This document shows positions 1 through 45,729 of a DNA stretch of 45,729 nucleotides, piece after piece. The stretch is from a virus. Both the position numbers and the translations under genes were made by a program. The stretch lies in the IMG/VR virus record IMGVR_UViG_3300013126_003015, positions 1 to 45,729 of that record, one strand, 5' to 3'. Numbering within the stretch: the first letter of the stretch is position 1; the number at the start of each line of letters is the position of its first letter. Below the pieces are notes generated by a model. It worked only from the letters and a program-made list of their open reading frames with translations, ran no database searches and had not been told where the DNA came from.

Positions 1-246
1 ATTAAAATGGTTCATTAGACCATCTGACAATTGGTCAGCGTGACCAAAAATTTCTAGAGGGGCTTCTAAATATAGAAACCTATTAAGTTTGTTAGTGTCT
101 TCAAACTCAAAATGGTTGATTAAATCGAAACTAGTTACATCGTCATTAGTTATATCAATTTCTTTGATATACTTATTGTAAGTGTAAGCGAATTGTCCGA
201 TAAAATCACGTAATACCTCGTTCAAACAGACTCCAATAACAGCCAT
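1..246 (-). CDS. Unknown protein, 3' part outside window
   Basis: An open frame reads leftward from ATG at 246 to the window edge, giving at least 82 residues beginning MAVIGVCLNEVLRDF and ending in the visible part with DQLSDGLMNHFN. It has no stop in the window. The composition (acidic, few low-complexity stretches) and the unbroken frame look like real coding sequence. I do not recognise a family. The upstream 245 bp lacks both promoter motifs found elsewhere in the window. The T-rich run just before the start (A-rich on the mRNA) is typical of starts here. Confidence 0.7.
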   Translation of the reverse strand, partial: MAVIGVCLNEVLRDFIGQFAYTYNKYIKEIDITNDDVTSFDLINHFEFEDTNKLNRFLYLEAPLEIFGHADQLSDGLMNHFN

Positions 247-294
247 AATTATTTTTTTTATTTTTTTTATTATCCTATGAACAATTATAGTTAA

Positions 295-432
295 TTGGAT
301 GGTAATAGTAAACATTTAATTAAAAATAAATTCAAAGAATATGAAAATAAAAGTGAATTTATTAAGGATAACAAAAAGATGTATAAATTTATTAGAGTTA
401 ATAAATTAACTAAAGAAATTTTTAAACAGTAG
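295..432 (+). pseudogene. Start-less ORF remnant
   Basis: The 245-bp gap between the first gene and phoH contains an open frame of 45 codons on the plus strand with no ATG near its beginning; the first usable codon after a stop is TTG at 295. The peptide is Lys-rich and ends KFIRVNKLTKEIFKQ, which has a natural-protein look rather than random AT-rich translation. Since plus-strand homing endonucleases interrupt minus-strand genes at two other places here, it may be the tail of a lost endonuclease. This is a weak inference; chance is possible. I see no other feature in 247-491. Confidence 0.25.
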
Positions 433-491
433 TTATCCCTATCTTCATAAAACAAATCTAAGGACTAATTATCTATAAGTAAAGCAAAGTT

Positions 492-1373
492 TTATATTTT
501 TTTAAAAAATGATAAAAATTTTTCAGTAAACGTTTTTTCCTTAAATGTTTTTGTTTTTGGAGGTTGCGGTTTAACTATTTTTACAGTTAATATTTTTTCA
601 TATTCTTTACGTTTTTTCATTCTATCGTAAATGTCTATAAAATAGCTAGTCAATCTATGTCTAACAACTTCTTTAGAATTAAACTCTACAACTGCAACAC
701 CTTCAATTGGTGTTTCTAAAACGTCTTTTACTATATCTTCTAATGCACTTTCAGATTCATCTTTTAAGTCAATCTGACCAGTATCACCCAACACAATAAT
801 TTTAGTGTTTTCAGAGAACCTAGTTAAAAACGTTTTAGAGTGCTTATGTCTTACGTTTTGGTACTCATCCATAATAATGATACAGTTAGAAAATGAACGT
901 CCACGTATTGACCCAAAAACTTCCATTTTGATATAACCAGCTTCCATTAATTTGTTTGTTAACTCTTCACCGATTAATTTATAGAAAGCATCAAAGTAAG
1001 ACATCATGATAAATTTAAGCTTGTCTTTTTCATCACCTGGTAATGTACCCAAGTCTTCACCTTTTAATTGTTCAATCGATTTGACTAATTTTATTTCACG
1101 ATAAATGTCTGGATTATTTTTAAGAAGTAGTAATGCTTCAGCAACACTTAATAATGTTTTACCAGTACCAGCTGGGCCAGTACAAAAAGTAACATCATTG
1201 TTTTTAATAGAAGTCGTTAATTTTTTTTGCGTCTCATTCTTATGTTTGATATCTATTTTTATTTGAGACAGTAAAACAGTTGGTCCTTTTAAGAAAGCTT
1301 CATCAACAGAGTCAGTTTTTCTTGTTCTAGTTGTTGTTCTAGTTGTTCTTGATGTAGTTGTTTTTTTATTCAT
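492..1373 (-). CDS. phoH: PhoH-like P-loop ATPase
   Basis: A 293-residue protein with a Walker A motif GPAGTGKT at residues 66-73, a Walker B motif IIIMDE at 165-170 and the sensor-like GDTGQ at 196-200. This order is the PhoH family pattern (ATPase domain related to superfamily I helicases). PhoH proteins are common in T4-related and marine phages; their role is not settled, with RNA-related and phosphate-stress roles proposed. The first 20 residues are almost only Thr, Arg, Lys and Ser, and the last 30 are Lys/Phe-rich, so the core has flexible ends. It has its own putative phage-type promoter at 1381-1393, in the short gap after the glycan cassette, so it is probably transcribed separately from it. 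Confidence 0.92.
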   Translation of the reverse strand: MNKKTTTSRTTRTTTRTRKTDSVDEAFLKGPTVLLSQIKIDIKHKNETQKKLTTSIKNNDVTFCTGPAGTGKTLLSVAEALLLLKNNPDIYREIKLVKSIEQLKGEDLGTLPGDEKDKLKFIMMSYFDAFYKLIGEELTNKLMEAGYIKMEVFGSIRGRSFSNCIIIMDEYQNVRHKHSKTFLTRFSENTKIIVLGDTGQIDLKDESESALEDIVKDVLETPIEGVAVVEFNSKEVVRHRLTSYFIDIYDRMKKRKEYEKILTVKIVKPQPPKTKTFKEKTFTEKFLSFFKKI

Positions 1374-1380
1374 ATATAAC

Positions 1381-1393
1381 TTTATTATAAATA
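1381..1393 (-). promoter_or_regulatory. Phage-type promoter motif for phoH
   Basis: On the minus strand this reads TATTTATAATAAA, ending 7 nt before the phoH ATG. It matches the motif found before seven other starts in this window. It contains a TATAAT box so close to the start codon that the transcript would be leaderless or nearly so. Activity is inferred from recurrence only. Confidence 0.6.
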
Positions 1394-1395
1394 TC

Positions 1396-2397
1396 TTATT
1401 GTAACAAGTTCTTTAAAATTTTAGATATTTTTTCAGCTGAATATCCATCACCATATGGTGAAACAACGTTGACTTTATAATTTAACAAATGGTGCTCAAA
1501 ATTTTTAATCAAATTTTTAGGTTCATCAATTAAAAAACTAGTTAACCCTAACGATTCTGGTCTTTCGGTTATTTTCCTACATACAAGACATTTTTTATTA
1601 AAAAAAGAACACTCTTCTTGAATACCACCGCTATCTGTTATAACTAATTTTGTTTTGATTAGCAGAGCCAATAATTCATGATGATTCATTGGTGGTACTA
1701 TAGTTACATGTGTCAAAATATCTTTATGTTTTTGCACATTTGGATTTGGGTGTATCGGTAAGATAAATTCTAAATCTTTATGTTTAATAGCTAATTTGTT
1801 TATTTCTTCAAACCATAAATCAATATTCTCATGGTTTTCTCTTCTGTGCATAGTAACCAATACTTTGTTATGGTATTCACATTCTTTTTTATATTCTACC
1901 AAATTGTCTAATACTGTATTTCCAACAACGTGTACTTGACCTAAAACTCTTTCTTTGAAAAGATTGTCAGCGTTTAAATTGGTTGGACAAAGGTGGATTT
2001 TAGCGATAGACGAAACGATTCTTCTATTATTTTCTTCTGGGTATGGGTTTTCATAATCATATGTCCTTAACCCAGCTTCTAAATGAATTACGTCTATTTT
2101 TCTATGCAATGCTGCTAGTGATAAACCAACAACTGATGTTGTATCTCCTTGAACCAATACATGTGTTATACCATCAAAAATAAATGAAGGGATATTCATT
2201 AAATTAGCAAGTACTGAATCCAATCTGTTATCAGACAATTCAGTCATTTCTAATTTGTAATCATATTCACCATTTGCTATATCTTTATGTTGTCCAGTAA
2301 AAAGAATTTTAAATGGAATTTCTTCTAATTCAAATTCTGTTATCAATGGTTTAATTTTGATATATTCTGGTCTTGTTCCGTATGTTAAAAGTATCAT
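1396..2397 (-). CDS. wecB: UDP-N-acetylglucosamine 2-epimerase
   Basis: A 333-residue protein with the family's signatures in order: GTRPEYIKIKPLI near the N terminus, LEAGLRT at 106-112, PEENNRR at 120-126, HRREN at 184-188 and TDSGGIQEE at 254-262. The non-hydrolysing family converts UDP-GlcNAc to UDP-ManNAc, a precursor of bacterial surface polysaccharides and of acidic sugars. It is somewhat shorter than cellular WecB (about 375 residues), mostly through short loops, but no catalytic segment appears lost. It is the last gene of the leftward glycan cassette and follows the GDPD-like gene by 17 bp. It could supply an N-acetylmannosamine-type sugar nucleotide to the glycosyltransferases upstream. 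Confidence 0.93.
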   Translation of the reverse strand: MILLTYGTRPEYIKIKPLITEFELEEIPFKILFTGQHKDIANGEYDYKLEMTELSDNRLDSVLANLMNIPSFIFDGITHVLVQGDTTSVVGLSLAALHRKIDVIHLEAGLRTYDYENPYPEENNRRIVSSIAKIHLCPTNLNADNLFKERVLGQVHVVGNTVLDNLVEYKKECEYHNKVLVTMHRRENHENIDLWFEEINKLAIKHKDLEFILPIHPNPNVQKHKDILTHVTIVPPMNHHELLALLIKTKLVITDSGGIQEECSFFNKKCLVCRKITERPESLGLTSFLIDEPKNLIKNFEHHLLNYKVNVVSPYGDGYSAEKISKILKNLLQ

Positions 2398-2414
2398 ATT
2401 TTATTTTTAATTTA

Positions 2415-2864
2415 CTAATTTTTTCTGTATTTGTCAACAAAATCACTACAAACACCAATAGCATTTGAAATATCATCGTCATTTAATTCTGGCATAACAG
2501 CTATACTATTTCTAATTGGTTGTTTATTAGGGAAAGCCCATATGTAATTAAAACTAGTTAGTGTTACAGTATCATTTTCATGCCAAAAATAATTAAATGG
2601 TAATGTATCAAAATTAGCATTAAAGAATTCTATTGCTTCTATATTTTTGCAGTGAATCCATAACTTTGAATTTCTATCTACTAACCATTTAGTGTCGATA
2701 CCGTATTGTGGTTCATCATGACCCAACCATAAAATATTATCTTTGTACCAAACATCAATTTCAACATCATAACCTTTAGTTATAGCCAAATCAATATAAG
2801 TAGGTTCATTTTCCCATGATTCAAGTCTGCCATTTACGTTTCCTCTATGTGCTATTAATTTCAT
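2415..2864 (-). CDS. GDPD/PI-PLC-like phosphodiesterase-fold protein
   Basis: A 149-residue protein with the pattern of a short glycerophosphodiester phosphodiesterase-like barrel: HRG at 6-8, an E-N-E-P element at 18-21, EIDVW at 35-39 and GHD at 48-50. These match the metal-binding and catalytic His/Glu/Asp positions in order. At about 150 residues it is much shorter than cellular GDPDs (about 250), so it may lack the C-terminal half of the barrel or act on another phosphodiester. Its ATG shares one base with the stop of the upstream fusion gene (TAATG), so the two are translationally coupled within the sugar cassette. The substrate is not deducible; it may remove or trim a polyol-phosphate or sugar-phosphate group. 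Confidence 0.65.
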   Translation of the reverse strand: MKLIAHRGNVNGRLESWENEPTYIDLAITKGYDVEIDVWYKDNILWLGHDEPQYGIDTKWLVDRNSKLWIHCKNIEAIEFFNANFDTLPFNYFWHENDTVTLTSFNYIWAFPNKQPIRNSIAVMPELNDDDISNAIGVCSDFVDKYRKN

Positions 2865-4237
2865 TATTTATTATATTTTTCTAAGAAATAATTTAAATCT
2901 TCTGGTGTACCAATACCCCACATTTTTTCGATGTTAAAAGTCCTTATTTTTTTACAATCAGCAACTGCTTCATTGAATACTGGACAAACATAAAATTCAT
3001 TATTAACCCTAATGTTTTTATTAATCATTTGTTCAGCATATTTAACATAATCCGAACCGTGTTTCCAATAGTAAACCCCAACGGTTGCAATATCTGAAAT
3101 AGGGTTTTTCTCAGCAACTTCAGTGACAAAACCGTTATTATCTATTTTAGCAAAAGACCATTTAGGGTGTGTTGATGAAAAAGTAACTATACCACCATCG
3201 GCATTAGTTTCATTCATTTTATACATAAATTCATTAGAATCCCATTCAATAAATTGGTCTGAATTAGCCATGATTAATGGTTGTTCGTTATTGATGAATT
3301 CTTTAGCTAACAATGTAGTACACGCTGCACCTTCAGTTAACCCATCAACTTCAACTATAGTACAATTTGGTGATATTAAATTTAAAAGAGTGTCTAAATT
3401 ATATTTTTCTCTATGTGATTTTTGCACGATGTAAATAAAGTTAGCCTCTAAATTTAAATTTTCACTAACGACTTTAATCATTGGTTCTCCGTTCACATCT
3501 ATTAAAGGTTTTGGAAAAGTATAACCAGCTTTTTCAAATCTAGACCCAGCTCCAGCCATTGGGATTAATACATTTAATTTATTATCAACCCATTTTGGTG
3601 TTTTCATAGTTTTATTATTTTTTATTTCGTTTAATTTATTATTTATATTTTCATACGTAACATTTTTAGGTGATAATACTCTTAATACGTGTGATTTACT
3701 TCTAGCAGCTGCTAATAACCCATGTGGGGAATCTTCAATTATTAATGTTTCCTCTGGTAATACACCAATACTAGAAATCGCTTTCCAATACATTTCTGGG
3801 TGTGGTTTACTATTCTTAACATCTTCATTTGAAATAATTAAATCGAAATATTCTATAATACCTAATTTAGATAAAACAGTTAAAACAGTTTTTCTAATAG
3901 AATTAGAACAACAAGCTATTTTATACCCATCATTAACTAATTTATTAAAAATCATTTGTAAATCAGTTGATTGCGTTATAGACTGTAACATTTTTAGTGT
4001 TAATCTTTGTTTTTCATCCCATATTAATTTATGTTTATCATTTGGTAAACCACGTTCTTTTGTTAGTATATCTAATTTTTGATTTGTTTTTAACCCATCA
4101 AAAATACTTAAATGGTCTTCCCAGTTAATAACAAATTTTTCATCAACCATTTTTAAACTTTTGTTTAATGTTTCGTAATGAATATTTTTGGCTTCAATCA
4201 AAACACCATCTAAATCGAATATAATTAATTTAACCAT
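2864..4237 (-). CDS. HAD phosphatase / sugar nucleotidyltransferase fusion
   Basis: A 457-residue two-domain protein. Residues 1-210 are a HAD hydrolase: DLDGV at 8-12 (nucleophile D8, acid D10), SNS at 111-113, K144 in the SKPHP segment, and EDSPHG at 168-173. From about 221 a second domain starts with VLIPMAGAGSRF and PKPLIDVNGEP, the nucleotide- and sugar-phosphate-binding signature of NTP transferases that make sugar nucleotides. One chain could thus dephosphorylate a sugar phosphate and activate a sugar 1-phosphate, as adjacent enzymes do in heptose and related pathways; the exact sugar is unknown. An internal ATG at the junction (residue 211) would give the transferase alone. The 5' end overlaps the FkbM gene by 8 bp. 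Confidence 0.88.
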   Translation of the reverse strand: MVKLIIFDLDGVLIEAKNIHYETLNKSLKMVDEKFVINWEDHLSIFDGLKTNQKLDILTKERGLPNDKHKLIWDEKQRLTLKMLQSITQSTDLQMIFNKLVNDGYKIACCSNSIRKTVLTVLSKLGIIEYFDLIISNEDVKNSKPHPEMYWKAISSIGVLPEETLIIEDSPHGLLAAARSKSHVLRVLSPKNVTYENINNKLNEIKNNKTMKTPKWVDNKLNVLIPMAGAGSRFEKAGYTFPKPLIDVNGEPMIKVVSENLNLEANFIYIVQKSHREKYNLDTLLNLISPNCTIVEVDGLTEGAACTTLLAKEFINNEQPLIMANSDQFIEWDSNEFMYKMNETNADGGIVTFSSTHPKWSFAKIDNNGFVTEVAEKNPISDIATVGVYYWKHGSDYVKYAEQMINKNIRVNNEFYVCPVFNEAVADCKKIRTFNIEKMWGIGTPEDLNYFLEKYNK

Positions 4238-4964
4238 GTATTAAATTTTTGTTCATATAAACAACATCCATTTCAGTCATTGAGGGTTCAGTTAATTCAT
4301 TTATAGATATAAAATTTGTTAACTTTTCTTCTAATTGTATTTTAGATGTTGAATTTTCGTATAATTCTTGAATACCTATTTCAGTTGCTATAATTTTAAC
4401 ATTAGTTAAATAATCACCTAAACTATCTAAAACTATTTTTTCAGCACCTTGTACGTCCATCCAAATTAAATCAACATGATTAATCTCCTTTTCTTTTAAC
4501 CAATCACTTAATAATATACAATCAACTTCAGTCTCTTTTTGTAACCATTGTGAAGACCTCCAATGATTTGTAGTTTTTAGCAAAGAACTAGCCCCAACAT
4601 TACCATTAATTACCTCATAAAAAATAGTTTTACCGTTATAGCTATTTATTGCGTATGGATATGCTTCAATTTTATCAATATTATTAACGTTTTTAACTGT
4701 AAATTCGTAATTATGTTGTACTGGCTCAAAAGCGTATATTTTAGCGTGTGGAAACCATCTATTTAATTCTAAACTTTGACAACCATCTCTAGAACCAATA
4801 TCCAATATTACTTTTATTTCATTGAAGTCTATTTTATCTTTTATTGATTCAATTAAACTTGTAGTCCATAAAGGACATTTACCATTTAAATCAATAAAGG
4901 CACCGTTTTTTAATTCATCTTCAGTAAAAGCGTTTTTTATAAATTTTTCATTATTAATCATCAT
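4230..4964 (-). CDS. FkbM-family methyltransferase
   Basis: A 244-residue SAM-dependent methyltransferase of the FkbM type: SAM-binding LDIGSRDG at 54-61, the acidic FEP segment at 79-81, and the diagnostic DVQGAE at 170-175. FkbM enzymes O-methylate sugars or polyketides; in surface polysaccharide clusters they cap or decorate glycans. It overlaps both neighbours by a few bases, which places it in the same operon as the epimerases and transferases. A second, diverged FkbM gene lies at 7711-8319, so two different positions or sugars may be methylated. Confidence 0.88.
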   Translation of the reverse strand: MMINNEKFIKNAFTEDELKNGAFIDLNGKCPLWTTSLIESIKDKIDFNEIKVILDIGSRDGCQSLELNRWFPHAKIYAFEPVQHNYEFTVKNVNNIDKIEAYPYAINSYNGKTIFYEVINGNVGASSLLKTTNHWRSSQWLQKETEVDCILLSDWLKEKEINHVDLIWMDVQGAEKIVLDSLGDYLTNVKIIATEIGIQELYENSTSKIQLEEKLTNFISINELTEPSMTEMDVVYMNKNLIHG

Positions 4965-5563
4965 AAAATCATTTTAGTAGTGTAAACCAAATCATTATTA
5001 TATTTAGATAAAAATACATTATATTTAACCCAAAAAATTTCATTATTATCAGATAAATCATTCAAAATAAAATTAAAATTAATTTTATTTTTATTAAGAA
5101 TATTATCAGTTGTTATTCGTTCAGAAAAAGGACCATGTATTGTTGGTATGTCCCATGCCAAAGCCACTTCATTTATTGGCCCTTCAACAAAATAATCAAC
5201 AAAATATTTACCATCATTATGCCAAGCTAAAAAATTAAGATGGTTTTTTTTAAATAAGCTAACTAATGAACGACTATTATTTGGTATTAAGTCACTTCTC
5301 CATTTTAAAACTCTTTCAAAACCTAATTCCTTAGCTTTATTTATACCTTCTAGTGTTGATTTTTTCTGTAGTGCGATATTTTGTACACCTAGTTCTTTTG
5401 GTTGTTCATTAAAAATTACAATATCGTCTTTATTAAATTTTTCTTCATTACCAACCCATGTTGACCATATTATTGTATAGTCTTTCCAAGCTGTTTTAAG
5501 TTCTTCAATATTACTAGCTGGACCTTGTATTATTATCGCTAAATTATTTTCTGACATTATCAA
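4961..5563 (-). CDS. WavE-like polysaccharide synthesis protein
   Basis: A 200-residue protein that begins with AIIIQGP followed by a TIIWSTW segment, a pattern of the WavE lipopolysaccharide-synthesis family, which is thought to be glycosyltransferase-like. A KWRSDL segment in the middle may be a metal/nucleotide-binding acidic motif. WavE proteins are longer (about 300 residues), so this is a short version. It overlaps the FkbM gene by 4 bp and the epimerase gene by 20 bp. Two close starts (M1 and M3) are possible. The family assignment is from short motifs only. Confidence 0.6.
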   Translation of the reverse strand: MIMSENNLAIIIQGPASNIEELKTAWKDYTIIWSTWVGNEEKFNKDDIVIFNEQPKELGVQNIALQKKSTLEGINKAKELGFERVLKWRSDLIPNNSRSLVSLFKKNHLNFLAWHNDGKYFVDYFVEGPINEVALAWDIPTIHGPFSERITTDNILNKNKINFNFILNDLSDNNEIFWVKYNVFLSKYNNDLVYTTKMIL

Positions 5564-6665
5564 TCCAATTAAATGTTTCTTTTAAACCTTCAAATAATGG
5601 TTTATTAACAGACCAACCAATTTTTTCATGATATAGTTTGTTATCTGAATTCCTACCTTTAACACCAGTTGGACATTTATGACCATATTTCTTTATAAAT
5701 TCATCACCATAAATGTTTTTTATTGTAATATTTTTACCACTTAAATCGATAGCCATTTGTGCTAATTGATTAATTGTTACCATCTCTTCAGAACCTATAT
5801 TAACTGGTCCAGTAAAATCACTGTCCATAAGTCTTAAAACGGCTTCTACACATTCATCAATGTATAGAAATGAACGTGTTTGTGAACCATCACCCCATAC
5901 TTCTAAAATACCACCATCTGGTGTTTCAGCAGCTTTTCTACACATAGCTGCTGGTGCTTTCTCTTTACCACCTTTCCATGTACCTTGTGGTCCAAAAATG
6001 TTGTGGAATCTAGCAATCCTAACATCTAACCCATAATTTCTCATGAATGACAAATAAAGTCGTTCACTAAATAATTTTTCCCAACCATATTCTGAATCTG
6101 GATTAGCTGGGTATGCAGAAGATTCTTCACAATTTGGGTTATTAGGGTCTAATTGATTATGTTCTGGGTACATACAAGCTGAAGACGAGTAAAACACTTT
6201 TTTAATACTCATGCGAGTTGCTTCTTTTACTATATTTAAATTAACCAACGCTGAATTGTGCATAACATCAGCATCATGTTCTCCAGTAAAAATATAACCA
6301 GCACCACCCATGTCGGCAGCTAATTGATAAACCTCATCAAATGAGTTAATTTTATCATCTAAACTTATTTGATTTGGAGCAAACATAATCCTAGACACAA
6401 GCATTGGGTCTCTCAAATCACCTACTATAAATTCATGACAAATTTCATCATGGTTAAAATATTCATGTTCTTTGATGTCAACAATTCTAACCCAATGACC
6501 TTCATTTTTTAATCTTTTTGCTAAGTGACCACCGATGAAACCGCCACCACCTAATACTAATATTTTTTTCATCTTATTCTGATTTAATTGATTTTCAACA
6601 AATTCATCTATATTAGAGTCACCGTAATGGTCTAACCAATCTAAAATAATGTTATTTTTTTTCAT
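5544..6665 (-). CDS. GDP-mannose 3,5-epimerase-like SDR epimerase
   Basis: A 373-residue extended short-chain dehydrogenase: NAD-binding GGGGFIGG at 39-46, SSSACMYP at 160-167 and the catalytic Y193xxxK197. The run ADMGGAGYIF at 117-126 followed by a conserved His/Asn stretch is characteristic of GDP-mannose 3,5-epimerase, which makes GDP-L-galactose or GDP-gulose; other GDP-sugar epimerases remain possible. The fold starts at residue 33, so the first 31 residues (with WLDHYGD) are an extension not expected for the family. ATG at 6572 would give the canonical N terminus. The same frame is also open upstream of 6665 back to a TAA at 6708, suggesting the extension was taken from a broken upstream gene. 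Confidence 0.88.
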   Translation of the reverse strand: MKKNNIILDWLDHYGDSNIDEFVENQLNQNKMKKILVLGGGGFIGGHLAKRLKNEGHWVRIVDIKEHEYFNHDEICHEFIVGDLRDPMLVSRIMFAPNQISLDDKINSFDEVYQLAADMGGAGYIFTGEHDADVMHNSALVNLNIVKEATRMSIKKVFYSSSACMYPEHNQLDPNNPNCEESSAYPANPDSEYGWEKLFSERLYLSFMRNYGLDVRIARFHNIFGPQGTWKGGKEKAPAAMCRKAAETPDGGILEVWGDGSQTRSFLYIDECVEAVLRLMDSDFTGPVNIGSEEMVTINQLAQMAIDLSGKNITIKNIYGDEFIKKYGHKCPTGVKGRNSDNKLYHEKIGWSVNKPLFEGLKETFNWIDNVRK

Positions 6666-6707
6666 CTTAACTAAATTGTTTTTATATAAATCAAAATACT
6701 CTAAAGC

Positions 6708-6945
6708 TTATTTTGGTATTATTTTATCAAAAGATACTAAATTTTCTATTAATTGTAAAGTATTTCGATAACCAATGATTTCTTTTTCCCAAATCAATAA
6801 GGATATGTTTTTGTCCATCATGTTTAATTAAATTTTGTTCGTTGTACCCTAAATGTATTACAATATTATTATCTGAATGAAATTCTTCTAAATGGAATTT
6901 ATTTAACGGGTCTTCCGCAAAAAGCTTACTATTATATAAAATCAT
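6708..6945 (-). pseudogene. Small broken or frameshifted gene in glycan cassette
   Basis: Two overlapping frames cover this stretch. The first runs from ATG 6945 to a stop at 6727 (72 residues, beginning MILYNSKLFAEDPLNKFHLE). The second runs from ATG 6821 to a stop at 6708 (37 residues, with LLIWEKEIIGYRNTLQLIEN). The second frame looks coding to its end and, beyond its TAA, stays in frame with the N-terminal extension of the epimerase. The simplest reading is one older gene with a frameshift near 6795-6820 and a later stop, fused loosely to the next gene. It could instead be two tiny overlapping genes. No family is recognised. The 5' end overlaps the 6932-7705 gene by 14 bp. Confidence 0.5.
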
Positions 6946-7705
6946 TTTTTAATAGATATTTAGCCCTAATAATACATTCACCTTTATTATCAAACAAATG
7001 GTCAACGTAATTATATGTTTCAATTACATTATAATTATGTTTATGAAAAACCCAATTATTAGCGGTTTGTTCACAACAATGGTATATTTTTGAGTCAACA
7101 TCAGTAACGTCTGAAATATCAACATTAATCATTTCTTCCATTGTTCGTTTAGCTTCTTCAATCTCATAGTTTACTGGTAATCCAAATAGTCCTAAGTTAT
7201 AAATTTTAAAATCAGTTGTTTTTAAAACATGGTCACATATTTTAATCTCACCCCATCTTAAATCTCCATTTTTAACTATTCTCTCATATTTCCAAACTAA
7301 TACAGAATTCTCATCAAAAATAGGTAATTCAGAATTAAAGATTAAATCATTATCTATTTTTATCGTATATTCACTATCCGATTTTGCAAAATTTATAAAA
7401 TCATTTAAAACTGTAAAACTATATTTTAAATTATTATCATATTTTTTTAAATTTTCTGAATAATCGATAATTTTTATTCTATCAATATCTATATTATATT
7501 TTAATAACTTTTCTCTCATTTTATCTACCTCATCAGTATATAAATGTAATATAGCATTTTTATTTTTATCGATAAATGTAGCATATGACGCTGCTGAATA
7601 ATCTAAAATGAACTCATCATTCTTATAAACGTCATAAGACCATTTCCTACCAATTTCAGACATTTTATCTAAATTGTATTTATAATTTAACGCAATAAAT
7701 TTCAT
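6932..7705 (-). CDS. Putative glycosyltransferase
   Basis: A 257-residue protein beginning MKFIALNYKYNLDKM. It has an alternating hydrophobic pattern and a YTIKIDNDLIF segment in the middle that resembles the DxD metal-binding motif at the end of the GT-A Rossmann half. A later NLGLFGLPVNYEI stretch and an EQTANNWVFHKHNY segment resemble the acceptor half of such enzymes. The family is not certain. Its position between two genes of sugar modification, with 14-bp and 5-bp junctions, supports a role in the same glycan pathway. Confidence 0.55.
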   Translation of the reverse strand: MKFIALNYKYNLDKMSEIGRKWSYDVYKNDEFILDYSAASYATFIDKNKNAILHLYTDEVDKMREKLLKYNIDIDRIKIIDYSENLKKYDNNLKYSFTVLNDFINFAKSDSEYTIKIDNDLIFNSELPIFDENSVLVWKYERIVKNGDLRWGEIKICDHVLKTTDFKIYNLGLFGLPVNYEIEEAKRTMEEMINVDISDVTDVDSKIYHCCEQTANNWVFHKHNYNVIETYNYVDHLFDNKGECIIRAKYLLKNDFI

Positions 7706-7710
7706 ATTTT

Positions 7711-8319
7711 TTAATTTTTAACAAATAACCCATCACCCCATGAAACACCAGCCCAATTTTCTTCAACTAATGTAAACCCATATTTTGATAAATAATTTTT
7801 TATTGTATCTATTGTTGTAGCACCAATGTAATCTAGTTGTTTAATAGGTGTTTCTCTATTTATTTCACATAAAATATAATCAATATCATTTAAAAGATTT
7901 TCAGAACCTTTTAAGACCTCAAATTCATATCCTTGCACATCAATATTTAAAAAATTGTATCCAGTAAAATTAAAATCGTCTAAACGTTTCATTTCGACAA
8001 TCTCTTTTTCACTGAAAATAACGTTTGAATAATTTGAGCTAGGTTCTAATATTGACGAGCACCCAAAAGCGTCAGCTTCCTCAATATACATTTCAATTAA
8101 TTTATTTTCATTACCTAATGCGTAATTAAATATTTTAGCATCTGTAACTCTTTCTTTTAAAATATTAAAAGTTTTTTTCACTGGTTCAAAATAAATTATA
8201 TCATTAATCCCTAAATCTTTATAAGTGTTATGTTCCTCACCAAAATGAGCTCCAACATGAATTACACCAGTTATATTCATGTTATATTTATTTTTTAATT
8301 CTTTTAAATCTAATATCAT
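7711..8319 (-). CDS. FkbM-family methyltransferase (second copy)
   Basis: A 202-residue SAM-dependent methyltransferase: GVIHVGAHFG at 18-27, YFEP at 43-46 and the family-diagnostic DVQGYE at 127-132 are all present. It is clearly a different paralogue from the one at 4230-4964, shorter and with a GAHxG rather than GSRDG glycine loop, so it is probably not a recent duplication. The likely role is O-methylation of a sugar on the glycan made by this cassette. It sits 5 bp downstream of the 8324-9016 gene in the same operon. Confidence 0.88.
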   Translation of the reverse strand: MILDLKELKNKYNMNITGVIHVGAHFGEEHNTYKDLGINDIIYFEPVKKTFNILKERVTDAKIFNYALGNENKLIEMYIEEADAFGCSSILEPSSNYSNVIFSEKEIVEMKRLDDFNFTGYNFLNIDVQGYEFEVLKGSENLLNDIDYILCEINRETPIKQLDYIGATTIDTIKNYLSKYGFTLVEENWAGVSWGDGLFVKN

Positions 8320-8323
8320 AATT

Positions 8324-9016
8324 TTAAATCACACCCCTTTTATTTATATCAATATTATAATTATCTAACAATGGTTTTAATTCATAGTTATATTCACTAG
8401 TTATCCATTTACCTTTAACCAGTGCGGTTGCAATATAAGGATACACATTACTATCCCAATGATTACCACCTCGTTTAGGTTCATTGTCATAATGTGACAA
8501 ACCTTTAATATTATTTTTAGACATATAATCCATATATCTTGATGTTTCCAACCATTTCTCTTCGTGTACGTTTTCTAATAGTTGAATATAGTCTTTTGTT
8601 TTCCATATAGATGTTTGCATGGCAAAAACAAATTGATTGTTTGATGAAATTTCATATAATGTTTCACCAACTTTTTCATTAACTTCACCAGATTTAATTA
8701 ACCTAACAAACGAATAATCACTATTTTTTAATACTTCAGTATATTCATTTATTTTTCTAACATTTGCATCAGCATATAAAATAAAATCCTCTTGTAGATA
8801 AATGAAAAATTCAGAGTTAATTTTATTCAATGCGGCAATCCAAACATCAGAATAATTATCACTATCTTTGTAGACATATTGACTATCTTCTGGAAAGTTT
8901 GGTATCAATTCGTTTGTTATAAAAAATATAGGCCATCCTATATGTTTCTGATTTTGTTTTATAAACATTTCCCATAAATCAGAACAATTGCTATGTGTGT
9001 ATACAACTTGTACCAT
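8324..9016 (-). CDS. Putative GT-A-type glycosyltransferase
   Basis: A 230-residue protein. The N-terminal half reads like a Rossmann-type nucleotide-sugar domain and ends with YLQEDFILY (residues 73-81), an acidic motif in the position of the DxD of GT-A enzymes. The second half has a GGNHWDSNVYP segment that could form the acceptor site. I cannot name the family; the class is inferred from this motif and the operon context. Only 1 bp separates its start from the stop of the 9018-9737 gene upstream. Confidence 0.55.
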   Translation of the reverse strand: MVQVVYTHSNCSDLWEMFIKQNQKHIGWPIFFITNELIPNFPEDSQYVYKDSDNYSDVWIAALNKINSEFFIYLQEDFILYADANVRKINEYTEVLKNSDYSFVRLIKSGEVNEKVGETLYEISSNNQFVFAMQTSIWKTKDYIQLLENVHEEKWLETSRYMDYMSKNNIKGLSHYDNEPKRGGNHWDSNVYPYIATALVKGKWITSEYNYELKPLLDNYNIDINKRGVI

Positions 9017-9017
9017 A

Positions 9018-9737
9018 TTAAAAACTAGAAATCATTTTACTGTAAATTGTGTTATTATCCATGTACGGTCTGGTTTTATATCCATGTACAAATTCGTCAA
9101 TAGAAGACCCTACATCAACGTAAGTGTTGTTTGGGTTGTTACGATATAGTTTATCTATAATAATCTCTGAAATCGGTCCGCATGAGATAAAAAACAATTC
9201 ATTTTGTTTGTCACCAACCTCAGCTAATAACATTTCGATAAAACTATCACCACTAATTTCCCAATAGTCAATACAATTATTTGGGAAAGGAATTATTCTA
9301 TTAACTTCAAACGGAAAATTTTCTTTTCTGGCTTTGTAGTTACAAATCAAAGTAACACTTCTCTTTAATGACTTGTATTTGTCAATAGATTTTTGATAAT
9401 TAGCGTTAATCCATAGGTTAACAAAACTTATTTTATCATCATTTTGTTTAATGTTGTTTCTTAAAAAAGAATAATCACCAATATTATCAGTCTTAGATGA
9501 TATTGCATAATAATAATTTTCCTCAGTATGATTTAAACTTTCTCTTAATTCTATACCAACTTTTGTTAACCCAACTGGTGCTGACCATTTATCAACATTG
9601 TACGCTTGTGTTCCTTCTTTAACTGGAATACCATTCATCAACATAACTTCACCATCCGCATATCTGGTAAAGGTGAAATTAACATTGTTTTCTATCATTG
9701 ACCAGAAATAGTCAAAATCAGCATTAAACTTTTCCAT
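9018..9737 (-). CDS. GT-D-fold glycosyltransferase-like protein
   Basis: A 239-residue protein whose N-terminal segment FTFTRYADGEVML (around 21-33) matches the RxxDGE-type signature of the GT-D glycosyltransferase domain (formerly DUF1792). The second half has FFISCGPISEIIID and YVDVGSSID, which fit the Rossmann-like closing strands and final acidic residues of that fold. GT-D enzymes add sugars in serial fashion to glycoproteins, for example serine-rich adhesins, which would suit virion glycoprotein modification; that is inference. The start overlaps the GT2 gene by 14 bp. Confidence 0.65.
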   Translation of the reverse strand: MEKFNADFDYFWSMIENNVNFTFTRYADGEVMLMNGIPVKEGTQAYNVDKWSAPVGLTKVGIELRESLNHTEENYYYAISSKTDNIGDYSFLRNNIKQNDDKISFVNLWINANYQKSIDKYKSLKRSVTLICNYKARKENFPFEVNRIIPFPNNCIDYWEISGDSFIEMLLAEVGDKQNELFFISCGPISEIIIDKLYRNNPNNTYVDVGSSIDEFVHGYKTRPYMDNNTIYSKMISSF

Positions 9738-10455
9738 ATCTAACTAATTTAAAACCTTTTGATATTAATTCTTTATGATATGTATCCATAAGAACTAAAT
9801 TGTTATTATTAAACGATAAAGCATTTTGTTCGGTACCCATTTCCCAACCTTTTAAGCTACCCCATAGTCTTTTGTTATCTTCTGGGTGTGGTGGTACATA
9901 AGTATTTAACCCTAAATATTTTTGAATAGTGTAAGAGAAATGCATGTCTTCGCCTACTGTTGTTAGACCTATTGGTGGTAATTCTCTCCAATAAGCAGCC
10001 AACCATTCACGTTTAAAAAACCATGCATGACCTACAATATCAACTCGTATTGTTTCTGGGTTGTTTATATCGGCCCAACCAAATCTAACATTTGGTCTAT
10101 AGCTGTCTGGTCTATCATAAATCAAACCAACTGTACCTAACAAACCTTCATGTGTCTTCATCGTTTCTAAACAATTCTCAAACCACATATCGCCAGGTAT
10201 AGTATCATCATCAAATATACAAATATATTCAGTTTTAGCGTTTAAAGCATAAGCAAATCTAGCCCAAACACCTAAATTATGATTACAACTAGCAGTAATT
10301 AGACCATCCGTTAATTCTTTATCAAAACCTTCAGTATTATTTTGCCATAACATAATATCTTTAGGTTTTACGGTTTGATTTCTAATAGCTTCAACTTGTT
10401 CTTTTAGAAACTGAGGTCTTTTATAACCATTTAAAATTACAGTAATATCTCCCAT
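9724..10455 (-). CDS. GT2-family glycosyltransferase
   Basis: A 243-residue GT-A enzyme of family 2. It has the opening beta-strand (ITVILNGYKRP), the helix with EQVEAIRNQT, the NHNLGVWARF element and the metal-binding FDDD at 81-84. The later TTVGEDMHFSY segment fits the ED catalytic-base region. It should transfer a nucleotide-activated sugar to an acceptor in the cytoplasm. No membrane segment is seen, so it is soluble. Its start codon shares a base with the stop of the 10455-11414 gene, showing tight coupling to a gene that is not obviously sugar-related. Confidence 0.87.
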   Translation of the reverse strand: MGDITVILNGYKRPQFLKEQVEAIRNQTVKPKDIMLWQNNTEGFDKELTDGLITASCNHNLGVWARFAYALNAKTEYICIFDDDTIPGDMWFENCLETMKTHEGLLGTVGLIYDRPDSYRPNVRFGWADINNPETIRVDIVGHAWFFKREWLAAYWRELPPIGLTTVGEDMHFSYTIQKYLGLNTYVPPHPEDNKRLWGSLKGWEMGTEQNALSFNNNNLVLMDTYHKELISKGFKLVRYGKV

Positions 10456-11414
10456 TATTTTTTAGCTTTTTGTTCGTATTTTTTATCTAATTCAGCCATT
10501 CTATGTGTCTCTAAAATGTCGTTACCATCTGTTTTTATTTTAGCAGTAAATTTGATTATGTAATAACCATTAAATTCAACTATTTTATCAAATGAGATAT
10601 CATCATATTCATATTCTAAAAAGTCATCAGCACCCAATGTTTTATACGTTATAAAATTAACACCATTAAATTCTAACATTGTCGAATTTGTTTTTTCATT
10701 TAGTATTTTTTTAACTTCACTTATGAACAAACGACTAGTTCTATTGTATTCATCTGGATATTTGCTAACATAAAACTCTAATAATTTTTCTGTTTCATTT
10801 ATTGTTCTAACATTCATTTTTAATGTAAAACTTTCCAAATAAAAATTAGGTAATGTATCTCTATTGATGACAATGGGTCTTTCAGCTTTATTAGTCGCAA
10901 AATATTCAACAGAATCAATTATACCATGTGTTGCAACTAAATCACCATTTTCATTTTCACCCATAATTACTTCATCTAACATTGAAATATTTTCATTATC
11001 CATTGCTTGATTACCACCGATAACAATTTCTGAATTATCAACAACCATTTCTAGTTTATATTTATCTGATGGGTCTAATTTCACTTTACTTAATCCAAGT
11101 TTTTTATTTTTCTTTTTAGTTTTCACAATAGGCATACCGTCTTCATCATAACCAACTATTTCAGCGGTTACACCTTCAGATTCTCTTAAAATTTTATAAG
11201 TTCTCCATCTCAAGTCCATAACTTCTTGAGTTATTTCACCATGTTTTAAAGAATCAGCCAATTGACCTTGGGTATGGCGTTGTACTTGATTAACGTCAGA
11301 ACTTAACGTTTCACCATTTTGTCCTAACATGTTTTTTTCAACGTTACCAATAGCTAACGATAACATTGCCATTCTTCTATTTAACCATTTTTTAATACCA
11401 CTAAGCATATTCAA
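10455..11414 (-). CDS. Conserved-looking phage protein of unknown function
   Basis: A 319-residue, highly charged protein with no sugar-enzyme motif. The N-terminal 70 residues are amphipathic (GIKKWLNRRMAMLSLAIGNV, then many Gln and Asn). A KTKKKNKKLGLSK basic stretch follows at about 94-106, and the C-terminal two thirds alternates strands and acidic loops, ending in a Lys-rich helix (RMAELDKKYEQKAKK). The composition resembles a virion or scaffold-associated component more than an enzyme. It is embedded between two glycosyltransferases, with 1-bp and 14-bp overlaps, so it may be a target, carrier or co-factor of the glycosylation. I do not recognise the family. Confidence 0.7.
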   Translation of the reverse strand: MNMLSGIKKWLNRRMAMLSLAIGNVEKNMLGQNGETLSSDVNQVQRHTQGQLADSLKHGEITQEVMDLRWRTYKILRESEGVTAEIVGYDEDGMPIVKTKKKNKKLGLSKVKLDPSDKYKLEMVVDNSEIVIGGNQAMDNENISMLDEVIMGENENGDLVATHGIIDSVEYFATNKAERPIVINRDTLPNFYLESFTLKMNVRTINETEKLLEFYVSKYPDEYNRTSRLFISEVKKILNEKTNSTMLEFNGVNFITYKTLGADDFLEYEYDDISFDKIVEFNGYYIIKFTAKIKTDGNDILETHRMAELDKKYEQKAKK

Positions 11415-12237
11415 ATTCGTTTATTATTTTTCCTATTTTATTTATATTATTTTCAGTTTGCATTCTTAGAAACTCAATTAATTCCAAACCTTTCATTTCA
11501 AAATAACCTTCCAAAGAAGCACCATAATTTCTAGTCGTTATAACATCTAACCCTAGACATTTAGCCTCAACTACTAGTCTACAAAAAGTTTCTCTAGCAA
11601 TAGGGAAAAACACTAGTGTCGAACATTGAGCTAGTTTACTTAAAAAATCTTCTCTTCTTTCTTGATTTTCAACTAACTCAAAGTCTAATCCGTTTTGAGT
11701 ACAATAATCAATACTTCCTTGCGTATTTTTAATCCAATTGTTAGTCGCATATATTGCATTTTTACCGTTTTTTTCTGGGTTTGCTTCTAATATTGTTTCT
11801 AACAATTTTAAATCTTTCTCAGACCAAATAGATGAGTGAAGATTTACAAAATTAGCTTTAACATCATTTGTTTTGTAAACCCTTTGATGGTCATTTGTTT
11901 GAACAAACACAGCTTTAGCGTTTTCATATAAATCATAGTTGATTCTTTCATTAACTGGAATAATTGAATCTGGCCATCGCCATGGATGTCTGGAATGACA
12001 AATTTTATAATCATGTTCCATTATAACATAATTTAAACTAGGTATTTGTCTAACTAAATTAGGTCGCATTAATGATATATTTGAAATGATATAAAAAGCA
12101 TTTGGGTCAAATGATGTAACTTGTTGAGAGTATTCAAACTCAAAACCAAAACGTTCAATAAGCACAGCGTTAACCCATTCTGAACCACCATGTGCCACTT
12201 CTTTAGTTGTAAAATCAGATATTAAAATTTTTCTCAT
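11401..12237 (-). CDS. GT4-like (GT-B fold) glycosyltransferase
   Basis: A 278-residue protein. The N terminus has a Gly-rich loop (KEVAHGGSEWVN, 12-23) typical of the acceptor domain of GT4 enzymes. The C-terminal half carries FFPIARETFCRLVVEAKCLG (211-230), the E-x7-E motif that binds the nucleotide sugar, followed by a ITTRNYGA segment. It is shorter than the usual 350-400 residues. It overlaps the 12234-12971 gene by 4 bp. The donor sugar cannot be told from sequence. Confidence 0.8.
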   Translation of the reverse strand: MRKILISDFTTKEVAHGGSEWVNAVLIERFGFEFEYSQQVTSFDPNAFYIISNISLMRPNLVRQIPSLNYVIMEHDYKICHSRHPWRWPDSIIPVNERINYDLYENAKAVFVQTNDHQRVYKTNDVKANFVNLHSSIWSEKDLKLLETILEANPEKNGKNAIYATNNWIKNTQGSIDYCTQNGLDFELVENQERREDFLSKLAQCSTLVFFPIARETFCRLVVEAKCLGLDVITTRNYGASLEGYFEMKGLELIEFLRMQTENNINKIGKIINEFEYA

Positions 12238-12971
12238 ATAACTTGTATGTTTTCAGTTAATAATTTATTCATATATTCATAAGGAACATTAAAATAATGC
12301 TCACCAAATTTATGTTGTTTGTTAAATTCACTTAAACGTTCAACTCTGCTTTTATAAATGTTTTCAACATATTCAACACCTAAAAATTTGTAGTGTAATA
12401 ATTTAAGTTCTGGGCTAATCGAATATTTAGCATTGTTACAACTAAATGAATGACCACCAATACCATACTGAACATCTAACTTAGGGTTAAATATAATATT
12501 CTTACAAAAAGGTGCGTAAACTTCAGAACCAGTTTTTACTTTTGTTGTGATTAATTCACCATCGTATTCTGGAAATGTTTCACTAACCATATCATGACCG
12601 TTAACTCTAGGAACAGTTATACCGTTTTCTTTGTAATAAGTTAACTTTTCTATTAATTTAGAATGATATAGAATTTCATCACAATCACAAACAATAACCC
12701 AATCAGCGTTTCGGCTATATTGTTTATATGCATTAGATTTAATGTTGATATAATTCATTTCATTGATTTCACCATTGCTATCCCATTTAATCACCTCAAC
12801 TTTTGGATATTTAGCATATATCTCATCTGAACCATCGGTTGACATGTTGTCATATATGTAAATTTTTTCACATATTTTTGAGTAATAATCTAATGTGAAT
12901 GGTAATATTTTTTCTTCGTTAAAGGCTAATATGTGTGCATGTATAATCATATTTCTAGAATTTGTTTCCAT
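12234..12971 (-). CDS. GT2-like glycosyltransferase
   Basis: A 245-residue GT-A enzyme: an opening strand with AHILAFNEEKILPF, the DNMSTDGS loop at 41-48, and the DCDE metal-binding motif at 96-99 preceded by WVIV. This arrangement is that of the 'glycosyltransferase family 92 / GT2-like' group, which often acts in surface glycan assembly. The C-terminal third has a LLHYKFLG segment usual in this group. The ATG at 12971 lies inside the coding end of the 12947-13732 gene (25-bp overlap); an internal ATG at residue 8 (MIIHAH) would shorten this overlap and fits the family start better. Confidence 0.82.
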   Translation of the reverse strand: METNSRNMIIHAHILAFNEEKILPFTLDYYSKICEKIYIYDNMSTDGSDEIYAKYPKVEVIKWDSNGEINEMNYINIKSNAYKQYSRNADWVIVCDCDEILYHSKLIEKLTYYKENGITVPRVNGHDMVSETFPEYDGELITTKVKTGSEVYAPFCKNIIFNPKLDVQYGIGGHSFSCNNAKYSISPELKLLHYKFLGVEYVENIYKSRVERLSEFNKQHKFGEHYFNVPYEYMNKLLTENIQVI

Positions 12972-13732
12972 AAGTTTATTATTTCTTCGTTTGATAACGT
13001 AGATACTTTATTGTTTGTTTCTTCATTACCGAAGAATTTAGTGTTTGTTAACCAACATTCATCTTTAACAAGACAAGCAACTTCACCTTTTGATGAATGA
13101 TACACTCTTCCAATAGAGTTATACATTTCTTGTTTGTTTGTACTGAACCCTACTATTTCAATATCATCATTAAGTAACGGTTTAACATATTTTTCATAAT
13201 AAGCGTTATCACCTACATGACCAAATATTTTAATTTTCTTACATCCGTCTGCTAATGCTCTTTGTATTGATACGTGAGTCTGTTTTCTGTCTTCTATACT
13301 ACCAATGATACCAGCAATTAAATCCAATTCTTCCTTATCGATAGGTTTTAAATCTGGTTTTAAGTTTGGTATTATTGTAAAATCACCTTGATAAGCATTG
13401 TGATACTCTCTATGGGCATCGTGTAAGAATATGGCAGTGTCCCAATACTGTTTTATTTCACCTACTTTAAACCACCATTTTTCATGACAGCTAAGTATTA
13501 CTTTTTTAGCGTTAGGTCTGTTTGGTAATTGTAAGAAATGACAAATTAAAATGTCATTTGGGTCAACTATAAATCCGTTATCTAATAACCCAGATTTACA
13601 TTTATCTAAATGCCAAGAATGTGGCCCATAAAAGGTGGTATCTATACCATGTTTATTTAGTTCATTGGTTAAATCAATAAACGCAGAAGTAGAACCACCC
13701 TTTTCAGAATATCCAGATACAATTTTAACCAT
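12947..13732 (-). CDS. GT4-like glycosyltransferase
   Basis: A 261-residue protein with a GT-B style N terminus: MVKIVSGYSEKGGSTSAF has the Gly-rich acceptor loop, followed by LTNELNKHGIDTTFYGPHSWH. Near the middle IAGIIGSIEDRKQTHVSIQRA fits the start of the donor domain, and KIKIFGHVGD and EIVGFSTNKQEMYNSIGRVYH fit the later strands. The terminal E-x7-E motif is not well kept (SSKGEVACLVKDECW), so donor binding may be atypical. Its ATG shares one base with the stop of the 13732-14919 gene. Confidence 0.72.
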   Translation of the reverse strand: MVKIVSGYSEKGGSTSAFIDLTNELNKHGIDTTFYGPHSWHLDKCKSGLLDNGFIVDPNDILICHFLQLPNRPNAKKVILSCHEKWWFKVGEIKQYWDTAIFLHDAHREYHNAYQGDFTIIPNLKPDLKPIDKEELDLIAGIIGSIEDRKQTHVSIQRALADGCKKIKIFGHVGDNAYYEKYVKPLLNDDIEIVGFSTNKQEMYNSIGRVYHSSKGEVACLVKDECWLTNTKFFGNEETNNKVSTLSNEEIINLWKQILEI

Positions 13733-14919
13733 TATATTACGTTAAGATATTCTTTGATAACACCGTTTATTTCTAAATTAGAAACCTCGTTTGCATCATT
13801 AGACATTGTTATAGTTGTTTTCACTAATGGATTGTCATCACTAGCCACAAATAAAGCATTATGAAACTTTGTATTAACGATACTAGAACCGTTATACAAT
13901 CTATCCATATGTGCAATTATCTCATCATCAAATGTGTGAATTACATCAAATTTGTAATCTTTTACTTTGTATAACGTGTTTGGTTGTGACGGTGCTGGTC
14001 CATTTGGTGTGTTTATCGTCCATTTACCATCACCCAAGGCAAAACCTGGGGGTTGTTGGATGGCAGCTAGGTTTATACCGACTCTTTTAGCTTGAGTTGG
14101 TAACTTACCAGCAATGTTGGAACAGATAGTCACATCATGATTTTCACTTTTTAATTTTTTAGCAAATTCCAAAATGAGTTTACTCTTAGGATTATTGTCA
14201 TCAAAATTCAAAGCAGTAATCATTAATTTTAAACGCTCACCTTTTCTAAGTGTTTTTTTCAAACTAACTGGTAATTCATCTTTATATTTTTCAACAAATT
14301 TTTGTCTATTACTTTCCCATTGTTCGTTGGTCATACCAATTGATTGGTGATTAACTCTAATCAAAGTTGTTACACCAACTTTAACTCCAGATAAATGATT
14401 ATCAAAACAAAAACTAATATCGTAAAAATGGAATCCTTCAAACTCTTCATTGAATTTGTTTTTGATTCTATCTTTATTTATAGCAAAGAATAAACCATCA
14501 ACAATAACAGTTTCTTCAATTGTTTGTCCTAAATCATCTGAATAAGATGACAACCATGATTTACCTTCATGTGTATGAGCAACCCTACCATACATCTTTC
14601 TAGGGTTATCCCACCATCTACCGCTGCTTGGCATTTCTTTTGTACCAGCAACTCCAATGATACCATATTCTGGGTTTTTATCAAATAATTTAATTAATTT
14701 GTTACCCCATTGTTTAGTTTCGATTGTTATATCATCGTGACAAAAAACAACAATACTGTTTGTCGCTTTTTTTAAACCTTTATTATAAGATTTAGTTAGT
14801 GATTCACCTTTGTTAACTATTTCTATCACTTCAATGTGTTTATGTAACCCAGAACCTTTTATTAAATGTTCTTTATGTGTTGGGTTAGATTCTCTGGTAC
14901 AATATACTACTGTTATCAT
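13732..14919 (-). CDS. GT2 glycosyltransferase with extra C-terminal half-domain
   Basis: A 395-residue protein with two parts. Residues 1-228 form a GT-A domain: YCTRESNPTHKEHL opening, NKGESLTKSYNKGL, the metal-binding HDD at 61-63, IIGVAGTKEMPSSG, DGLFFA at 141-146 and HFYD at 164-167. This is the pattern of bacterial GT2 enzymes that recognise a long acceptor. From about 229 a second unit begins (LKLMITALNFDDNNPKSKLI) that looks like the N-terminal half of a GT4 acceptor domain, with KFDVIHTFDDE near 325, but no donor half follows. The second unit may be a degenerate binding module. It overlaps the 14916-15182 gene by 4 bp. Confidence 0.82.
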   Translation of the reverse strand: MITVVYCTRESNPTHKEHLIKGSGLHKHIEVIEIVNKGESLTKSYNKGLKKATNSIVVFCHDDITIETKQWGNKLIKLFDKNPEYGIIGVAGTKEMPSSGRWWDNPRKMYGRVAHTHEGKSWLSSYSDDLGQTIEETVIVDGLFFAINKDRIKNKFNEEFEGFHFYDISFCFDNHLSGVKVGVTTLIRVNHQSIGMTNEQWESNRQKFVEKYKDELPVSLKKTLRKGERLKLMITALNFDDNNPKSKLILEFAKKLKSENHDVTICSNIAGKLPTQAKRVGINLAAIQQPPGFALGDGKWTINTPNGPAPSQPNTLYKVKDYKFDVIHTFDDEIIAHMDRLYNGSSIVNTKFHNALFVASDDNPLVKTTITMSNDANEVSNLEINGVIKEYLNVI

Positions 14920-15182
14920 TCTCTATTTAAATTATATTTTGTTACAAAATCTTCGTAACTTATTTCTTCTGATGTATTATTACTAAATGCTACATTTGTA
15001 GTATATAACACTAAACCTTCAGTAGACAAATCTATTGAAGGTTCTAACGTATCTACAGCTGGTCTATTGTATACCCAGTGATTTTCATCATCTGATTTAC
15101 AAATAAACCTACCACCAAAAATACCAGCAGTTGAAGCGTGGTTTTTTAATTTTTCTATAAAATCTTGTTTCGTCATTTTCAA
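14916..15182 (-). CDS. Small protein of unknown function, first gene of glycan operon
   Basis: An 88-residue soluble protein beginning MKMTKQDFIEKLKNHASTAG, with one GIFGGRFICK strand-like segment and an acidic C terminus (SYEDFVTKYNLNRE). No motif is recognised. It is the promoter-proximal gene of the leftward operon and overlaps the GT2 gene by 4 bp, so it will be translated with it. A second ATG two codons in (MTKQDF) is an equally good start. Confidence 0.65.
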   Translation of the reverse strand: MKMTKQDFIEKLKNHASTAGIFGGRFICKSDDENHWVYNRPAVDTLEPSIDLSTEGLVLYTTNVAFSNNTSEEISYEDFVTKYNLNRE

Positions 15183-15201
15183 TTATTTTGTTTTATTACA
15201 A

Positions 15202-15232
15202 CAAATATATGGATTTATATTTGATTTGTCAA
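15202..15232 (-). promoter_or_regulatory. Host-type (Bacteroidetes) promoter for glycan operon
   Basis: On the minus strand TTG (15232-15230), a 20-nt spacer and TATATTTG (15209-15202) match the Bacteroidetes -33 TTTG / -7 TAnnTTTG promoter layout. It lies 19 bp upstream of the ATG at 15182 and points into the glycan cassette. It is one of four such sites here with the same 20-nt spacing. Use by the host sigma factor, probably early in infection, is inferred. Confidence 0.7.
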
Positions 15233-15253
15233 GGTTTTCACTAATTATCATTA

Positions 15254-15266
15254 TATTTATAAACAA
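15254..15266 (+). promoter_or_regulatory. Variant phage-type motif before GIY-YIG gene
   Basis: TATTTATAAACAA lies 23 nt before the ATG at 15290. It shares TATTTATAA with the phage-type motif but lacks the final TAAAA and is further from the start. A small CCAC-TTC-GTGG hairpin (15269-15279) lies between motif and ATG and could limit translation, as hairpins do for some T4 homing endonucleases. Weak. Confidence 0.3.
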
Positions 15267-15289
15267 ATCCACTTCGTGGTCGTTAAATT

Positions 15290-15994
15290 ATGGTAATATA
15301 TAAAACAACAAATTTGATTAATGGTAAAATTTACGTTGGTCAAGACTCAAAAAATAACCCGAAATATTTAGGTTCTGGTAAAATTTTAAAATACGCATTA
15401 AAGAAATACGGATTAGAAAATTTTAAAAAAGAAATATTAGAATATTGTAAAACTATTGATGAATTAAATGAAAGAGAAAAATATTGGATATATGAATTAA
15501 GTAGTACAAACAAAGATATTGGTTACAATGTAGGGTTTGGAGGTCAATCTGGTTGGATGTTAGGGTTAAAACATTCTGAAGATACAAAGTTAAATTATTC
15601 TATAAATAGAAAAGGAAAACTAATAGGTAAAAAAAACGGTATGTATGGTAAAAAACATTCTGATGAGTCTAAAAATAAAATGAGTAACCCAAAATTTGGT
15701 CAAGATAATGGTATGTATGGTAAAAAACATTCTGAGGAAACTAAAAAGAAAATGAGTGATAAATTAATTGGTGATAGTAACCCATTTTATGGTAAAAAAC
15801 ATTCTGAGGAAACTAAACAAAAGATGAGTGAAACTGCTAAAAAAAGAAAATGGTCACCTACAAGTAAAAAGGTAAGTGTAGGTGACCTAATCTTTGATAG
15901 TGCGACTGAAGCCGCTAGGTGTTTTAATATATCAGTAGGGACCGCTAGCTATAGGTGTAGAAATAATATTAAAAACTGGTCTTGGATTATTTGA
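15290..15994 (+). CDS. GIY-YIG homing endonuclease
   Basis: A 234-residue free-standing homing endonuclease. Residues 1-85 are the GIY-YIG nuclease (IYK at 3-5, YVG at 15-17, the EREKYWI helix at 61-67 and GYNVGFGG). Three NUMOD3 DNA-binding repeats follow, each with YGKKHS(D/E)E: 113-132, 137-156 and 161-180. A NUMOD1-type helix-turn-helix (KKVSVGDLIFDSATEAARCF) covers 193-226. Such enzymes cut a cognate site in related phages lacking the gene and so spread. All domains are intact. It stands on the opposite strand to its neighbours and its last 8 bp overlap the dUTPase 3' end, so the insertion is probably linked to the dUTPase or the glycan operon. Confidence 0.93.
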   Translation: MVIYKTTNLINGKIYVGQDSKNNPKYLGSGKILKYALKKYGLENFKKEILEYCKTIDELNEREKYWIYELSSTNKDIGYNVGFGGQSGWMLGLKHSEDTKLNYSINRKGKLIGKKNGMYGKKHSDESKNKMSNPKFGQDNGMYGKKHSEETKKKMSDKLIGDSNPFYGKKHSEETKQKMSETAKKRKWSPTSKKVSVGDLIFDSATEAARCFNISVGTASYRCRNNIKNWSWII

Positions 15995-16565
15995 TACCAG
16001 TACTACCATAACCACCAGTACCTCTTTCTGTATTTATTTCTATTTTATCGACTTTATTTAATTTTATAAAGTTTTTAGAAATCACTGAAGCTACAATTGC
16101 TTGGGCAATTCTATCCCCACCATTGATTGTAAATGCGTTATCGCTATGGTTAATTAATATTACACCTATTTCTCCTCTGTAATCTGAATCTATGGTTCCT
16201 GGTGAATTTAAAACTGTGACACCATATTTGGCAGCGAGACTGCTACGAGGACGAATTTGAATTTCAAAATTTTCTGGAATTTCAAAATATAAACCAGTTG
16301 GTATAATTCTAACACCTTTTGGGTGTATAGTTACTGGTGAATCTAAATTTGCTCTTAAATCAAACCCAGAAGAACCAGCTGTTGCGTACTCTGGGTCTGG
16401 GTTATTAGATTCATTTTTAAAATTGAAAGATAGTTTATGAGCATCTGGATTATCCACGATTGTCATAGTGTTAAATTCTTTATTAAAATCATCTTGAGTA
16501 TAACCACTATCTGGTTCATTCATCAAAAGGATTTTTTCTTTCATTTTTGTTAATAAGTCTTGCAT
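15987..16565 (-). CDS. dut: dUTPase
   Basis: A 192-residue trimeric-type dUTPase with motif 1 AGSSGFDLRA at 63-72, motif 2 RPRSSLAAK at 105-113, motif 3 GTIDSDYRGEIGV at 123-135 and the C-terminal motif 5 RGTGGYGSTG at 181-190. It hydrolyses dUTP to dUMP and pyrophosphate, keeping uracil out of DNA and feeding dTMP synthesis. It has about 45 extra residues at the N terminus (acidic, TQDDFNKEFN) compared with the 150-residue family norm. It is encoded directly after the HD-domain protein with a shared base (16565), under the host-type promoter at 17159-17189. Confidence 0.96.
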   Translation of the reverse strand: MQDLLTKMKEKILLMNEPDSGYTQDDFNKEFNTMTIVDNPDAHKLSFNFKNESNNPDPEYATAGSSGFDLRANLDSPVTIHPKGVRIIPTGLYFEIPENFEIQIRPRSSLAAKYGVTVLNSPGTIDSDYRGEIGVILINHSDNAFTINGGDRIAQAIVASVISKNFIKLNKVDKIEINTERGTGGYGSTGIK

Positions 16566-17128
16566 TATTTTTTGTTTTTTTCGTGTTTTATCGCAAAAAT
16601 TGCAGCAGTTTTTAATAAGTCACCTAACATTGAGTTATGATACTCAGCCATTTTGTCATCATTTTTATCTAAATTAATGATTGCACTGTATTCTTCTTCA
16701 GTAAATGAAATACCGTGTGACATAGCATAATAAACACTTCTTTCACCTACTCGCATAGATGTTAAGTCGTCATTAAACTCATACATTTTTCCTTGATTTT
16801 TTCTGTGCCATTCTGAATCACATGGCTTGTAAAGATTAGCTTTACCGATTTGATGAAGAAGACAAATTTTTAACAATGAGTTTTGGTCAACTCTTTCGTC
16901 CTCTGGTAAAGCGTTATTAAATTTTACGGCATAAGACCCTACTCTAAGAAGATGGTCAATTAGACCACCTTCAAAAGCGTTATGTAGGTCAGCCATAGTA
17001 GAAGCTGGAGCTTTAATAAAAGACTCCCCTAAAAATTTCATCAACTCTTCGTTCATGAAACCTAATTTTGTTGCTGTATCAAAATATTTTTTTGTGTTAG
17101 CAACGATTTTTTCTTGTTCTAAAGGCAT
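16565..17128 (-). CDS. HD-domain-like protein with altered catalytic residue
   Basis: A 187-residue protein of the HD hydrolase fold: HNAFEGGLIDH at 49-59 and LLHQIGK at 91-97. In active members the second element reads HDIGK; here the metal-binding Asp is Gln (Q93), and the later His expected in the 'eE..Ai..H' region is replaced (SAIINLDKNDD). It is therefore probably not a normal phosphohydrolase; it might be regulatory or bind a nucleotide. Active relatives act on (d)NTPs or other phosphomonoesters. It is the first gene after the host-type promoter and is coupled to dUTPase, which supports a link to nucleotide metabolism. Confidence 0.7.
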   Translation of the reverse strand: MPLEQEKIVANTKKYFDTATKLGFMNEELMKFLGESFIKAPASTMADLHNAFEGGLIDHLLRVGSYAVKFNNALPEDERVDQNSLLKICLLHQIGKANLYKPCDSEWHRKNQGKMYEFNDDLTSMRVGERSVYYAMSHGISFTEEEYSAIINLDKNDDKMAEYHNSMLGDLLKTAAIFAIKHEKNKK

Positions 17129-17158
17129 ACTATTGGTTTTTAATGTTTATTATTAAAG

Positions 17159-17189
17159 CAAATATACATTAAAAAAACCAATAAATCAA
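17159..17189 (-). promoter_or_regulatory. Host-type promoter for HD/dUTPase pair
   Basis: On the minus strand TTG (17189-17187), a 20-nt spacer and TATATTTG (17166-17159) give the Bacteroidetes promoter pattern, 30 bp before the ATG at 17128. The TTG overlaps the stop codon of the upstream gene (17186-17188), so the promoter was fitted into a minimal gap. Confidence 0.7.
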
Positions 17190-17674
17190 TACTCATTTTT
17201 TACTTTTTTATCAGACTTACTGATAGGTTCGTATATATGATTTTCTTGTTCATTTAAAACACTTGGTGGGACGCTAGGTGTTAAAGGTTTTTTAGTTTCT
17301 AAATCGTCCATAAAATTTTTAGCATTTGTTAAAACTGTTTTAAGTTCATTAAGACTTTTAGTTTTACTTTCAGCTTCATGTGTTTCAATTATTTTTTTAT
17401 CATTTTGAACAACATCTTCGATATCTCTTTGATTAGTTGGGACTAAAGTAGGTCTACTCATTGTTGTTCGTCTCATTTTATCCATAAGTTCAGCACGTTT
17501 CATAACGTCTAAAATATGTTTAGCCGATTCTTCTTGTTTTTCAGTTAACAATTCTTTAGTTTCTTGTTTAACCTCCGTTTTAACCTCCGTTTTAACTTCT
17601 GGTTTTGTTTCTTCTTCTTTTAATAACTCAATCATAAAGTTAAATAAAAGTTTTACATCATCTCTTCTTGACAT
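17186..17674 (-). CDS. Charged, probably disordered phage protein
   Basis: A 162-residue protein, mostly Lys/Glu/Thr, with a repeated KTEVKTEVK-like stretch near residue 30 and long helices (KQEESAKHILDVMKRAELMDKMRR). The C-terminal third has LKTVLTNAKNFMDDLE, then Pro/Ser-rich linker, then IYEPISKSDKK. The same sequence of elements (LK-I/V-L-xNAK-xxM, linker, Y/EPIYSESD) is found at the N terminus of the 19038-19625 protein, so the two share a short interaction module. Function unknown. It starts 1 bp after the stop of the 17676-18947 gene. Confidence 0.75.
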   Translation of the reverse strand: MSRRDDVKLLFNFMIELLKEEETKPEVKTEVKTEVKQETKELLTEKQEESAKHILDVMKRAELMDKMRRTTMSRPTLVPTNQRDIEDVVQNDKKIIETHEAESKTKSLNELKTVLTNAKNFMDDLETKKPLTPSVPPSVLNEQENHIYEPISKSDKKVKNEY

Positions 17675-17675
17675 A

Positions 17676-18947
17676 TTATGTGGTGATTGATTCTTTTCTT
17701 GTTATTGTTTCTTGTTTTTTGGTAACCAAATCCAAGTATAATTCTTTTCTTTGTTCAGTTACTTTATCCAATGAATACGTATCTTTAACAGTATTGTATA
17801 AATTTTCTTGTAATTGCGTAACCACTTCTGGGTTTTGTATTAGTTTTTTAATCGAAGCGTACCAATCTTTATGGTTTTTAAGGGTATCAATTAATATACC
17901 ATTTCCATCTTCTTCAAAACCACCACCAAATTTAACAGCATTTTTTAAATCTATTTTATATGGTCCAAAATTCTGTGCAATAATTGCTTTGTGATGAAAA
18001 CCAGCCTCAATCACTTTTAATTGACTTTTAACTTTGTTAAACACATTTTCTTCAAGTGGTGCCAAAGATACATCAAATAAGTTATAGTTAGAAGCATATG
18101 TTGAAATTGGTTTTGTCCAAACACGTCTATATGGTTCATTACCAACCCCTTCAAATTCAGAATTTGGTATAAATTTTATAAGAAAATCTTTATGTTCTGG
18201 ACTTACAGTTTTATAATCATCTGTAAATATTTTTTCATATTGATACCAAACACTTTCAATAGGTCTAATAGCTCTGGTTCTTTGTTCACCAGTTGTTTGG
18301 TCGATTTCAGTATGTGTACCTCTAGTGTCAAAACCACACAATACAAATTGAACTTTATCTAATAACCCATCTGATTTAAGTCTACCCACAATTCCTTTAA
18401 GAATCTCCAAATCCTTTAAGTGTGAAGAGCCACCTAGCCAACCAATTCTAAGTCTACCATTTGATGGTTCAAGTTCTGGTTTAAATTGTTTTTCTGTTGG
18501 GTCGATAGCATTTGCCAATACATAAACATTTTTATTAAATTTACCTATTTCTTCAGCGAACAATGTTGTAGTTGTTGTTACATTTTCAGCACATTTAATG
18601 TTATCTAAAATCATCTTATCTAACTTATTAGCTTTTATCATGTAGTAAGCTGGATGATGTGTCCCAGGAGACCAATGGTCATCCAAATCCATAATCGTAA
18701 CAATACCAAGATTTTTTAATCTATTTAACAAAGCTGGCATTTTATCATATGGTCCTAAAGTTCTATGGTAATGAATAATATCATATTGTTTTAACCATTC
18801 ATCATTATCTAATTGTGGTTCATAGTCAACATCAACGTGAAATTCATTTGGATAGTTTTTTTCTAAAGCAATGTGTGGGTTTGTACTTCTATAATAAGAA
18901 ACACCCGTTCTGTCACTAGGTACTACTAGTACTTTTAATTTTTTCAT
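17676..18947 (-). CDS. GT4-family glycosyltransferase
   Basis: A 423-residue GT-B enzyme. The N-terminal acceptor domain begins KLKVLVVPSDRTGVSYYR and includes DIIHYHRTLG and TIMDLDDHWSPG; the donor domain includes RIGWLGGSSHLKDLEILKGI and FVLCGFDTRG, and ends with SLAPLEENVFNKVKSQLKVIEAG, in the place of the E-x7-E motif. The family is common in T4-like phages of marine and freshwater bacteria. It lies apart from the main glycan cassette and next to small virion-like genes, so it might act on a virion component. A variant phage-type motif (18966-18977) precedes the ATG. Confidence 0.87.
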   Translation of the reverse strand: MKKLKVLVVPSDRTGVSYYRSTNPHIALEKNYPNEFHVDVDYEPQLDNDEWLKQYDIIHYHRTLGPYDKMPALLNRLKNLGIVTIMDLDDHWSPGTHHPAYYMIKANKLDKMILDNIKCAENVTTTTTLFAEEIGKFNKNVYVLANAIDPTEKQFKPELEPSNGRLRIGWLGGSSHLKDLEILKGIVGRLKSDGLLDKVQFVLCGFDTRGTHTEIDQTTGEQRTRAIRPIESVWYQYEKIFTDDYKTVSPEHKDFLIKFIPNSEFEGVGNEPYRRVWTKPISTYASNYNLFDVSLAPLEENVFNKVKSQLKVIEAGFHHKAIIAQNFGPYKIDLKNAVKFGGGFEEDGNGILIDTLKNHKDWYASIKKLIQNPEVVTQLQENLYNTVKDTYSLDKVTEQRKELYLDLVTKKQETITRKESITT

Positions 18948-18965
18948 AGATTTTTGTTTAAAAAC

Positions 18966-18977
18966 TTTTTATCAATA
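18966..18977 (-). promoter_or_regulatory. Variant phage-type motif before GT4 gene
   Basis: The minus strand reads TATTGATAAAAA, one to two changes from the phage-type TATTTATAATAAA motif, ending 18 nt before the ATG at 18947. It is further from the start than the consensus copies and could be chance in this AT-rich gap. Confidence 0.35.
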
Positions 18978-19010
18978 TCTAATTATAATGATTTTAAAAC
19001 ATATGTAAAT

Positions 19011-19039
19011 AAAAAAGGGGTTAAAAAACCCCTTTTTTT
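19011..19039 (-). terminator. Rho-independent terminator
   Basis: A near-perfect inverted repeat: AAAAAAGGGGTT, a 4-nt A loop, AACCCC followed by a T run. It overlaps the stop codon (19038-19040) of the small virion-like operon and, read leftward, has the GC stem plus U tract of an intrinsic terminator. It separates that operon from the downstream glycosyltransferase gene. Confidence 0.85.
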
Positions 19040-19625
19040 ATATTTTTTTCTTTGTTTGTATTTTTCCTTCTTTTATCAGTAAATTAATTGTCTTAGCTAT
19101 AGCGGCTTCGGTAATTCTTTTTTCATAAGATTCTTTAAAATACTCAGCGACAGCTTCTTTAATCATAGCTTTTAAAACATTAGGGTCAACAGACATTGGT
19201 TGTTGATAATTATCAGTACTTTCACGCAATGGCACACCAGGTGATTTGTAATTGTTTTTAGGTTTTTCTATTAATTCACCTAAATCTTCTAAACTAAATT
19301 TAGAAGGTGGTCCTTGTAATTGTGGAATTGGGTTTTTAAGCATTGCTTCTTTTACCGCTGGTGGTAAATTAGATTTCATTACTTGTTCAGCAGTATACAT
19401 TTGTGGTTGCATACTAGATTGTGGTTGCTGAGAATACTGTTCATATATAGGTTCTCTTTCATCACTTTCACTATAAATAGGTTCTTGATAGCTATTATAA
19501 TCTTCTCTAATATTTTTATTACTACCTTTTGGTGTGGAATTTTCTTCCACTTTGTTCATAACCTTTTTTGCATTGGCTAGAATACCTTTAAGTGCAGATA
19601 AATTTACTGGTGCTGGATTATCCAT
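19038..19625 (-). CDS. Small phage protein, possibly virion-associated
   Basis: A 195-residue Gln/Pro/Ser-rich protein. Its N terminus has LKGILANAKKVMNKVEE, then a linker, then QEPIYSESDEREPIYEQ, a module also seen in the 17186-17674 protein. The middle is Gln/Pro-rich (QQPQSSMQPQ), and the C-terminal 60 residues form predicted helices (LKAMIKEAVAEYFKESYEKR, then TEAAIAKTINLLIKEGKI). No enzymatic motif is seen. It is the last gene of the operon starting at 21682, and a terminator overlaps its stop codon. Confidence 0.75.
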   Translation of the reverse strand: MDNPAPVNLSALKGILANAKKVMNKVEENSTPKGSNKNIREDYNSYQEPIYSESDEREPIYEQYSQQPQSSMQPQMYTAEQVMKSNLPPAVKEAMLKNPIPQLQGPPSKFSLEDLGELIEKPKNNYKSPGVPLRESTDNYQQPMSVDPNVLKAMIKEAVAEYFKESYEKRITEAAIAKTINLLIKEGKIQTKKKI

Positions 19626-19626
19626 A

Positions 19627-20268
19627 TTATACGTTATTTAATTCTTCTTCTTCTTTATTATTTAAATTAGTACTTTGTTGTACTGGTTGTTGTACTGGTT
19701 GCTGTACTGGTTGTTGTACTGGTTTTGGTTGCTGTACTGGTTGTTGTACTGGTTGCAGTTGTGCACGTTTTTCAGCAGCCGCTTTATTTTTAATTGTACT
19801 AGCCGCATATTTATACGTACCAACTGGTGCAATTTTTTGTGTACTTTGTACTGTTGGTGAATTATTACCAGTTTTATTAAAACCAGATGTTGGTTGATAA
19901 AACGGAACTTTAGAAACTTTAAAATCACTCATTTTATCTAACCTAAATTTTCTCCAACCTTCAAAACTTTCTTCTTTTCCAGTTCTTGTATTAATTCCGT
20001 TTGATTTTCCATCTCTAGAAATCTGATACGCATCAATCAAACCATTATTAGCAGTTGAAATGTTTCTTTGGTATATTTGAACCCATCTATTTGACATAGA
20101 ACCATCTTTTTCTTTGTATTTAAAAGAAACATAATAGAACTTACCTTCTTTTTCTGGGTCACCTTTCAAAACATTATCAACATCATTAGTTGATACAGCT
20201 TCGTTAAGCTCTACCAATCTAATAATTTCTTCCAATATAATGGATTGATATAAATTGTAAAGTTTCAT
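19627..20268 (-). CDS. WYL-like domain protein with PVQQ repeat tail
   Basis: A 213-residue protein. Residues 45-125 (KFYYVSFKYKEKDG, RWVQIYQRN, LIDAYQISRDGKS, EGWRKFRLDKMSDFKV) resemble the small beta-barrel WYL-type domain, whose members bind ligands and often act in regulation; phages encode such proteins adjacent to virion genes as well. The assignment rests on the pattern only. The C terminus has about seven copies of PVQQ, from 12-bp DNA repeats, which is a flexible spacer. It is 1 bp downstream of the 20275-20745 gene's unit and directly upstream of the 19038-19625 gene. Confidence 0.6.
   Translation of the reverse strand: MKLYNLYQSIILEEIIRLVELNEAVSTNDVDNVLKGDPEKEGKFYYVSFKYKEKDGSMSNRWVQIYQRNISTANNGLIDAYQISRDGKSNGINTRTGKEESFEGWRKFRLDKMSDFKVSKVPFYQPTSGFNKTGNNSPTVQSTQKIAPVGTYKYAASTIKNKAAAEKRAQLQPVQQPVQQPKPVQQPVQQPVQQPVQQSTNLNNKEEEELNNV
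19672..19755 (-). repeat. 12-bp tandem repeat encoding PVQQ
   Basis: Seven or so copies of a 12-bp unit (on the plus strand TGTTGTACTGGT with C/T variants) lie in the 3' part of the 19627-20268 gene. The frame is kept, so copy number changes by slippage would lengthen or shorten the Pro-Val-Gln-Gln linker without breaking the gene. Confidence 0.85.
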
Positions 20269-20274
20269 TAAAAA

Positions 20275-20745
20275 TTAAATTACAACTTGTCCGATGTTTT
20301 GTGACGTGTTAGGTGCTACATATTTATCACCAGCTATTTGGTTTGGCCCATAACCCCATAAACCAGCATTAGCTGTTATTTGTGGATTACGACCAGAACC
20401 TGGTTGTGATGACACACCACTTCTATCTTCAATACTACCACCAGCATAATTAGCTCTAGCTGTTATACCATTATATGTGTTTGTCATATCTATTTGGTCA
20501 CCAGTACCTTTACCATTATACGGTGATGTTGAATCGGATACCGCATTCGTATGTGTTACACTATATTTAGTATTTTGAGAACCACTAATTACTGGGTTTT
20601 TATAAGGACCTTGGAAAGCATATTTACCAGTACCAATAAATGTTGTTCCTAATAATGCAATTCTACCAGAACCAGGATATGATGGTCTACCGTTAATTGC
20701 GTAAAATTCTAATGGTGACTGTGCACCGTTGTAAACTTGAGGCAT
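20275..20745 (-). CDS. Small Gly/Asn-rich probable virion protein
   Basis: A 156-residue protein with a composition (Gly, Ser, Asn, Thr, Tyr; few charged residues) typical of phage structural proteins. It begins MPQVYNGAQSPLEFYAINGR and contains repeated GSGR (SYPGSGR, SQPGSGR) and NAGLWGYGPN segments. No domain is recognised. It belongs to the 21682-19038 operon, with 5-6 bp gaps to its neighbours. Confidence 0.7.
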   Translation of the reverse strand: MPQVYNGAQSPLEFYAINGRPSYPGSGRIALLGTTFIGTGKYAFQGPYKNPVISGSQNTKYSVTHTNAVSDSTSPYNGKGTGDQIDMTNTYNGITARANYAGGSIEDRSGVSSQPGSGRNPQITANAGLWGYGPNQIAGDKYVAPNTSQNIGQVVI

Positions 20746-20750
20746 GTTAT

Positions 20751-21194
20751 TTAAATTTTATTTTTTTTGTTATTATTCATATACTCTATTAAATATCTAA
20801 TTGAATCAATTTCTTTCTCAATTTCTTCGTTCATTGCTTCTTTATTAGACATTATTTTATTTTTTGTGCTTCCATCATGGTCGCTACCTTTTGTTACTTT
20901 TGGTACGCTAACAGATGTTGGGTCTTCTTTTTGATACATATTGTTTGGGTTTGTATCTTTTTGTGTTTCCCTTCTTGTTTTATCTTTTTTTTGTTCTTGA
21001 TGAACTAAATTTTCAACTTCTCTTAATCTATTATCACCACCCAAACGTTGATATTCTGAACAATCTTTGTTTTCCAAACACATTTGTTTAGCTTTTTTTA
21101 AACGAGATTCTTCCATAGCATAAGCTTTGTATTTCTTAGCCTCTTCATCCGTTTTGGTTTTAACAAACTTATCTTTTATTGCTCTGTTAGCCAT
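20751..21194 (-). CDS. Charged helical protein of unknown function
   Basis: A 147-residue, Lys/Glu-rich protein with predicted long helices (DKFVKTKTDEEAKKYKAYAM) and two Cys near residues 34 and 39 (MCLENKDCSEYQRLGGDNRL). The C terminus is an acidic helix (MNEEIEKEIDSIRYLIEYMN). No family is recognised. Its ATG shares its first base with the final base of the upstream gene's stop region (21194), so the two are co-translated. Confidence 0.7.
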   Translation of the reverse strand: MANRAIKDKFVKTKTDEEAKKYKAYAMEESRLKKAKQMCLENKDCSEYQRLGGDNRLREVENLVHQEQKKDKTRRETQKDTNPNNMYQKEDPTSVSVPKVTKGSDHDGSTKNKIMSNKEAMNEEIEKEIDSIRYLIEYMNNNKKNKI

Positions 21195-21682
21195 TATAGG
21201 TTTTTGTTAGATTTAGGGTTATTCTTTTTATCATGAATAGCTTTGATTAATTCTTCCATTTGTTTTTCAGATAAATCCAAATCTTTGATTTTATCCATCA
21301 CTTTTTCAACATCTGGATTGTAATCTTTAGAAGTGACTTCTGAATCTTTACCTCTTTTAACCAAATCTTCAATTATTTCTTCAACAGTGCTTTTTTTAAT
21401 TACTTTCTTATTTTCGTTAAGTCCATAGTTTATTGTTATACCACCAGTTCTAGAACCACCAAAACTATAAACAGCAAACCATGGAATATTTTGTCTATAT
21501 CTACCAAATACTTTATCAGTTGTTGTTGAAACATTCTTTTCATAGTAAGAATCATCATCATATGATTTGTCATATGGTCCAGTTTCAATTTCACTATTGT
21601 TTACTGGATTTCTATCATTACCATTTGAAAACATATCACCACCAACTAATTCATCTAATTGTTTCTTTTTAAATGTTGCCAT
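21194..21682 (-). CDS. Small phage protein of unknown function
   Basis: A 162-residue protein. The first third is acidic and Asn/Asp-rich (GGDMFSNGNDRNPVNNSEIE, then DKSYDDDSYYEKN). The middle has IPWFAVYSFGGSRTGGITIN, which looks like a small beta structure, and the C-terminal third is helical and charged (KVMDKIKDLDLSEKQMEELI). It is the first gene of a five-gene operon, driven by the minus-strand copy of the phage-type motif at 21691-21704. The linkage with fibre genes on the other side of the divergent promoter suggests late expression. Confidence 0.72.
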   Translation of the reverse strand: MATFKKKQLDELVGGDMFSNGNDRNPVNNSEIETGPYDKSYDDDSYYEKNVSTTTDKVFGRYRQNIPWFAVYSFGGSRTGGITINYGLNENKKVIKKSTVEEIIEDLVKRGKDSEVTSKDYNPDVEKVMDKIKDLDLSEKQMEELIKAIHDKKNNPKSNKNL

Positions 21683-21690
21683 AATTTAAG

Positions 21691-21704
21691 TTTTATTATA
21701 AATA
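21691..21704 (-). promoter_or_regulatory. Phage-type promoter motif, leftward
   Basis: The minus strand reads TATTTATAATAAAA, 8 nt before the ATG at 21682. It is a perfect 14-bp inverted copy of the plus-strand motif at 21721-21734, so the intergenic region is a symmetric divergent promoter. Confidence 0.7.
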
Positions 21705-21720
21705 TATTCAAACTATAGAA

Positions 21721-21734
21721 TATTTATAATAAAA
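21721..21734 (+). promoter_or_regulatory. Phage-type promoter motif, rightward
   Basis: TATTTATAATAAAA ends 11 nt before the ATG at 21746 of the large fibre gene. It is the consensus form of the motif seen upstream of 27350, 30865, 39211, 41247 (plus) and 1373, 21682, 36393 (minus). Confidence 0.7.
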
Positions 21735-21745
21735 CCGATAAAAAT

Positions 21746-24700
21746 ATGGGATTTAGAACGAAATTAGACTTTTCAAACAATAGACAAGTAAAACAAAGAA
21801 TAGAAACAACAACAGTTTTGTCTGGTGGAACATCATTTGGTGTGCCATTTAGTATGTTACCAACTGGACCAAACCCAAGTATTAGTTCTATCACACAATC
21901 AGTTAATTTTATAAATAGTACATTCTCTGGTAACAACACAACAACTGTATTTACATGGGGTGATAGTAGAATGAGCTTAGGTGAAAGTGCTTTATCAGCA
22001 ATAACACCTTCAAACTCAGCAACTACACAATCAACTGGAAATGTTTTCACACCTAATATATCTAGTGCGGTAGTTGTTGATGGAAATACTGGTTATACAA
22101 ATTATACTGGTGTTAGTTATAGTATTACAGTAACTGGTATGACAAATTTAGGTGGTGGAAATTATAGTGGTGCTGTTAATACACTAACACTTAATATTTT
22201 GACGGCACAAGGAATTGATTATACTGGAAGAACAATATGGAATGATACTTCTGGTATAACTAGAACCGATAGACTTATAATTAGTGATTCACCACAAGTT
22301 GGTTATGTTTGGACATGTATTGATTCGGAAGGTATGGGTGAATGGCAATACAATGGTTCTTCATCTGGTTCTACAATATGGACTGCTGGTACTGGTGCTA
22401 ATTCAGCTGTATTAGGCGGTTCTGGTGGTATTGCTAGTGGTTCAACTTCTGTTTCTGAAGGTACTAATACTATAGCTGGTGGTATTGGTTCACATGCTGA
22501 AGGTGCTAATACAAAAGCATATGGTAATTATTCACACGCTGAAGGTAATGGTACAATAGCATCTGGTATAACCGCACATGCTGAAGGTTATTTATCTCAA
22601 GCTGGTGATTATTCACATGCTGAAGGTTCTCAAACAATAGCAAGTGGTGATTATTCACATGCTGAAGGTGCTGGGTCTGTAGCTAGTGGTATACAATCAC
22701 ATGCTGAAGGTCAATCAACCGCTAGTGACGATTTTGCACACGCTGAAGGTGCTAATACGCTTGCAAGTGCTTCAGCATCACATGCTGAAGGTGAATATAC
22801 AATAGCTAGTGGAATTCGTTCACACGCTGAAGGTTATTACAGTGTGGCTAGTGGTCAAGGTGCGCATGCTCAAGGTGGTTATTATAATGGTGCTATAATT
22901 TTAAGTGGAGGTACAGCAACTGGAATTGCATCGCATGCTGAAGGTGTTAAAACAATAGCATCTGGTACAACTGCACACGCTGAAGGTTACGAAACACAAG
23001 CTGGTGATTATTCACATGCTGAAGGTGGTAATACAAAAGCATATGGTAATTATTCACACGCTGAAGGTTCTAATACTATAGCTAGTAATACTGGTTCACA
23101 CGCTGAAGGTGGTAGTACTATTGCGAGTGGAGTTGCATCACATGCTGAAGGTCTTAATACAATAGCATCTGGTATAACCGCACATGCTGAAGGTTATTTT
23201 TCTAAAGCTGGTGGTGCTTATTCACATTCTGAAGGTTATTTAACAATAGCATCTGGTACAAGTGCACATGCTGAAGGTTATTTATCTCAAGCTGGTGATT
23301 ATTCACATGCTGAGGGTTATCAAACAATTTCAACTGGTATTGGTTCACATGCTGAAGGACAAGGAACAATAGCTTCTGGTGCTGGTTCACATGCTGAAGG
23401 TAATGGTACAATAGCGACTAATACTTCATCACATGCTGAAGGTTCTCAAACAATAGCAAGTGGTGGGGTATCACATGCTGAAGGTGCTGGGTCTGTAGCA
23501 AGTGGTACTTATTCGCACGCACAAAATGCAGCAACATTAGCAAATGGTAATTTTTCACATGCTGGTGGTCAATATAATACGGCATCTGGTGACACATCGT
23601 TTACTCATTTTAAAGGTAATGTTTTAGATAAAACTCAATATGGTGCATCTGGTGATACATCAGCCATATTAGGTGGTAGGTTGCATAAAATAAAAACTGG
23701 TGCTAGTTATAGTGTTATTCTAGGTGGTGAATCAGTGACGATTGAGAGTAGTACAGCTAATTCAGCAGCTATTGGTAGTTATAGCTCAACAACATCAACT
23801 GGTTATTCCGCATTGATAGGTGCGTATGAATCTACTTTAGCTGGTGGTGGTGGTGGTTCTACATCTTTAATTTCAACATGGAAAGGTTACATATATAATA
23901 GTAATTTCTCTTCAATTATTGGTGGTTATAATAACATAATATCTGGTGTTACGGGTATTGATTATAGTGCTATTTTAGGTGGTCAAAATAATTTTATAAC
24001 AAGTAATGCTGATTTATGTGCAATTATTGGTGGTGATACAAACAAAATAAACCCAGGTGCTCAAAGAACCGTTGTTTTAGGTGGTCAAAACATAATAGGT
24101 AATTTATCAGATATGGTTTATGTCCCAGATTTGATTATTGATGGTTTGACATCTACAGACCCTTTAGCGACTGATATAAACGGTCAGATAGTGGCTGGTA
24201 CTTCAGATGCTAGACTTAAACAAAATATCCAAGATTTGTCTAATTCTTTAGATGTAATTAAAAACCTAAGAGGTGTTTCATTTGAATATACACCAGAATC
24301 AAACATGGGTGGTGGGTTACGTTATGGTTTTATAGCACAAGAAGTACAGCAGCACGTACCAATTATTGTTAGAGACAGAACTAAAGGTGATGGTATGTTA
24401 TCATTGAATTATAATGAAATAGTACCAATATTAGTTGAAGCAGTTAAAGAATTATCTACTGGTACTACGTCTTCAAATAATACGTATTTAGAAACACAAA
24501 CAATACTTGCTGAAGATAATAACATTGATTTAAACTACAATGGAACACAAGAAACAGCTATTGGTGGTGGTTTAATAGTTTTACATGCAAAAGGACAAGA
24601 TTCATCAGCTGAATTAATAACTGATAATAATGGTGATTTCGTAACAAACAACGATTTTAAACCTAGTGCATTAACAATACCTTTCTATACTCCAAGTTCA

Positions 24701-24805
24701 TCAAATGATGAGTCTGGTAATGAAGGAAATATAACTAGAGATGATAATTACTTATATTTAAAATGTTTAAATAAATGGAAAAGGGTTAAATTAGAAGAAT
24801 TTTAA
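21746..24805 (+). CDS. Long tail fibre/adhesin with YadA-head-like repeats and S74 chaperone domain
   Basis: A 1019-residue fibre. After an N-terminal part of about 220 residues (attachment region, Ser/Thr/Gly-rich), residues 249-617 hold 26 copies of a 14-residue SHAEG-x2-TIASG-x2 repeat, the left-handed beta-roll repeat of YadA/Hep_Hag adhesin heads, which bind surfaces as trimers. A second module (about 640-790) has repeated ILGG / IIGG-N strands. An S74 intramolecular chaperone follows with SDARLKQNI at 820-828 (self-cleavage expected between S820 and D821), FEYTPE and GFIAQEVQQ. Unusually, 110 further residues follow the S74 core, ending LNKWKRVKLEEF. It is expressed from the phage-type promoter. 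Confidence 0.92.
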   Translation: MGFRTKLDFSNNRQVKQRIETTTVLSGGTSFGVPFSMLPTGPNPSISSITQSVNFINSTFSGNNTTTVFTWGDSRMSLGESALSAITPSNSATTQSTGNVFTPNISSAVVVDGNTGYTNYTGVSYSITVTGMTNLGGGNYSGAVNTLTLNILTAQGIDYTGRTIWNDTSGITRTDRLIISDSPQVGYVWTCIDSEGMGEWQYNGSSSGSTIWTAGTGANSAVLGGSGGIASGSTSVSEGTNTIAGGIGSHAEGANTKAYGNYSHAEGNGTIASGITAHAEGYLSQAGDYSHAEGSQTIASGDYSHAEGAGSVASGIQSHAEGQSTASDDFAHAEGANTLASASASHAEGEYTIASGIRSHAEGYYSVASGQGAHAQGGYYNGAIILSGGTATGIASHAEGVKTIASGTTAHAEGYETQAGDYSHAEGGNTKAYGNYSHAEGSNTIASNTGSHAEGGSTIASGVASHAEGLNTIASGITAHAEGYFSKAGGAYSHSEGYLTIASGTSAHAEGYLSQAGDYSHAEGYQTISTGIGSHAEGQGTIASGAGSHAEGNGTIATNTSSHAEGSQTIASGGVSHAEGAGSVASGTYSHAQNAATLANGNFSHAGGQYNTASGDTSFTHFKGNVLDKTQYGASGDTSAILGGRLHKIKTGASYSVILGGESVTIESSTANSAAIGSYSSTTSTGYSALIGAYESTLAGGGGGSTSLISTWKGYIYNSNFSSIIGGYNNIISGVTGIDYSAILGGQNNFITSNADLCAIIGGDTNKINPGAQRTVVLGGQNIIGNLSDMVYVPDLIIDGLTSTDPLATDINGQIVAGTSDARLKQNIQDLSNSLDVIKNLRGVSFEYTPESNMGGGLRYGFIAQEVQQHVPIIVRDRTKGDGMLSLNYNEIVPILVEAVKELSTGTTSSNNTYLETQTILAEDNNIDLNYNGTQETAIGGGLIVLHAKGQDSSAELITDNNGDFVTNNDFKPSALTIPFYTPSSSNDESGNEGNITRDDNYLYLKCLNKWKRVKLEEF
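22490..23600 (+). repeat. 42-bp coding repeats (SHAEG array)
   Basis: About 26 in-frame units of 39-45 bp, one of about 69 bp, all beginning near TCACATGCTGAAGGT. Some stretches are exact duplicates far apart: 22574-22623 equals 23264-23313 (50 bp), and 22508-22546 equals 23030-23068 (39 bp). This shows recent unequal recombination or gene conversion in the array. Confidence 0.9.
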
Positions 24806-24806
24806 T
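24776..24806 (+). repeat. Direct repeat flanking HNH gene (left copy)
   Basis: A 31-bp stretch (TGGAAAAG ... TTAGAA ... TTTTAAT) at the end of the large fibre gene. It is matched at 23 of 31 positions by 25485-25515 at the end of the HNH gene. The encoded peptides are WKRVKLEEF and WKRTNLESF, both followed by TAA. It is read as the 3' end of the interrupted gene and its copy. Confidence 0.7.
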
Positions 24807-25514
24807 ATGAGTGGTTTGAAATATAAAATAGATGATTTAATTGATTTAATCAATCAATACAAAAGTACTGATGAAATAGCTACTTTTTACAATGTTAGTG
24901 GTAGAACTGTTAGATATTGGTTTAAAAAAGAAGGTCTGGAATCAAAAGTTAAATATAAAGGTTATGATAATTTAACAAATTTAGATGAAGGTAAAAAGAA
25001 AGAAAGAATTGAAAAGTCGATAAAAAGTAATAAATTAAAACTAAAAGATAGAGTCAAATGTGTTTGTGAAACATGTAAAGAAGAATATTTAGTTAAAAAA
25101 TCAGTCTTTAAAATAGGTTCTAGATTTTGTAGTCGAAAATGTTTATACACATATTTATTTAAAACAAATCCAGAAAATCATCCAAGATGGTTGGGTGGTA
25201 AAACACAAGAAAATCAAATTGGTAGAAGTAATCTAGAATATGTTGAATGGCGAATTAATGTTTGGAGGCGAGATTTTTTTACTTGTCAAAAATGTTTTAG
25301 TGTTGGTAAAAACTTAAATGCACATCATATTAATTCTTGGTCAAATAATATTAATGAAAGATATTGTATTGATAATGGGATAACGTTGTGTAAAGATTGT
25401 CACAAAGAATTACATAAAAATTATGGACAAAAAACTGATATAACCAAACTAGTTGATTTTTTAGGAATTAAAACATCATCTGGATGGAAAAGAACTAATT
25501 TAGAAAGCTTCTAA
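24807..25514 (+). CDS. HNH homing endonuclease
   Basis: A 235-residue protein inserted between two fibre genes. It has a helix-turn-helix at about 22-43 (TDEIATFYNVSGRTVRYWF), Cys pairs C87/C90 and C108/C112 that look like a zinc ribbon, and an HNH nuclease with C160-x2-C163, NAHHINSW (H173, H174), N190, C195-x2-C198 and H199/H203. The last nine residues, WKRTNLESF, resemble WKRVKLEEF at the end of the upstream fibre, and the underlying 31 bp are about 74% identical, so the gene is bounded by a duplicated fibre 3' end. It starts 1 bp after the fibre stop and its own stop overlaps the next ATG (TAATG). Confidence 0.9.
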   Translation: MSGLKYKIDDLIDLINQYKSTDEIATFYNVSGRTVRYWFKKEGLESKVKYKGYDNLTNLDEGKKKERIEKSIKSNKLKLKDRVKCVCETCKEEYLVKKSVFKIGSRFCSRKCLYTYLFKTNPENHPRWLGGKTQENQIGRSNLEYVEWRINVWRRDFFTCQKCFSVGKNLNAHHINSWSNNINERYCIDNGITLCKDCHKELHKNYGQKTDITKLVDFLGIKTSSGWKRTNLESF

Positions 25515-25515
25515 T
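25485..25515 (+). repeat. Direct repeat flanking HNH gene (right copy)
   Basis: The right partner of the repeat at 24776-24806. It forms the last nine codons and the stop of the HNH endonuclease, which suggests the endonuclease reading frame was fused to the resident fibre 3' end upon insertion. Confidence 0.7.
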
Positions 25516-27298
25516 GGGAAATATTAAAAACTTTAATTTTAACAAATTAGATTTAAAATTATCTAATTCAGATTATTGGGATTTCTATTTGAATTCTGAT
25601 GAGGATAATAATTGTGGTACCCCTAATAGTGAATCTTGTGATAGTGTTGTTTGGTTTGATTTTAACAATTTATCAACATATGCTAATAGTGCTTATACAT
25701 CTACGACAATATACAGTTTATCAACATGGACTGAAGCAGTAAATACGGGTTATACTTTTAACACAATTGGTTTAACTGGTATTGATAATGGTTTGATTAC
25801 ATTTGAGAAAACTACTGGAGACACAACAAATCAAGCATTATTATCTGCAATAACTGCATCTACATTGACTATACCGTCTGGTGATTCTAGATTCTTTATG
25901 ACTAGAGTTACTGGTACTACTGGTGATTATATTTATCCTATGAGTGTAGTTACTGGTGCAACAACTTATATTAATTTATGTGGTGGTTTTTATCAAGGAT
26001 TTTATAAAATTGATGGTTATTCTTATCAAGTATTACCGACTAGAGCTAGTGAGGGTTGGTCGAGTGAAATCGTTTTAAGACCAAGTGCTTGTGTGGCTAG
26101 TGGTACAACTCTTAATGATGATTACCCTAATAATAAAGGGTTTTTCTTCTACATGGGTACTAGAGCTGAAAACAAATATTGGAATATTTGGGAAGGAGCT
26201 AATACTGGATGTACTAGTGGATGTACTATACCTTCTGGTTGTACTGGTACCACAACTCAATGGTGTACAATTCCAAAAGAAAATGAAGTTTATATAATTG
26301 GTGACTATGGTGTTGCTGTTCCGTTAGACCCACCTCAAATAACAATTGATTTAATCACGAATCCATTTTTAATATATGGTAGAGCAAAAGATGATAGGTA
26401 TCCATTATTAACTGGTGCTTCTGGTACATTTATATTTGAAAATGAAATTGATTTGACAGTGACCGCTACAACATGTTCGGTTTGTTCAGTTTGTGGAAAT
26501 GTACATGACGGTTTAGGTAGTCAGACCGCTTGTTCTTATGATGGAAATGGTATTGTGGTTGTTAAAACAAACGAAAAAATAACTAACAATCAAAACCCAT
26601 TTTTAATTTATGGTAGAGGTTCTAACAAACAAAGATGTAATTGTTTTTCTTGTGGTGGAAACGGTGATGGTTTAGGTAAAGACACTGTTTGTACTTTTAG
26701 TGGGTTTACTTCTCCAATAACAGAGTTAGATTATAAAACAGATGTAATTGATAACGCATTAGGTTTTAGAATAAAAGATGATGGTAGTATCGGTTATCGA
26801 TTATTATCAGTTACTGGACAATGTGTTACAGCAAACACTGGTGTTATAACTTATGTAACTGGAACAACCATAGAAGAAGGTTACTCTCAACCTAATATGG
26901 TTTTAGATGATGAATGGTCACACATAACAATAAAGTTCAACACATGTGAAGAACTAAACGATTGTGAGTTAAAATATAATAAACCTAGAAAAGGTAGACT
27001 ATCTTTTTATGTTAACGGTAAATTAGTTTATTGGGTTGATGAGTTTGATGAATTTATCGCAAGACGATTAAATGAATATAAAGATAAACAAATAGGTGTA
27101 CCATTTAATTTTAGTTTAGGTGGTGGTTCACAAGGTTTATTAGAGAGTCAAACATTTGATGGTTTGGATAATAACGATAGAGACTTATTAATCGAACAAA
27201 ATTTTGCTGGAACATTTATAGGTGATATATCTTATTTTAAATTTTATATCTGCCCTTTAAGTTATACAAACATCAATAATAACTATAACAATATGTAG
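25514..27298 (+). CDS. Cysteine-containing tail protein with lectin-like C-terminal region
   Basis: A 594-residue virion protein. The central part has a duplicated unit: NPFLIYGR at 283-290 and again at 361-368, each followed by a CxxCG(N/G)-xx-DGLG-x2-T-xC segment with paired cysteines, unusual for a cytoplasmically assembled fibre. The C-terminal 140 residues (DEWSHITIKFNTCEELNDCE, RKGRLSFYVNGKLVYWVDEF, AGTFIGDISYFKFY) have the strand order of a LamG/concanavalin-A-like lectin domain. The start codon overlaps the HNH stop. It probably belongs to the tail tip or fibre complex; a glycan-binding role is inferred. Confidence 0.8.
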   Translation: MGNIKNFNFNKLDLKLSNSDYWDFYLNSDEDNNCGTPNSESCDSVVWFDFNNLSTYANSAYTSTTIYSLSTWTEAVNTGYTFNTIGLTGIDNGLITFEKTTGDTTNQALLSAITASTLTIPSGDSRFFMTRVTGTTGDYIYPMSVVTGATTYINLCGGFYQGFYKIDGYSYQVLPTRASEGWSSEIVLRPSACVASGTTLNDDYPNNKGFFFYMGTRAENKYWNIWEGANTGCTSGCTIPSGCTGTTTQWCTIPKENEVYIIGDYGVAVPLDPPQITIDLITNPFLIYGRAKDDRYPLLTGASGTFIFENEIDLTVTATTCSVCSVCGNVHDGLGSQTACSYDGNGIVVVKTNEKITNNQNPFLIYGRGSNKQRCNCFSCGGNGDGLGKDTVCTFSGFTSPITELDYKTDVIDNALGFRIKDDGSIGYRLLSVTGQCVTANTGVITYVTGTTIEEGYSQPNMVLDDEWSHITIKFNTCEELNDCELKYNKPRKGRLSFYVNGKLVYWVDEFDEFIARRLNEYKDKQIGVPFNFSLGGGSQGLLESQTFDGLDNNDRDLLIEQNFAGTFIGDISYFKFYICPLSYTNINNNYNNM

Positions 27299-27326
27299 TG
27301 ATAAACTGCTTTTTTGATTTAATGAA

Positions 27327-27339
27327 TATTTATATAAAA
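27327..27339 (+). promoter_or_regulatory. Phage-type promoter motif
   Basis: TATTTATATAAAA, a one-step variant of the TATTTATAATAAAA motif, ends 10 nt before the ATG at 27350. Confidence 0.6.
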
Positions 27340-27349
27340 GACTTTAAAC

Positions 27350-29422
27350 ATGCCAAATTTTTTAATTTTAAGAACATTAACAAGCCCTTATGGTGACGCA
27401 ACCAAAGGTAGTGTATTAAGCCAATCAGAATTAGATGATAACTTTATCTTTTTAAAAGGTAATGTTATATATACAGCCTTAACTAACAATGGGTTAGTTA
27501 CACTTAAAAAATATAATGGAGAAGACATAGTATTTAGCGGTGGTACTAGTGGTAATGGTATTGATGTATTTGTTACTGGTGGTACTTATTCTAATGGTAT
27601 AACTACGTTTACTAACAATACTGGTGGTACATTTACTATTTCAATACCTTCATCATATGATGCTGGTCCAATAACTGGTGCAACTAATTGGTCATCAACT
27701 GGTACTGGTCAAATTAATTTACCTCAGATAGATGTTGCTTTATATGATAATGGTGGTAATTTAAATGATACTAAAATTTATACGGTAAATAGTGGTACAA
27801 CTGGTTATGGTTCAATACCTTCTTTGACTGATAACGATACTAATTATATTGTTATCGAGTATAACGGTGGTTCACCTATTTATAATGTTTATAATAATGA
27901 TGGTGTGGTAAATGATAGTGATGTTATTTTGATGTATGTTGTTTATCGTTTTGGTAATTTTATCCATGTTTTAGAATTTGGTGATTATGGTGCTGGTTTA
28001 GCTAATAAATTAAATGATAGAATCATGATGACTGATAGATTTGGTTGGGAAACTGGTTTGATGATTAGTTTAAGTGGTTCTACTGGTGTTGTTGCACTTA
28101 CATCTGGTGTTGCGTGGAATGGTCCTTATAGACAAACACTTACAGCTGTTAACTCACAAGATGACATATTCTTTAAAAATTATCATATTGGTGGAGCATG
28201 GACAGCAGATACTAGTGGGGATTACTTAAATAACACGTATTATGATAATGGTACTGATATTGTTAGTGCTACAACTGGTAATTATTTAATTAATTATTAT
28301 TATAGAGGACAAGAAACAAATGACCATTTATATGAAGTTTATGGTAATGGGGAATACGCTAGTGTAGCTGAAGCTGAAGCTGCTAATTCACCATCTTTAC
28401 CAGAATTAATCACTTCACATGCATTCTTAGTCGGTAGGATTGTTGTTAAGGTTGGTGAAACTACTGGTTCAACACAAACAGCTTTTGGTACTGTGTTCAC
28501 AGCAACTGGTTCAGTTCCGTCATCTGGTAATCATAATGATTTAACTGGGATTCAAGGTGGTACTGGTGGTGAATATTACCACCTAACATTCAATGAGTAC
28601 AATAATAACGCTTATAAAAACGTAGATAATAACTTTGCTAGTGGTCAAACAATAAATAGTTACCTAAAAGTTGGTGTAAGTAATTTCATCTCAACAACTT
28701 CTGTTGGAACGATACTTTCAAGTCAAAGTGGGTATTTAGTTAATTCTAGTTATTCAAGTATATTAGCTGGTCTAGGTAATAGAATAGAGGGTCTAGGTGT
28801 TAATTCCCTAGGTTCAACCACAATTGTTGGTGGTGATAGTAATACTATATTAGATACAACAAGTGATTCAGATAGGTCATCAATAATTGGTGGTGTTAAT
28901 AATATAATTAACGACTCAACATCGTGTTCAATACTTAGTAGTTCGTTATCTAGGATTACCACAACATCAACAAATTCAATAATCGTTGGTGGTCTTGGTA
29001 ATAGGTTAGTAGATGTTGATAACACAGTTATTTTGGGAGGACAAAATATAACTGGTACTACAAGTAATACTGTTTATATACCTAATTTGGAAGTTAGAGG
29101 TCAATCAAACAACCCAATTTATACTGGTAGTACTGCTTCTGCTTCTTACACACCTAATTGGGATAATAGTAACTTACAATCAATAACGTTGACTGGTGTT
29201 ACTTCAGTTAATGATGGTACAAATATTAAAAATGGTGCTGTTTATACGCTTATAGTAAAACAAGATGCGACTGGTAGTAGAACTATTAACTGGGGTACTC
29301 AATACAAGTGGCAATCTGGTATTGCACCAGTTTTAACTTCTTTATCAAACGGTATTGATATCCTAACATTTATAAGTGACGGTACAAACTTGTATGGTCT
29401 AATTGCAAAAGATTTTAGATAA
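27350..29422 (+). CDS. Tail fibre protein
   Basis: A 690-residue fibre. Its N terminus (MPNFLILRTLTSPYGDATKG, SQSELDDNFIFLKG) resembles phage baseplate or fibre attachment regions, and the sequence IDVFVTGGTYSNGITTFTN also appears in the 41247-42686 fibre (DTYVTGFTYSNN), so the two share a building block. A central domain of about 300 residues is followed by hydrophobic beta repeats at about 465-580 (SSIIGGVNNI, NSIIVGGLGNRL, NTVILGGQNITGTTS, TVYIPNLEVRG), homologous to a module in the 21746 fibre. The C-terminal 90 residues (NGAVYTLIVKQDATGSRTIN, WGTQYKW) form a small beta domain seen in other phage fibres. The stop overlaps the next gene start (TAATG). Confidence 0.82.
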   Translation: MPNFLILRTLTSPYGDATKGSVLSQSELDDNFIFLKGNVIYTALTNNGLVTLKKYNGEDIVFSGGTSGNGIDVFVTGGTYSNGITTFTNNTGGTFTISIPSSYDAGPITGATNWSSTGTGQINLPQIDVALYDNGGNLNDTKIYTVNSGTTGYGSIPSLTDNDTNYIVIEYNGGSPIYNVYNNDGVVNDSDVILMYVVYRFGNFIHVLEFGDYGAGLANKLNDRIMMTDRFGWETGLMISLSGSTGVVALTSGVAWNGPYRQTLTAVNSQDDIFFKNYHIGGAWTADTSGDYLNNTYYDNGTDIVSATTGNYLINYYYRGQETNDHLYEVYGNGEYASVAEAEAANSPSLPELITSHAFLVGRIVVKVGETTGSTQTAFGTVFTATGSVPSSGNHNDLTGIQGGTGGEYYHLTFNEYNNNAYKNVDNNFASGQTINSYLKVGVSNFISTTSVGTILSSQSGYLVNSSYSSILAGLGNRIEGLGVNSLGSTTIVGGDSNTILDTTSDSDRSSIIGGVNNIINDSTSCSILSSSLSRITTTSTNSIIVGGLGNRLVDVDNTVILGGQNITGTTSNTVYIPNLEVRGQSNNPIYTGSTASASYTPNWDNSNLQSITLTGVTSVNDGTNIKNGAVYTLIVKQDATGSRTINWGTQYKWQSGIAPVLTSLSNGIDILTFISDGTNLYGLIAKDFR

Positions 29423-30837
29423 TGTTTAATATACCATTTAATTATAGAGAAGGTTATAGTTCTGGTGACCCTATACCAGTGTTTGGAACAGTTAAAGCTA
29501 TACTTTGGGTAGATTCGTTAAAAGGTGTTTTTAATGGTTTGCCTTATAGTGCAGCAACTATTAACAATACAGATATTAGGCTTTGGAAAGACCAAACAAT
29601 TTATGCTAATAATTTAACAGCTGCTACTACTAACTCACCAACTTATTCGGCTGCTACGTTTGCACCTAGTGGAACATCATCTACTTTCCCATATCTTAAT
29701 TTTAATGATGTTAACAGTGAATATTTGGCAGCACCAAATTCAGCGAGTTTACAAGGAATTTCAAGTGGTTTTACTGTGTTTTTCGTTATGAGGAAGAACC
29801 CTTTAAGAGTATGGAGTTCTGGTAATCCAATTATTGAATATAACGCAGCTTGGACTTTTGAGAGTGAGGGTTTTGGTGTTGATGCTGATTCTAGCCCAAC
29901 ATCGATGGATTTATGGTATGCTAATAATTCATTTAATACTACAACAATACAAATACCATGGGGTAGTCAAAACATTGATGACGAAAAATTTTATTACTAT
30001 ACATATAGAATGAGTGGTGGTACAGTTAATGGTTATGTTGGTCAAACACTAAAAGCTACTACTGTTGCTGTTGGTGCTGATAAAAAAATGAAAGCTGTTT
30101 CTAGTACTGCAAAATTTAGCGTGGCTGGTGGTTTTAATGGTACAACATTCGCACAAGCGTCCTCAATTGATGTTGCTGAGGTTTTAGTATATGATGGTGC
30201 TGTGCCAGATTCTGGTATGGTTACCGTTTGGAATTATTTTAAATCTAAATATGGTTTTGTTGATTATGGGACTGTACCTACAACTGGTACACCAACTAGT
30301 TTTGTTTATGTTGGTCCTACTGGTTCTTCATCTTCTACGAACATAGCACCAGTAAGTTTAAGTGACAATTATTATTGGGCTGGAACTATCTATCCTAAAA
30401 CTAGTATAAATACTGGTGGTACTATTACACAATTAGCTTATTACGTTAATAACTCCCCTTCAAATAGAGTTTTAAACAATGTTAAAATATACATGGGTCA
30501 CACAACAAATAGTAGTTTCCCAACATCATCACCACCAGAAGATTTAAGTACTTACGCAACTAATTGGACATTGGTATATGATGGTACAGTAACTTTTAAT
30601 AATACACCTGGTTGGTCAGCAATACCTTTACAAACTGGATTCACTTATAATAACGTTAATAATTTATTAGTTAAATTTGAATCTAGAGATGGTTCACAAA
30701 GTGGTATTAACGACCCATTCTTTAGATATACTGCGACTACCAATACGGTTGCTTATAATAGTGGTTCGGTATCTTACCCTACTAGTAGTGGTGTTAGAGG
30801 CAATGAAAGACCAAATATTAGATTAGGTTTCTTATAA
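29422..30837 (+). CDS. LamG-like tail fibre with Bacteroidetes-type C-terminal module
   Basis: A 471-residue protein. Residues 10-280 have a concanavalin-A/LamG-type pattern (AILWVDSLKGVFNG, the YLNFNDVNSEYLAAPNSASL strand pair, GFTVFFVMRKNP, SIDVAEVLVYDGAVPDSG), suggesting carbohydrate binding. Residues 300-471 (YYWAGTIYPKTSINTGGTIT, QLAYYVNN, VKIYMGHTTNSSF, NVNNLLVKFESRDGS) match a domain common in secreted proteins of Bacteroidetes. Presumably the phage has taken this host-surface-type module for receptor binding or mimicry. This is one of the better clues to the host phylum. Confidence 0.78.
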   Translation: MFNIPFNYREGYSSGDPIPVFGTVKAILWVDSLKGVFNGLPYSAATINNTDIRLWKDQTIYANNLTAATTNSPTYSAATFAPSGTSSTFPYLNFNDVNSEYLAAPNSASLQGISSGFTVFFVMRKNPLRVWSSGNPIIEYNAAWTFESEGFGVDADSSPTSMDLWYANNSFNTTTIQIPWGSQNIDDEKFYYYTYRMSGGTVNGYVGQTLKATTVAVGADKKMKAVSSTAKFSVAGGFNGTTFAQASSIDVAEVLVYDGAVPDSGMVTVWNYFKSKYGFVDYGTVPTTGTPTSFVYVGPTGSSSSTNIAPVSLSDNYYWAGTIYPKTSINTGGTITQLAYYVNNSPSNRVLNNVKIYMGHTTNSSFPTSSPPEDLSTYATNWTLVYDGTVTFNNTPGWSAIPLQTGFTYNNVNNLLVKFESRDGSQSGINDPFFRYTATTNTVAYNSGSVSYPTSSGVRGNERPNIRLGFL

Positions 30838-30843
30838 TTAGGA

Positions 30844-30857
30844 TATTTATAATAAAA
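30844..30857 (+). promoter_or_regulatory. Phage-type promoter motif
   Basis: TATTTATAATAAAA ends 7 nt before the ATG at 30865; consensus form. Confidence 0.65.
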
Positions 30858-30864
30858 ACAAAAT

Positions 30865-31239
30865 ATGGAATTCTTTATAAATAAAAACGCAACATTACCA
30901 AAATTAAAACTTGAGTTAATCAAGGATGGTAGAAATGATTTTAGTAAATTTCACGACAAAATACAAAACGCAAATATAACGTTTAGTATGAGTGATGTTG
31001 TGACTGGTGTTAAACGCATAGCTTGTTCTGAAGCAACAATAGAAGAGGTTGTACCAGAAAACACATGTGTTTGTGACGAATTCTATCTTGTTTATCAATT
31101 CACATCAAAACAAACATCTGTTGCTGGTAGATATGTTGGTCAATTTGAGATTGAATTTTTAGATGGTAGTGGTACACTTATTGTTCCTATTAGAGAAGAA
31201 CTATTTATCAATGTTTTAGAGGGCTCAATTAAAAAATAA
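30865..31239 (+). CDS. Small virion protein, BppU-like N-terminal fold
   Basis: A 124-residue protein: PKLKLELIKDGRNDFSKFHD, ANITFSMSDVVTGVKRIA, YLVYQFTSKQTSVAGRYVGQ, FEIEFLDGSGTLIVPIREEL, FINVLEGS. The order of strands and the QT-x-V-AGRY-x-GQF segment resemble the N-terminal part of phage baseplate upper proteins (BppU), which anchor receptor-binding proteins. Two Cys pairs (C53; CVC at about 68-70) are also present. The likely role is a fibre adaptor; assigned with moderate confidence. It is followed by a terminator-like hairpin. Confidence 0.6.
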   Translation: MEFFINKNATLPKLKLELIKDGRNDFSKFHDKIQNANITFSMSDVVTGVKRIACSEATIEEVVPENTCVCDEFYLVYQFTSKQTSVAGRYVGQFEIEFLDGSGTLIVPIREELFINVLEGSIKK

Positions 31240-31269
31240 AATTTATTTGAATAGTTAAAATTAAAAATG

Positions 31270-31292
31270 TAACTTTGTAACATACAAAGTTA
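31270..31292 (+). terminator. Terminator-like hairpin before DNA polymerase
   Basis: TAACTTTGTA, loop ACA, TACAAAGTTA form a perfect 10-bp stem, followed by an A/T-rich segment that includes a TTTTT run. It lies 30 bp after the stop of the 30865 gene and 45 bp before the polymerase promoter, so it could end the virion transcript. The stem is AT-rich and the T run comes late, so strength is uncertain. Confidence 0.5.
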
Positions 31293-31314
31293 AAAATATT
31301 TTTACCAAAACTTA

Positions 31315-31345
31315 TTGTCAAAACACAAATTAATTAGTACATTTG
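31315..31345 (+). promoter_or_regulatory. Host-type promoter for DNA polymerase
   Basis: TTG (31315-31317), a 20-nt spacer and TACATTTG (31338-31345) match the Bacteroidetes promoter. The ATG of the polymerase is at 31362, 16 nt after the -7 box. The spacing is identical to that of the two host-type promoters at 15202 and 17159. Confidence 0.72.
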
Positions 31346-31361
31346 TATAAAATGCATTTAT

Positions 31362-34300
31362 ATGAGTAAAACTAAAACAAAAGTCAGTAACGAAGTTATT
31401 GAACAATTCTTACAAGGTTCTAATCCAGAAAAATACATTGTTGCTATTGAATCGTCTTATAATGAACCTAGAGTTACATTGGTTATTAATGACCCAGAAA
31501 AGGGTAAATATCTTTATGATGATGAATATAAACCGTTCCTATGGTTTAAAGAAGATGTAACTAGATTATTGTATGGTGGTCAAAGACTTAAAATTATCAA
31601 AGCATGTAGTGAATATGGTGTTAAGATAACCAAACTGACAACATGTGATGAAAATGGTTATACCCCACAACGTATGGAAGATGGGTATAAATACATGGCA
31701 ACTTGTAAACATTCTTACAACAATCTTATAAAATTTTTTAAAGACGGTGGTGTTGATATGTTCAGCAAAGACCATGTGATTGCTGGTGATAAAACATCTC
31801 CATCATTAAAAAGTTTATTCGTTATGTTCAGTCCAACTGAACAATATCTCATTCAAACTGGTAAACGTTTATTTAAAGGGGTTGAAGACTATGACGATGT
31901 TCACAGATTTCAATTTGACTTGGAGACCGAAGGGTTATTTGCTAGTAAACATGCAATCTTTCAAATAGGTGTTAGAGATAATAGAGGTTTAGAAGGTGTT
32001 TTAGAAACAGTTGGTGACACCGCTATAGATAAAAGGAATAAAGAGAGAGAGAATATTCAAAAATTCTTTCAAATAATAGATGCAGTCCAACCAGATATTA
32101 TCACTGGTTATAACTCTGAAAACTTTGACTGGCCTTTCTTATTTGAACGTGCTGAACGTTTATCTATTCCAATTACTGAGTTGGCAATTACGCTAAACAG
32201 AATATCTAAAATTCAACGTAAAGAAACAACCCTTAAATTAGGTGGTGAAACAGAACATTATAAGCAAACGTACATGTACGGTTACAATATAATGGATATT
32301 TCACATGCTGTACGTAGAGCTATGGCGATTAACTCTGAAATCAAAAGTTGGGGTTTGAAATATATTACTCAATATTCTGAAATCGCTAAACCTAACCGTG
32401 TCTACGTGCCAGGTGATAAAATAAACACAACATGGGCTGATAAAGTAAACAAATACGCATTCAATGATGAAAATGGTGATTGGTATATGATTACTGAAAA
32501 GAAACCATTAAGAGAAGAATATAAAATAGTAACTGGTGCGTATATAGTTCAGAGATACTTATGTGATGACTTATGGGAAACAGAGCAAATTGATAAGATT
32601 TATAACCAAGCATCTTTCCTTATTGCTAAGTTATTACCAACAACATTTATGCGTTCATCAACGATGGGTACTGCTGGTCAATGGAAACTTATTATGGCTG
32701 CATGGTCTTATGAAAAAGGATTGGCAATACCAGAGGGGTTACCTAAAAGAGATTTTACTGGTGGTTTATCTCGTTTATTAGAAGTTGGTTATGCTAGAAA
32801 CGTATATAAATTAGACTACGCTGCTCTTTATCCGAAAACACAGTTAACACATTTAATTTTCCCAGATTTGGACATATCTGGTGTGATGGAAGGTATGTTA
32901 ACTTATGTGGTTGATACACGTGATAAATTCAAATTCTTAACTGGCATTGAAAAAGGCAAAGCTAAGAAATTAGAAAAACTTATCAAACCAGATTATAAGA
33001 AAATGTCACCAGAAGAAATTGCTGAAATAGAAGCTAGAGTTGCTGCTATGAGCAAAGAGGAATTGGAAGATATTAAAAAGAAAATAGCAGAACATAAAGC
33101 GTTGGCTAACTTGTATGATAAAAAACAGTTGCCACTTAAAATCCTAGCTAACTCATGGTTTGGTTCTTATGGTGCACCTTATATCTTTAACTGGGGTGAT
33201 ACAGATTCAGCTGAAGAAACAACTTGTCGTGGTCGTCAGTATTTACGTTTGATGGTTAGATACTTTACTGAAAAGTATGGTTTTAGACCACTAGTAATGG
33301 ACACAGATGGTTGTAACTTAGCAGCACCAGATAATATCGATGAATTTAGATATGTGGCAAAAGGTTCACATTGGAAAACAGAAGAATATGCTGGTGAAGA
33401 ATTAACTGGTTTAGATGCTGTCTTAGCTGAGTTCAATGAAACTTATATGATTGGTCGAATGGGGTTAGATTTAGATGATATCTGTAACTCAACTATTAAT
33501 TTTGCTCGTAAAAACTATGCCAATGATATAGGTGGTAAAATCAAATTGGTTGGTAACTCTGTTAAATCTAAAAAGATGTCAGTTTATATTGAAGAATTTT
33601 TAGGTAAAGGTATTAGAATGTTGTTAGATGGTGATGGACATAGCTTTATTAAGTTATATCATGATTATGTTGATAAGATTTATAATTTCCAAATTCCGCT
33701 TGTTAAGATGGCCTCAAAAGCAAAAGTGAAGACTAGTATTAACGAATACAAAAAGAAGTCTCTAACTAAAAATAAAGCTGGTAATCCGATGCCTAAACAA
33801 GCACATATGGAATTAATTATCAAAGAAGGTTTAGATGTTAACTTAGGTGATGTAATGTATTATATAAATACTGGTACAGCAAAATCACATGGTGATTTAA
33901 AAACTATCGATAAAAACAAAATGACCAAAAAACAAAAACAAGTGTTTTTTGATACTAACGGTTATTTACCACCAGTAGAAAAAGTTACTGAACTTAATTG
34001 TAAATTGATTGACCAAAATACTGTTGAGAAAGATTTTGAAAACATCAAAGAAATGGAAATGCTCAAAAAAGCGTTGATTGCGATGGAAGAAAATGGTGAA
34101 AAAGAAACTGAAGAATATAAAAACATTCAAAATAGAATTAACGATATAAACAATAGTCTATATACTGATGAATATAACGTTGCTAGATATTTGGATGCAT
34201 TTAATAAAAAAGTTAAACCGCTTCTAGTTTGTTTCCATCCAGATATTCGTTCAAAAATATTGTTGGATATCGTTAAGGTTAAAGACAAAACGACAAAAAA

Positions 34301-35213
34301 ATCCGTAGAAAGATTAAAAGAACGTGTTATTTTTACCAAAGGTGAATGTGAATTAGTTTCTGGTATGCCATTTAAAGATGGTGACCAAGATTCTTACGAA
34401 GACCTTATGAGAATGGAAGATAAAGAGATTAAATTCTGGGACAAGGTTGATAAGGTTCCAAATAATATGGAAGTTGGAGAATGGGAAGAAATTAGAGCGG
34501 ATTATCATGAAAGAATGAGGATTGCTAGAATAGAGGGTATTCAACATGAGAAAGATGTTTTAGATGATATTTCCAAACATTTAGAATTAGAAGAGTTAAA
34601 TAAAATTAGAACGCTTGGTGAATTACCTAAAGATATATTAGCCATTTTTGATATTAGTGATGATGGTTATTTAATTTCTAGGAGATGGTCAGAAACTATT
34701 TGTCATTTATTAGAAGTTTTTAAATATGAAAAAGAAGCTATAAATAGAGATAAATACTATAATCTAACTGGTAATCAAAATAATGATAATCGTTATGAAC
34801 AATGGTTAGATTATGTAGCAGAATGCGAAGTAATGACTGGTAAAACTGATGGTTATTATGATTTTGAAAAAGCACCATCTGATTTTGACTCAACTATACA
34901 TGAATCTGAAATTAAAACAATAGTTGAAACCGTTGTTCAGAAATCTGAGAATTTTGTTGTTGACAAACCAGAAGTGGTAAAAGCTAAAAGAAAGTATTCT
35001 GAAAATGAAGAAGATGATGAAGAAGAATTAGAAGAAGATGAAGACGGAAACGTTATCAGAAACGATGAAGAACTTTTGTTAGATGATGAATATGATGATA
35101 CATTTGGCGAAATGCCCGAAGAATTAATCGATGAGGTTGCTATCGTAAATGGAATGGATAAAGAACCAGAGTTACAGAAAAAAGAAGAACCAGAAGATGA
35201 ATGGGGTTTTTAA
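31362..35213 (+). CDS. Family B DNA polymerase (T4 gp43-related)
   Basis: A 1283-residue replicative polymerase. The 3'-5' exonuclease has Exo I FDLETEG (around 185-191), Exo II GYNSENFD (249-256) and Exo III YNIMD (308-312), all with their acidic residues. The polymerase domain has motif A DYAALYP (485-491), motif B K593 with NSWFG (597-601), and motif C DTDG (647-650) instead of the classical DTDS. It is nearly 400 residues longer than T4 gp43 (898). The extra length is mostly C-terminal, ending in a very acidic tail (about 1215-1283) that closes with EDEWGF, which may serve as the clamp-binding peptide. It has its own host-type promoter, so it is expected early or in mid infection. Confidence 0.96.
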   Translation: MSKTKTKVSNEVIEQFLQGSNPEKYIVAIESSYNEPRVTLVINDPEKGKYLYDDEYKPFLWFKEDVTRLLYGGQRLKIIKACSEYGVKITKLTTCDENGYTPQRMEDGYKYMATCKHSYNNLIKFFKDGGVDMFSKDHVIAGDKTSPSLKSLFVMFSPTEQYLIQTGKRLFKGVEDYDDVHRFQFDLETEGLFASKHAIFQIGVRDNRGLEGVLETVGDTAIDKRNKERENIQKFFQIIDAVQPDIITGYNSENFDWPFLFERAERLSIPITELAITLNRISKIQRKETTLKLGGETEHYKQTYMYGYNIMDISHAVRRAMAINSEIKSWGLKYITQYSEIAKPNRVYVPGDKINTTWADKVNKYAFNDENGDWYMITEKKPLREEYKIVTGAYIVQRYLCDDLWETEQIDKIYNQASFLIAKLLPTTFMRSSTMGTAGQWKLIMAAWSYEKGLAIPEGLPKRDFTGGLSRLLEVGYARNVYKLDYAALYPKTQLTHLIFPDLDISGVMEGMLTYVVDTRDKFKFLTGIEKGKAKKLEKLIKPDYKKMSPEEIAEIEARVAAMSKEELEDIKKKIAEHKALANLYDKKQLPLKILANSWFGSYGAPYIFNWGDTDSAEETTCRGRQYLRLMVRYFTEKYGFRPLVMDTDGCNLAAPDNIDEFRYVAKGSHWKTEEYAGEELTGLDAVLAEFNETYMIGRMGLDLDDICNSTINFARKNYANDIGGKIKLVGNSVKSKKMSVYIEEFLGKGIRMLLDGDGHSFIKLYHDYVDKIYNFQIPLVKMASKAKVKTSINEYKKKSLTKNKAGNPMPKQAHMELIIKEGLDVNLGDVMYYINTGTAKSHGDLKTIDKNKMTKKQKQVFFDTNGYLPPVEKVTELNCKLIDQNTVEKDFENIKEMEMLKKALIAMEENGEKETEEYKNIQNRINDINNSLYTDEYNVARYLDAFNKKVKPLLVCFHPDIRSKILLDIVKVKDKTTKKSVERLKERVIFTKGECELVSGMPFKDGDQDSYEDLMRMEDKEIKFWDKVDKVPNNMEVGEWEEIRADYHERMRIARIEGIQHEKDVLDDISKHLELEELNKIRTLGELPKDILAIFDISDDGYLISRRWSETICHLLEVFKYEKEAINRDKYYNLTGNQNNDNRYEQWLDYVAECEVMTGKTDGYYDFEKAPSDFDSTIHESEIKTIVETVVQKSENFVVDKPEVVKAKRKYSENEEDDEEELEEDEDGNVIRNDEELLLDDEYDDTFGEMPEELIDEVAIVNGMDKEPELQKKEEPEDEWGF

Positions 35214-35214
35214 T

Positions 35215-35246
35215 AAAAAAGGGGCTTAATCGCCCCTTTTCTTTTT
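35215..35246. terminator. Bidirectional terminator between convergent genes
   Basis: AAAAGGGGC (35217-35225), loop TTAATC, GCCCCTTTT (35232-35240), flanked by A and T runs on each side. It lies between the polymerase stop and the convergent virion gene stop (35245) and has the shape of an intrinsic terminator in both directions. Confidence 0.88.
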
Positions 35247-36393
35247 AATATACCCAGAACCCTAGTGGTCTGAATTTCATAGCTTTGTTAAGATTTTCAG
35301 CTTCTGTTGCACCTCTTTCTAACTGTTTAGTTGATGATAATCTTTCTAACCTTAAATCAAGTCTTTCTAATACAGCTCTTTTCTCATCATTACCTTCAGA
35401 TAGTAATGTATCATAATCCATAGTTCTTTCAGCCTCTGGTGGACCAACTATACCACCAAATTTACCTCTCACTCTACCTAACGTTCTTTTTCCTTCAGCA
35501 ATAAATAACTGACGAATAAGAGTTTTTGTTGGTTCGTTGAAGTCAGCGTAATCTAATTTTGATAATGGGACTTGATTAGGCATTTTGATGATATCTGGAT
35601 TGTCTTGTTTACATTGGTCAACATTGTCTGGGTTAGTATCATAATAGAAATACCATACTTGACAACCAGTTAAATTGATAGCACTAGCACTACCAACACC
35701 ACCGATACCTTGTCCAAACGACAATTTAGAACCAGGTGTACTCATCAAATGTAATAATTTAGTACCGTTTGGACCAGCAGTTATTTTATGAACTAATTCA
35801 CTTCTAACAATTCTATTTTTTAAGTTCATATCAGCAGCTGTTAATAATATATCAAAAGCTGGTGCGATGTAATAACCAGAACGTGCAAATCCAGGACCGC
35901 CCGTTCCTACACCACCACCTACTTGTGAGAAACCACCACCAAAACCATAGTCAATACCACCATAGTTAGCTAACAAAGCTTGGCTAGTTGCTGGTGGTGT
36001 TATCCACAATACTTCATTTATTTCACGACCAGCTGGTATTTGATAAACTTGTCTTCCTTCTTCAAGTGTAACAAAGTCTTTTTTAAGTTCCCATGGCCCT
36101 CTAGTTTGTAAACCAACTTGTTTTGAATACGCATAAGTATATTGTGTCATGAAATCAAAATTTCTAACACTCAAAGCAAATGCCATATCCAATGTATCTA
36201 CATTTTGTCCTAAAAGCGATTGCCACTGATGTTCAATCAACCATTCTTGTACGTATTGTGCGTAATCCTCAATACATATTTCTAAAAGAGTACATAATTG
36301 GTCATCAGTTAATTCTATTTGACGTATGGGCGCACCCAACGAATGTCTTAACTGACGGAACAATTTCTCTTTTTCTTCTAAACTAACTCCCAT
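35245..36393 (-). CDS. Virion protein, possibly neck or head-completion
   Basis: A 382-residue protein. The N-terminal 130 residues are mixed alpha (LTDDQLCTLLEICIEDYAQY, VQEWLIEHQWQSL, TLDMAFALSVRN) followed by RGPWELKKDFVTLEEGRQVY and the QIPAGREINEVLWITPP segment. A Gly-rich stretch (GGIDYGFGGGFSQVGGGVGT) and a beta-rich part follow. The combination of helical N terminus and beta C-terminal body with Gly-rich loop resembles neck/connector components of marine T4-like phages, but I cannot name the T4 equivalent. It is transcribed from a phage-type promoter at 36405-36418. Confidence 0.6.
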   Translation of the reverse strand: MGVSLEEKEKLFRQLRHSLGAPIRQIELTDDQLCTLLEICIEDYAQYVQEWLIEHQWQSLLGQNVDTLDMAFALSVRNFDFMTQYTYAYSKQVGLQTRGPWELKKDFVTLEEGRQVYQIPAGREINEVLWITPPATSQALLANYGGIDYGFGGGFSQVGGGVGTGGPGFARSGYYIAPAFDILLTAADMNLKNRIVRSELVHKITAGPNGTKLLHLMSTPGSKLSFGQGIGGVGSASAINLTGCQVWYFYYDTNPDNVDQCKQDNPDIIKMPNQVPLSKLDYADFNEPTKTLIRQLFIAEGKRTLGRVRGKFGGIVGPPEAERTMDYDTLLSEGNDEKRAVLERLDLRLERLSSTKQLERGATEAENLNKAMKFRPLGFWVY

Positions 36394-36404
36394 AATGATG
36401 TTTA

Positions 36405-36418
36405 TTTACTTATAAATA
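36405..36418 (-). promoter_or_regulatory. Phage-type promoter motif, leftward
   Basis: The minus strand reads TATTTATAAGTAAA, with one or two changes from the consensus, 11 nt before the ATG at 36393. The flanking bases give TATATTTATAAG. Confidence 0.55.
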
Positions 36419-36505
36419 TAAGAATAAACACAATTATGCTAAAAATTTCTTTGTTAATTTTTGTAACTTTTTAATACCAAACCAGTCTTTTATTAAAATA
36501 ATAGA

Positions 36506-36520
36506 TATTTATTATAAATA
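36506..36520. promoter_or_regulatory. Phage-type motif, near-palindromic copy
   Basis: TATTTATTATAAATA; on the minus strand it reads TATTTATAATAAATA, a consensus copy. On the plus strand it lies 9 nt before the ATG at 36530 of the broken endonuclease gene; on the minus strand it is 113 nt upstream of 36393. It could therefore serve either direction. Confidence 0.45.
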
Positions 36521-36529
36521 CTAAAAAAC

Positions 36530-37034
36530 ATGAAAAACTAATCATTTTATTAATGAAGCTAAATTAATCCATGGTGATAAATATGATTATTCATTAGTTA
36601 ATTATAAAAAATCTAAAAACAAAATAGATATTATATGTAATAAACATGGGTCATTCAAACAAACACCAAATATGCATTTAAAAGGCCAAGGTTGCCCTAT
36701 TTGTAAAGAATCAAAAGGTGAAAAGAAAGTAAGAGAGTTTTTAATTAAACATAATATTATTTTTATACCACAACACACTTTTTTTGAATGTAAAAACACA
36801 AATGTTTTACCTTTCGATTTTTATTTACCAGATTATAATACATGTATTGAATATGATGGGATACAACATTTTAAACCAGTTAATAGATTTGGTGGTGAAA
36901 AAGGGTTTTTATTAACTAAACAAAATGATTTAATAAAAAATAAATTTTGTTTAGTTAATAAAATAAACCTAATTAGAATACCTTATTTTGATAATATTAC
37001 ATCTCATTTAAAAACTTTATTACCAATAAGCTAG
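36530..37034 (+). pseudogene. PD-(D/E)XK-type homing endonuclease, frameshifted at start
   Basis: A protein of about 167 residues is readable from 36543 (HFINEAKLIHGDKYDYSLVN) to a stop at 37034. It has a N-terminal module typical of phage homing enzymes with ICNKHG and CPICK cysteine/histidine clusters. A nuclease domain follows: FDFYLPDYN, CIEYDGIQHF, NDLIKNKFC, LIRIPYF (Vsr/PD-(D/E)XK-like). The expected ATG at 36530 is in another frame: ATGAAAAACTAA stops at once. Removing one A from the run of five restores MKTNHFINEAKL. It is thus broken by a 1-bp insertion, or is read by slippage, or starts internally at ATG 36672. Its 3' end overlaps the glutaredoxin gene by 38 bp. Confidence 0.75.
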
Positions 37035-37257
37035 CTTCTTTTATACTAGTGAAAGATACATTAGGTACCAAAAGTTGTTGTCCTACTTTAACAATAGGTA
37101 CTTCTTCTGCTTTTGACACTTCCATTATTTTATTAAACTCTTCTTCGTTTTCTGGAAGGTCAACATCAACGTAAATAAATTGAATTCCTTCGTTAGTTAA
37201 TAATTCTTTTAATTCCTTACAATAAGGACACTCATTAAATCCATAAACAGTTACCAT
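36997..37257 (-). CDS. Glutaredoxin
   Basis: An 86-residue glutaredoxin with the redox-active CPYC at 10-13, a VPIV segment with the cis-Pro at about 54, and the last helix KEASLLVIKFLNEM. It should reduce disulfides and supply electrons to ribonucleotide reductase, which is usual for phage-coded versions. The length is standard. The start is 2 bp after the helicase stop, so they share a transcript from upstream. Its last 38 bp are antisense to the broken homing endonuclease, which may have arrived at its 3' end. Confidence 0.94.
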   Translation of the reverse strand: MVTVYGFNECPYCKELKELLTNEGIQFIYVDVDLPENEEEFNKIMEVSKAEEVPIVKVGQQLLVPNVSFTSIKEASLLVIKFLNEM

Positions 37258-37259
37258 AG

Positions 37260-39098
37260 TTAATCTATTAATTGTTCTGCTAATAAAGCAGTTATTTCAT
37301 CTTCTGTTATTGTTTTTTCACCCATAATGGTTGAAATAACATCTTTTTTATTTCTAAGCATTTCCCACATTCTTGTGGAGATTGTATCTTCAAACAATTG
37401 GTAATATACGTTAACATCATTATTTTGTCCAATTCGATACGCACGGTCTTCAGCTTGTTCGTTGTCACCTGGAACCCAATCAAATGAGTTAAAAATAACA
37501 ACAGTTGCTTCGGTCAATGTAATACCAACACCAGCACTTTTTATATTACCAACAAATACCTTTATTTTATCATTGTTTTGAAATTGGTCAACCGCTGCTT
37601 GTTTTTTAATTGTTGACATTGGGCCGTTGTGTTTAACTGCTGCTTTACCAAAATGATTTGCAATAGCTTCCAATTCATCAGTAAACGATGTAAATACAAT
37701 AACCTTTCTACCCATTTCAATAGCGTTCTCTACCATTTCAATAGTATATGGAATCGCTTCGTTAGCTATGAATTGTCTTAATAAAATAAGTTCAACCAAA
37801 TCTTTTTGTGTTTCACTAGTTTTTTTACCTAATTGTTTTTTCATTTCAACATATTCATCCCAAAGTTGGTCATAGTGTTTCCAACCTTGTTTATCTAATT
37901 GATGGTACATTGGTGTAACTATTTTATCTGGCATATCAACAGCATCAGTCTTTAAACGCCTTAATAAAATGTTTTTTGTTTTATTTGCCAACTCTTCCAA
38001 ATTTGACGCACCATCAGTTAACCAGATTTGTTTTCTTTGACCATTTTTAAGCGTTCTAAAGAACTTTCTACCTTCACAGTATCTTACTGCATAGTGTTTC
38101 CAATTATTAGCAATAGGGGACTTAATAATCTTTAAAAGATTAAAAAAGTCCATAGGTCTATTTGCGACTGGAGTACCAGTAAGAAGCCATACTTTTGGTA
38201 TATTATACTTGACGCATACATCAACCATGATTTTACCTCGAATACTATCATTGTTTTTTAAATTATGTGCTTCATCGACAATACATAAATCAAATTTTTC
38301 ATTAACCAATTCTCTAATCATTATTGGTTCTTTCTCACCTTCTTTTAATTTTTTTGCTGGTGGTAATGAATGAAAATTCTTTAAAATATCGAAATTAATT
38401 ATTGTAAATTTATTACTATCCCATTTTTTACCATCAACTATAGTTGTATCATCACAAAACACATTTATTTCACGTTGCCAGTTTATTTTTGTTGATGAGG
38501 TAGTGACTATCAAAATCTTTTCAGCACCACTTTCTAGCGCAGCGATTATCGATTGCATAGATTTACCTAAACCCATATCATCAGCCAAAATACAACCATT
38601 TCTAGAAAGAAGAAATTTAATACCATCTTCTTGGTGTTTATACAGTGTTTTACCATATTTACTAAGAATTTTGTTATATTTTGTAAAATCAACCTCAACA
38701 TTAAAAGGTTCAAAATAAGGGTCATCAGTTACTTGTGTTTTTGGTAACCAATACATTTTAGATTCCTTTTGGTTTTGTTTTAATTTACCATATATATGAA
38801 AGCTTTTATCTGTTTCGGCTAGAATAAATTCAATAAGAACTTTTTCTGGTGTAAAAGATAAATCATCAATTTTCTTTAATTCTTCACCTAAATATGGTGT
38901 TATTCCAATTACTCTGTTGATGTATAGTGGTTCTCTTTCATGATTTTCCAATATATATTTAGATTGGTTATCAGTTAGAGCTAGTTTTTTATTTTTTAGA
39001 AATTCATTTTTTAATCTTATTAGATATGGGTTTATACCTTCATAGTTTTCTAATAAGGTTATTGCTGAACGTCCTCTTATGTCGTCTAAATTAATCAA
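37260..39098 (-). CDS. SNF2-family helicase-like ATPase
   Basis: A 612-residue superfamily 2 ATPase. Motif I is DDMGLGKS (173-180), motif II DEAH (275-278), motif III LTGTPVANRP, and the C-terminal lobe has NGPMSTIKKQ, VGNIKSAGVGITLTEA and FDWVPGDNEQAEDRAYRIGQ (motif V-VI region with the Arg finger). It most resembles SNF2/RapA-type DNA translocases, as found in many phages, where they help in recombination or repair. About 140 extra N-terminal residues precede the ATPase. The start appears to be TTG at 39098 (no in-frame ATG upstream). A host-type promoter with one mismatch lies at 39131-39161. Confidence 0.93.
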   Translation of the reverse strand: MINLDDIRGRSAITLLENYEGINPYLIRLKNEFLKNKKLALTDNQSKYILENHEREPLYINRVIGITPYLGEELKKIDDLSFTPEKVLIEFILAETDKSFHIYGKLKQNQKESKMYWLPKTQVTDDPYFEPFNVEVDFTKYNKILSKYGKTLYKHQEDGIKFLLSRNGCILADDMGLGKSMQSIIAALESGAEKILIVTTSSTKINWQREINVFCDDTTIVDGKKWDSNKFTIINFDILKNFHSLPPAKKLKEGEKEPIMIRELVNEKFDLCIVDEAHNLKNNDSIRGKIMVDVCVKYNIPKVWLLTGTPVANRPMDFFNLLKIIKSPIANNWKHYAVRYCEGRKFFRTLKNGQRKQIWLTDGASNLEELANKTKNILLRRLKTDAVDMPDKIVTPMYHQLDKQGWKHYDQLWDEYVEMKKQLGKKTSETQKDLVELILLRQFIANEAIPYTIEMVENAIEMGRKVIVFTSFTDELEAIANHFGKAAVKHNGPMSTIKKQAAVDQFQNNDKIKVFVGNIKSAGVGITLTEATVVIFNSFDWVPGDNEQAEDRAYRIGQNNDVNVYYQLFEDTISTRMWEMLRNKKDVISTIMGEKTITEDEITALLAEQLID

Positions 39099-39130
39099 AT
39101 AGCATGTTTTTAATTTTATGTTATTATATG

Positions 39131-39161
39131 TAAATATAATATTTTTTTAAATAAAAATCAA
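39131..39161 (-). promoter_or_regulatory. Host-type promoter (one mismatch) for SNF2/glutaredoxin
   Basis: On the minus strand TTG (39161-39159), 20-nt spacer, TATATTTA (39138-39131). This differs from TAnnTTTG only in the last base. The spacing is the same as in the other three sites, and the position is 32 bp before the TTG start at 39098. Confidence 0.5.
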
Positions 39162-39191
39162 GTCTATTCGTGTTAATAAGTAAAAGATAAA

Positions 39192-39205
39192 TATTTATAA
39201 TAAAA
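39192..39205 (+). promoter_or_regulatory. Phage-type promoter motif
   Basis: TATTTATAATAAAA ends 5 nt before the ATG at 39211; consensus form and the shortest spacing. Confidence 0.65.
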
Positions 39206-39210
39206 AACAA

Positions 39211-39732
39211 ATGGATAACAAAAAAATAACCCCAATCACACGTATAAATAAGTTTTTTTCTGAAGAAGATTTTAACTTAGAAATAAATATGGGTAGAGAA
39301 GCTATTGAAGGTGATGGTAACTTTACACTTATTTTGTATCGTGTTGATAGAGAGAGTAGTGCATCTGATAATTTATATGGAGAGGCACCAAAAGATGGTA
39401 TTAAATATTTTCCACCAGTTGAAATAAAGGTTATACCTATTTTAGCTGAAGCTGAGAATAAAACATATAATTCAAATGGTGGTCTTAGATATTTACAAGA
39501 TGGTCAGTTAACTTTTGGTATTTATGATAGTCAATTAAAAGAGTTAAAAACAGAAATTAGTTATGGTGACTATATTGGTTATCCAGTAACTGAAACAGAA
39601 ATAAGATATTTTAGTGTGGTTAATGATGGTGTTAAAAACTATGATAATGCACACACAATAATGGGTTACAAAGGTGCATTTAGAACGATTGTATGTGCAT
39701 CTATTGACGCTAGTGAATTTAGAGGTATGTAA
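39211..39732 (+). CDS. Virion protein (head-tail or tail)
   Basis: A 173-residue protein with LEINMGREAIEGDGNFTLIL, VEIKVIPILAEAENKTYNSN, GGLRYLQDGQLTFGIYD and GDYIGYPVTETEIRYFSVVN. The strongly patterned beta sequence with few charges near strands is like small T4-like tail/neck structural proteins; I cannot name the exact T4 equivalent. It starts a plus-strand late operon with the next virion gene (7 bp apart) and is preceded by a phage-type promoter. Confidence 0.6.
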   Translation: MDNKKITPITRINKFFSEEDFNLEINMGREAIEGDGNFTLILYRVDRESSASDNLYGEAPKDGIKYFPPVEIKVIPILAEAENKTYNSNGGLRYLQDGQLTFGIYDSQLKELKTEISYGDYIGYPVTETEIRYFSVVNDGVKNYDNAHTIMGYKGAFRTIVCASIDASEFRGM

Positions 39733-39739
39733 TTAGAGT

Positions 39740-40804
39740 ATGGGAATGCAAAAAGGATATATGACCAATATCAACATCCATCCAGGAAAAATTGGTCCAG
39801 AAAGAAGACAAGAGATTTTAGATGACATATCTGATAGAGGGACTTTTTTACCTAGAGGGGTCTTGGAGGAAGATATGGACCAAACTGTTGTTGAGTTCTT
39901 AACATCTGATAACAGAATGGGTTTAACTATTGATGGAGAAAAAGTTCCCGTTATATTTTTAACCATTCAAAGATGGACCGAATTTAGTAAAACATGGCAA
40001 TTTTCTGATAAATTTAAAAACATTGAATTACCATTTATTACTATTGTCAGAAAACCAGATATTCAACAAGGTCAAAATCAAGCTGGTTTGTGGAATATTC
40101 CAGTTAGTAGAACATATACTTACATGAAAGTACCAACTTGGGACGGTGTTAGAAGAGGTGTTGATTTGTACAAGATACCACAACCAACATCTGTTGATTT
40201 AACTTATGAGGTTAGATTATTTACTAACAGAATGAAAGATTTGAACAAATTCAATAGATTAATTCAAAGAGCTTTTCAATCTAGACAATGTTATATAACA
40301 GTAAATGGTCATCCAATGCCACTACACTTGGAATCGATAGGTGATGAAAGCAATATTGATGATTTTGAAAATAGAAGATTTTATGTTCAATTATTCGAAA
40401 TGAAATTGTTAGGTTACATTTTAGATGAGGATGATTTTGAAGTAATACCGACAATAAATAGAAGTGTTGTATCGTTAGAAGTTGAGGATAGAAAAATATT
40501 TAGAGATGGTGATATAGTGTTTGAACCTACAAAAGTTAAAAATACTGTAACATATTCATTTGTATTTAAACCAGGTGGTAACACAACGTTTACTTTTTTA
40601 TGTCCATACTCAATTAATTTTACACAAATTGTTGAAATAAATAACATTACTAGAATTGTAATTAGTGTTAATGGTGTTGGTGTTTTTGATGGGACAGTAA
40701 TGACTACACCTATCGTTGTAAATTCAAATGATAGTGTGACAATAAAAGTATATAAAAGTGCTTATACTCTAGGTGAGTTTAAAATAATTGGTAGTACAAT
40801 ATAA
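39740..40804 (+). CDS. Virion structural protein
   Basis: A 354-residue protein. The first 30 residues (GYMTNINIHPGKIGPERRQE) and the segment LFTNRMKDLNKFNRLIQRAF, then SRQCYITVNGHPMPLHLESI, are typical of a phage head-tail or tail-tube related protein. The C-terminal 110 residues form an extra beta domain (RSVVSLEVEDRKIFRDGDIV, NTVTYSFVFKPGGNTTFTFL, NGVGVFDGTVMTTPIVVNSN) of the sort that decorates fibre or capsid proteins. Downstream fibre genes make a tail role more likely. An ATG two codons downstream is also possible. Confidence 0.6.
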   Translation: MGMQKGYMTNINIHPGKIGPERRQEILDDISDRGTFLPRGVLEEDMDQTVVEFLTSDNRMGLTIDGEKVPVIFLTIQRWTEFSKTWQFSDKFKNIELPFITIVRKPDIQQGQNQAGLWNIPVSRTYTYMKVPTWDGVRRGVDLYKIPQPTSVDLTYEVRLFTNRMKDLNKFNRLIQRAFQSRQCYITVNGHPMPLHLESIGDESNIDDFENRRFYVQLFEMKLLGYILDEDDFEVIPTINRSVVSLEVEDRKIFRDGDIVFEPTKVKNTVTYSFVFKPGGNTTFTFLCPYSINFTQIVEINNITRIVISVNGVGVFDGTVMTTPIVVNSNDSVTIKVYKSAYTLGEFKIIGSTI

Positions 40805-40809
40805 CGAAA

Positions 40810-41214
40810 ATGGTAAATAATTATAGACCACTATATCATTCTGACATAAACGAAACGTTTATTATTGAACCAGAGGGTAATTCTGGTTCAACTATTATTT
40901 CTGCGTGTACAGCTGTTTTTACTAATTCAGTTATTTCATGTAGTGGTGATTCTCAAATTAATTTATCAACTGGTGTTATTGAAATTGATTCTAATTTAGA
41001 ACCAAATGTTGATGCAAACTTAGATTTAGGTTCATCAGTTAGAAGATTTAGAAATATAAGCACTGTAAGTGGTACTTCAACAGTTTGGACATCGACAATA
41101 AAAGTAACGACACCTACTTTAGATTTAGGTATCGATTCACAAGGTAATGTAAGGCAGATTACTGCTAATAATTCAATAATACAAGATGATTCATTATTGG
41201 GTGGAACTTATTAA
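40810..41214 (+). CDS. Short fibre-associated protein
   Basis: A 134-residue protein: INETFIIEPEGNSGSTIISA at the N terminus, then beta repeats with VDANLDLGSSVRRFRNIST and TIKVTTPTLDLGIDSQGNVR. It ends DDSLLGGTY, similar to the end LDGGSY of the next fibre and GGTY of the small remnant ORF at 42788. The LDLGSSxRRFRxI segment is a common trimeric fibre motif. It is likely a short fibre or fibre tip. Confidence 0.65.
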   Translation: MVNNYRPLYHSDINETFIIEPEGNSGSTIISACTAVFTNSVISCSGDSQINLSTGVIEIDSNLEPNVDANLDLGSSVRRFRNISTVSGTSTVWTSTIKVTTPTLDLGIDSQGNVRQITANNSIIQDDSLLGGTY

Positions 41215-41224
41215 AAAACTAATA

Positions 41225-41238
41225 TATTTATATAAAAA
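41225..41238 (+). promoter_or_regulatory. Phage-type promoter motif
   Basis: TATTTATATAAAAA ends 8 nt before the ATG at 41247; variant with TATA in place of TAAT. Confidence 0.6.
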
Positions 41239-41246
41239 CATAAAAA

Positions 41247-42686
41247 ATGGCAACAAGGAATACAAGATTTATACTAAAGAATAATAATAACTCAGCGGCA
41301 CCATTTTCTGGTGCTACGTTGTATGCTGGTGAACCAATAGTAAACACAGCTGCTGGTATTATGATGTTCTCTGGGGTAACCAGTGGAACAAATGATTGGG
41401 TACCAGCTGGAGCTGGAGCTAATGGTAATTTCTTTGAGGTTGGTTCTAACCTATATAATTTAAAAATTAGAAACCAAATTACATCATATAGTGGTGTTAC
41501 TAACTTGAGTGGTAAATTCTTGTCTGGTACAACTAACGGTTTTGTGTTGGCTGATATTACTTCAATTGCTGGTGTTGATACTTATGTTACTGGTTTTACT
41601 TATAGTAATAACGTACTTACTATCAAACAAAACCAAGGTCAAGCTGATTTAACAGCTACTATCAATACAATGACTGGTTTAACTGTAAATGGTACATTGT
41701 CAGCAACAACAGCTAATTTTGGTACTTCAAATATCACTACATTGAATGTAACTGGTGGTAGTGTAACAACAGCTGCTAGTAATCCAAATGATATTGTAAA
41801 TTATAGTACATTAACTGCGTATACTCAAAACAATGATATTTATGTTACTGGTGGTACAATTTCTTATATTGGTTCAAATGGTTCATTAACTTTAAATAGA
41901 AAAGGTGCTAATGATGTAACAATTACTGGATTACATGACCTATATTTAACTGGAGGTACTTATGCAGCTGGTACTCTTACATTAAATAATAATTCTGGTG
42001 GAACATTTAACGTAACTGGTTTAACTTCAACTGATACTTATGTAACTGGATTCACATATTCGCCAACAACAAATACGTTCACAATCAAACAAAACCAAGG
42101 TCAAGCTGATTTAACTTCTACTATAACAACAATGACTGGTTTAACTTTAAGTAATTTAACCGATGGTAGAGTTGTTTATGTAGGAACTGGTGGTTTATTA
42201 ACAAATGAAGCTGGGTTTACTTATGATGCCGCAACAAATGCGTTTAGTGTTCCTTCTGATGGTTCAGTTAGTGTCGGTACTGGTGGTTTATCAGTGGCTG
42301 GTGATGCTGTAATTCAAGGTTCATTAACAGTATTTGGCTCATCTGTTTCTGCATTTACTTCTCAATTATACGTAGAAGATGATAACATTACGTTGAACTA
42401 CAACCCGACTGGAAGCACTACATCAACATCATTAGGTGCTGGTTGGACAATTCAAGATGGTTCTGGTATTTCAAATACTGCAACTACATTGAATATCGGT
42501 TTATCTTATTCAAATAGTAATTTAAGCCCAAATACTGAATATACATCATCAACTGGAAATGCAAACAGAAACTTCTTTACTCAATTAGGTGATATTATAA
42601 TTAGAAACACTAACTATGATAAAAACTCACCAAATGGTGTAAGGGTACTAGCAGAAAACGACATCTTAGATGGGGGTAGCTATTGA
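41247..42686 (+). CDS. Tail fibre with N-terminal anchor and internal repeats
   Basis: A 479-residue fibre. The N-terminal 45 residues (MATRNTRFILKNNNNSAAPF, SGATLYAGEPIVNTAAGIMM) are homologous to the start of the 42960 fibre and form a shared attachment module. The middle has two copies of a unit of about 35 residues (DTYVTGFTYSNNVLTIKQNQ ... MTGL near residue 112, and DTYVTGFTYSPTTNTFTIKQ ... MTGL near 270). The C-terminal part has YVEDDNITLNYNPTGST, similar to EDNNIDLNYNGTQET at the end of the 21746 fibre. It ends LDGGSY. The TGA at the end is followed by a terminator. Confidence 0.8.
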   Translation: MATRNTRFILKNNNNSAAPFSGATLYAGEPIVNTAAGIMMFSGVTSGTNDWVPAGAGANGNFFEVGSNLYNLKIRNQITSYSGVTNLSGKFLSGTTNGFVLADITSIAGVDTYVTGFTYSNNVLTIKQNQGQADLTATINTMTGLTVNGTLSATTANFGTSNITTLNVTGGSVTTAASNPNDIVNYSTLTAYTQNNDIYVTGGTISYIGSNGSLTLNRKGANDVTITGLHDLYLTGGTYAAGTLTLNNNSGGTFNVTGLTSTDTYVTGFTYSPTTNTFTIKQNQGQADLTSTITTMTGLTLSNLTDGRVVYVGTGGLLTNEAGFTYDAATNAFSVPSDGSVSVGTGGLSVAGDAVIQGSLTVFGSSVSAFTSQLYVEDDNITLNYNPTGSTTSTSLGAGWTIQDGSGISNTATTLNIGLSYSNSNLSPNTEYTSSTGNANRNFFTQLGDIIIRNTNYDKNSPNGVRVLAENDILDGGSY

Positions 42687-42732
42687 TGGACCGAAGAAAA
42701 TACTAATTTTTCATTATTTCAACATATTTATT

Positions 42733-42759
42733 AAAGGACGGGTTATCTTGTCCTTTTTT
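42733..42759 (+). terminator. Rho-independent terminator
   Basis: AAAGGAC (42733-42739), a 10-nt loop, GTCCTTT (42750-42756) and a TTT continuation. It lies 47 bp after the 41247 fibre stop and probably ends that transcript. It is followed by the small GIY remnant and a second hairpin before the next fibre. Confidence 0.8.
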
Positions 42760-42787
42760 AATATAACAAAATTTAAGTTTAAAAACA

Positions 42788-42835
42788 ATGAAAGGTATTT
42801 ATAAAATAGTTAATTTAACTGGTGGTACATACTAA
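42788..42835 (+). pseudogene. 15-codon GIY-YIG scar fused to a fibre-like end
   Basis: ATG at 42788 encodes MKGIYKIVNLTGGTY and then TAA. The first eleven residues are the canonical N terminus of a GIY-YIG homing endonuclease (MKGIYKIVNLTNG...). The last four match the C termini of the fibre genes here (LLGGTY, LDGGSY), and the DNA around the end (GGTGGTACATACTAAAA) resembles 41199-41216 (GGTGGAACTTATTAAAA). The tiny ORF is best seen as the remains of a deleted endonuclease. It may be short enough to be meaningless; the double match argues against chance. Confidence 0.5.
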
Positions 42836-42864
42836 AAGATTTACTTTAAAAATATCATAATTAT

Positions 42865-42893
42865 AATATGCACAATTTACAGTTGTGCATATT
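42865..42893 (+). other. Perfect hairpin in inter-fibre gap
   Basis: AATATGCACAA, 7-nt loop TTTACAG, TTGTGCATATT: an 11-bp perfect stem followed by TATTTTA. It is at the end of the scar region and before the promoter area of the 42960 fibre. It could be a second terminator, or a processing or protein-binding site. A 12-bp palindrome CTCTATATAGAG (42926-42937) lies 33 bp further on. In 42687-42959 there is otherwise only the terminator and the scar. Confidence 0.5.
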
Positions 42894-42959
42894 TATTTTA
42901 TAGAGGTTACATAACCTACACATAACTCTATATAGAGATTTTTATTTTGAACCATACAT

Positions 42960-43907
42960 ATGGCTAATCGAAACAATACGTTTTTATTAAAACGTTCAAG
43001 TGTTGCTGGTAAAATACCAACTGCTGGTAGTTTATTATTAGGTGAAATAGCTTTAAATACAGCTGACGCAATCCTTTATACCTCTGGAACAACTGCTAAC
43101 ACAATATTACCAATAGGTTGGGATAGGATAGCAAGAACTGGCGATACAATGACTGGTTCTTTTTATGCACCAACTATTTCTGCATCAACAATATCTGCTA
43201 CAACATATCTTAATTTACCATCAATGTCTGGTTCTTTTTTACCTTTGAGTGGTGGAACTGTAACTGGTGCTACTATATTTACTAACGGTTTAATTGCTAA
43301 TACAATATCTGCGACAACTTATTATAATTTACCTCTAGATGTATTTACTACTGGTGTTACTGTTTCTAATGGTTCTGTTACATTTAATAGAAACGATAGT
43401 ATGTCAGCCTACACTTTTGGTTTTAGTGGTGTTAATATCAGTGTTATTAGTGATGATGTAAATAAGAGAATAACTTTTAGTGCATCAACTGGTGGGGGTT
43501 CATCATTACCAACACTTAATAACTCACAAATATTTATAGGTGATACTTCAAATGTAGCTCAAGCTAGAAATGTAAGTGGTGATATTGGTTTAGATTATAG
43601 TGGGTTAACAACAATACAACCGAATGTTGTTACTTATGATAAGATGCAAGTTGTTAGTCAACATGCTGTTTTAGGTTCACCTAATTTAACTGGTGGAACT
43701 GTTGAAGAAATACCTATTATTGATGGGTATGTGTTTAGTGGTGATACCGTAGCTAATTTGTTAGATAATGTTAGTAATTGGGATATAAATGGTGTTTATA
43801 CTGGAACACCAATAACTGGTACTTATCAAGGACAATCTCATTATAATTCTAGTTATTGGTTTACCGCAGTTAATGATAATGTTTGGATAAGATTAATACG
43901 AGGATAA
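42960..43907 (+). CDS. Tail fibre protein
   Basis: A 315-residue fibre. The N terminus (MANRNNTFLLKRSSVAGKIP, TAGSLLLGEIALNTADAILY) is homologous to the 41247 fibre and to anchor regions of other phage fibres ('LKRS..gk.PT...L.lGElaiNtaDg.ly'). Short TISATTY repeats (near 67 and 110) make a coiled or beta-spiral stalk. The second half has NNSQIFIGDTSNVAQARNVSG, DIGLDYSGLTTIQ, and a final WDINGVYTGTPITGTYQGQS, GQSHYNSSYWFTAVND region. The end, NVWIRLIRG, is immediately followed by the next ATG (2-bp gap). Confidence 0.78.
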   Translation: MANRNNTFLLKRSSVAGKIPTAGSLLLGEIALNTADAILYTSGTTANTILPIGWDRIARTGDTMTGSFYAPTISASTISATTYLNLPSMSGSFLPLSGGTVTGATIFTNGLIANTISATTYYNLPLDVFTTGVTVSNGSVTFNRNDSMSAYTFGFSGVNISVISDDVNKRITFSASTGGGSSLPTLNNSQIFIGDTSNVAQARNVSGDIGLDYSGLTTIQPNVVTYDKMQVVSQHAVLGSPNLTGGTVEEIPIIDGYVFSGDTVANLLDNVSNWDINGVYTGTPITGTYQGQSHYNSSYWFTAVNDNVWIRLIRG

Positions 43908-43908
43908 T

Positions 43909-44145
43909 ATGATAGCGTATAAAGGAAGATTATTAAAAGTTGTTGTGTCTGAAAATACAGCTTCATTAAAATTGCATGATTTTCAGACACCGTATTCTTA
44001 TTGTGGTATTGCTGATATTAATAGTAATCAAAATGATAATGTTTGGAAAATAACTAGAATTACAGTAAACACTGATGGAACAATAACAACTCAAGAAGCA
44101 ACAAATGTTGCATGGAGTAATAGATATTCAATAACATATAATTAA
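43909..44145 (+). CDS. Small fibre-associated protein
   Basis: A 78-residue protein: IAYKGRLLKVVVSENTASLK, LHDFQTPYSYCGIADINSNQ, NDNVWKITRITVNTDGTITT. It has a single Cys and a compact beta pattern, like the short proteins that cap or chaperone fibres. Its start is one base after the fibre stop, so it is translationally coupled to it. Confidence 0.6.
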   Translation: MIAYKGRLLKVVVSENTASLKLHDFQTPYSYCGIADINSNQNDNVWKITRITVNTDGTITTQEATNVAWSNRYSITYN

Positions 44146-44156
44146 AATTAAAAATT

Positions 44157-44327
44157 ATGAAAAAATACAGTATAGTAATTAATCACATTGGTAACGATTT
44201 ATACGCAATCGTTATTAAAAAATTTGATATAATTGATGGAGTAGTAACTAATGAAATTAGCGAAATTCACACTAATAAAACATTATCTGAATGTGTAACT
44301 ATTCAAAATAATATAATTCAAAACTAA
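44157..44327 (+). CDS. Small protein between fibre genes
   Basis: A 56-residue frame from ATG at 44157: MKKYSIVINHIGNDLYAIVI, KKFDIIDGVVTNEISEIHTN, KTLSECVTIQNNIIQN. It is short but has regular beta-strand periodicity, is packed 11 bp after one gene and 5 bp before the next, and starts in the A-rich context usual here. A fibre assembly helper is possible; function unknown. Confidence 0.6.
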   Translation: MKKYSIVINHIGNDLYAIVIKKFDIIDGVVTNEISEIHTNKTLSECVTIQNNIIQN

Positions 44328-44332
44328 TAATT

Positions 44333-45729
44333 ATGGCTACAAGATTTGCAATAGCTAATGGGAACTGGAGTAATACAGCCATTTGGGATAATGGTGCATT
44401 ACCTTTAAGTACTGACAATGTTTATGCTAATGGATTTACAGTTATAGTAAACCAAGATATAACAGTTAAAAAATTATGTAATAGTACTAGTGATGTTTAT
44501 CTACCAGATATGCCTATCCCTTTGATGACTGGTAATCTACTACCAAGTGGTGAAGCTTTTGCTGGTCAAAATACATCTAATGCTTATGTGGTATTTGATT
44601 ATACTAATTCTACATTTTGGTCATCAACTAATTTAACTGATTGTTATGTTGGGTATATGTTTCCCACTGGTAAAGTAATTAAGAGATATTATTTTTATAG
44701 AAATAATAATATCAATCAATCTCCACAGTCTTGGGTTTTTGAGGGTTCTAATGATGGGATAACATATAATGTATTAGAAACAGTAACAGCAAACGTAGCT
44801 TATACTCCGTATACAAGTGGGATTTTAGCTAACACAACATCATATACATATTATAGAATAAGAATTACTGCTGTAAAATTTGGGTCACAAGCGTATCTAT
44901 ACAATCTAGAAATGACAGAAAGTGTTGGTACCGTATATGGTACAACAGCTACTGGTAAATTTGATGTCAATACATCTATAAATATTGTTTTTGATGGTGG
45001 TGATGGTATTGTAGTGCACGCCAACACTGCTAATGCTAATATTGTGTTAGCTATCAACGCAAACTCACCAGACATAGTAAATTTATCATCAATAAATGGT
45101 GGTTATATTTTAGGCCCTAAACAACAGACATATGGCAACATGGACCCAACAGCGTTACGAACATATGGTACATGTGTCTTAAACTATATTGGAGACGTTT
45201 ATTCACCAAATGTAGGTGGATATAGTAGAAATGGTAATTTTTATATAGGTGGAAATGGTATTGTTAATATTATAGGTAATATATATGGTCCTACTACTAC
45301 GGATGTGAATGGTAGTTTTATGGTAAATATAGTAGCTACTGCTCCAACGGTTAATATAACTGGTAATATATATGGTGCTACGGGTCATATTGGTAATAGA
45401 GGTATTCAAATGACTTCAACAAATGGTATACTTAATGTGACTGGTAATATTATAACACAATTAGGTCCTGGCGTTTGGACTACAGCTGGTGTTTTAAATC
45501 ACACTGGTGTAGTACAAGTTTTAAGTCAAAACGCTAGGCCAGCTGTTTTATCAACTAGTACTTCAATAAATAAGTTTACTTCACCATTTATTAATTATGA
45601 TGGAGCTGTTGCAGTGAACGCTTATAAAATGCAATTTTATTCTGGTTCAACAGTTCAATGGTTATTCCAAGATTCTTCTAATACTAATTTTAATTTATAT
45701 TCTGCTAATGTTACTGGTAGTACATTAGG
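44333..45729 (+). CDS. Tail fibre with discoidin-like domain, 3' end outside window
   Basis: The frame is open from ATG at 44333 to the end of the window (at least 465 residues) and the C terminus is missing. It begins MATRFAIANGNWSNTAIWDN. Residues 80-200 (AYVVFDYTNSTFW, CYVGYMFPTGKVIKRYYFYR, SWVFEGSNDGITYNVLETVT, YYRIRITAVKFGSQAYLYNL) have the layout of an F5/8-type C (discoidin-like) domain, which binds sugars. The later part is a repeated strand pattern (VNIIGNIYGPTTTDVNG, VNITGNIYGATG, LNVTGNIITQ), like a beta-helix. The role is probably receptor binding. Confidence 0.8.
   Translation, partial: MATRFAIANGNWSNTAIWDNGALPLSTDNVYANGFTVIVNQDITVKKLCNSTSDVYLPDMPIPLMTGNLLPSGEAFAGQNTSNAYVVFDYTNSTFWSSTNLTDCYVGYMFPTGKVIKRYYFYRNNNINQSPQSWVFEGSNDGITYNVLETVTANVAYTPYTSGILANTTSYTYYRIRITAVKFGSQAYLYNLEMTESVGTVYGTTATGKFDVNTSINIVFDGGDGIVVHANTANANIVLAINANSPDIVNLSSINGGYILGPKQQTYGNMDPTALRTYGTCVLNYIGDVYSPNVGGYSRNGNFYIGGNGIVNIIGNIYGPTTTDVNGSFMVNIVATAPTVNITGNIYGATGHIGNRGIQMTSTNGILNVTGNIITQLGPGVWTTAGVLNHTGVVQVLSQNARPAVLSTSTSINKFTSPFINYDGAVAVNAYKMQFYSGSTVQWLFQDSSNTNFNLYSANVTGSTL

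Follow-up and report, generated by a model that had tools for sequence, protein, structure and literature searches.

The element ATATTTATA-N3-AAA, found immediately upstream of genes in an uncultured virus fragment and in its relatives, is probably the late promoter of a large group of T4-like Bacteroidetes phages, and the sequence comparisons described below suggest that it is read via a gp55-like sigma protein. In the mechanism that we propose, TATTTATA would serve as a −10-type box; TTG is not conserved at −33, and the only feature upstream is a T-rich stretch at a distance of one to two helical turns. Transcription would start within the AAA, probably three to five bases past the box, and the resulting leader of about 6–12 nt, free of a Shine–Dalgarno (SD) sequence, would fit the Bacteroidetes ribosomes. 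The host RNA polymerase would be redirected to TATTTATA by a conserved phage sigma-like protein of ~240 aa, a putative distant relative of gp55, and the early, replication and metabolic genes would be placed under host-type TTG...TAnnTTTG promoters. If so, the T4 kind of late-gene switch extends to abundant large phages of the Bacteroidetes, in which the box differs and the messages would be nearly leaderless, and the motif offers a simple late-gene marker for hundreds of uncultured phage genomes that are rich in unknown proteins.

The motif in the window

The window, i.e. the whole stretch of DNA analysed, is a 45,729-base virus fragment with ~30% G+C, whose genes include phoH, DNA polymerase, helicase, tail-fiber and glycan genes. 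We counted nine copies of ATATTTATA-N3-AAR (ATATTTATANNNAAR) in it, compared with 0.24–0.33 expected from Markov models of order 1–3, and the maximum reached in 150 simulations was four copies. The motif is real. All nine copies are located ≤45 nt upstream of an ORF on the same strand and none is within a gene, so the finding that would have spoken against a promoter according to the initial annotation, an equal frequency inside coding regions, was not observed. Each of the eight sites listed in that annotation was recovered at its named gene, on both strands, with its end 5–11 nt before the ATG. TATAAT, which had been pointed out within the motif, is missing at 27350, 36393 and 41247 and is therefore not the conserved element; what is conserved is ATATTTATA, three free bases and AAA. 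The messages had also been described as leaderless or nearly so. The predicted leaders are indeed short (6–12 nt), but they are not absent.

On the minus strand, the site ATATTTATAATAAAG (1380–1394) is 6 nt before phoH (492–1373) and is common to the phoH orthologs of three out of four genomes. A ninth site, ATATTTATAAACAAA (15253–15267, plus strand), had been overlooked; it precedes a GIY-YIG/NUMOD3 homing endonuclease gene (15290–15994), with 28 nt from core to ATG. A small hairpin (CCACTTCGTGG) is located between this site and the ATG, an arrangement which we take to be reminiscent of the I-TevI-type regulation of T4. The window also has HNH endonuclease genes at 24807–25514 and 36672–37034, one of them within a tail-fiber operon.

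Two copies of ATATTTATAATAAAA are divergent partners. The one at 21691–21705 (minus strand) heads the gene 21194–21682 and the leftward run beyond it and is kept in 4/4 orthologs, and the one at 21720–21734 (plus strand) heads the tail-fiber gene 21746–24805 and is kept in 3/3. Both are accommodated within 63 nt (21683–21745), and inverted-repeat-like sequence is present on the flanks. The site ATATTTATATAAAAG (27326–27340, plus strand) heads a tail-fiber-like gene (27350–29422). For the remaining sites we compared distinct ortholog upstream regions. The ATATTTATAATAAAA copy at 30843–30857 (plus strand), heading 30865–31239, was present in 6/16 of such regions. The core of ATATTTATAAGTAAA (36405–36419, minus strand) was found in 41/44; this site heads 35245–36393, whose 382-aa product has a weak match to the PHROG head-tail adaptor. 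Similarly, the core of ATATTTATATAAAAA (41224–41238, plus strand), which heads 41247–42686, was found in 20/24. A further ATATTTATAATAAAA copy (39191–39205, plus strand) heads 39211–39732 together with its operon (39740 and 40810), and here the core was observed in 28/45 regions upstream of the first gene, in 5/51 upstream of the internal gene 39740 and in 1/39 upstream of 40810. The 39211 orthologs also share a conserved AAAATCAA(G/T)AGT-like element ~30–40 nt upstream of the late box.

The earlier statement that the polymerase, dUTPase and glycan operons lack the motif holds; host-type promoters stand instead before the DNA polymerase gene and before the genes whose starts are at 17128 and 15182. 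We identified TTG...TACATTTG at 31315–31345 (plus strand) before the DNA polymerase gene at 31362, and TTG...TATATTTG on the minus strand at 17159–17189, before the gene 16565–17128, and at 15202–15232, before the gene 14916–15182. Among the upstream regions of the DNA polymerase orthologs, 19/22 contain TAnnTTTG and one contains the late core.

Two promoter classes and a candidate sigma protein in the relatives

Using the window gene 39740 as a query, we obtained 80 related viral loci on contigs of up to 368 kb, and we read four large relatives (G001, G002, G005 and G010) from end to end. Counting words and motifs de novo recovered two promoter classes in each of the four; as an unconstrained EM motif search fused both classes, explicit cores were used to separate them. 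Class 1 (291 sites) consists of TTG, ~20 bases and TAnnTTTG, and is the known Bacteroidetes primary promoter. Class 2 (104 sites) consists of ATATTTATA, three free bases and AAA. TTG is missing from its −33 position, and the bases −17 to −14 relative to the box form a T-rich stretch, part of which may belong to terminators of the upstream genes. Of 86 full motifs, 74 were followed within 45 nt by a gene on the same strand. A third upstream word, ATTTGGTAGATT, was noticed in G001 and G002, 20–50 nt before genes; TTTGGTAG occurs 20 times in G002 against 0.3 expected.

The two classes partition the genes. Reciprocal-best ortholog pairs, which are mutually non-independent, comprised 45 pairs with class 2 on both sides, 46 with class 1 on both sides and only two clean mixed pairs; in three further pairs a class 1 gene had a partner bearing both classes. 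The motif is kept across orthologs although the flanks diverge, and it heads transcription units rather than internal genes. Genes with class 2 sites in the large relatives encode, among others, a head maturation protease, the tail tube and an endolysin; those with class 1 sites encode, among others, a primase, a protease that is ATP-dependent and a protein that binds RNA. Host-type TTG...TAnnTTTG promoters head replication and metabolic genes in the very genomes that also bear the late-type motif.

Among the relatives, Flavobacterium phage immuto (NC_055915) is cultured and annotated. In this phage, the box precedes the terminase, portal, sheath, tube, hub and tape measure genes and one tail spike gene. 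We found it at 8/20 annotated structural genes and at 0/44 annotated non-structural genes (p=3e-5), and the difference remained when only gapped genes were considered (8/12 versus 0/11, p=0.001).

The enrichment is specific to phages. ATATTTATANNNAAA was found 68 times in the four relatives (1.07 Mb) versus five times for a reversed control, whereas seven Bacteroidota genomes (~31 Mb), used as stand-ins for the host, showed no enrichment (65 versus 73). TATTTATANNNAAA was not enriched in five Bacteroidetes phages that do not have a gp55-like protein (5 versus 9), nor in phage LR756508, which has one. In the Microcystis phage Mel-JY01 (PP395634) the strict pattern is absent, yet the core TATTTATA is enriched upstream of genes (12 versus 1.3). 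The leaders of this phage are longer and SD-bearing, and TATATTTG words are found in it too. A literature search, which covered few subscription journals, yielded no prior report of the motif in Bacteroidetes phages.

What could read this motif? A phage-encoded RNA polymerase was rejected as the reader, because no RpoB-type match was found in 20 large relatives. A conserved protein of ~240 aa (~242) that matches sigma region 2 is present in 16 of these 20, and the four contigs without it (120–137 kb) are probably fragments. The search for a gp55-like sigma factor proposed in the initial annotation was negative within the 45.7-kb window and positive among the large relatives; the phage from which the window derives would presumably also encode the protein. 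No gp55-like relatives were found in bacterial genomes. Among 39 diverse family members, 28 have Sigma70_r2 matches and 20 match PHROG 234 (phrog_234, 'late sigma transcription factor'), weakly, with a best E of 6e-4. An hhalign comparison with the T4-type gp55 family gave an E of 2.3e-5 and a probability of 76%, collinear over ~112 columns with ~14% identity, and the probability was only 25% with a broader alignment. These alignments weakly suggest a remote homology to gp55. The C-terminus shows no evident gp55-like clamp tail. As for structure prediction, the first model was too poor (pLDDT 57) and the second was moderate (74.6); the best PDB matches of the latter were mostly sigma factors, including gp55 (7d7c_F, target-normalised TM 0.47), none with a significant E-value.

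In immuto, this candidate late sigma is gp118 (NC_055915, 78174–78872), so far annotated as hypothetical, and no other sigma-like candidate was found in this phage. This takes gp118 from a hypothetical annotation to a testable late sigma candidate, and as immuto is cultured, the proposal can be tested in it, along with the questions of how the box of a gp55-type sigma can change and of whether such a sigma can do without a clamp.

Other sigma proteins are also present in the group: G001, G002, G004, G005, G010 and others have one to three RpoD-like sigma factors (275–315 aa), and ECF-like sigma proteins (180–202 aa) occur beside the gp55-like protein in large relatives. Another reader is therefore possible in these phages, and an RpoD-like or ECF-like phage sigma could read the late promoter in place of the gp55-like protein. 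We consider this unlikely, since immuto combines the motif at its virion genes with a gp55-like protein and otherwise has no Sigma70_r2 match, and since the gp55-like protein is present in 16/20 relatives. The best-supported reading is a late class that depends on a phage sigma factor, which the initial annotation had proposed alongside a phage-modified polymerase; it is favoured by the virion-gene position in immuto, the phage-specific enrichment, the gp55-like candidate and the lack of a detectable RNA polymerase.

Promoter or ribosome site

A different function for the motif would be that of a translation-initiation signal, i.e. an A/U-rich element recognised by the SD-less Bacteroidetes ribosomes, perhaps together with a phage ribosomal protein. 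The SD sequence is rare (5/128 genes), in Bacteroidetes an A at −3, −6, −12 and −13 modulates translation (PMC6847099), and related Bacteroidetes jumbo phages encode bS21 (PMC9723584). However, internal genes of operons need translation equally and almost never have the core. It was found in 4/641 genes that abut their upstream neighbour, and loci from four sets of relatives gave 223/829 for gapped against 7/961 for abutting genes.

The spacing within the motif argues in the same direction. We observed that the distance from the AAA to the core is constant at every core-to-ATG distance. When ATG-aligned leaders were exchanged between genes, the A fraction dropped from 0.886 to 0.63, and the maximum in 2000 trials was 0.728. 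It is the core, and not the ATG, that fixes the position of the AAA, and therefore we concluded that the motif is a promoter and not a ribosome site. All gene classes, with or without the motif, have another A-rich signal, located at −13 to −9, along with A at −3, and a like A-rich signal near start codons has been described in F. johnsoniae (PMC6847099). Also, no bS21 match was obtained among the 20 large relatives, and a phage bS21 was rejected as a translational partner. The translation signal, which the initial annotation had kept as an alternative, is accordingly disfavoured, and we hold it to be highly unlikely.

The median distance of the class 2 core from the ATG is 14 nt. This puts the promoter AAA beside the A-rich translation position, a possible reason why this spacing is preferred. 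A more speculative coupling can also be imagined, in which the polymerase slips on the template TTT at the core-locked AAA and thereby adds short 5′ poly(A) heads to the late messages. Such heads would replace the SD sequence through an A-rich ribosome contact near −12, and one element would then couple late transcription to SD-free translation. Poxvirus late mRNAs have 5′ poly(A) heads that arise at TAAAT; for the phages described here, we regard slippage as a long shot.

A variant host sigma-A promoter or an alternative host sigma promoter, requiring no phage factor, is very improbable: the box is similar to TAnnTTTG, and the T-rich tract corresponds to an AT-rich element reported near −28 in F. 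johnsoniae (PMC6847099), but both the −33 TTG and the TTTG are missing, and neither the seven Bacteroidota genomes nor the five gp55-less Bacteroidetes phages are enriched.

Comparison with T4 and other known systems

Relative to the likely start, the class 2 box is placed as in the Bacteroidetes primary (sigma-A) promoter, which has TTG at −33 and TAnnTTTG at −7. A T- or AT-rich stretch upstream is common to both, but neither TTG nor TTTG is conserved in class 2. The leaders of F. johnsoniae have an average length of 33 nt, and 87% of them exceed 10 nt (PMC6847099). Even by the standard of the host phylum, therefore, the predicted phage leaders of ~10 nt (9–10 nt when the start is placed by the T4 or the Flavobacterium geometry) are short.

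The bS21-encoding jumbo phages from lakes are also large Bacteroidetes phages, and their structural genes are highly expressed in late infection; the text of that paper mentions neither a promoter motif nor a sigma factor (PMC9723584). The relatives studied here differ from them in bS21, which was found in 0/20.

The late promoters of T4 have one 8-bp TATA box at −10, no −35 element and AT-rich sequence downstream, and occur on both strands (PMC2988020). The class 2 sites are like the T4 late promoter (TATAAATA; gp55, gp33, gp45) in each of these features, as the 104 sites show a single conserved 8-bp box near −10 and no TTG at −33, and also in heading virion genes, as seen in immuto. With the gp55 family (PHROG 234), the candidate reader shares the sigma region 2 match, phrog_234 being the PHROG matched by most members; apart from the low identity, it differs in its length of ~240 aa and in an extra conserved C-terminal helical part that has no counterpart in the gp55 alignment. 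A sliding clamp equivalent to T4 gp45 was not recognised: no match to PF02767 was found, and the PF02916 search is uninformative as it matched nothing anywhere. The distance from core to ATG is 14 nt here, with SD in 5/128 genes, compared with 26.5 nt and 15/16 in T4, and a conserved AAA is present here at the expected start.

The boxes themselves also differ, being TATTTATA here and TATAAATA in T4. In G002, we counted TATTTATA 33 times against 4.3 expected and TATAAATA 14 times against 5.4, and the same counting method applied to the T4 sequence as a positive control returned TATAAATA (16 versus 1.0). TATTTATA is the exact reverse complement of TATAAATA, and its orientation relative to the genes is clear. 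As its consensus differs from that of T4, we do not class the motif as a T4 late promoter, though it would work like one.

Follow-up and report, generated by a model that had tools for sequence, protein, structure and literature searches.

A phage HNH endonuclease gene appears to bring a substitute tail-fibre end and to keep the native end as its own C terminus

How did the end of a phage tail-fibre gene come to be repeated at the end of the endonuclease gene that follows it? The window, meaning the whole stretch of DNA analysed here, is an entire IMG/VR virus record of 45,729 bases. Its tail-fibre gene (positions 21746–24805, plus strand; 1019 aa; PHROG tail fibre matches), which contains an S74 intramolecular-chaperone domain at aa 820–872 (PF13884), is unbroken up to its own stop and terminates in YLYLKCLNKWKRVKLEEF-TAA, and the following HNH endonuclease gene (24807–25514, plus strand; 235 aa; PF01844, E 4e-5; phrog_8446, E 1.1e-18) terminates in FLGIKTSSGWKRTNLESF-TAA. 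When aligned on their stop codons, positions 24775–24805 and 25484–25514 are identical at 23 of 31 nucleotides, as an earlier note on this DNA had stated, and ranking all 31-mers of the window by their likeness to the left copy puts the right copy first (the runner-up has 21/31). A degenerate pattern spanning both copies matches the window twice, at these very ends, as compared to 0.10 matches expected by chance. A chance likeness is ruled out by the ranking and the pattern count. The echo is real, and it is longer than the 9–10 codons first noted, comprising about 15 codons and the stop. Elsewhere in the fibre, aa ~230–620 form a long HAEG-type repeat array, which is YadA-head-like (below the Pfam cut-off) and includes six phrog_25468 stretches.

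The distance from stop to stop is 709 bp, and when an insert of that length (24761–25469, plus strand) is removed, the flanks join in frame as NYLYLKTSSGWKRTNLESF and a stop (in the fuller reading, NITRDDNYLYLKTSSGWKRTNLESF and a stop), in agreement with the family consensus. The cassette ends are uncertain by a few bases, and AAA is common to both of them, in register. The in-frame joining places the insert inside the fibre gene, 13–15 codons before the stop. The endonuclease had been proposed to lie exactly between two genes without damaging either; the fibre is indeed spared by the ending that the cassette carries, but the insert merely looks intergenic because of that carried ending. By sequence comparison, the inserted unit is an alternative fibre tail with its stop (LKCLNKWKRVKLEEF; 24758–24805, plus strand), followed by the HNH gene, about 709 bp in total, and its entry 13–15 codons before the native stop gave the fibre a new C terminus. 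The last ~15 native codons, with their stop, have stayed in place and form the present C terminus of the HNH protein (IKTSSGWKRTNLESF; 25467–25514, plus strand), together with the TAATG overlap between the native fibre stop and the start of the downstream gene (25514–27298, plus strand; 594 aa; unknown family). The HNH gene has its own start and stop, and no intron was detected around it (no Rfam match at E ≤ 1). For the downstream gene, which encodes repeated NPFLIYGR motifs and adjoins the fibre directly in relatives, viral contigs yielded at least 177 relatives, but 50,697 cultured phage records, Pfam, and PHROGs contained none; the GTDB genomes scanned yielded no relatives.

Which of the two ends is native? 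Relatives were gathered from viral contigs, with the downstream gene and the fibre C-terminal domain as queries. In 46 distinct related viral contigs, a gap of 2–18 nt with no HNH gene separates the fibre from the downstream gene. The same gene pair is therefore represented by 46 empty sites and one inserted site, plus the L184 case described below, which is the sporadic presence expected of a homing endonuclease. The fibre ends of the 46 contigs mostly read [IV]KTxxGWKRxNLExF, the type of the HNH tail (IKTSSGWKRTNLESF) and not that of the present window fibre (LKCLNKWKRVKLEEF). The closest relatives, L003, L004, and L005, share the TAATGGGAAATAT junction with the window, and their fibre bodies are identical to that of the window at 112, 112, and 108 of the 135 nt preceding the tail, respectively. 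The present fibre tail matches them at 27, 28, and 27 of 45 nt, while the HNH tail matches them at 35, 37, and 37, and the 45 nt after the HNH stop at 39, 40, and 44. Among 50 uninserted fibres, pairs with bodies alike at 105 or more of the 135 positions agree on average at 35.6 of the 45 tail positions (range 25–45); by this sequence yardstick, the right copy is typical and the left copy falls at the low end. The comparison with insert-free relatives that the earlier note had suggested thus favours the right copy, in both fibre end and junction, and bears out the three parts of its model: the endonuclease brought its own fibre end (the left tail departs from L003–L005, while the fibre body matches them), the resident end became the HNH C terminus (the HNH tail and the junction match them), and the upstream fibre acquired a new C terminus (27–28/45 in the tail, against 108–112/135 in the body).

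Other inserts occupy the same fibre/downstream-gene junction in L014 and L070 (3032 nt) and in L111 (1736 nt). They were considered as endonucleases and rejected, as they are extra fibre-like genes (2975–5947, 990 aa, in L014; 4379–6082, 567 aa, in L111), and the junction therefore also takes other inserts. In L091, the fibre and the downstream gene, which are 2–18 nt apart in relatives, are separated by a gene-free 102-nt spacer (4364–4466), which could be the scar of a lost insert. In L181–L183, the same downstream gene is preceded by fibre-like genes in tandem (1575–3695), whose C termini are nearly identical (QNYNALKGRFGLN).

Where might the replacement tail have come from? The present fibre tail matches that of L058, which belongs to another lineage, at 35 of 45 nt. 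In the trees, the fibre body groups with L003–L005 (support 88/92), while the left tail groups with L056 and L058 (a modest support of 92/57, from tails as short as 45 nt) and the right tail falls on the L003–L005 side. Among the 50 uninserted fibres, the third residue of the tail is Cys only in L056 and L058 (CNN[IK]W), as in the replacement tail of the window. Fibre ends of the left type without an insert, which the earlier note had listed as evidence against its model, are thus formally present in these two contigs, but the fibre body of the window groups with L003–L005 and not with them. As L056 and L058 lack the HNH gene, the left tail type also exists independently. The sequences suggest that they may show the origin of the replacement tail; they may represent the source lineage, resistant alleles, or alleles after HNH loss. 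A donor phage with both this HNH gene and an L058-like fibre was not found among the viral contigs searched. The shift towards L056 and L058 also bears on the idea that the fibre 3′ end was doubled in tandem, that the HNH gene landed between the copies, and that the copies drifted apart. Such a duplication would account for a gene flanked by two copies; however, the copy that departs from the relatives is the fibre-bound one, which should be under stronger constraint than an endonuclease tail, its departure has a direction, and in the third case described below, the fibre-bound copy is AT-rich inside a GC-rich gene. We consider this origin very unlikely.

Next, is the tail a part of the endonuclease itself? 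PF01844 scores above its cut-off in the HNH proteins of the window, L184, and L323, which identifies each of them as having the nuclease domain. In the window, the core spans aa 160–204 (25284–25418, plus strand; PF01844), and His173, His174, Asn190, and His199, along with Cys pairs, are kept in three homologues. A probable helix-turn-helix at aa 12–45 (24840–24941, plus strand), conserved in L184 and L323, has a weak PF13384 match (E 0.0029, below the curated cut-off); HTH_23 is below its cut-off in the window protein and just above it in that of L323. The structure model, which is rough (mean pLDDT 75.8, pTM 0.41), has helices at the N terminus and a last helix at aa 212–219, while aa 222–235 (pLDDT < 50) are predicted to be disordered. 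The nearest HNH relatives stop shortly past ..HK.YG..NT..QF.EF, and the window protein has the same end part (HKNYGQKTDITKLVDFL), followed by the fibre tail. Among 92 HNH ORFs, with tandem HNH copies and frame artefacts set aside, only those of the window and L184 have a C terminus that echoes the upstream gene. The HNH relatives in cultured phages reach ~46% identity at most, over part of the protein, and the matches listed do not extend to the tail residues.

L184, a second case, contains a relative of the downstream gene that is preceded by a fibre gene and an HNH gene. Its fibre ends in YIYVCVSNNVWKRASLSSF and its HNH protein, which is 35–36% identical to that of the window, ends in YVCVATNTWKRAALSGF. 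The uninserted relatives of L184, L294–L296, have fibre ends of the YVCVATNTWKRATLSGF type. As compared with L294, the fibre body of L184 is identical at 498 of 630 nt, the present fibre tail at 26 of 45, and the HNH tail at 39 of 45. The echo in L184 therefore follows the tail class of its local fibre and not that of the window, which indicates that the HNH protein did not have this tail ancestrally; a tail intrinsic to the HNH family is ruled out by the 92 ORFs together with L184. Since the window and L184 proteins both end in WKRxxLxxF, this tail might still be a functional part of the HNH family, for example in DNA binding or assembly, from which the fibre likeness would derive. We give this explanation almost no weight, as each tail matches its own local fibre and not the other HNH protein, about 90 other relatives lack the tail (unrelated HNH proteins bearing it, which would be at odds with the earlier model, did not appear), the tail is predicted to be disordered, and the HNH protein of L323 has no such tail, the stranded one being on the other strand.

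L323, the third case, is a contig of an unrelated phage with a pectate-lyase-like tail protein and a head-closure Hc3 gene. A fibre gene ending in YICVSNNVWKKAAISTW and a stop is followed by a gene for an HNH protein of this family, encoded on the other strand, and then by HICTATNTWKKVAIATW and a stop, which lies in the fibre orientation and overlaps the likely Hc3 start. The GC content is 38% in the first tail and 56% in the second, the latter like the surrounding genome, and the stranded copy therefore again appears to be the native one. No uninserted relative of L323 was present among the loci examined here, and the call of the native tail is based on base composition only. Since the HNH gene is antisense, the borrowed stop codon of the other two cases is a by-product and not the purpose of the arrangement. 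The joined L323 tail is recognised in cyanophage and Klebsiella phage structural proteins, and the module is thus widespread. When all loci were scanned for C-terminal echoes, the endonuclease cases beyond the window were limited to L184 and L323, and most of the other results were tandem fibre duplications and repeat artefacts.

Could the three cases have arisen without homing? The HNH gene may have inserted in frame close to the end of the fibre and captured the native tail and stop, with the fibre end restored later by ordinary recombination with the fibre of another phage, so that the tail was never in a mobile cassette. The fibre genes here are mosaic, the S74 part resembling L055 and the last 200 bases resembling L003–L005, and tails of the L056/L058 type circulate without the HNH gene. 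Nevertheless, this course of events requires a broken-fibre stage and two independent events in each of the three cases, all at one codon position, and we regard it as improbable.

The window also contains, in antisense to the neighbouring genes, a gene for a GIY-YIG homing-type endonuclease (15290–15994, plus strand) with NUMOD3 repeats and an I-TevI-like DNA-binding domain. This gene and a dUTPase gene (15987–16565, minus strand) overlap by 8 nt at their 3′ ends, and a search for a displaced dUTPase tail beyond the endonuclease gene revealed none.

We consider it likely that the window protein is a free-standing HNH homing endonuclease that targets the fibre 3′ end, just upstream of the conserved tail TGG (Trp) codon. 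The codon position of the insertion is common to the window, L184, and L323, and the two tails differ at 18–19 of 45 positions in all three cases. In the proposed mechanism, the HNH protein would nick or cut the tail of an uninserted allele, and repair from the cassette-bearing genome would copy the cassette in. Because of the differences between the carried and native tails, the fibre would remain functional and the target would not be rebuilt: the right half of the site would be altered at the left junction, and the left half would be replaced by HNH sequence at the right junction. With no intact site at either junction, the element would spare itself from cutting. Native tails and fibre bodies show about the same similarity to the uninserted relatives (37/45 and 112/135 in the window; 39/45 and 498/630 in L184), which suggests that the insertions are recent in each lineage, rather than the outcome of one ancient event.

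More tentatively, the enzymes may belong to an HNH homing family specialised on a portable fibre C-terminal module (..Y.YVC.ATNTWKR..L..F and relatives) in unrelated phages. Its members would enter the gene at a single codon position, on either strand, and bring along a differing, self-resistant end of the module. Fibre genes would then keep their function upon invasion, gain resistance, and be driven from phage to phage. With three cases that agree in codon position, including one from an unrelated phage, the cleavage site would be predictable. Because the recipient allele is preserved in the displaced tail, one genome reveals both the recipient and the incoming alleles, and the location of the site in a tail-fibre gene bears on the exchange of fibre ends between phages.

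How does this arrangement compare with known systems? The T4 mobA gene splits the topoisomerase gene in which it lies, and a 50-nt insert that accompanies it may serve as protection from cleavage (PMC5009743, PMC2988022). The likeness is that of a phage HNH homing endonuclease in a structural or essential gene with a sequence thought to be self-protective; however, mobA/gene 60 consists of two coding regions, one piece with a bypassed 50-nt insert, whereas the fibre here has a complete substitute end. The free-standing HNH homing endonucleases of T-even phages and Skunavirus (mobE and others) likewise lie between two genes of one transcription unit, occur in some relatives only, and overlap or abut the stops of their neighbours; in contrast to the present cases, the accessible portions of those accounts make no mention of a target gene whose 3′ end was replaced (PMC2988022; PMC12724721). 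The HNH endonuclease of bacteriophage GVE2 (PDB 5h0m) resembles the window protein weakly (profile E 1.5e-4; best Foldseek hit, E 9.7e-3), with a likeness confined to the HNH core; the N-terminal HTH region and the fibre tail are not shared. In a literature search that covered few subscription papers, we found no phage precedent for a replaced 3′ end combined with a native end fused to the endonuclease.

The closest precedent is found in the mitochondrial mobile endonuclease ORFs with foreign C termini in Allomyces macrogynus atp6 and in Glomus sp. atp6, atp9, cox2, and nad3 (PMC3630166). There, the ORF brought in an alternative 3′ end of the host gene, creating a hybrid gene, and the native end was displaced behind the endonuclease, where it matches the uninserted relatives better than the inserted end does (PMC3630166); similar C-terminal duplications beside endonuclease ORFs have also been described (PMC6279837). 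The window fibre likewise has a foreign 3′ end, its left tail departing from the resident lineage, and the displaced native end matches the uninserted relatives in the window and L184, and is identified in L323 by base composition only. The mitochondrial elements encode LAGLIDADG or GIY-YIG enzymes and carry ends of ~50–280 nt, while the present enzymes are of the HNH type and reside in phage fibre genes. As an HNH enzyme in a virus record, the window element would thus work like those mobile ORFs without being a member of the group. It would provide a phage instance of the trick reported for fungal mitochondria, in which a homing element spares its host gene with a substitute 3′ end, with the difference that in two of our cases, the displaced native end is fused in frame and left as the tail of the element's own protein.
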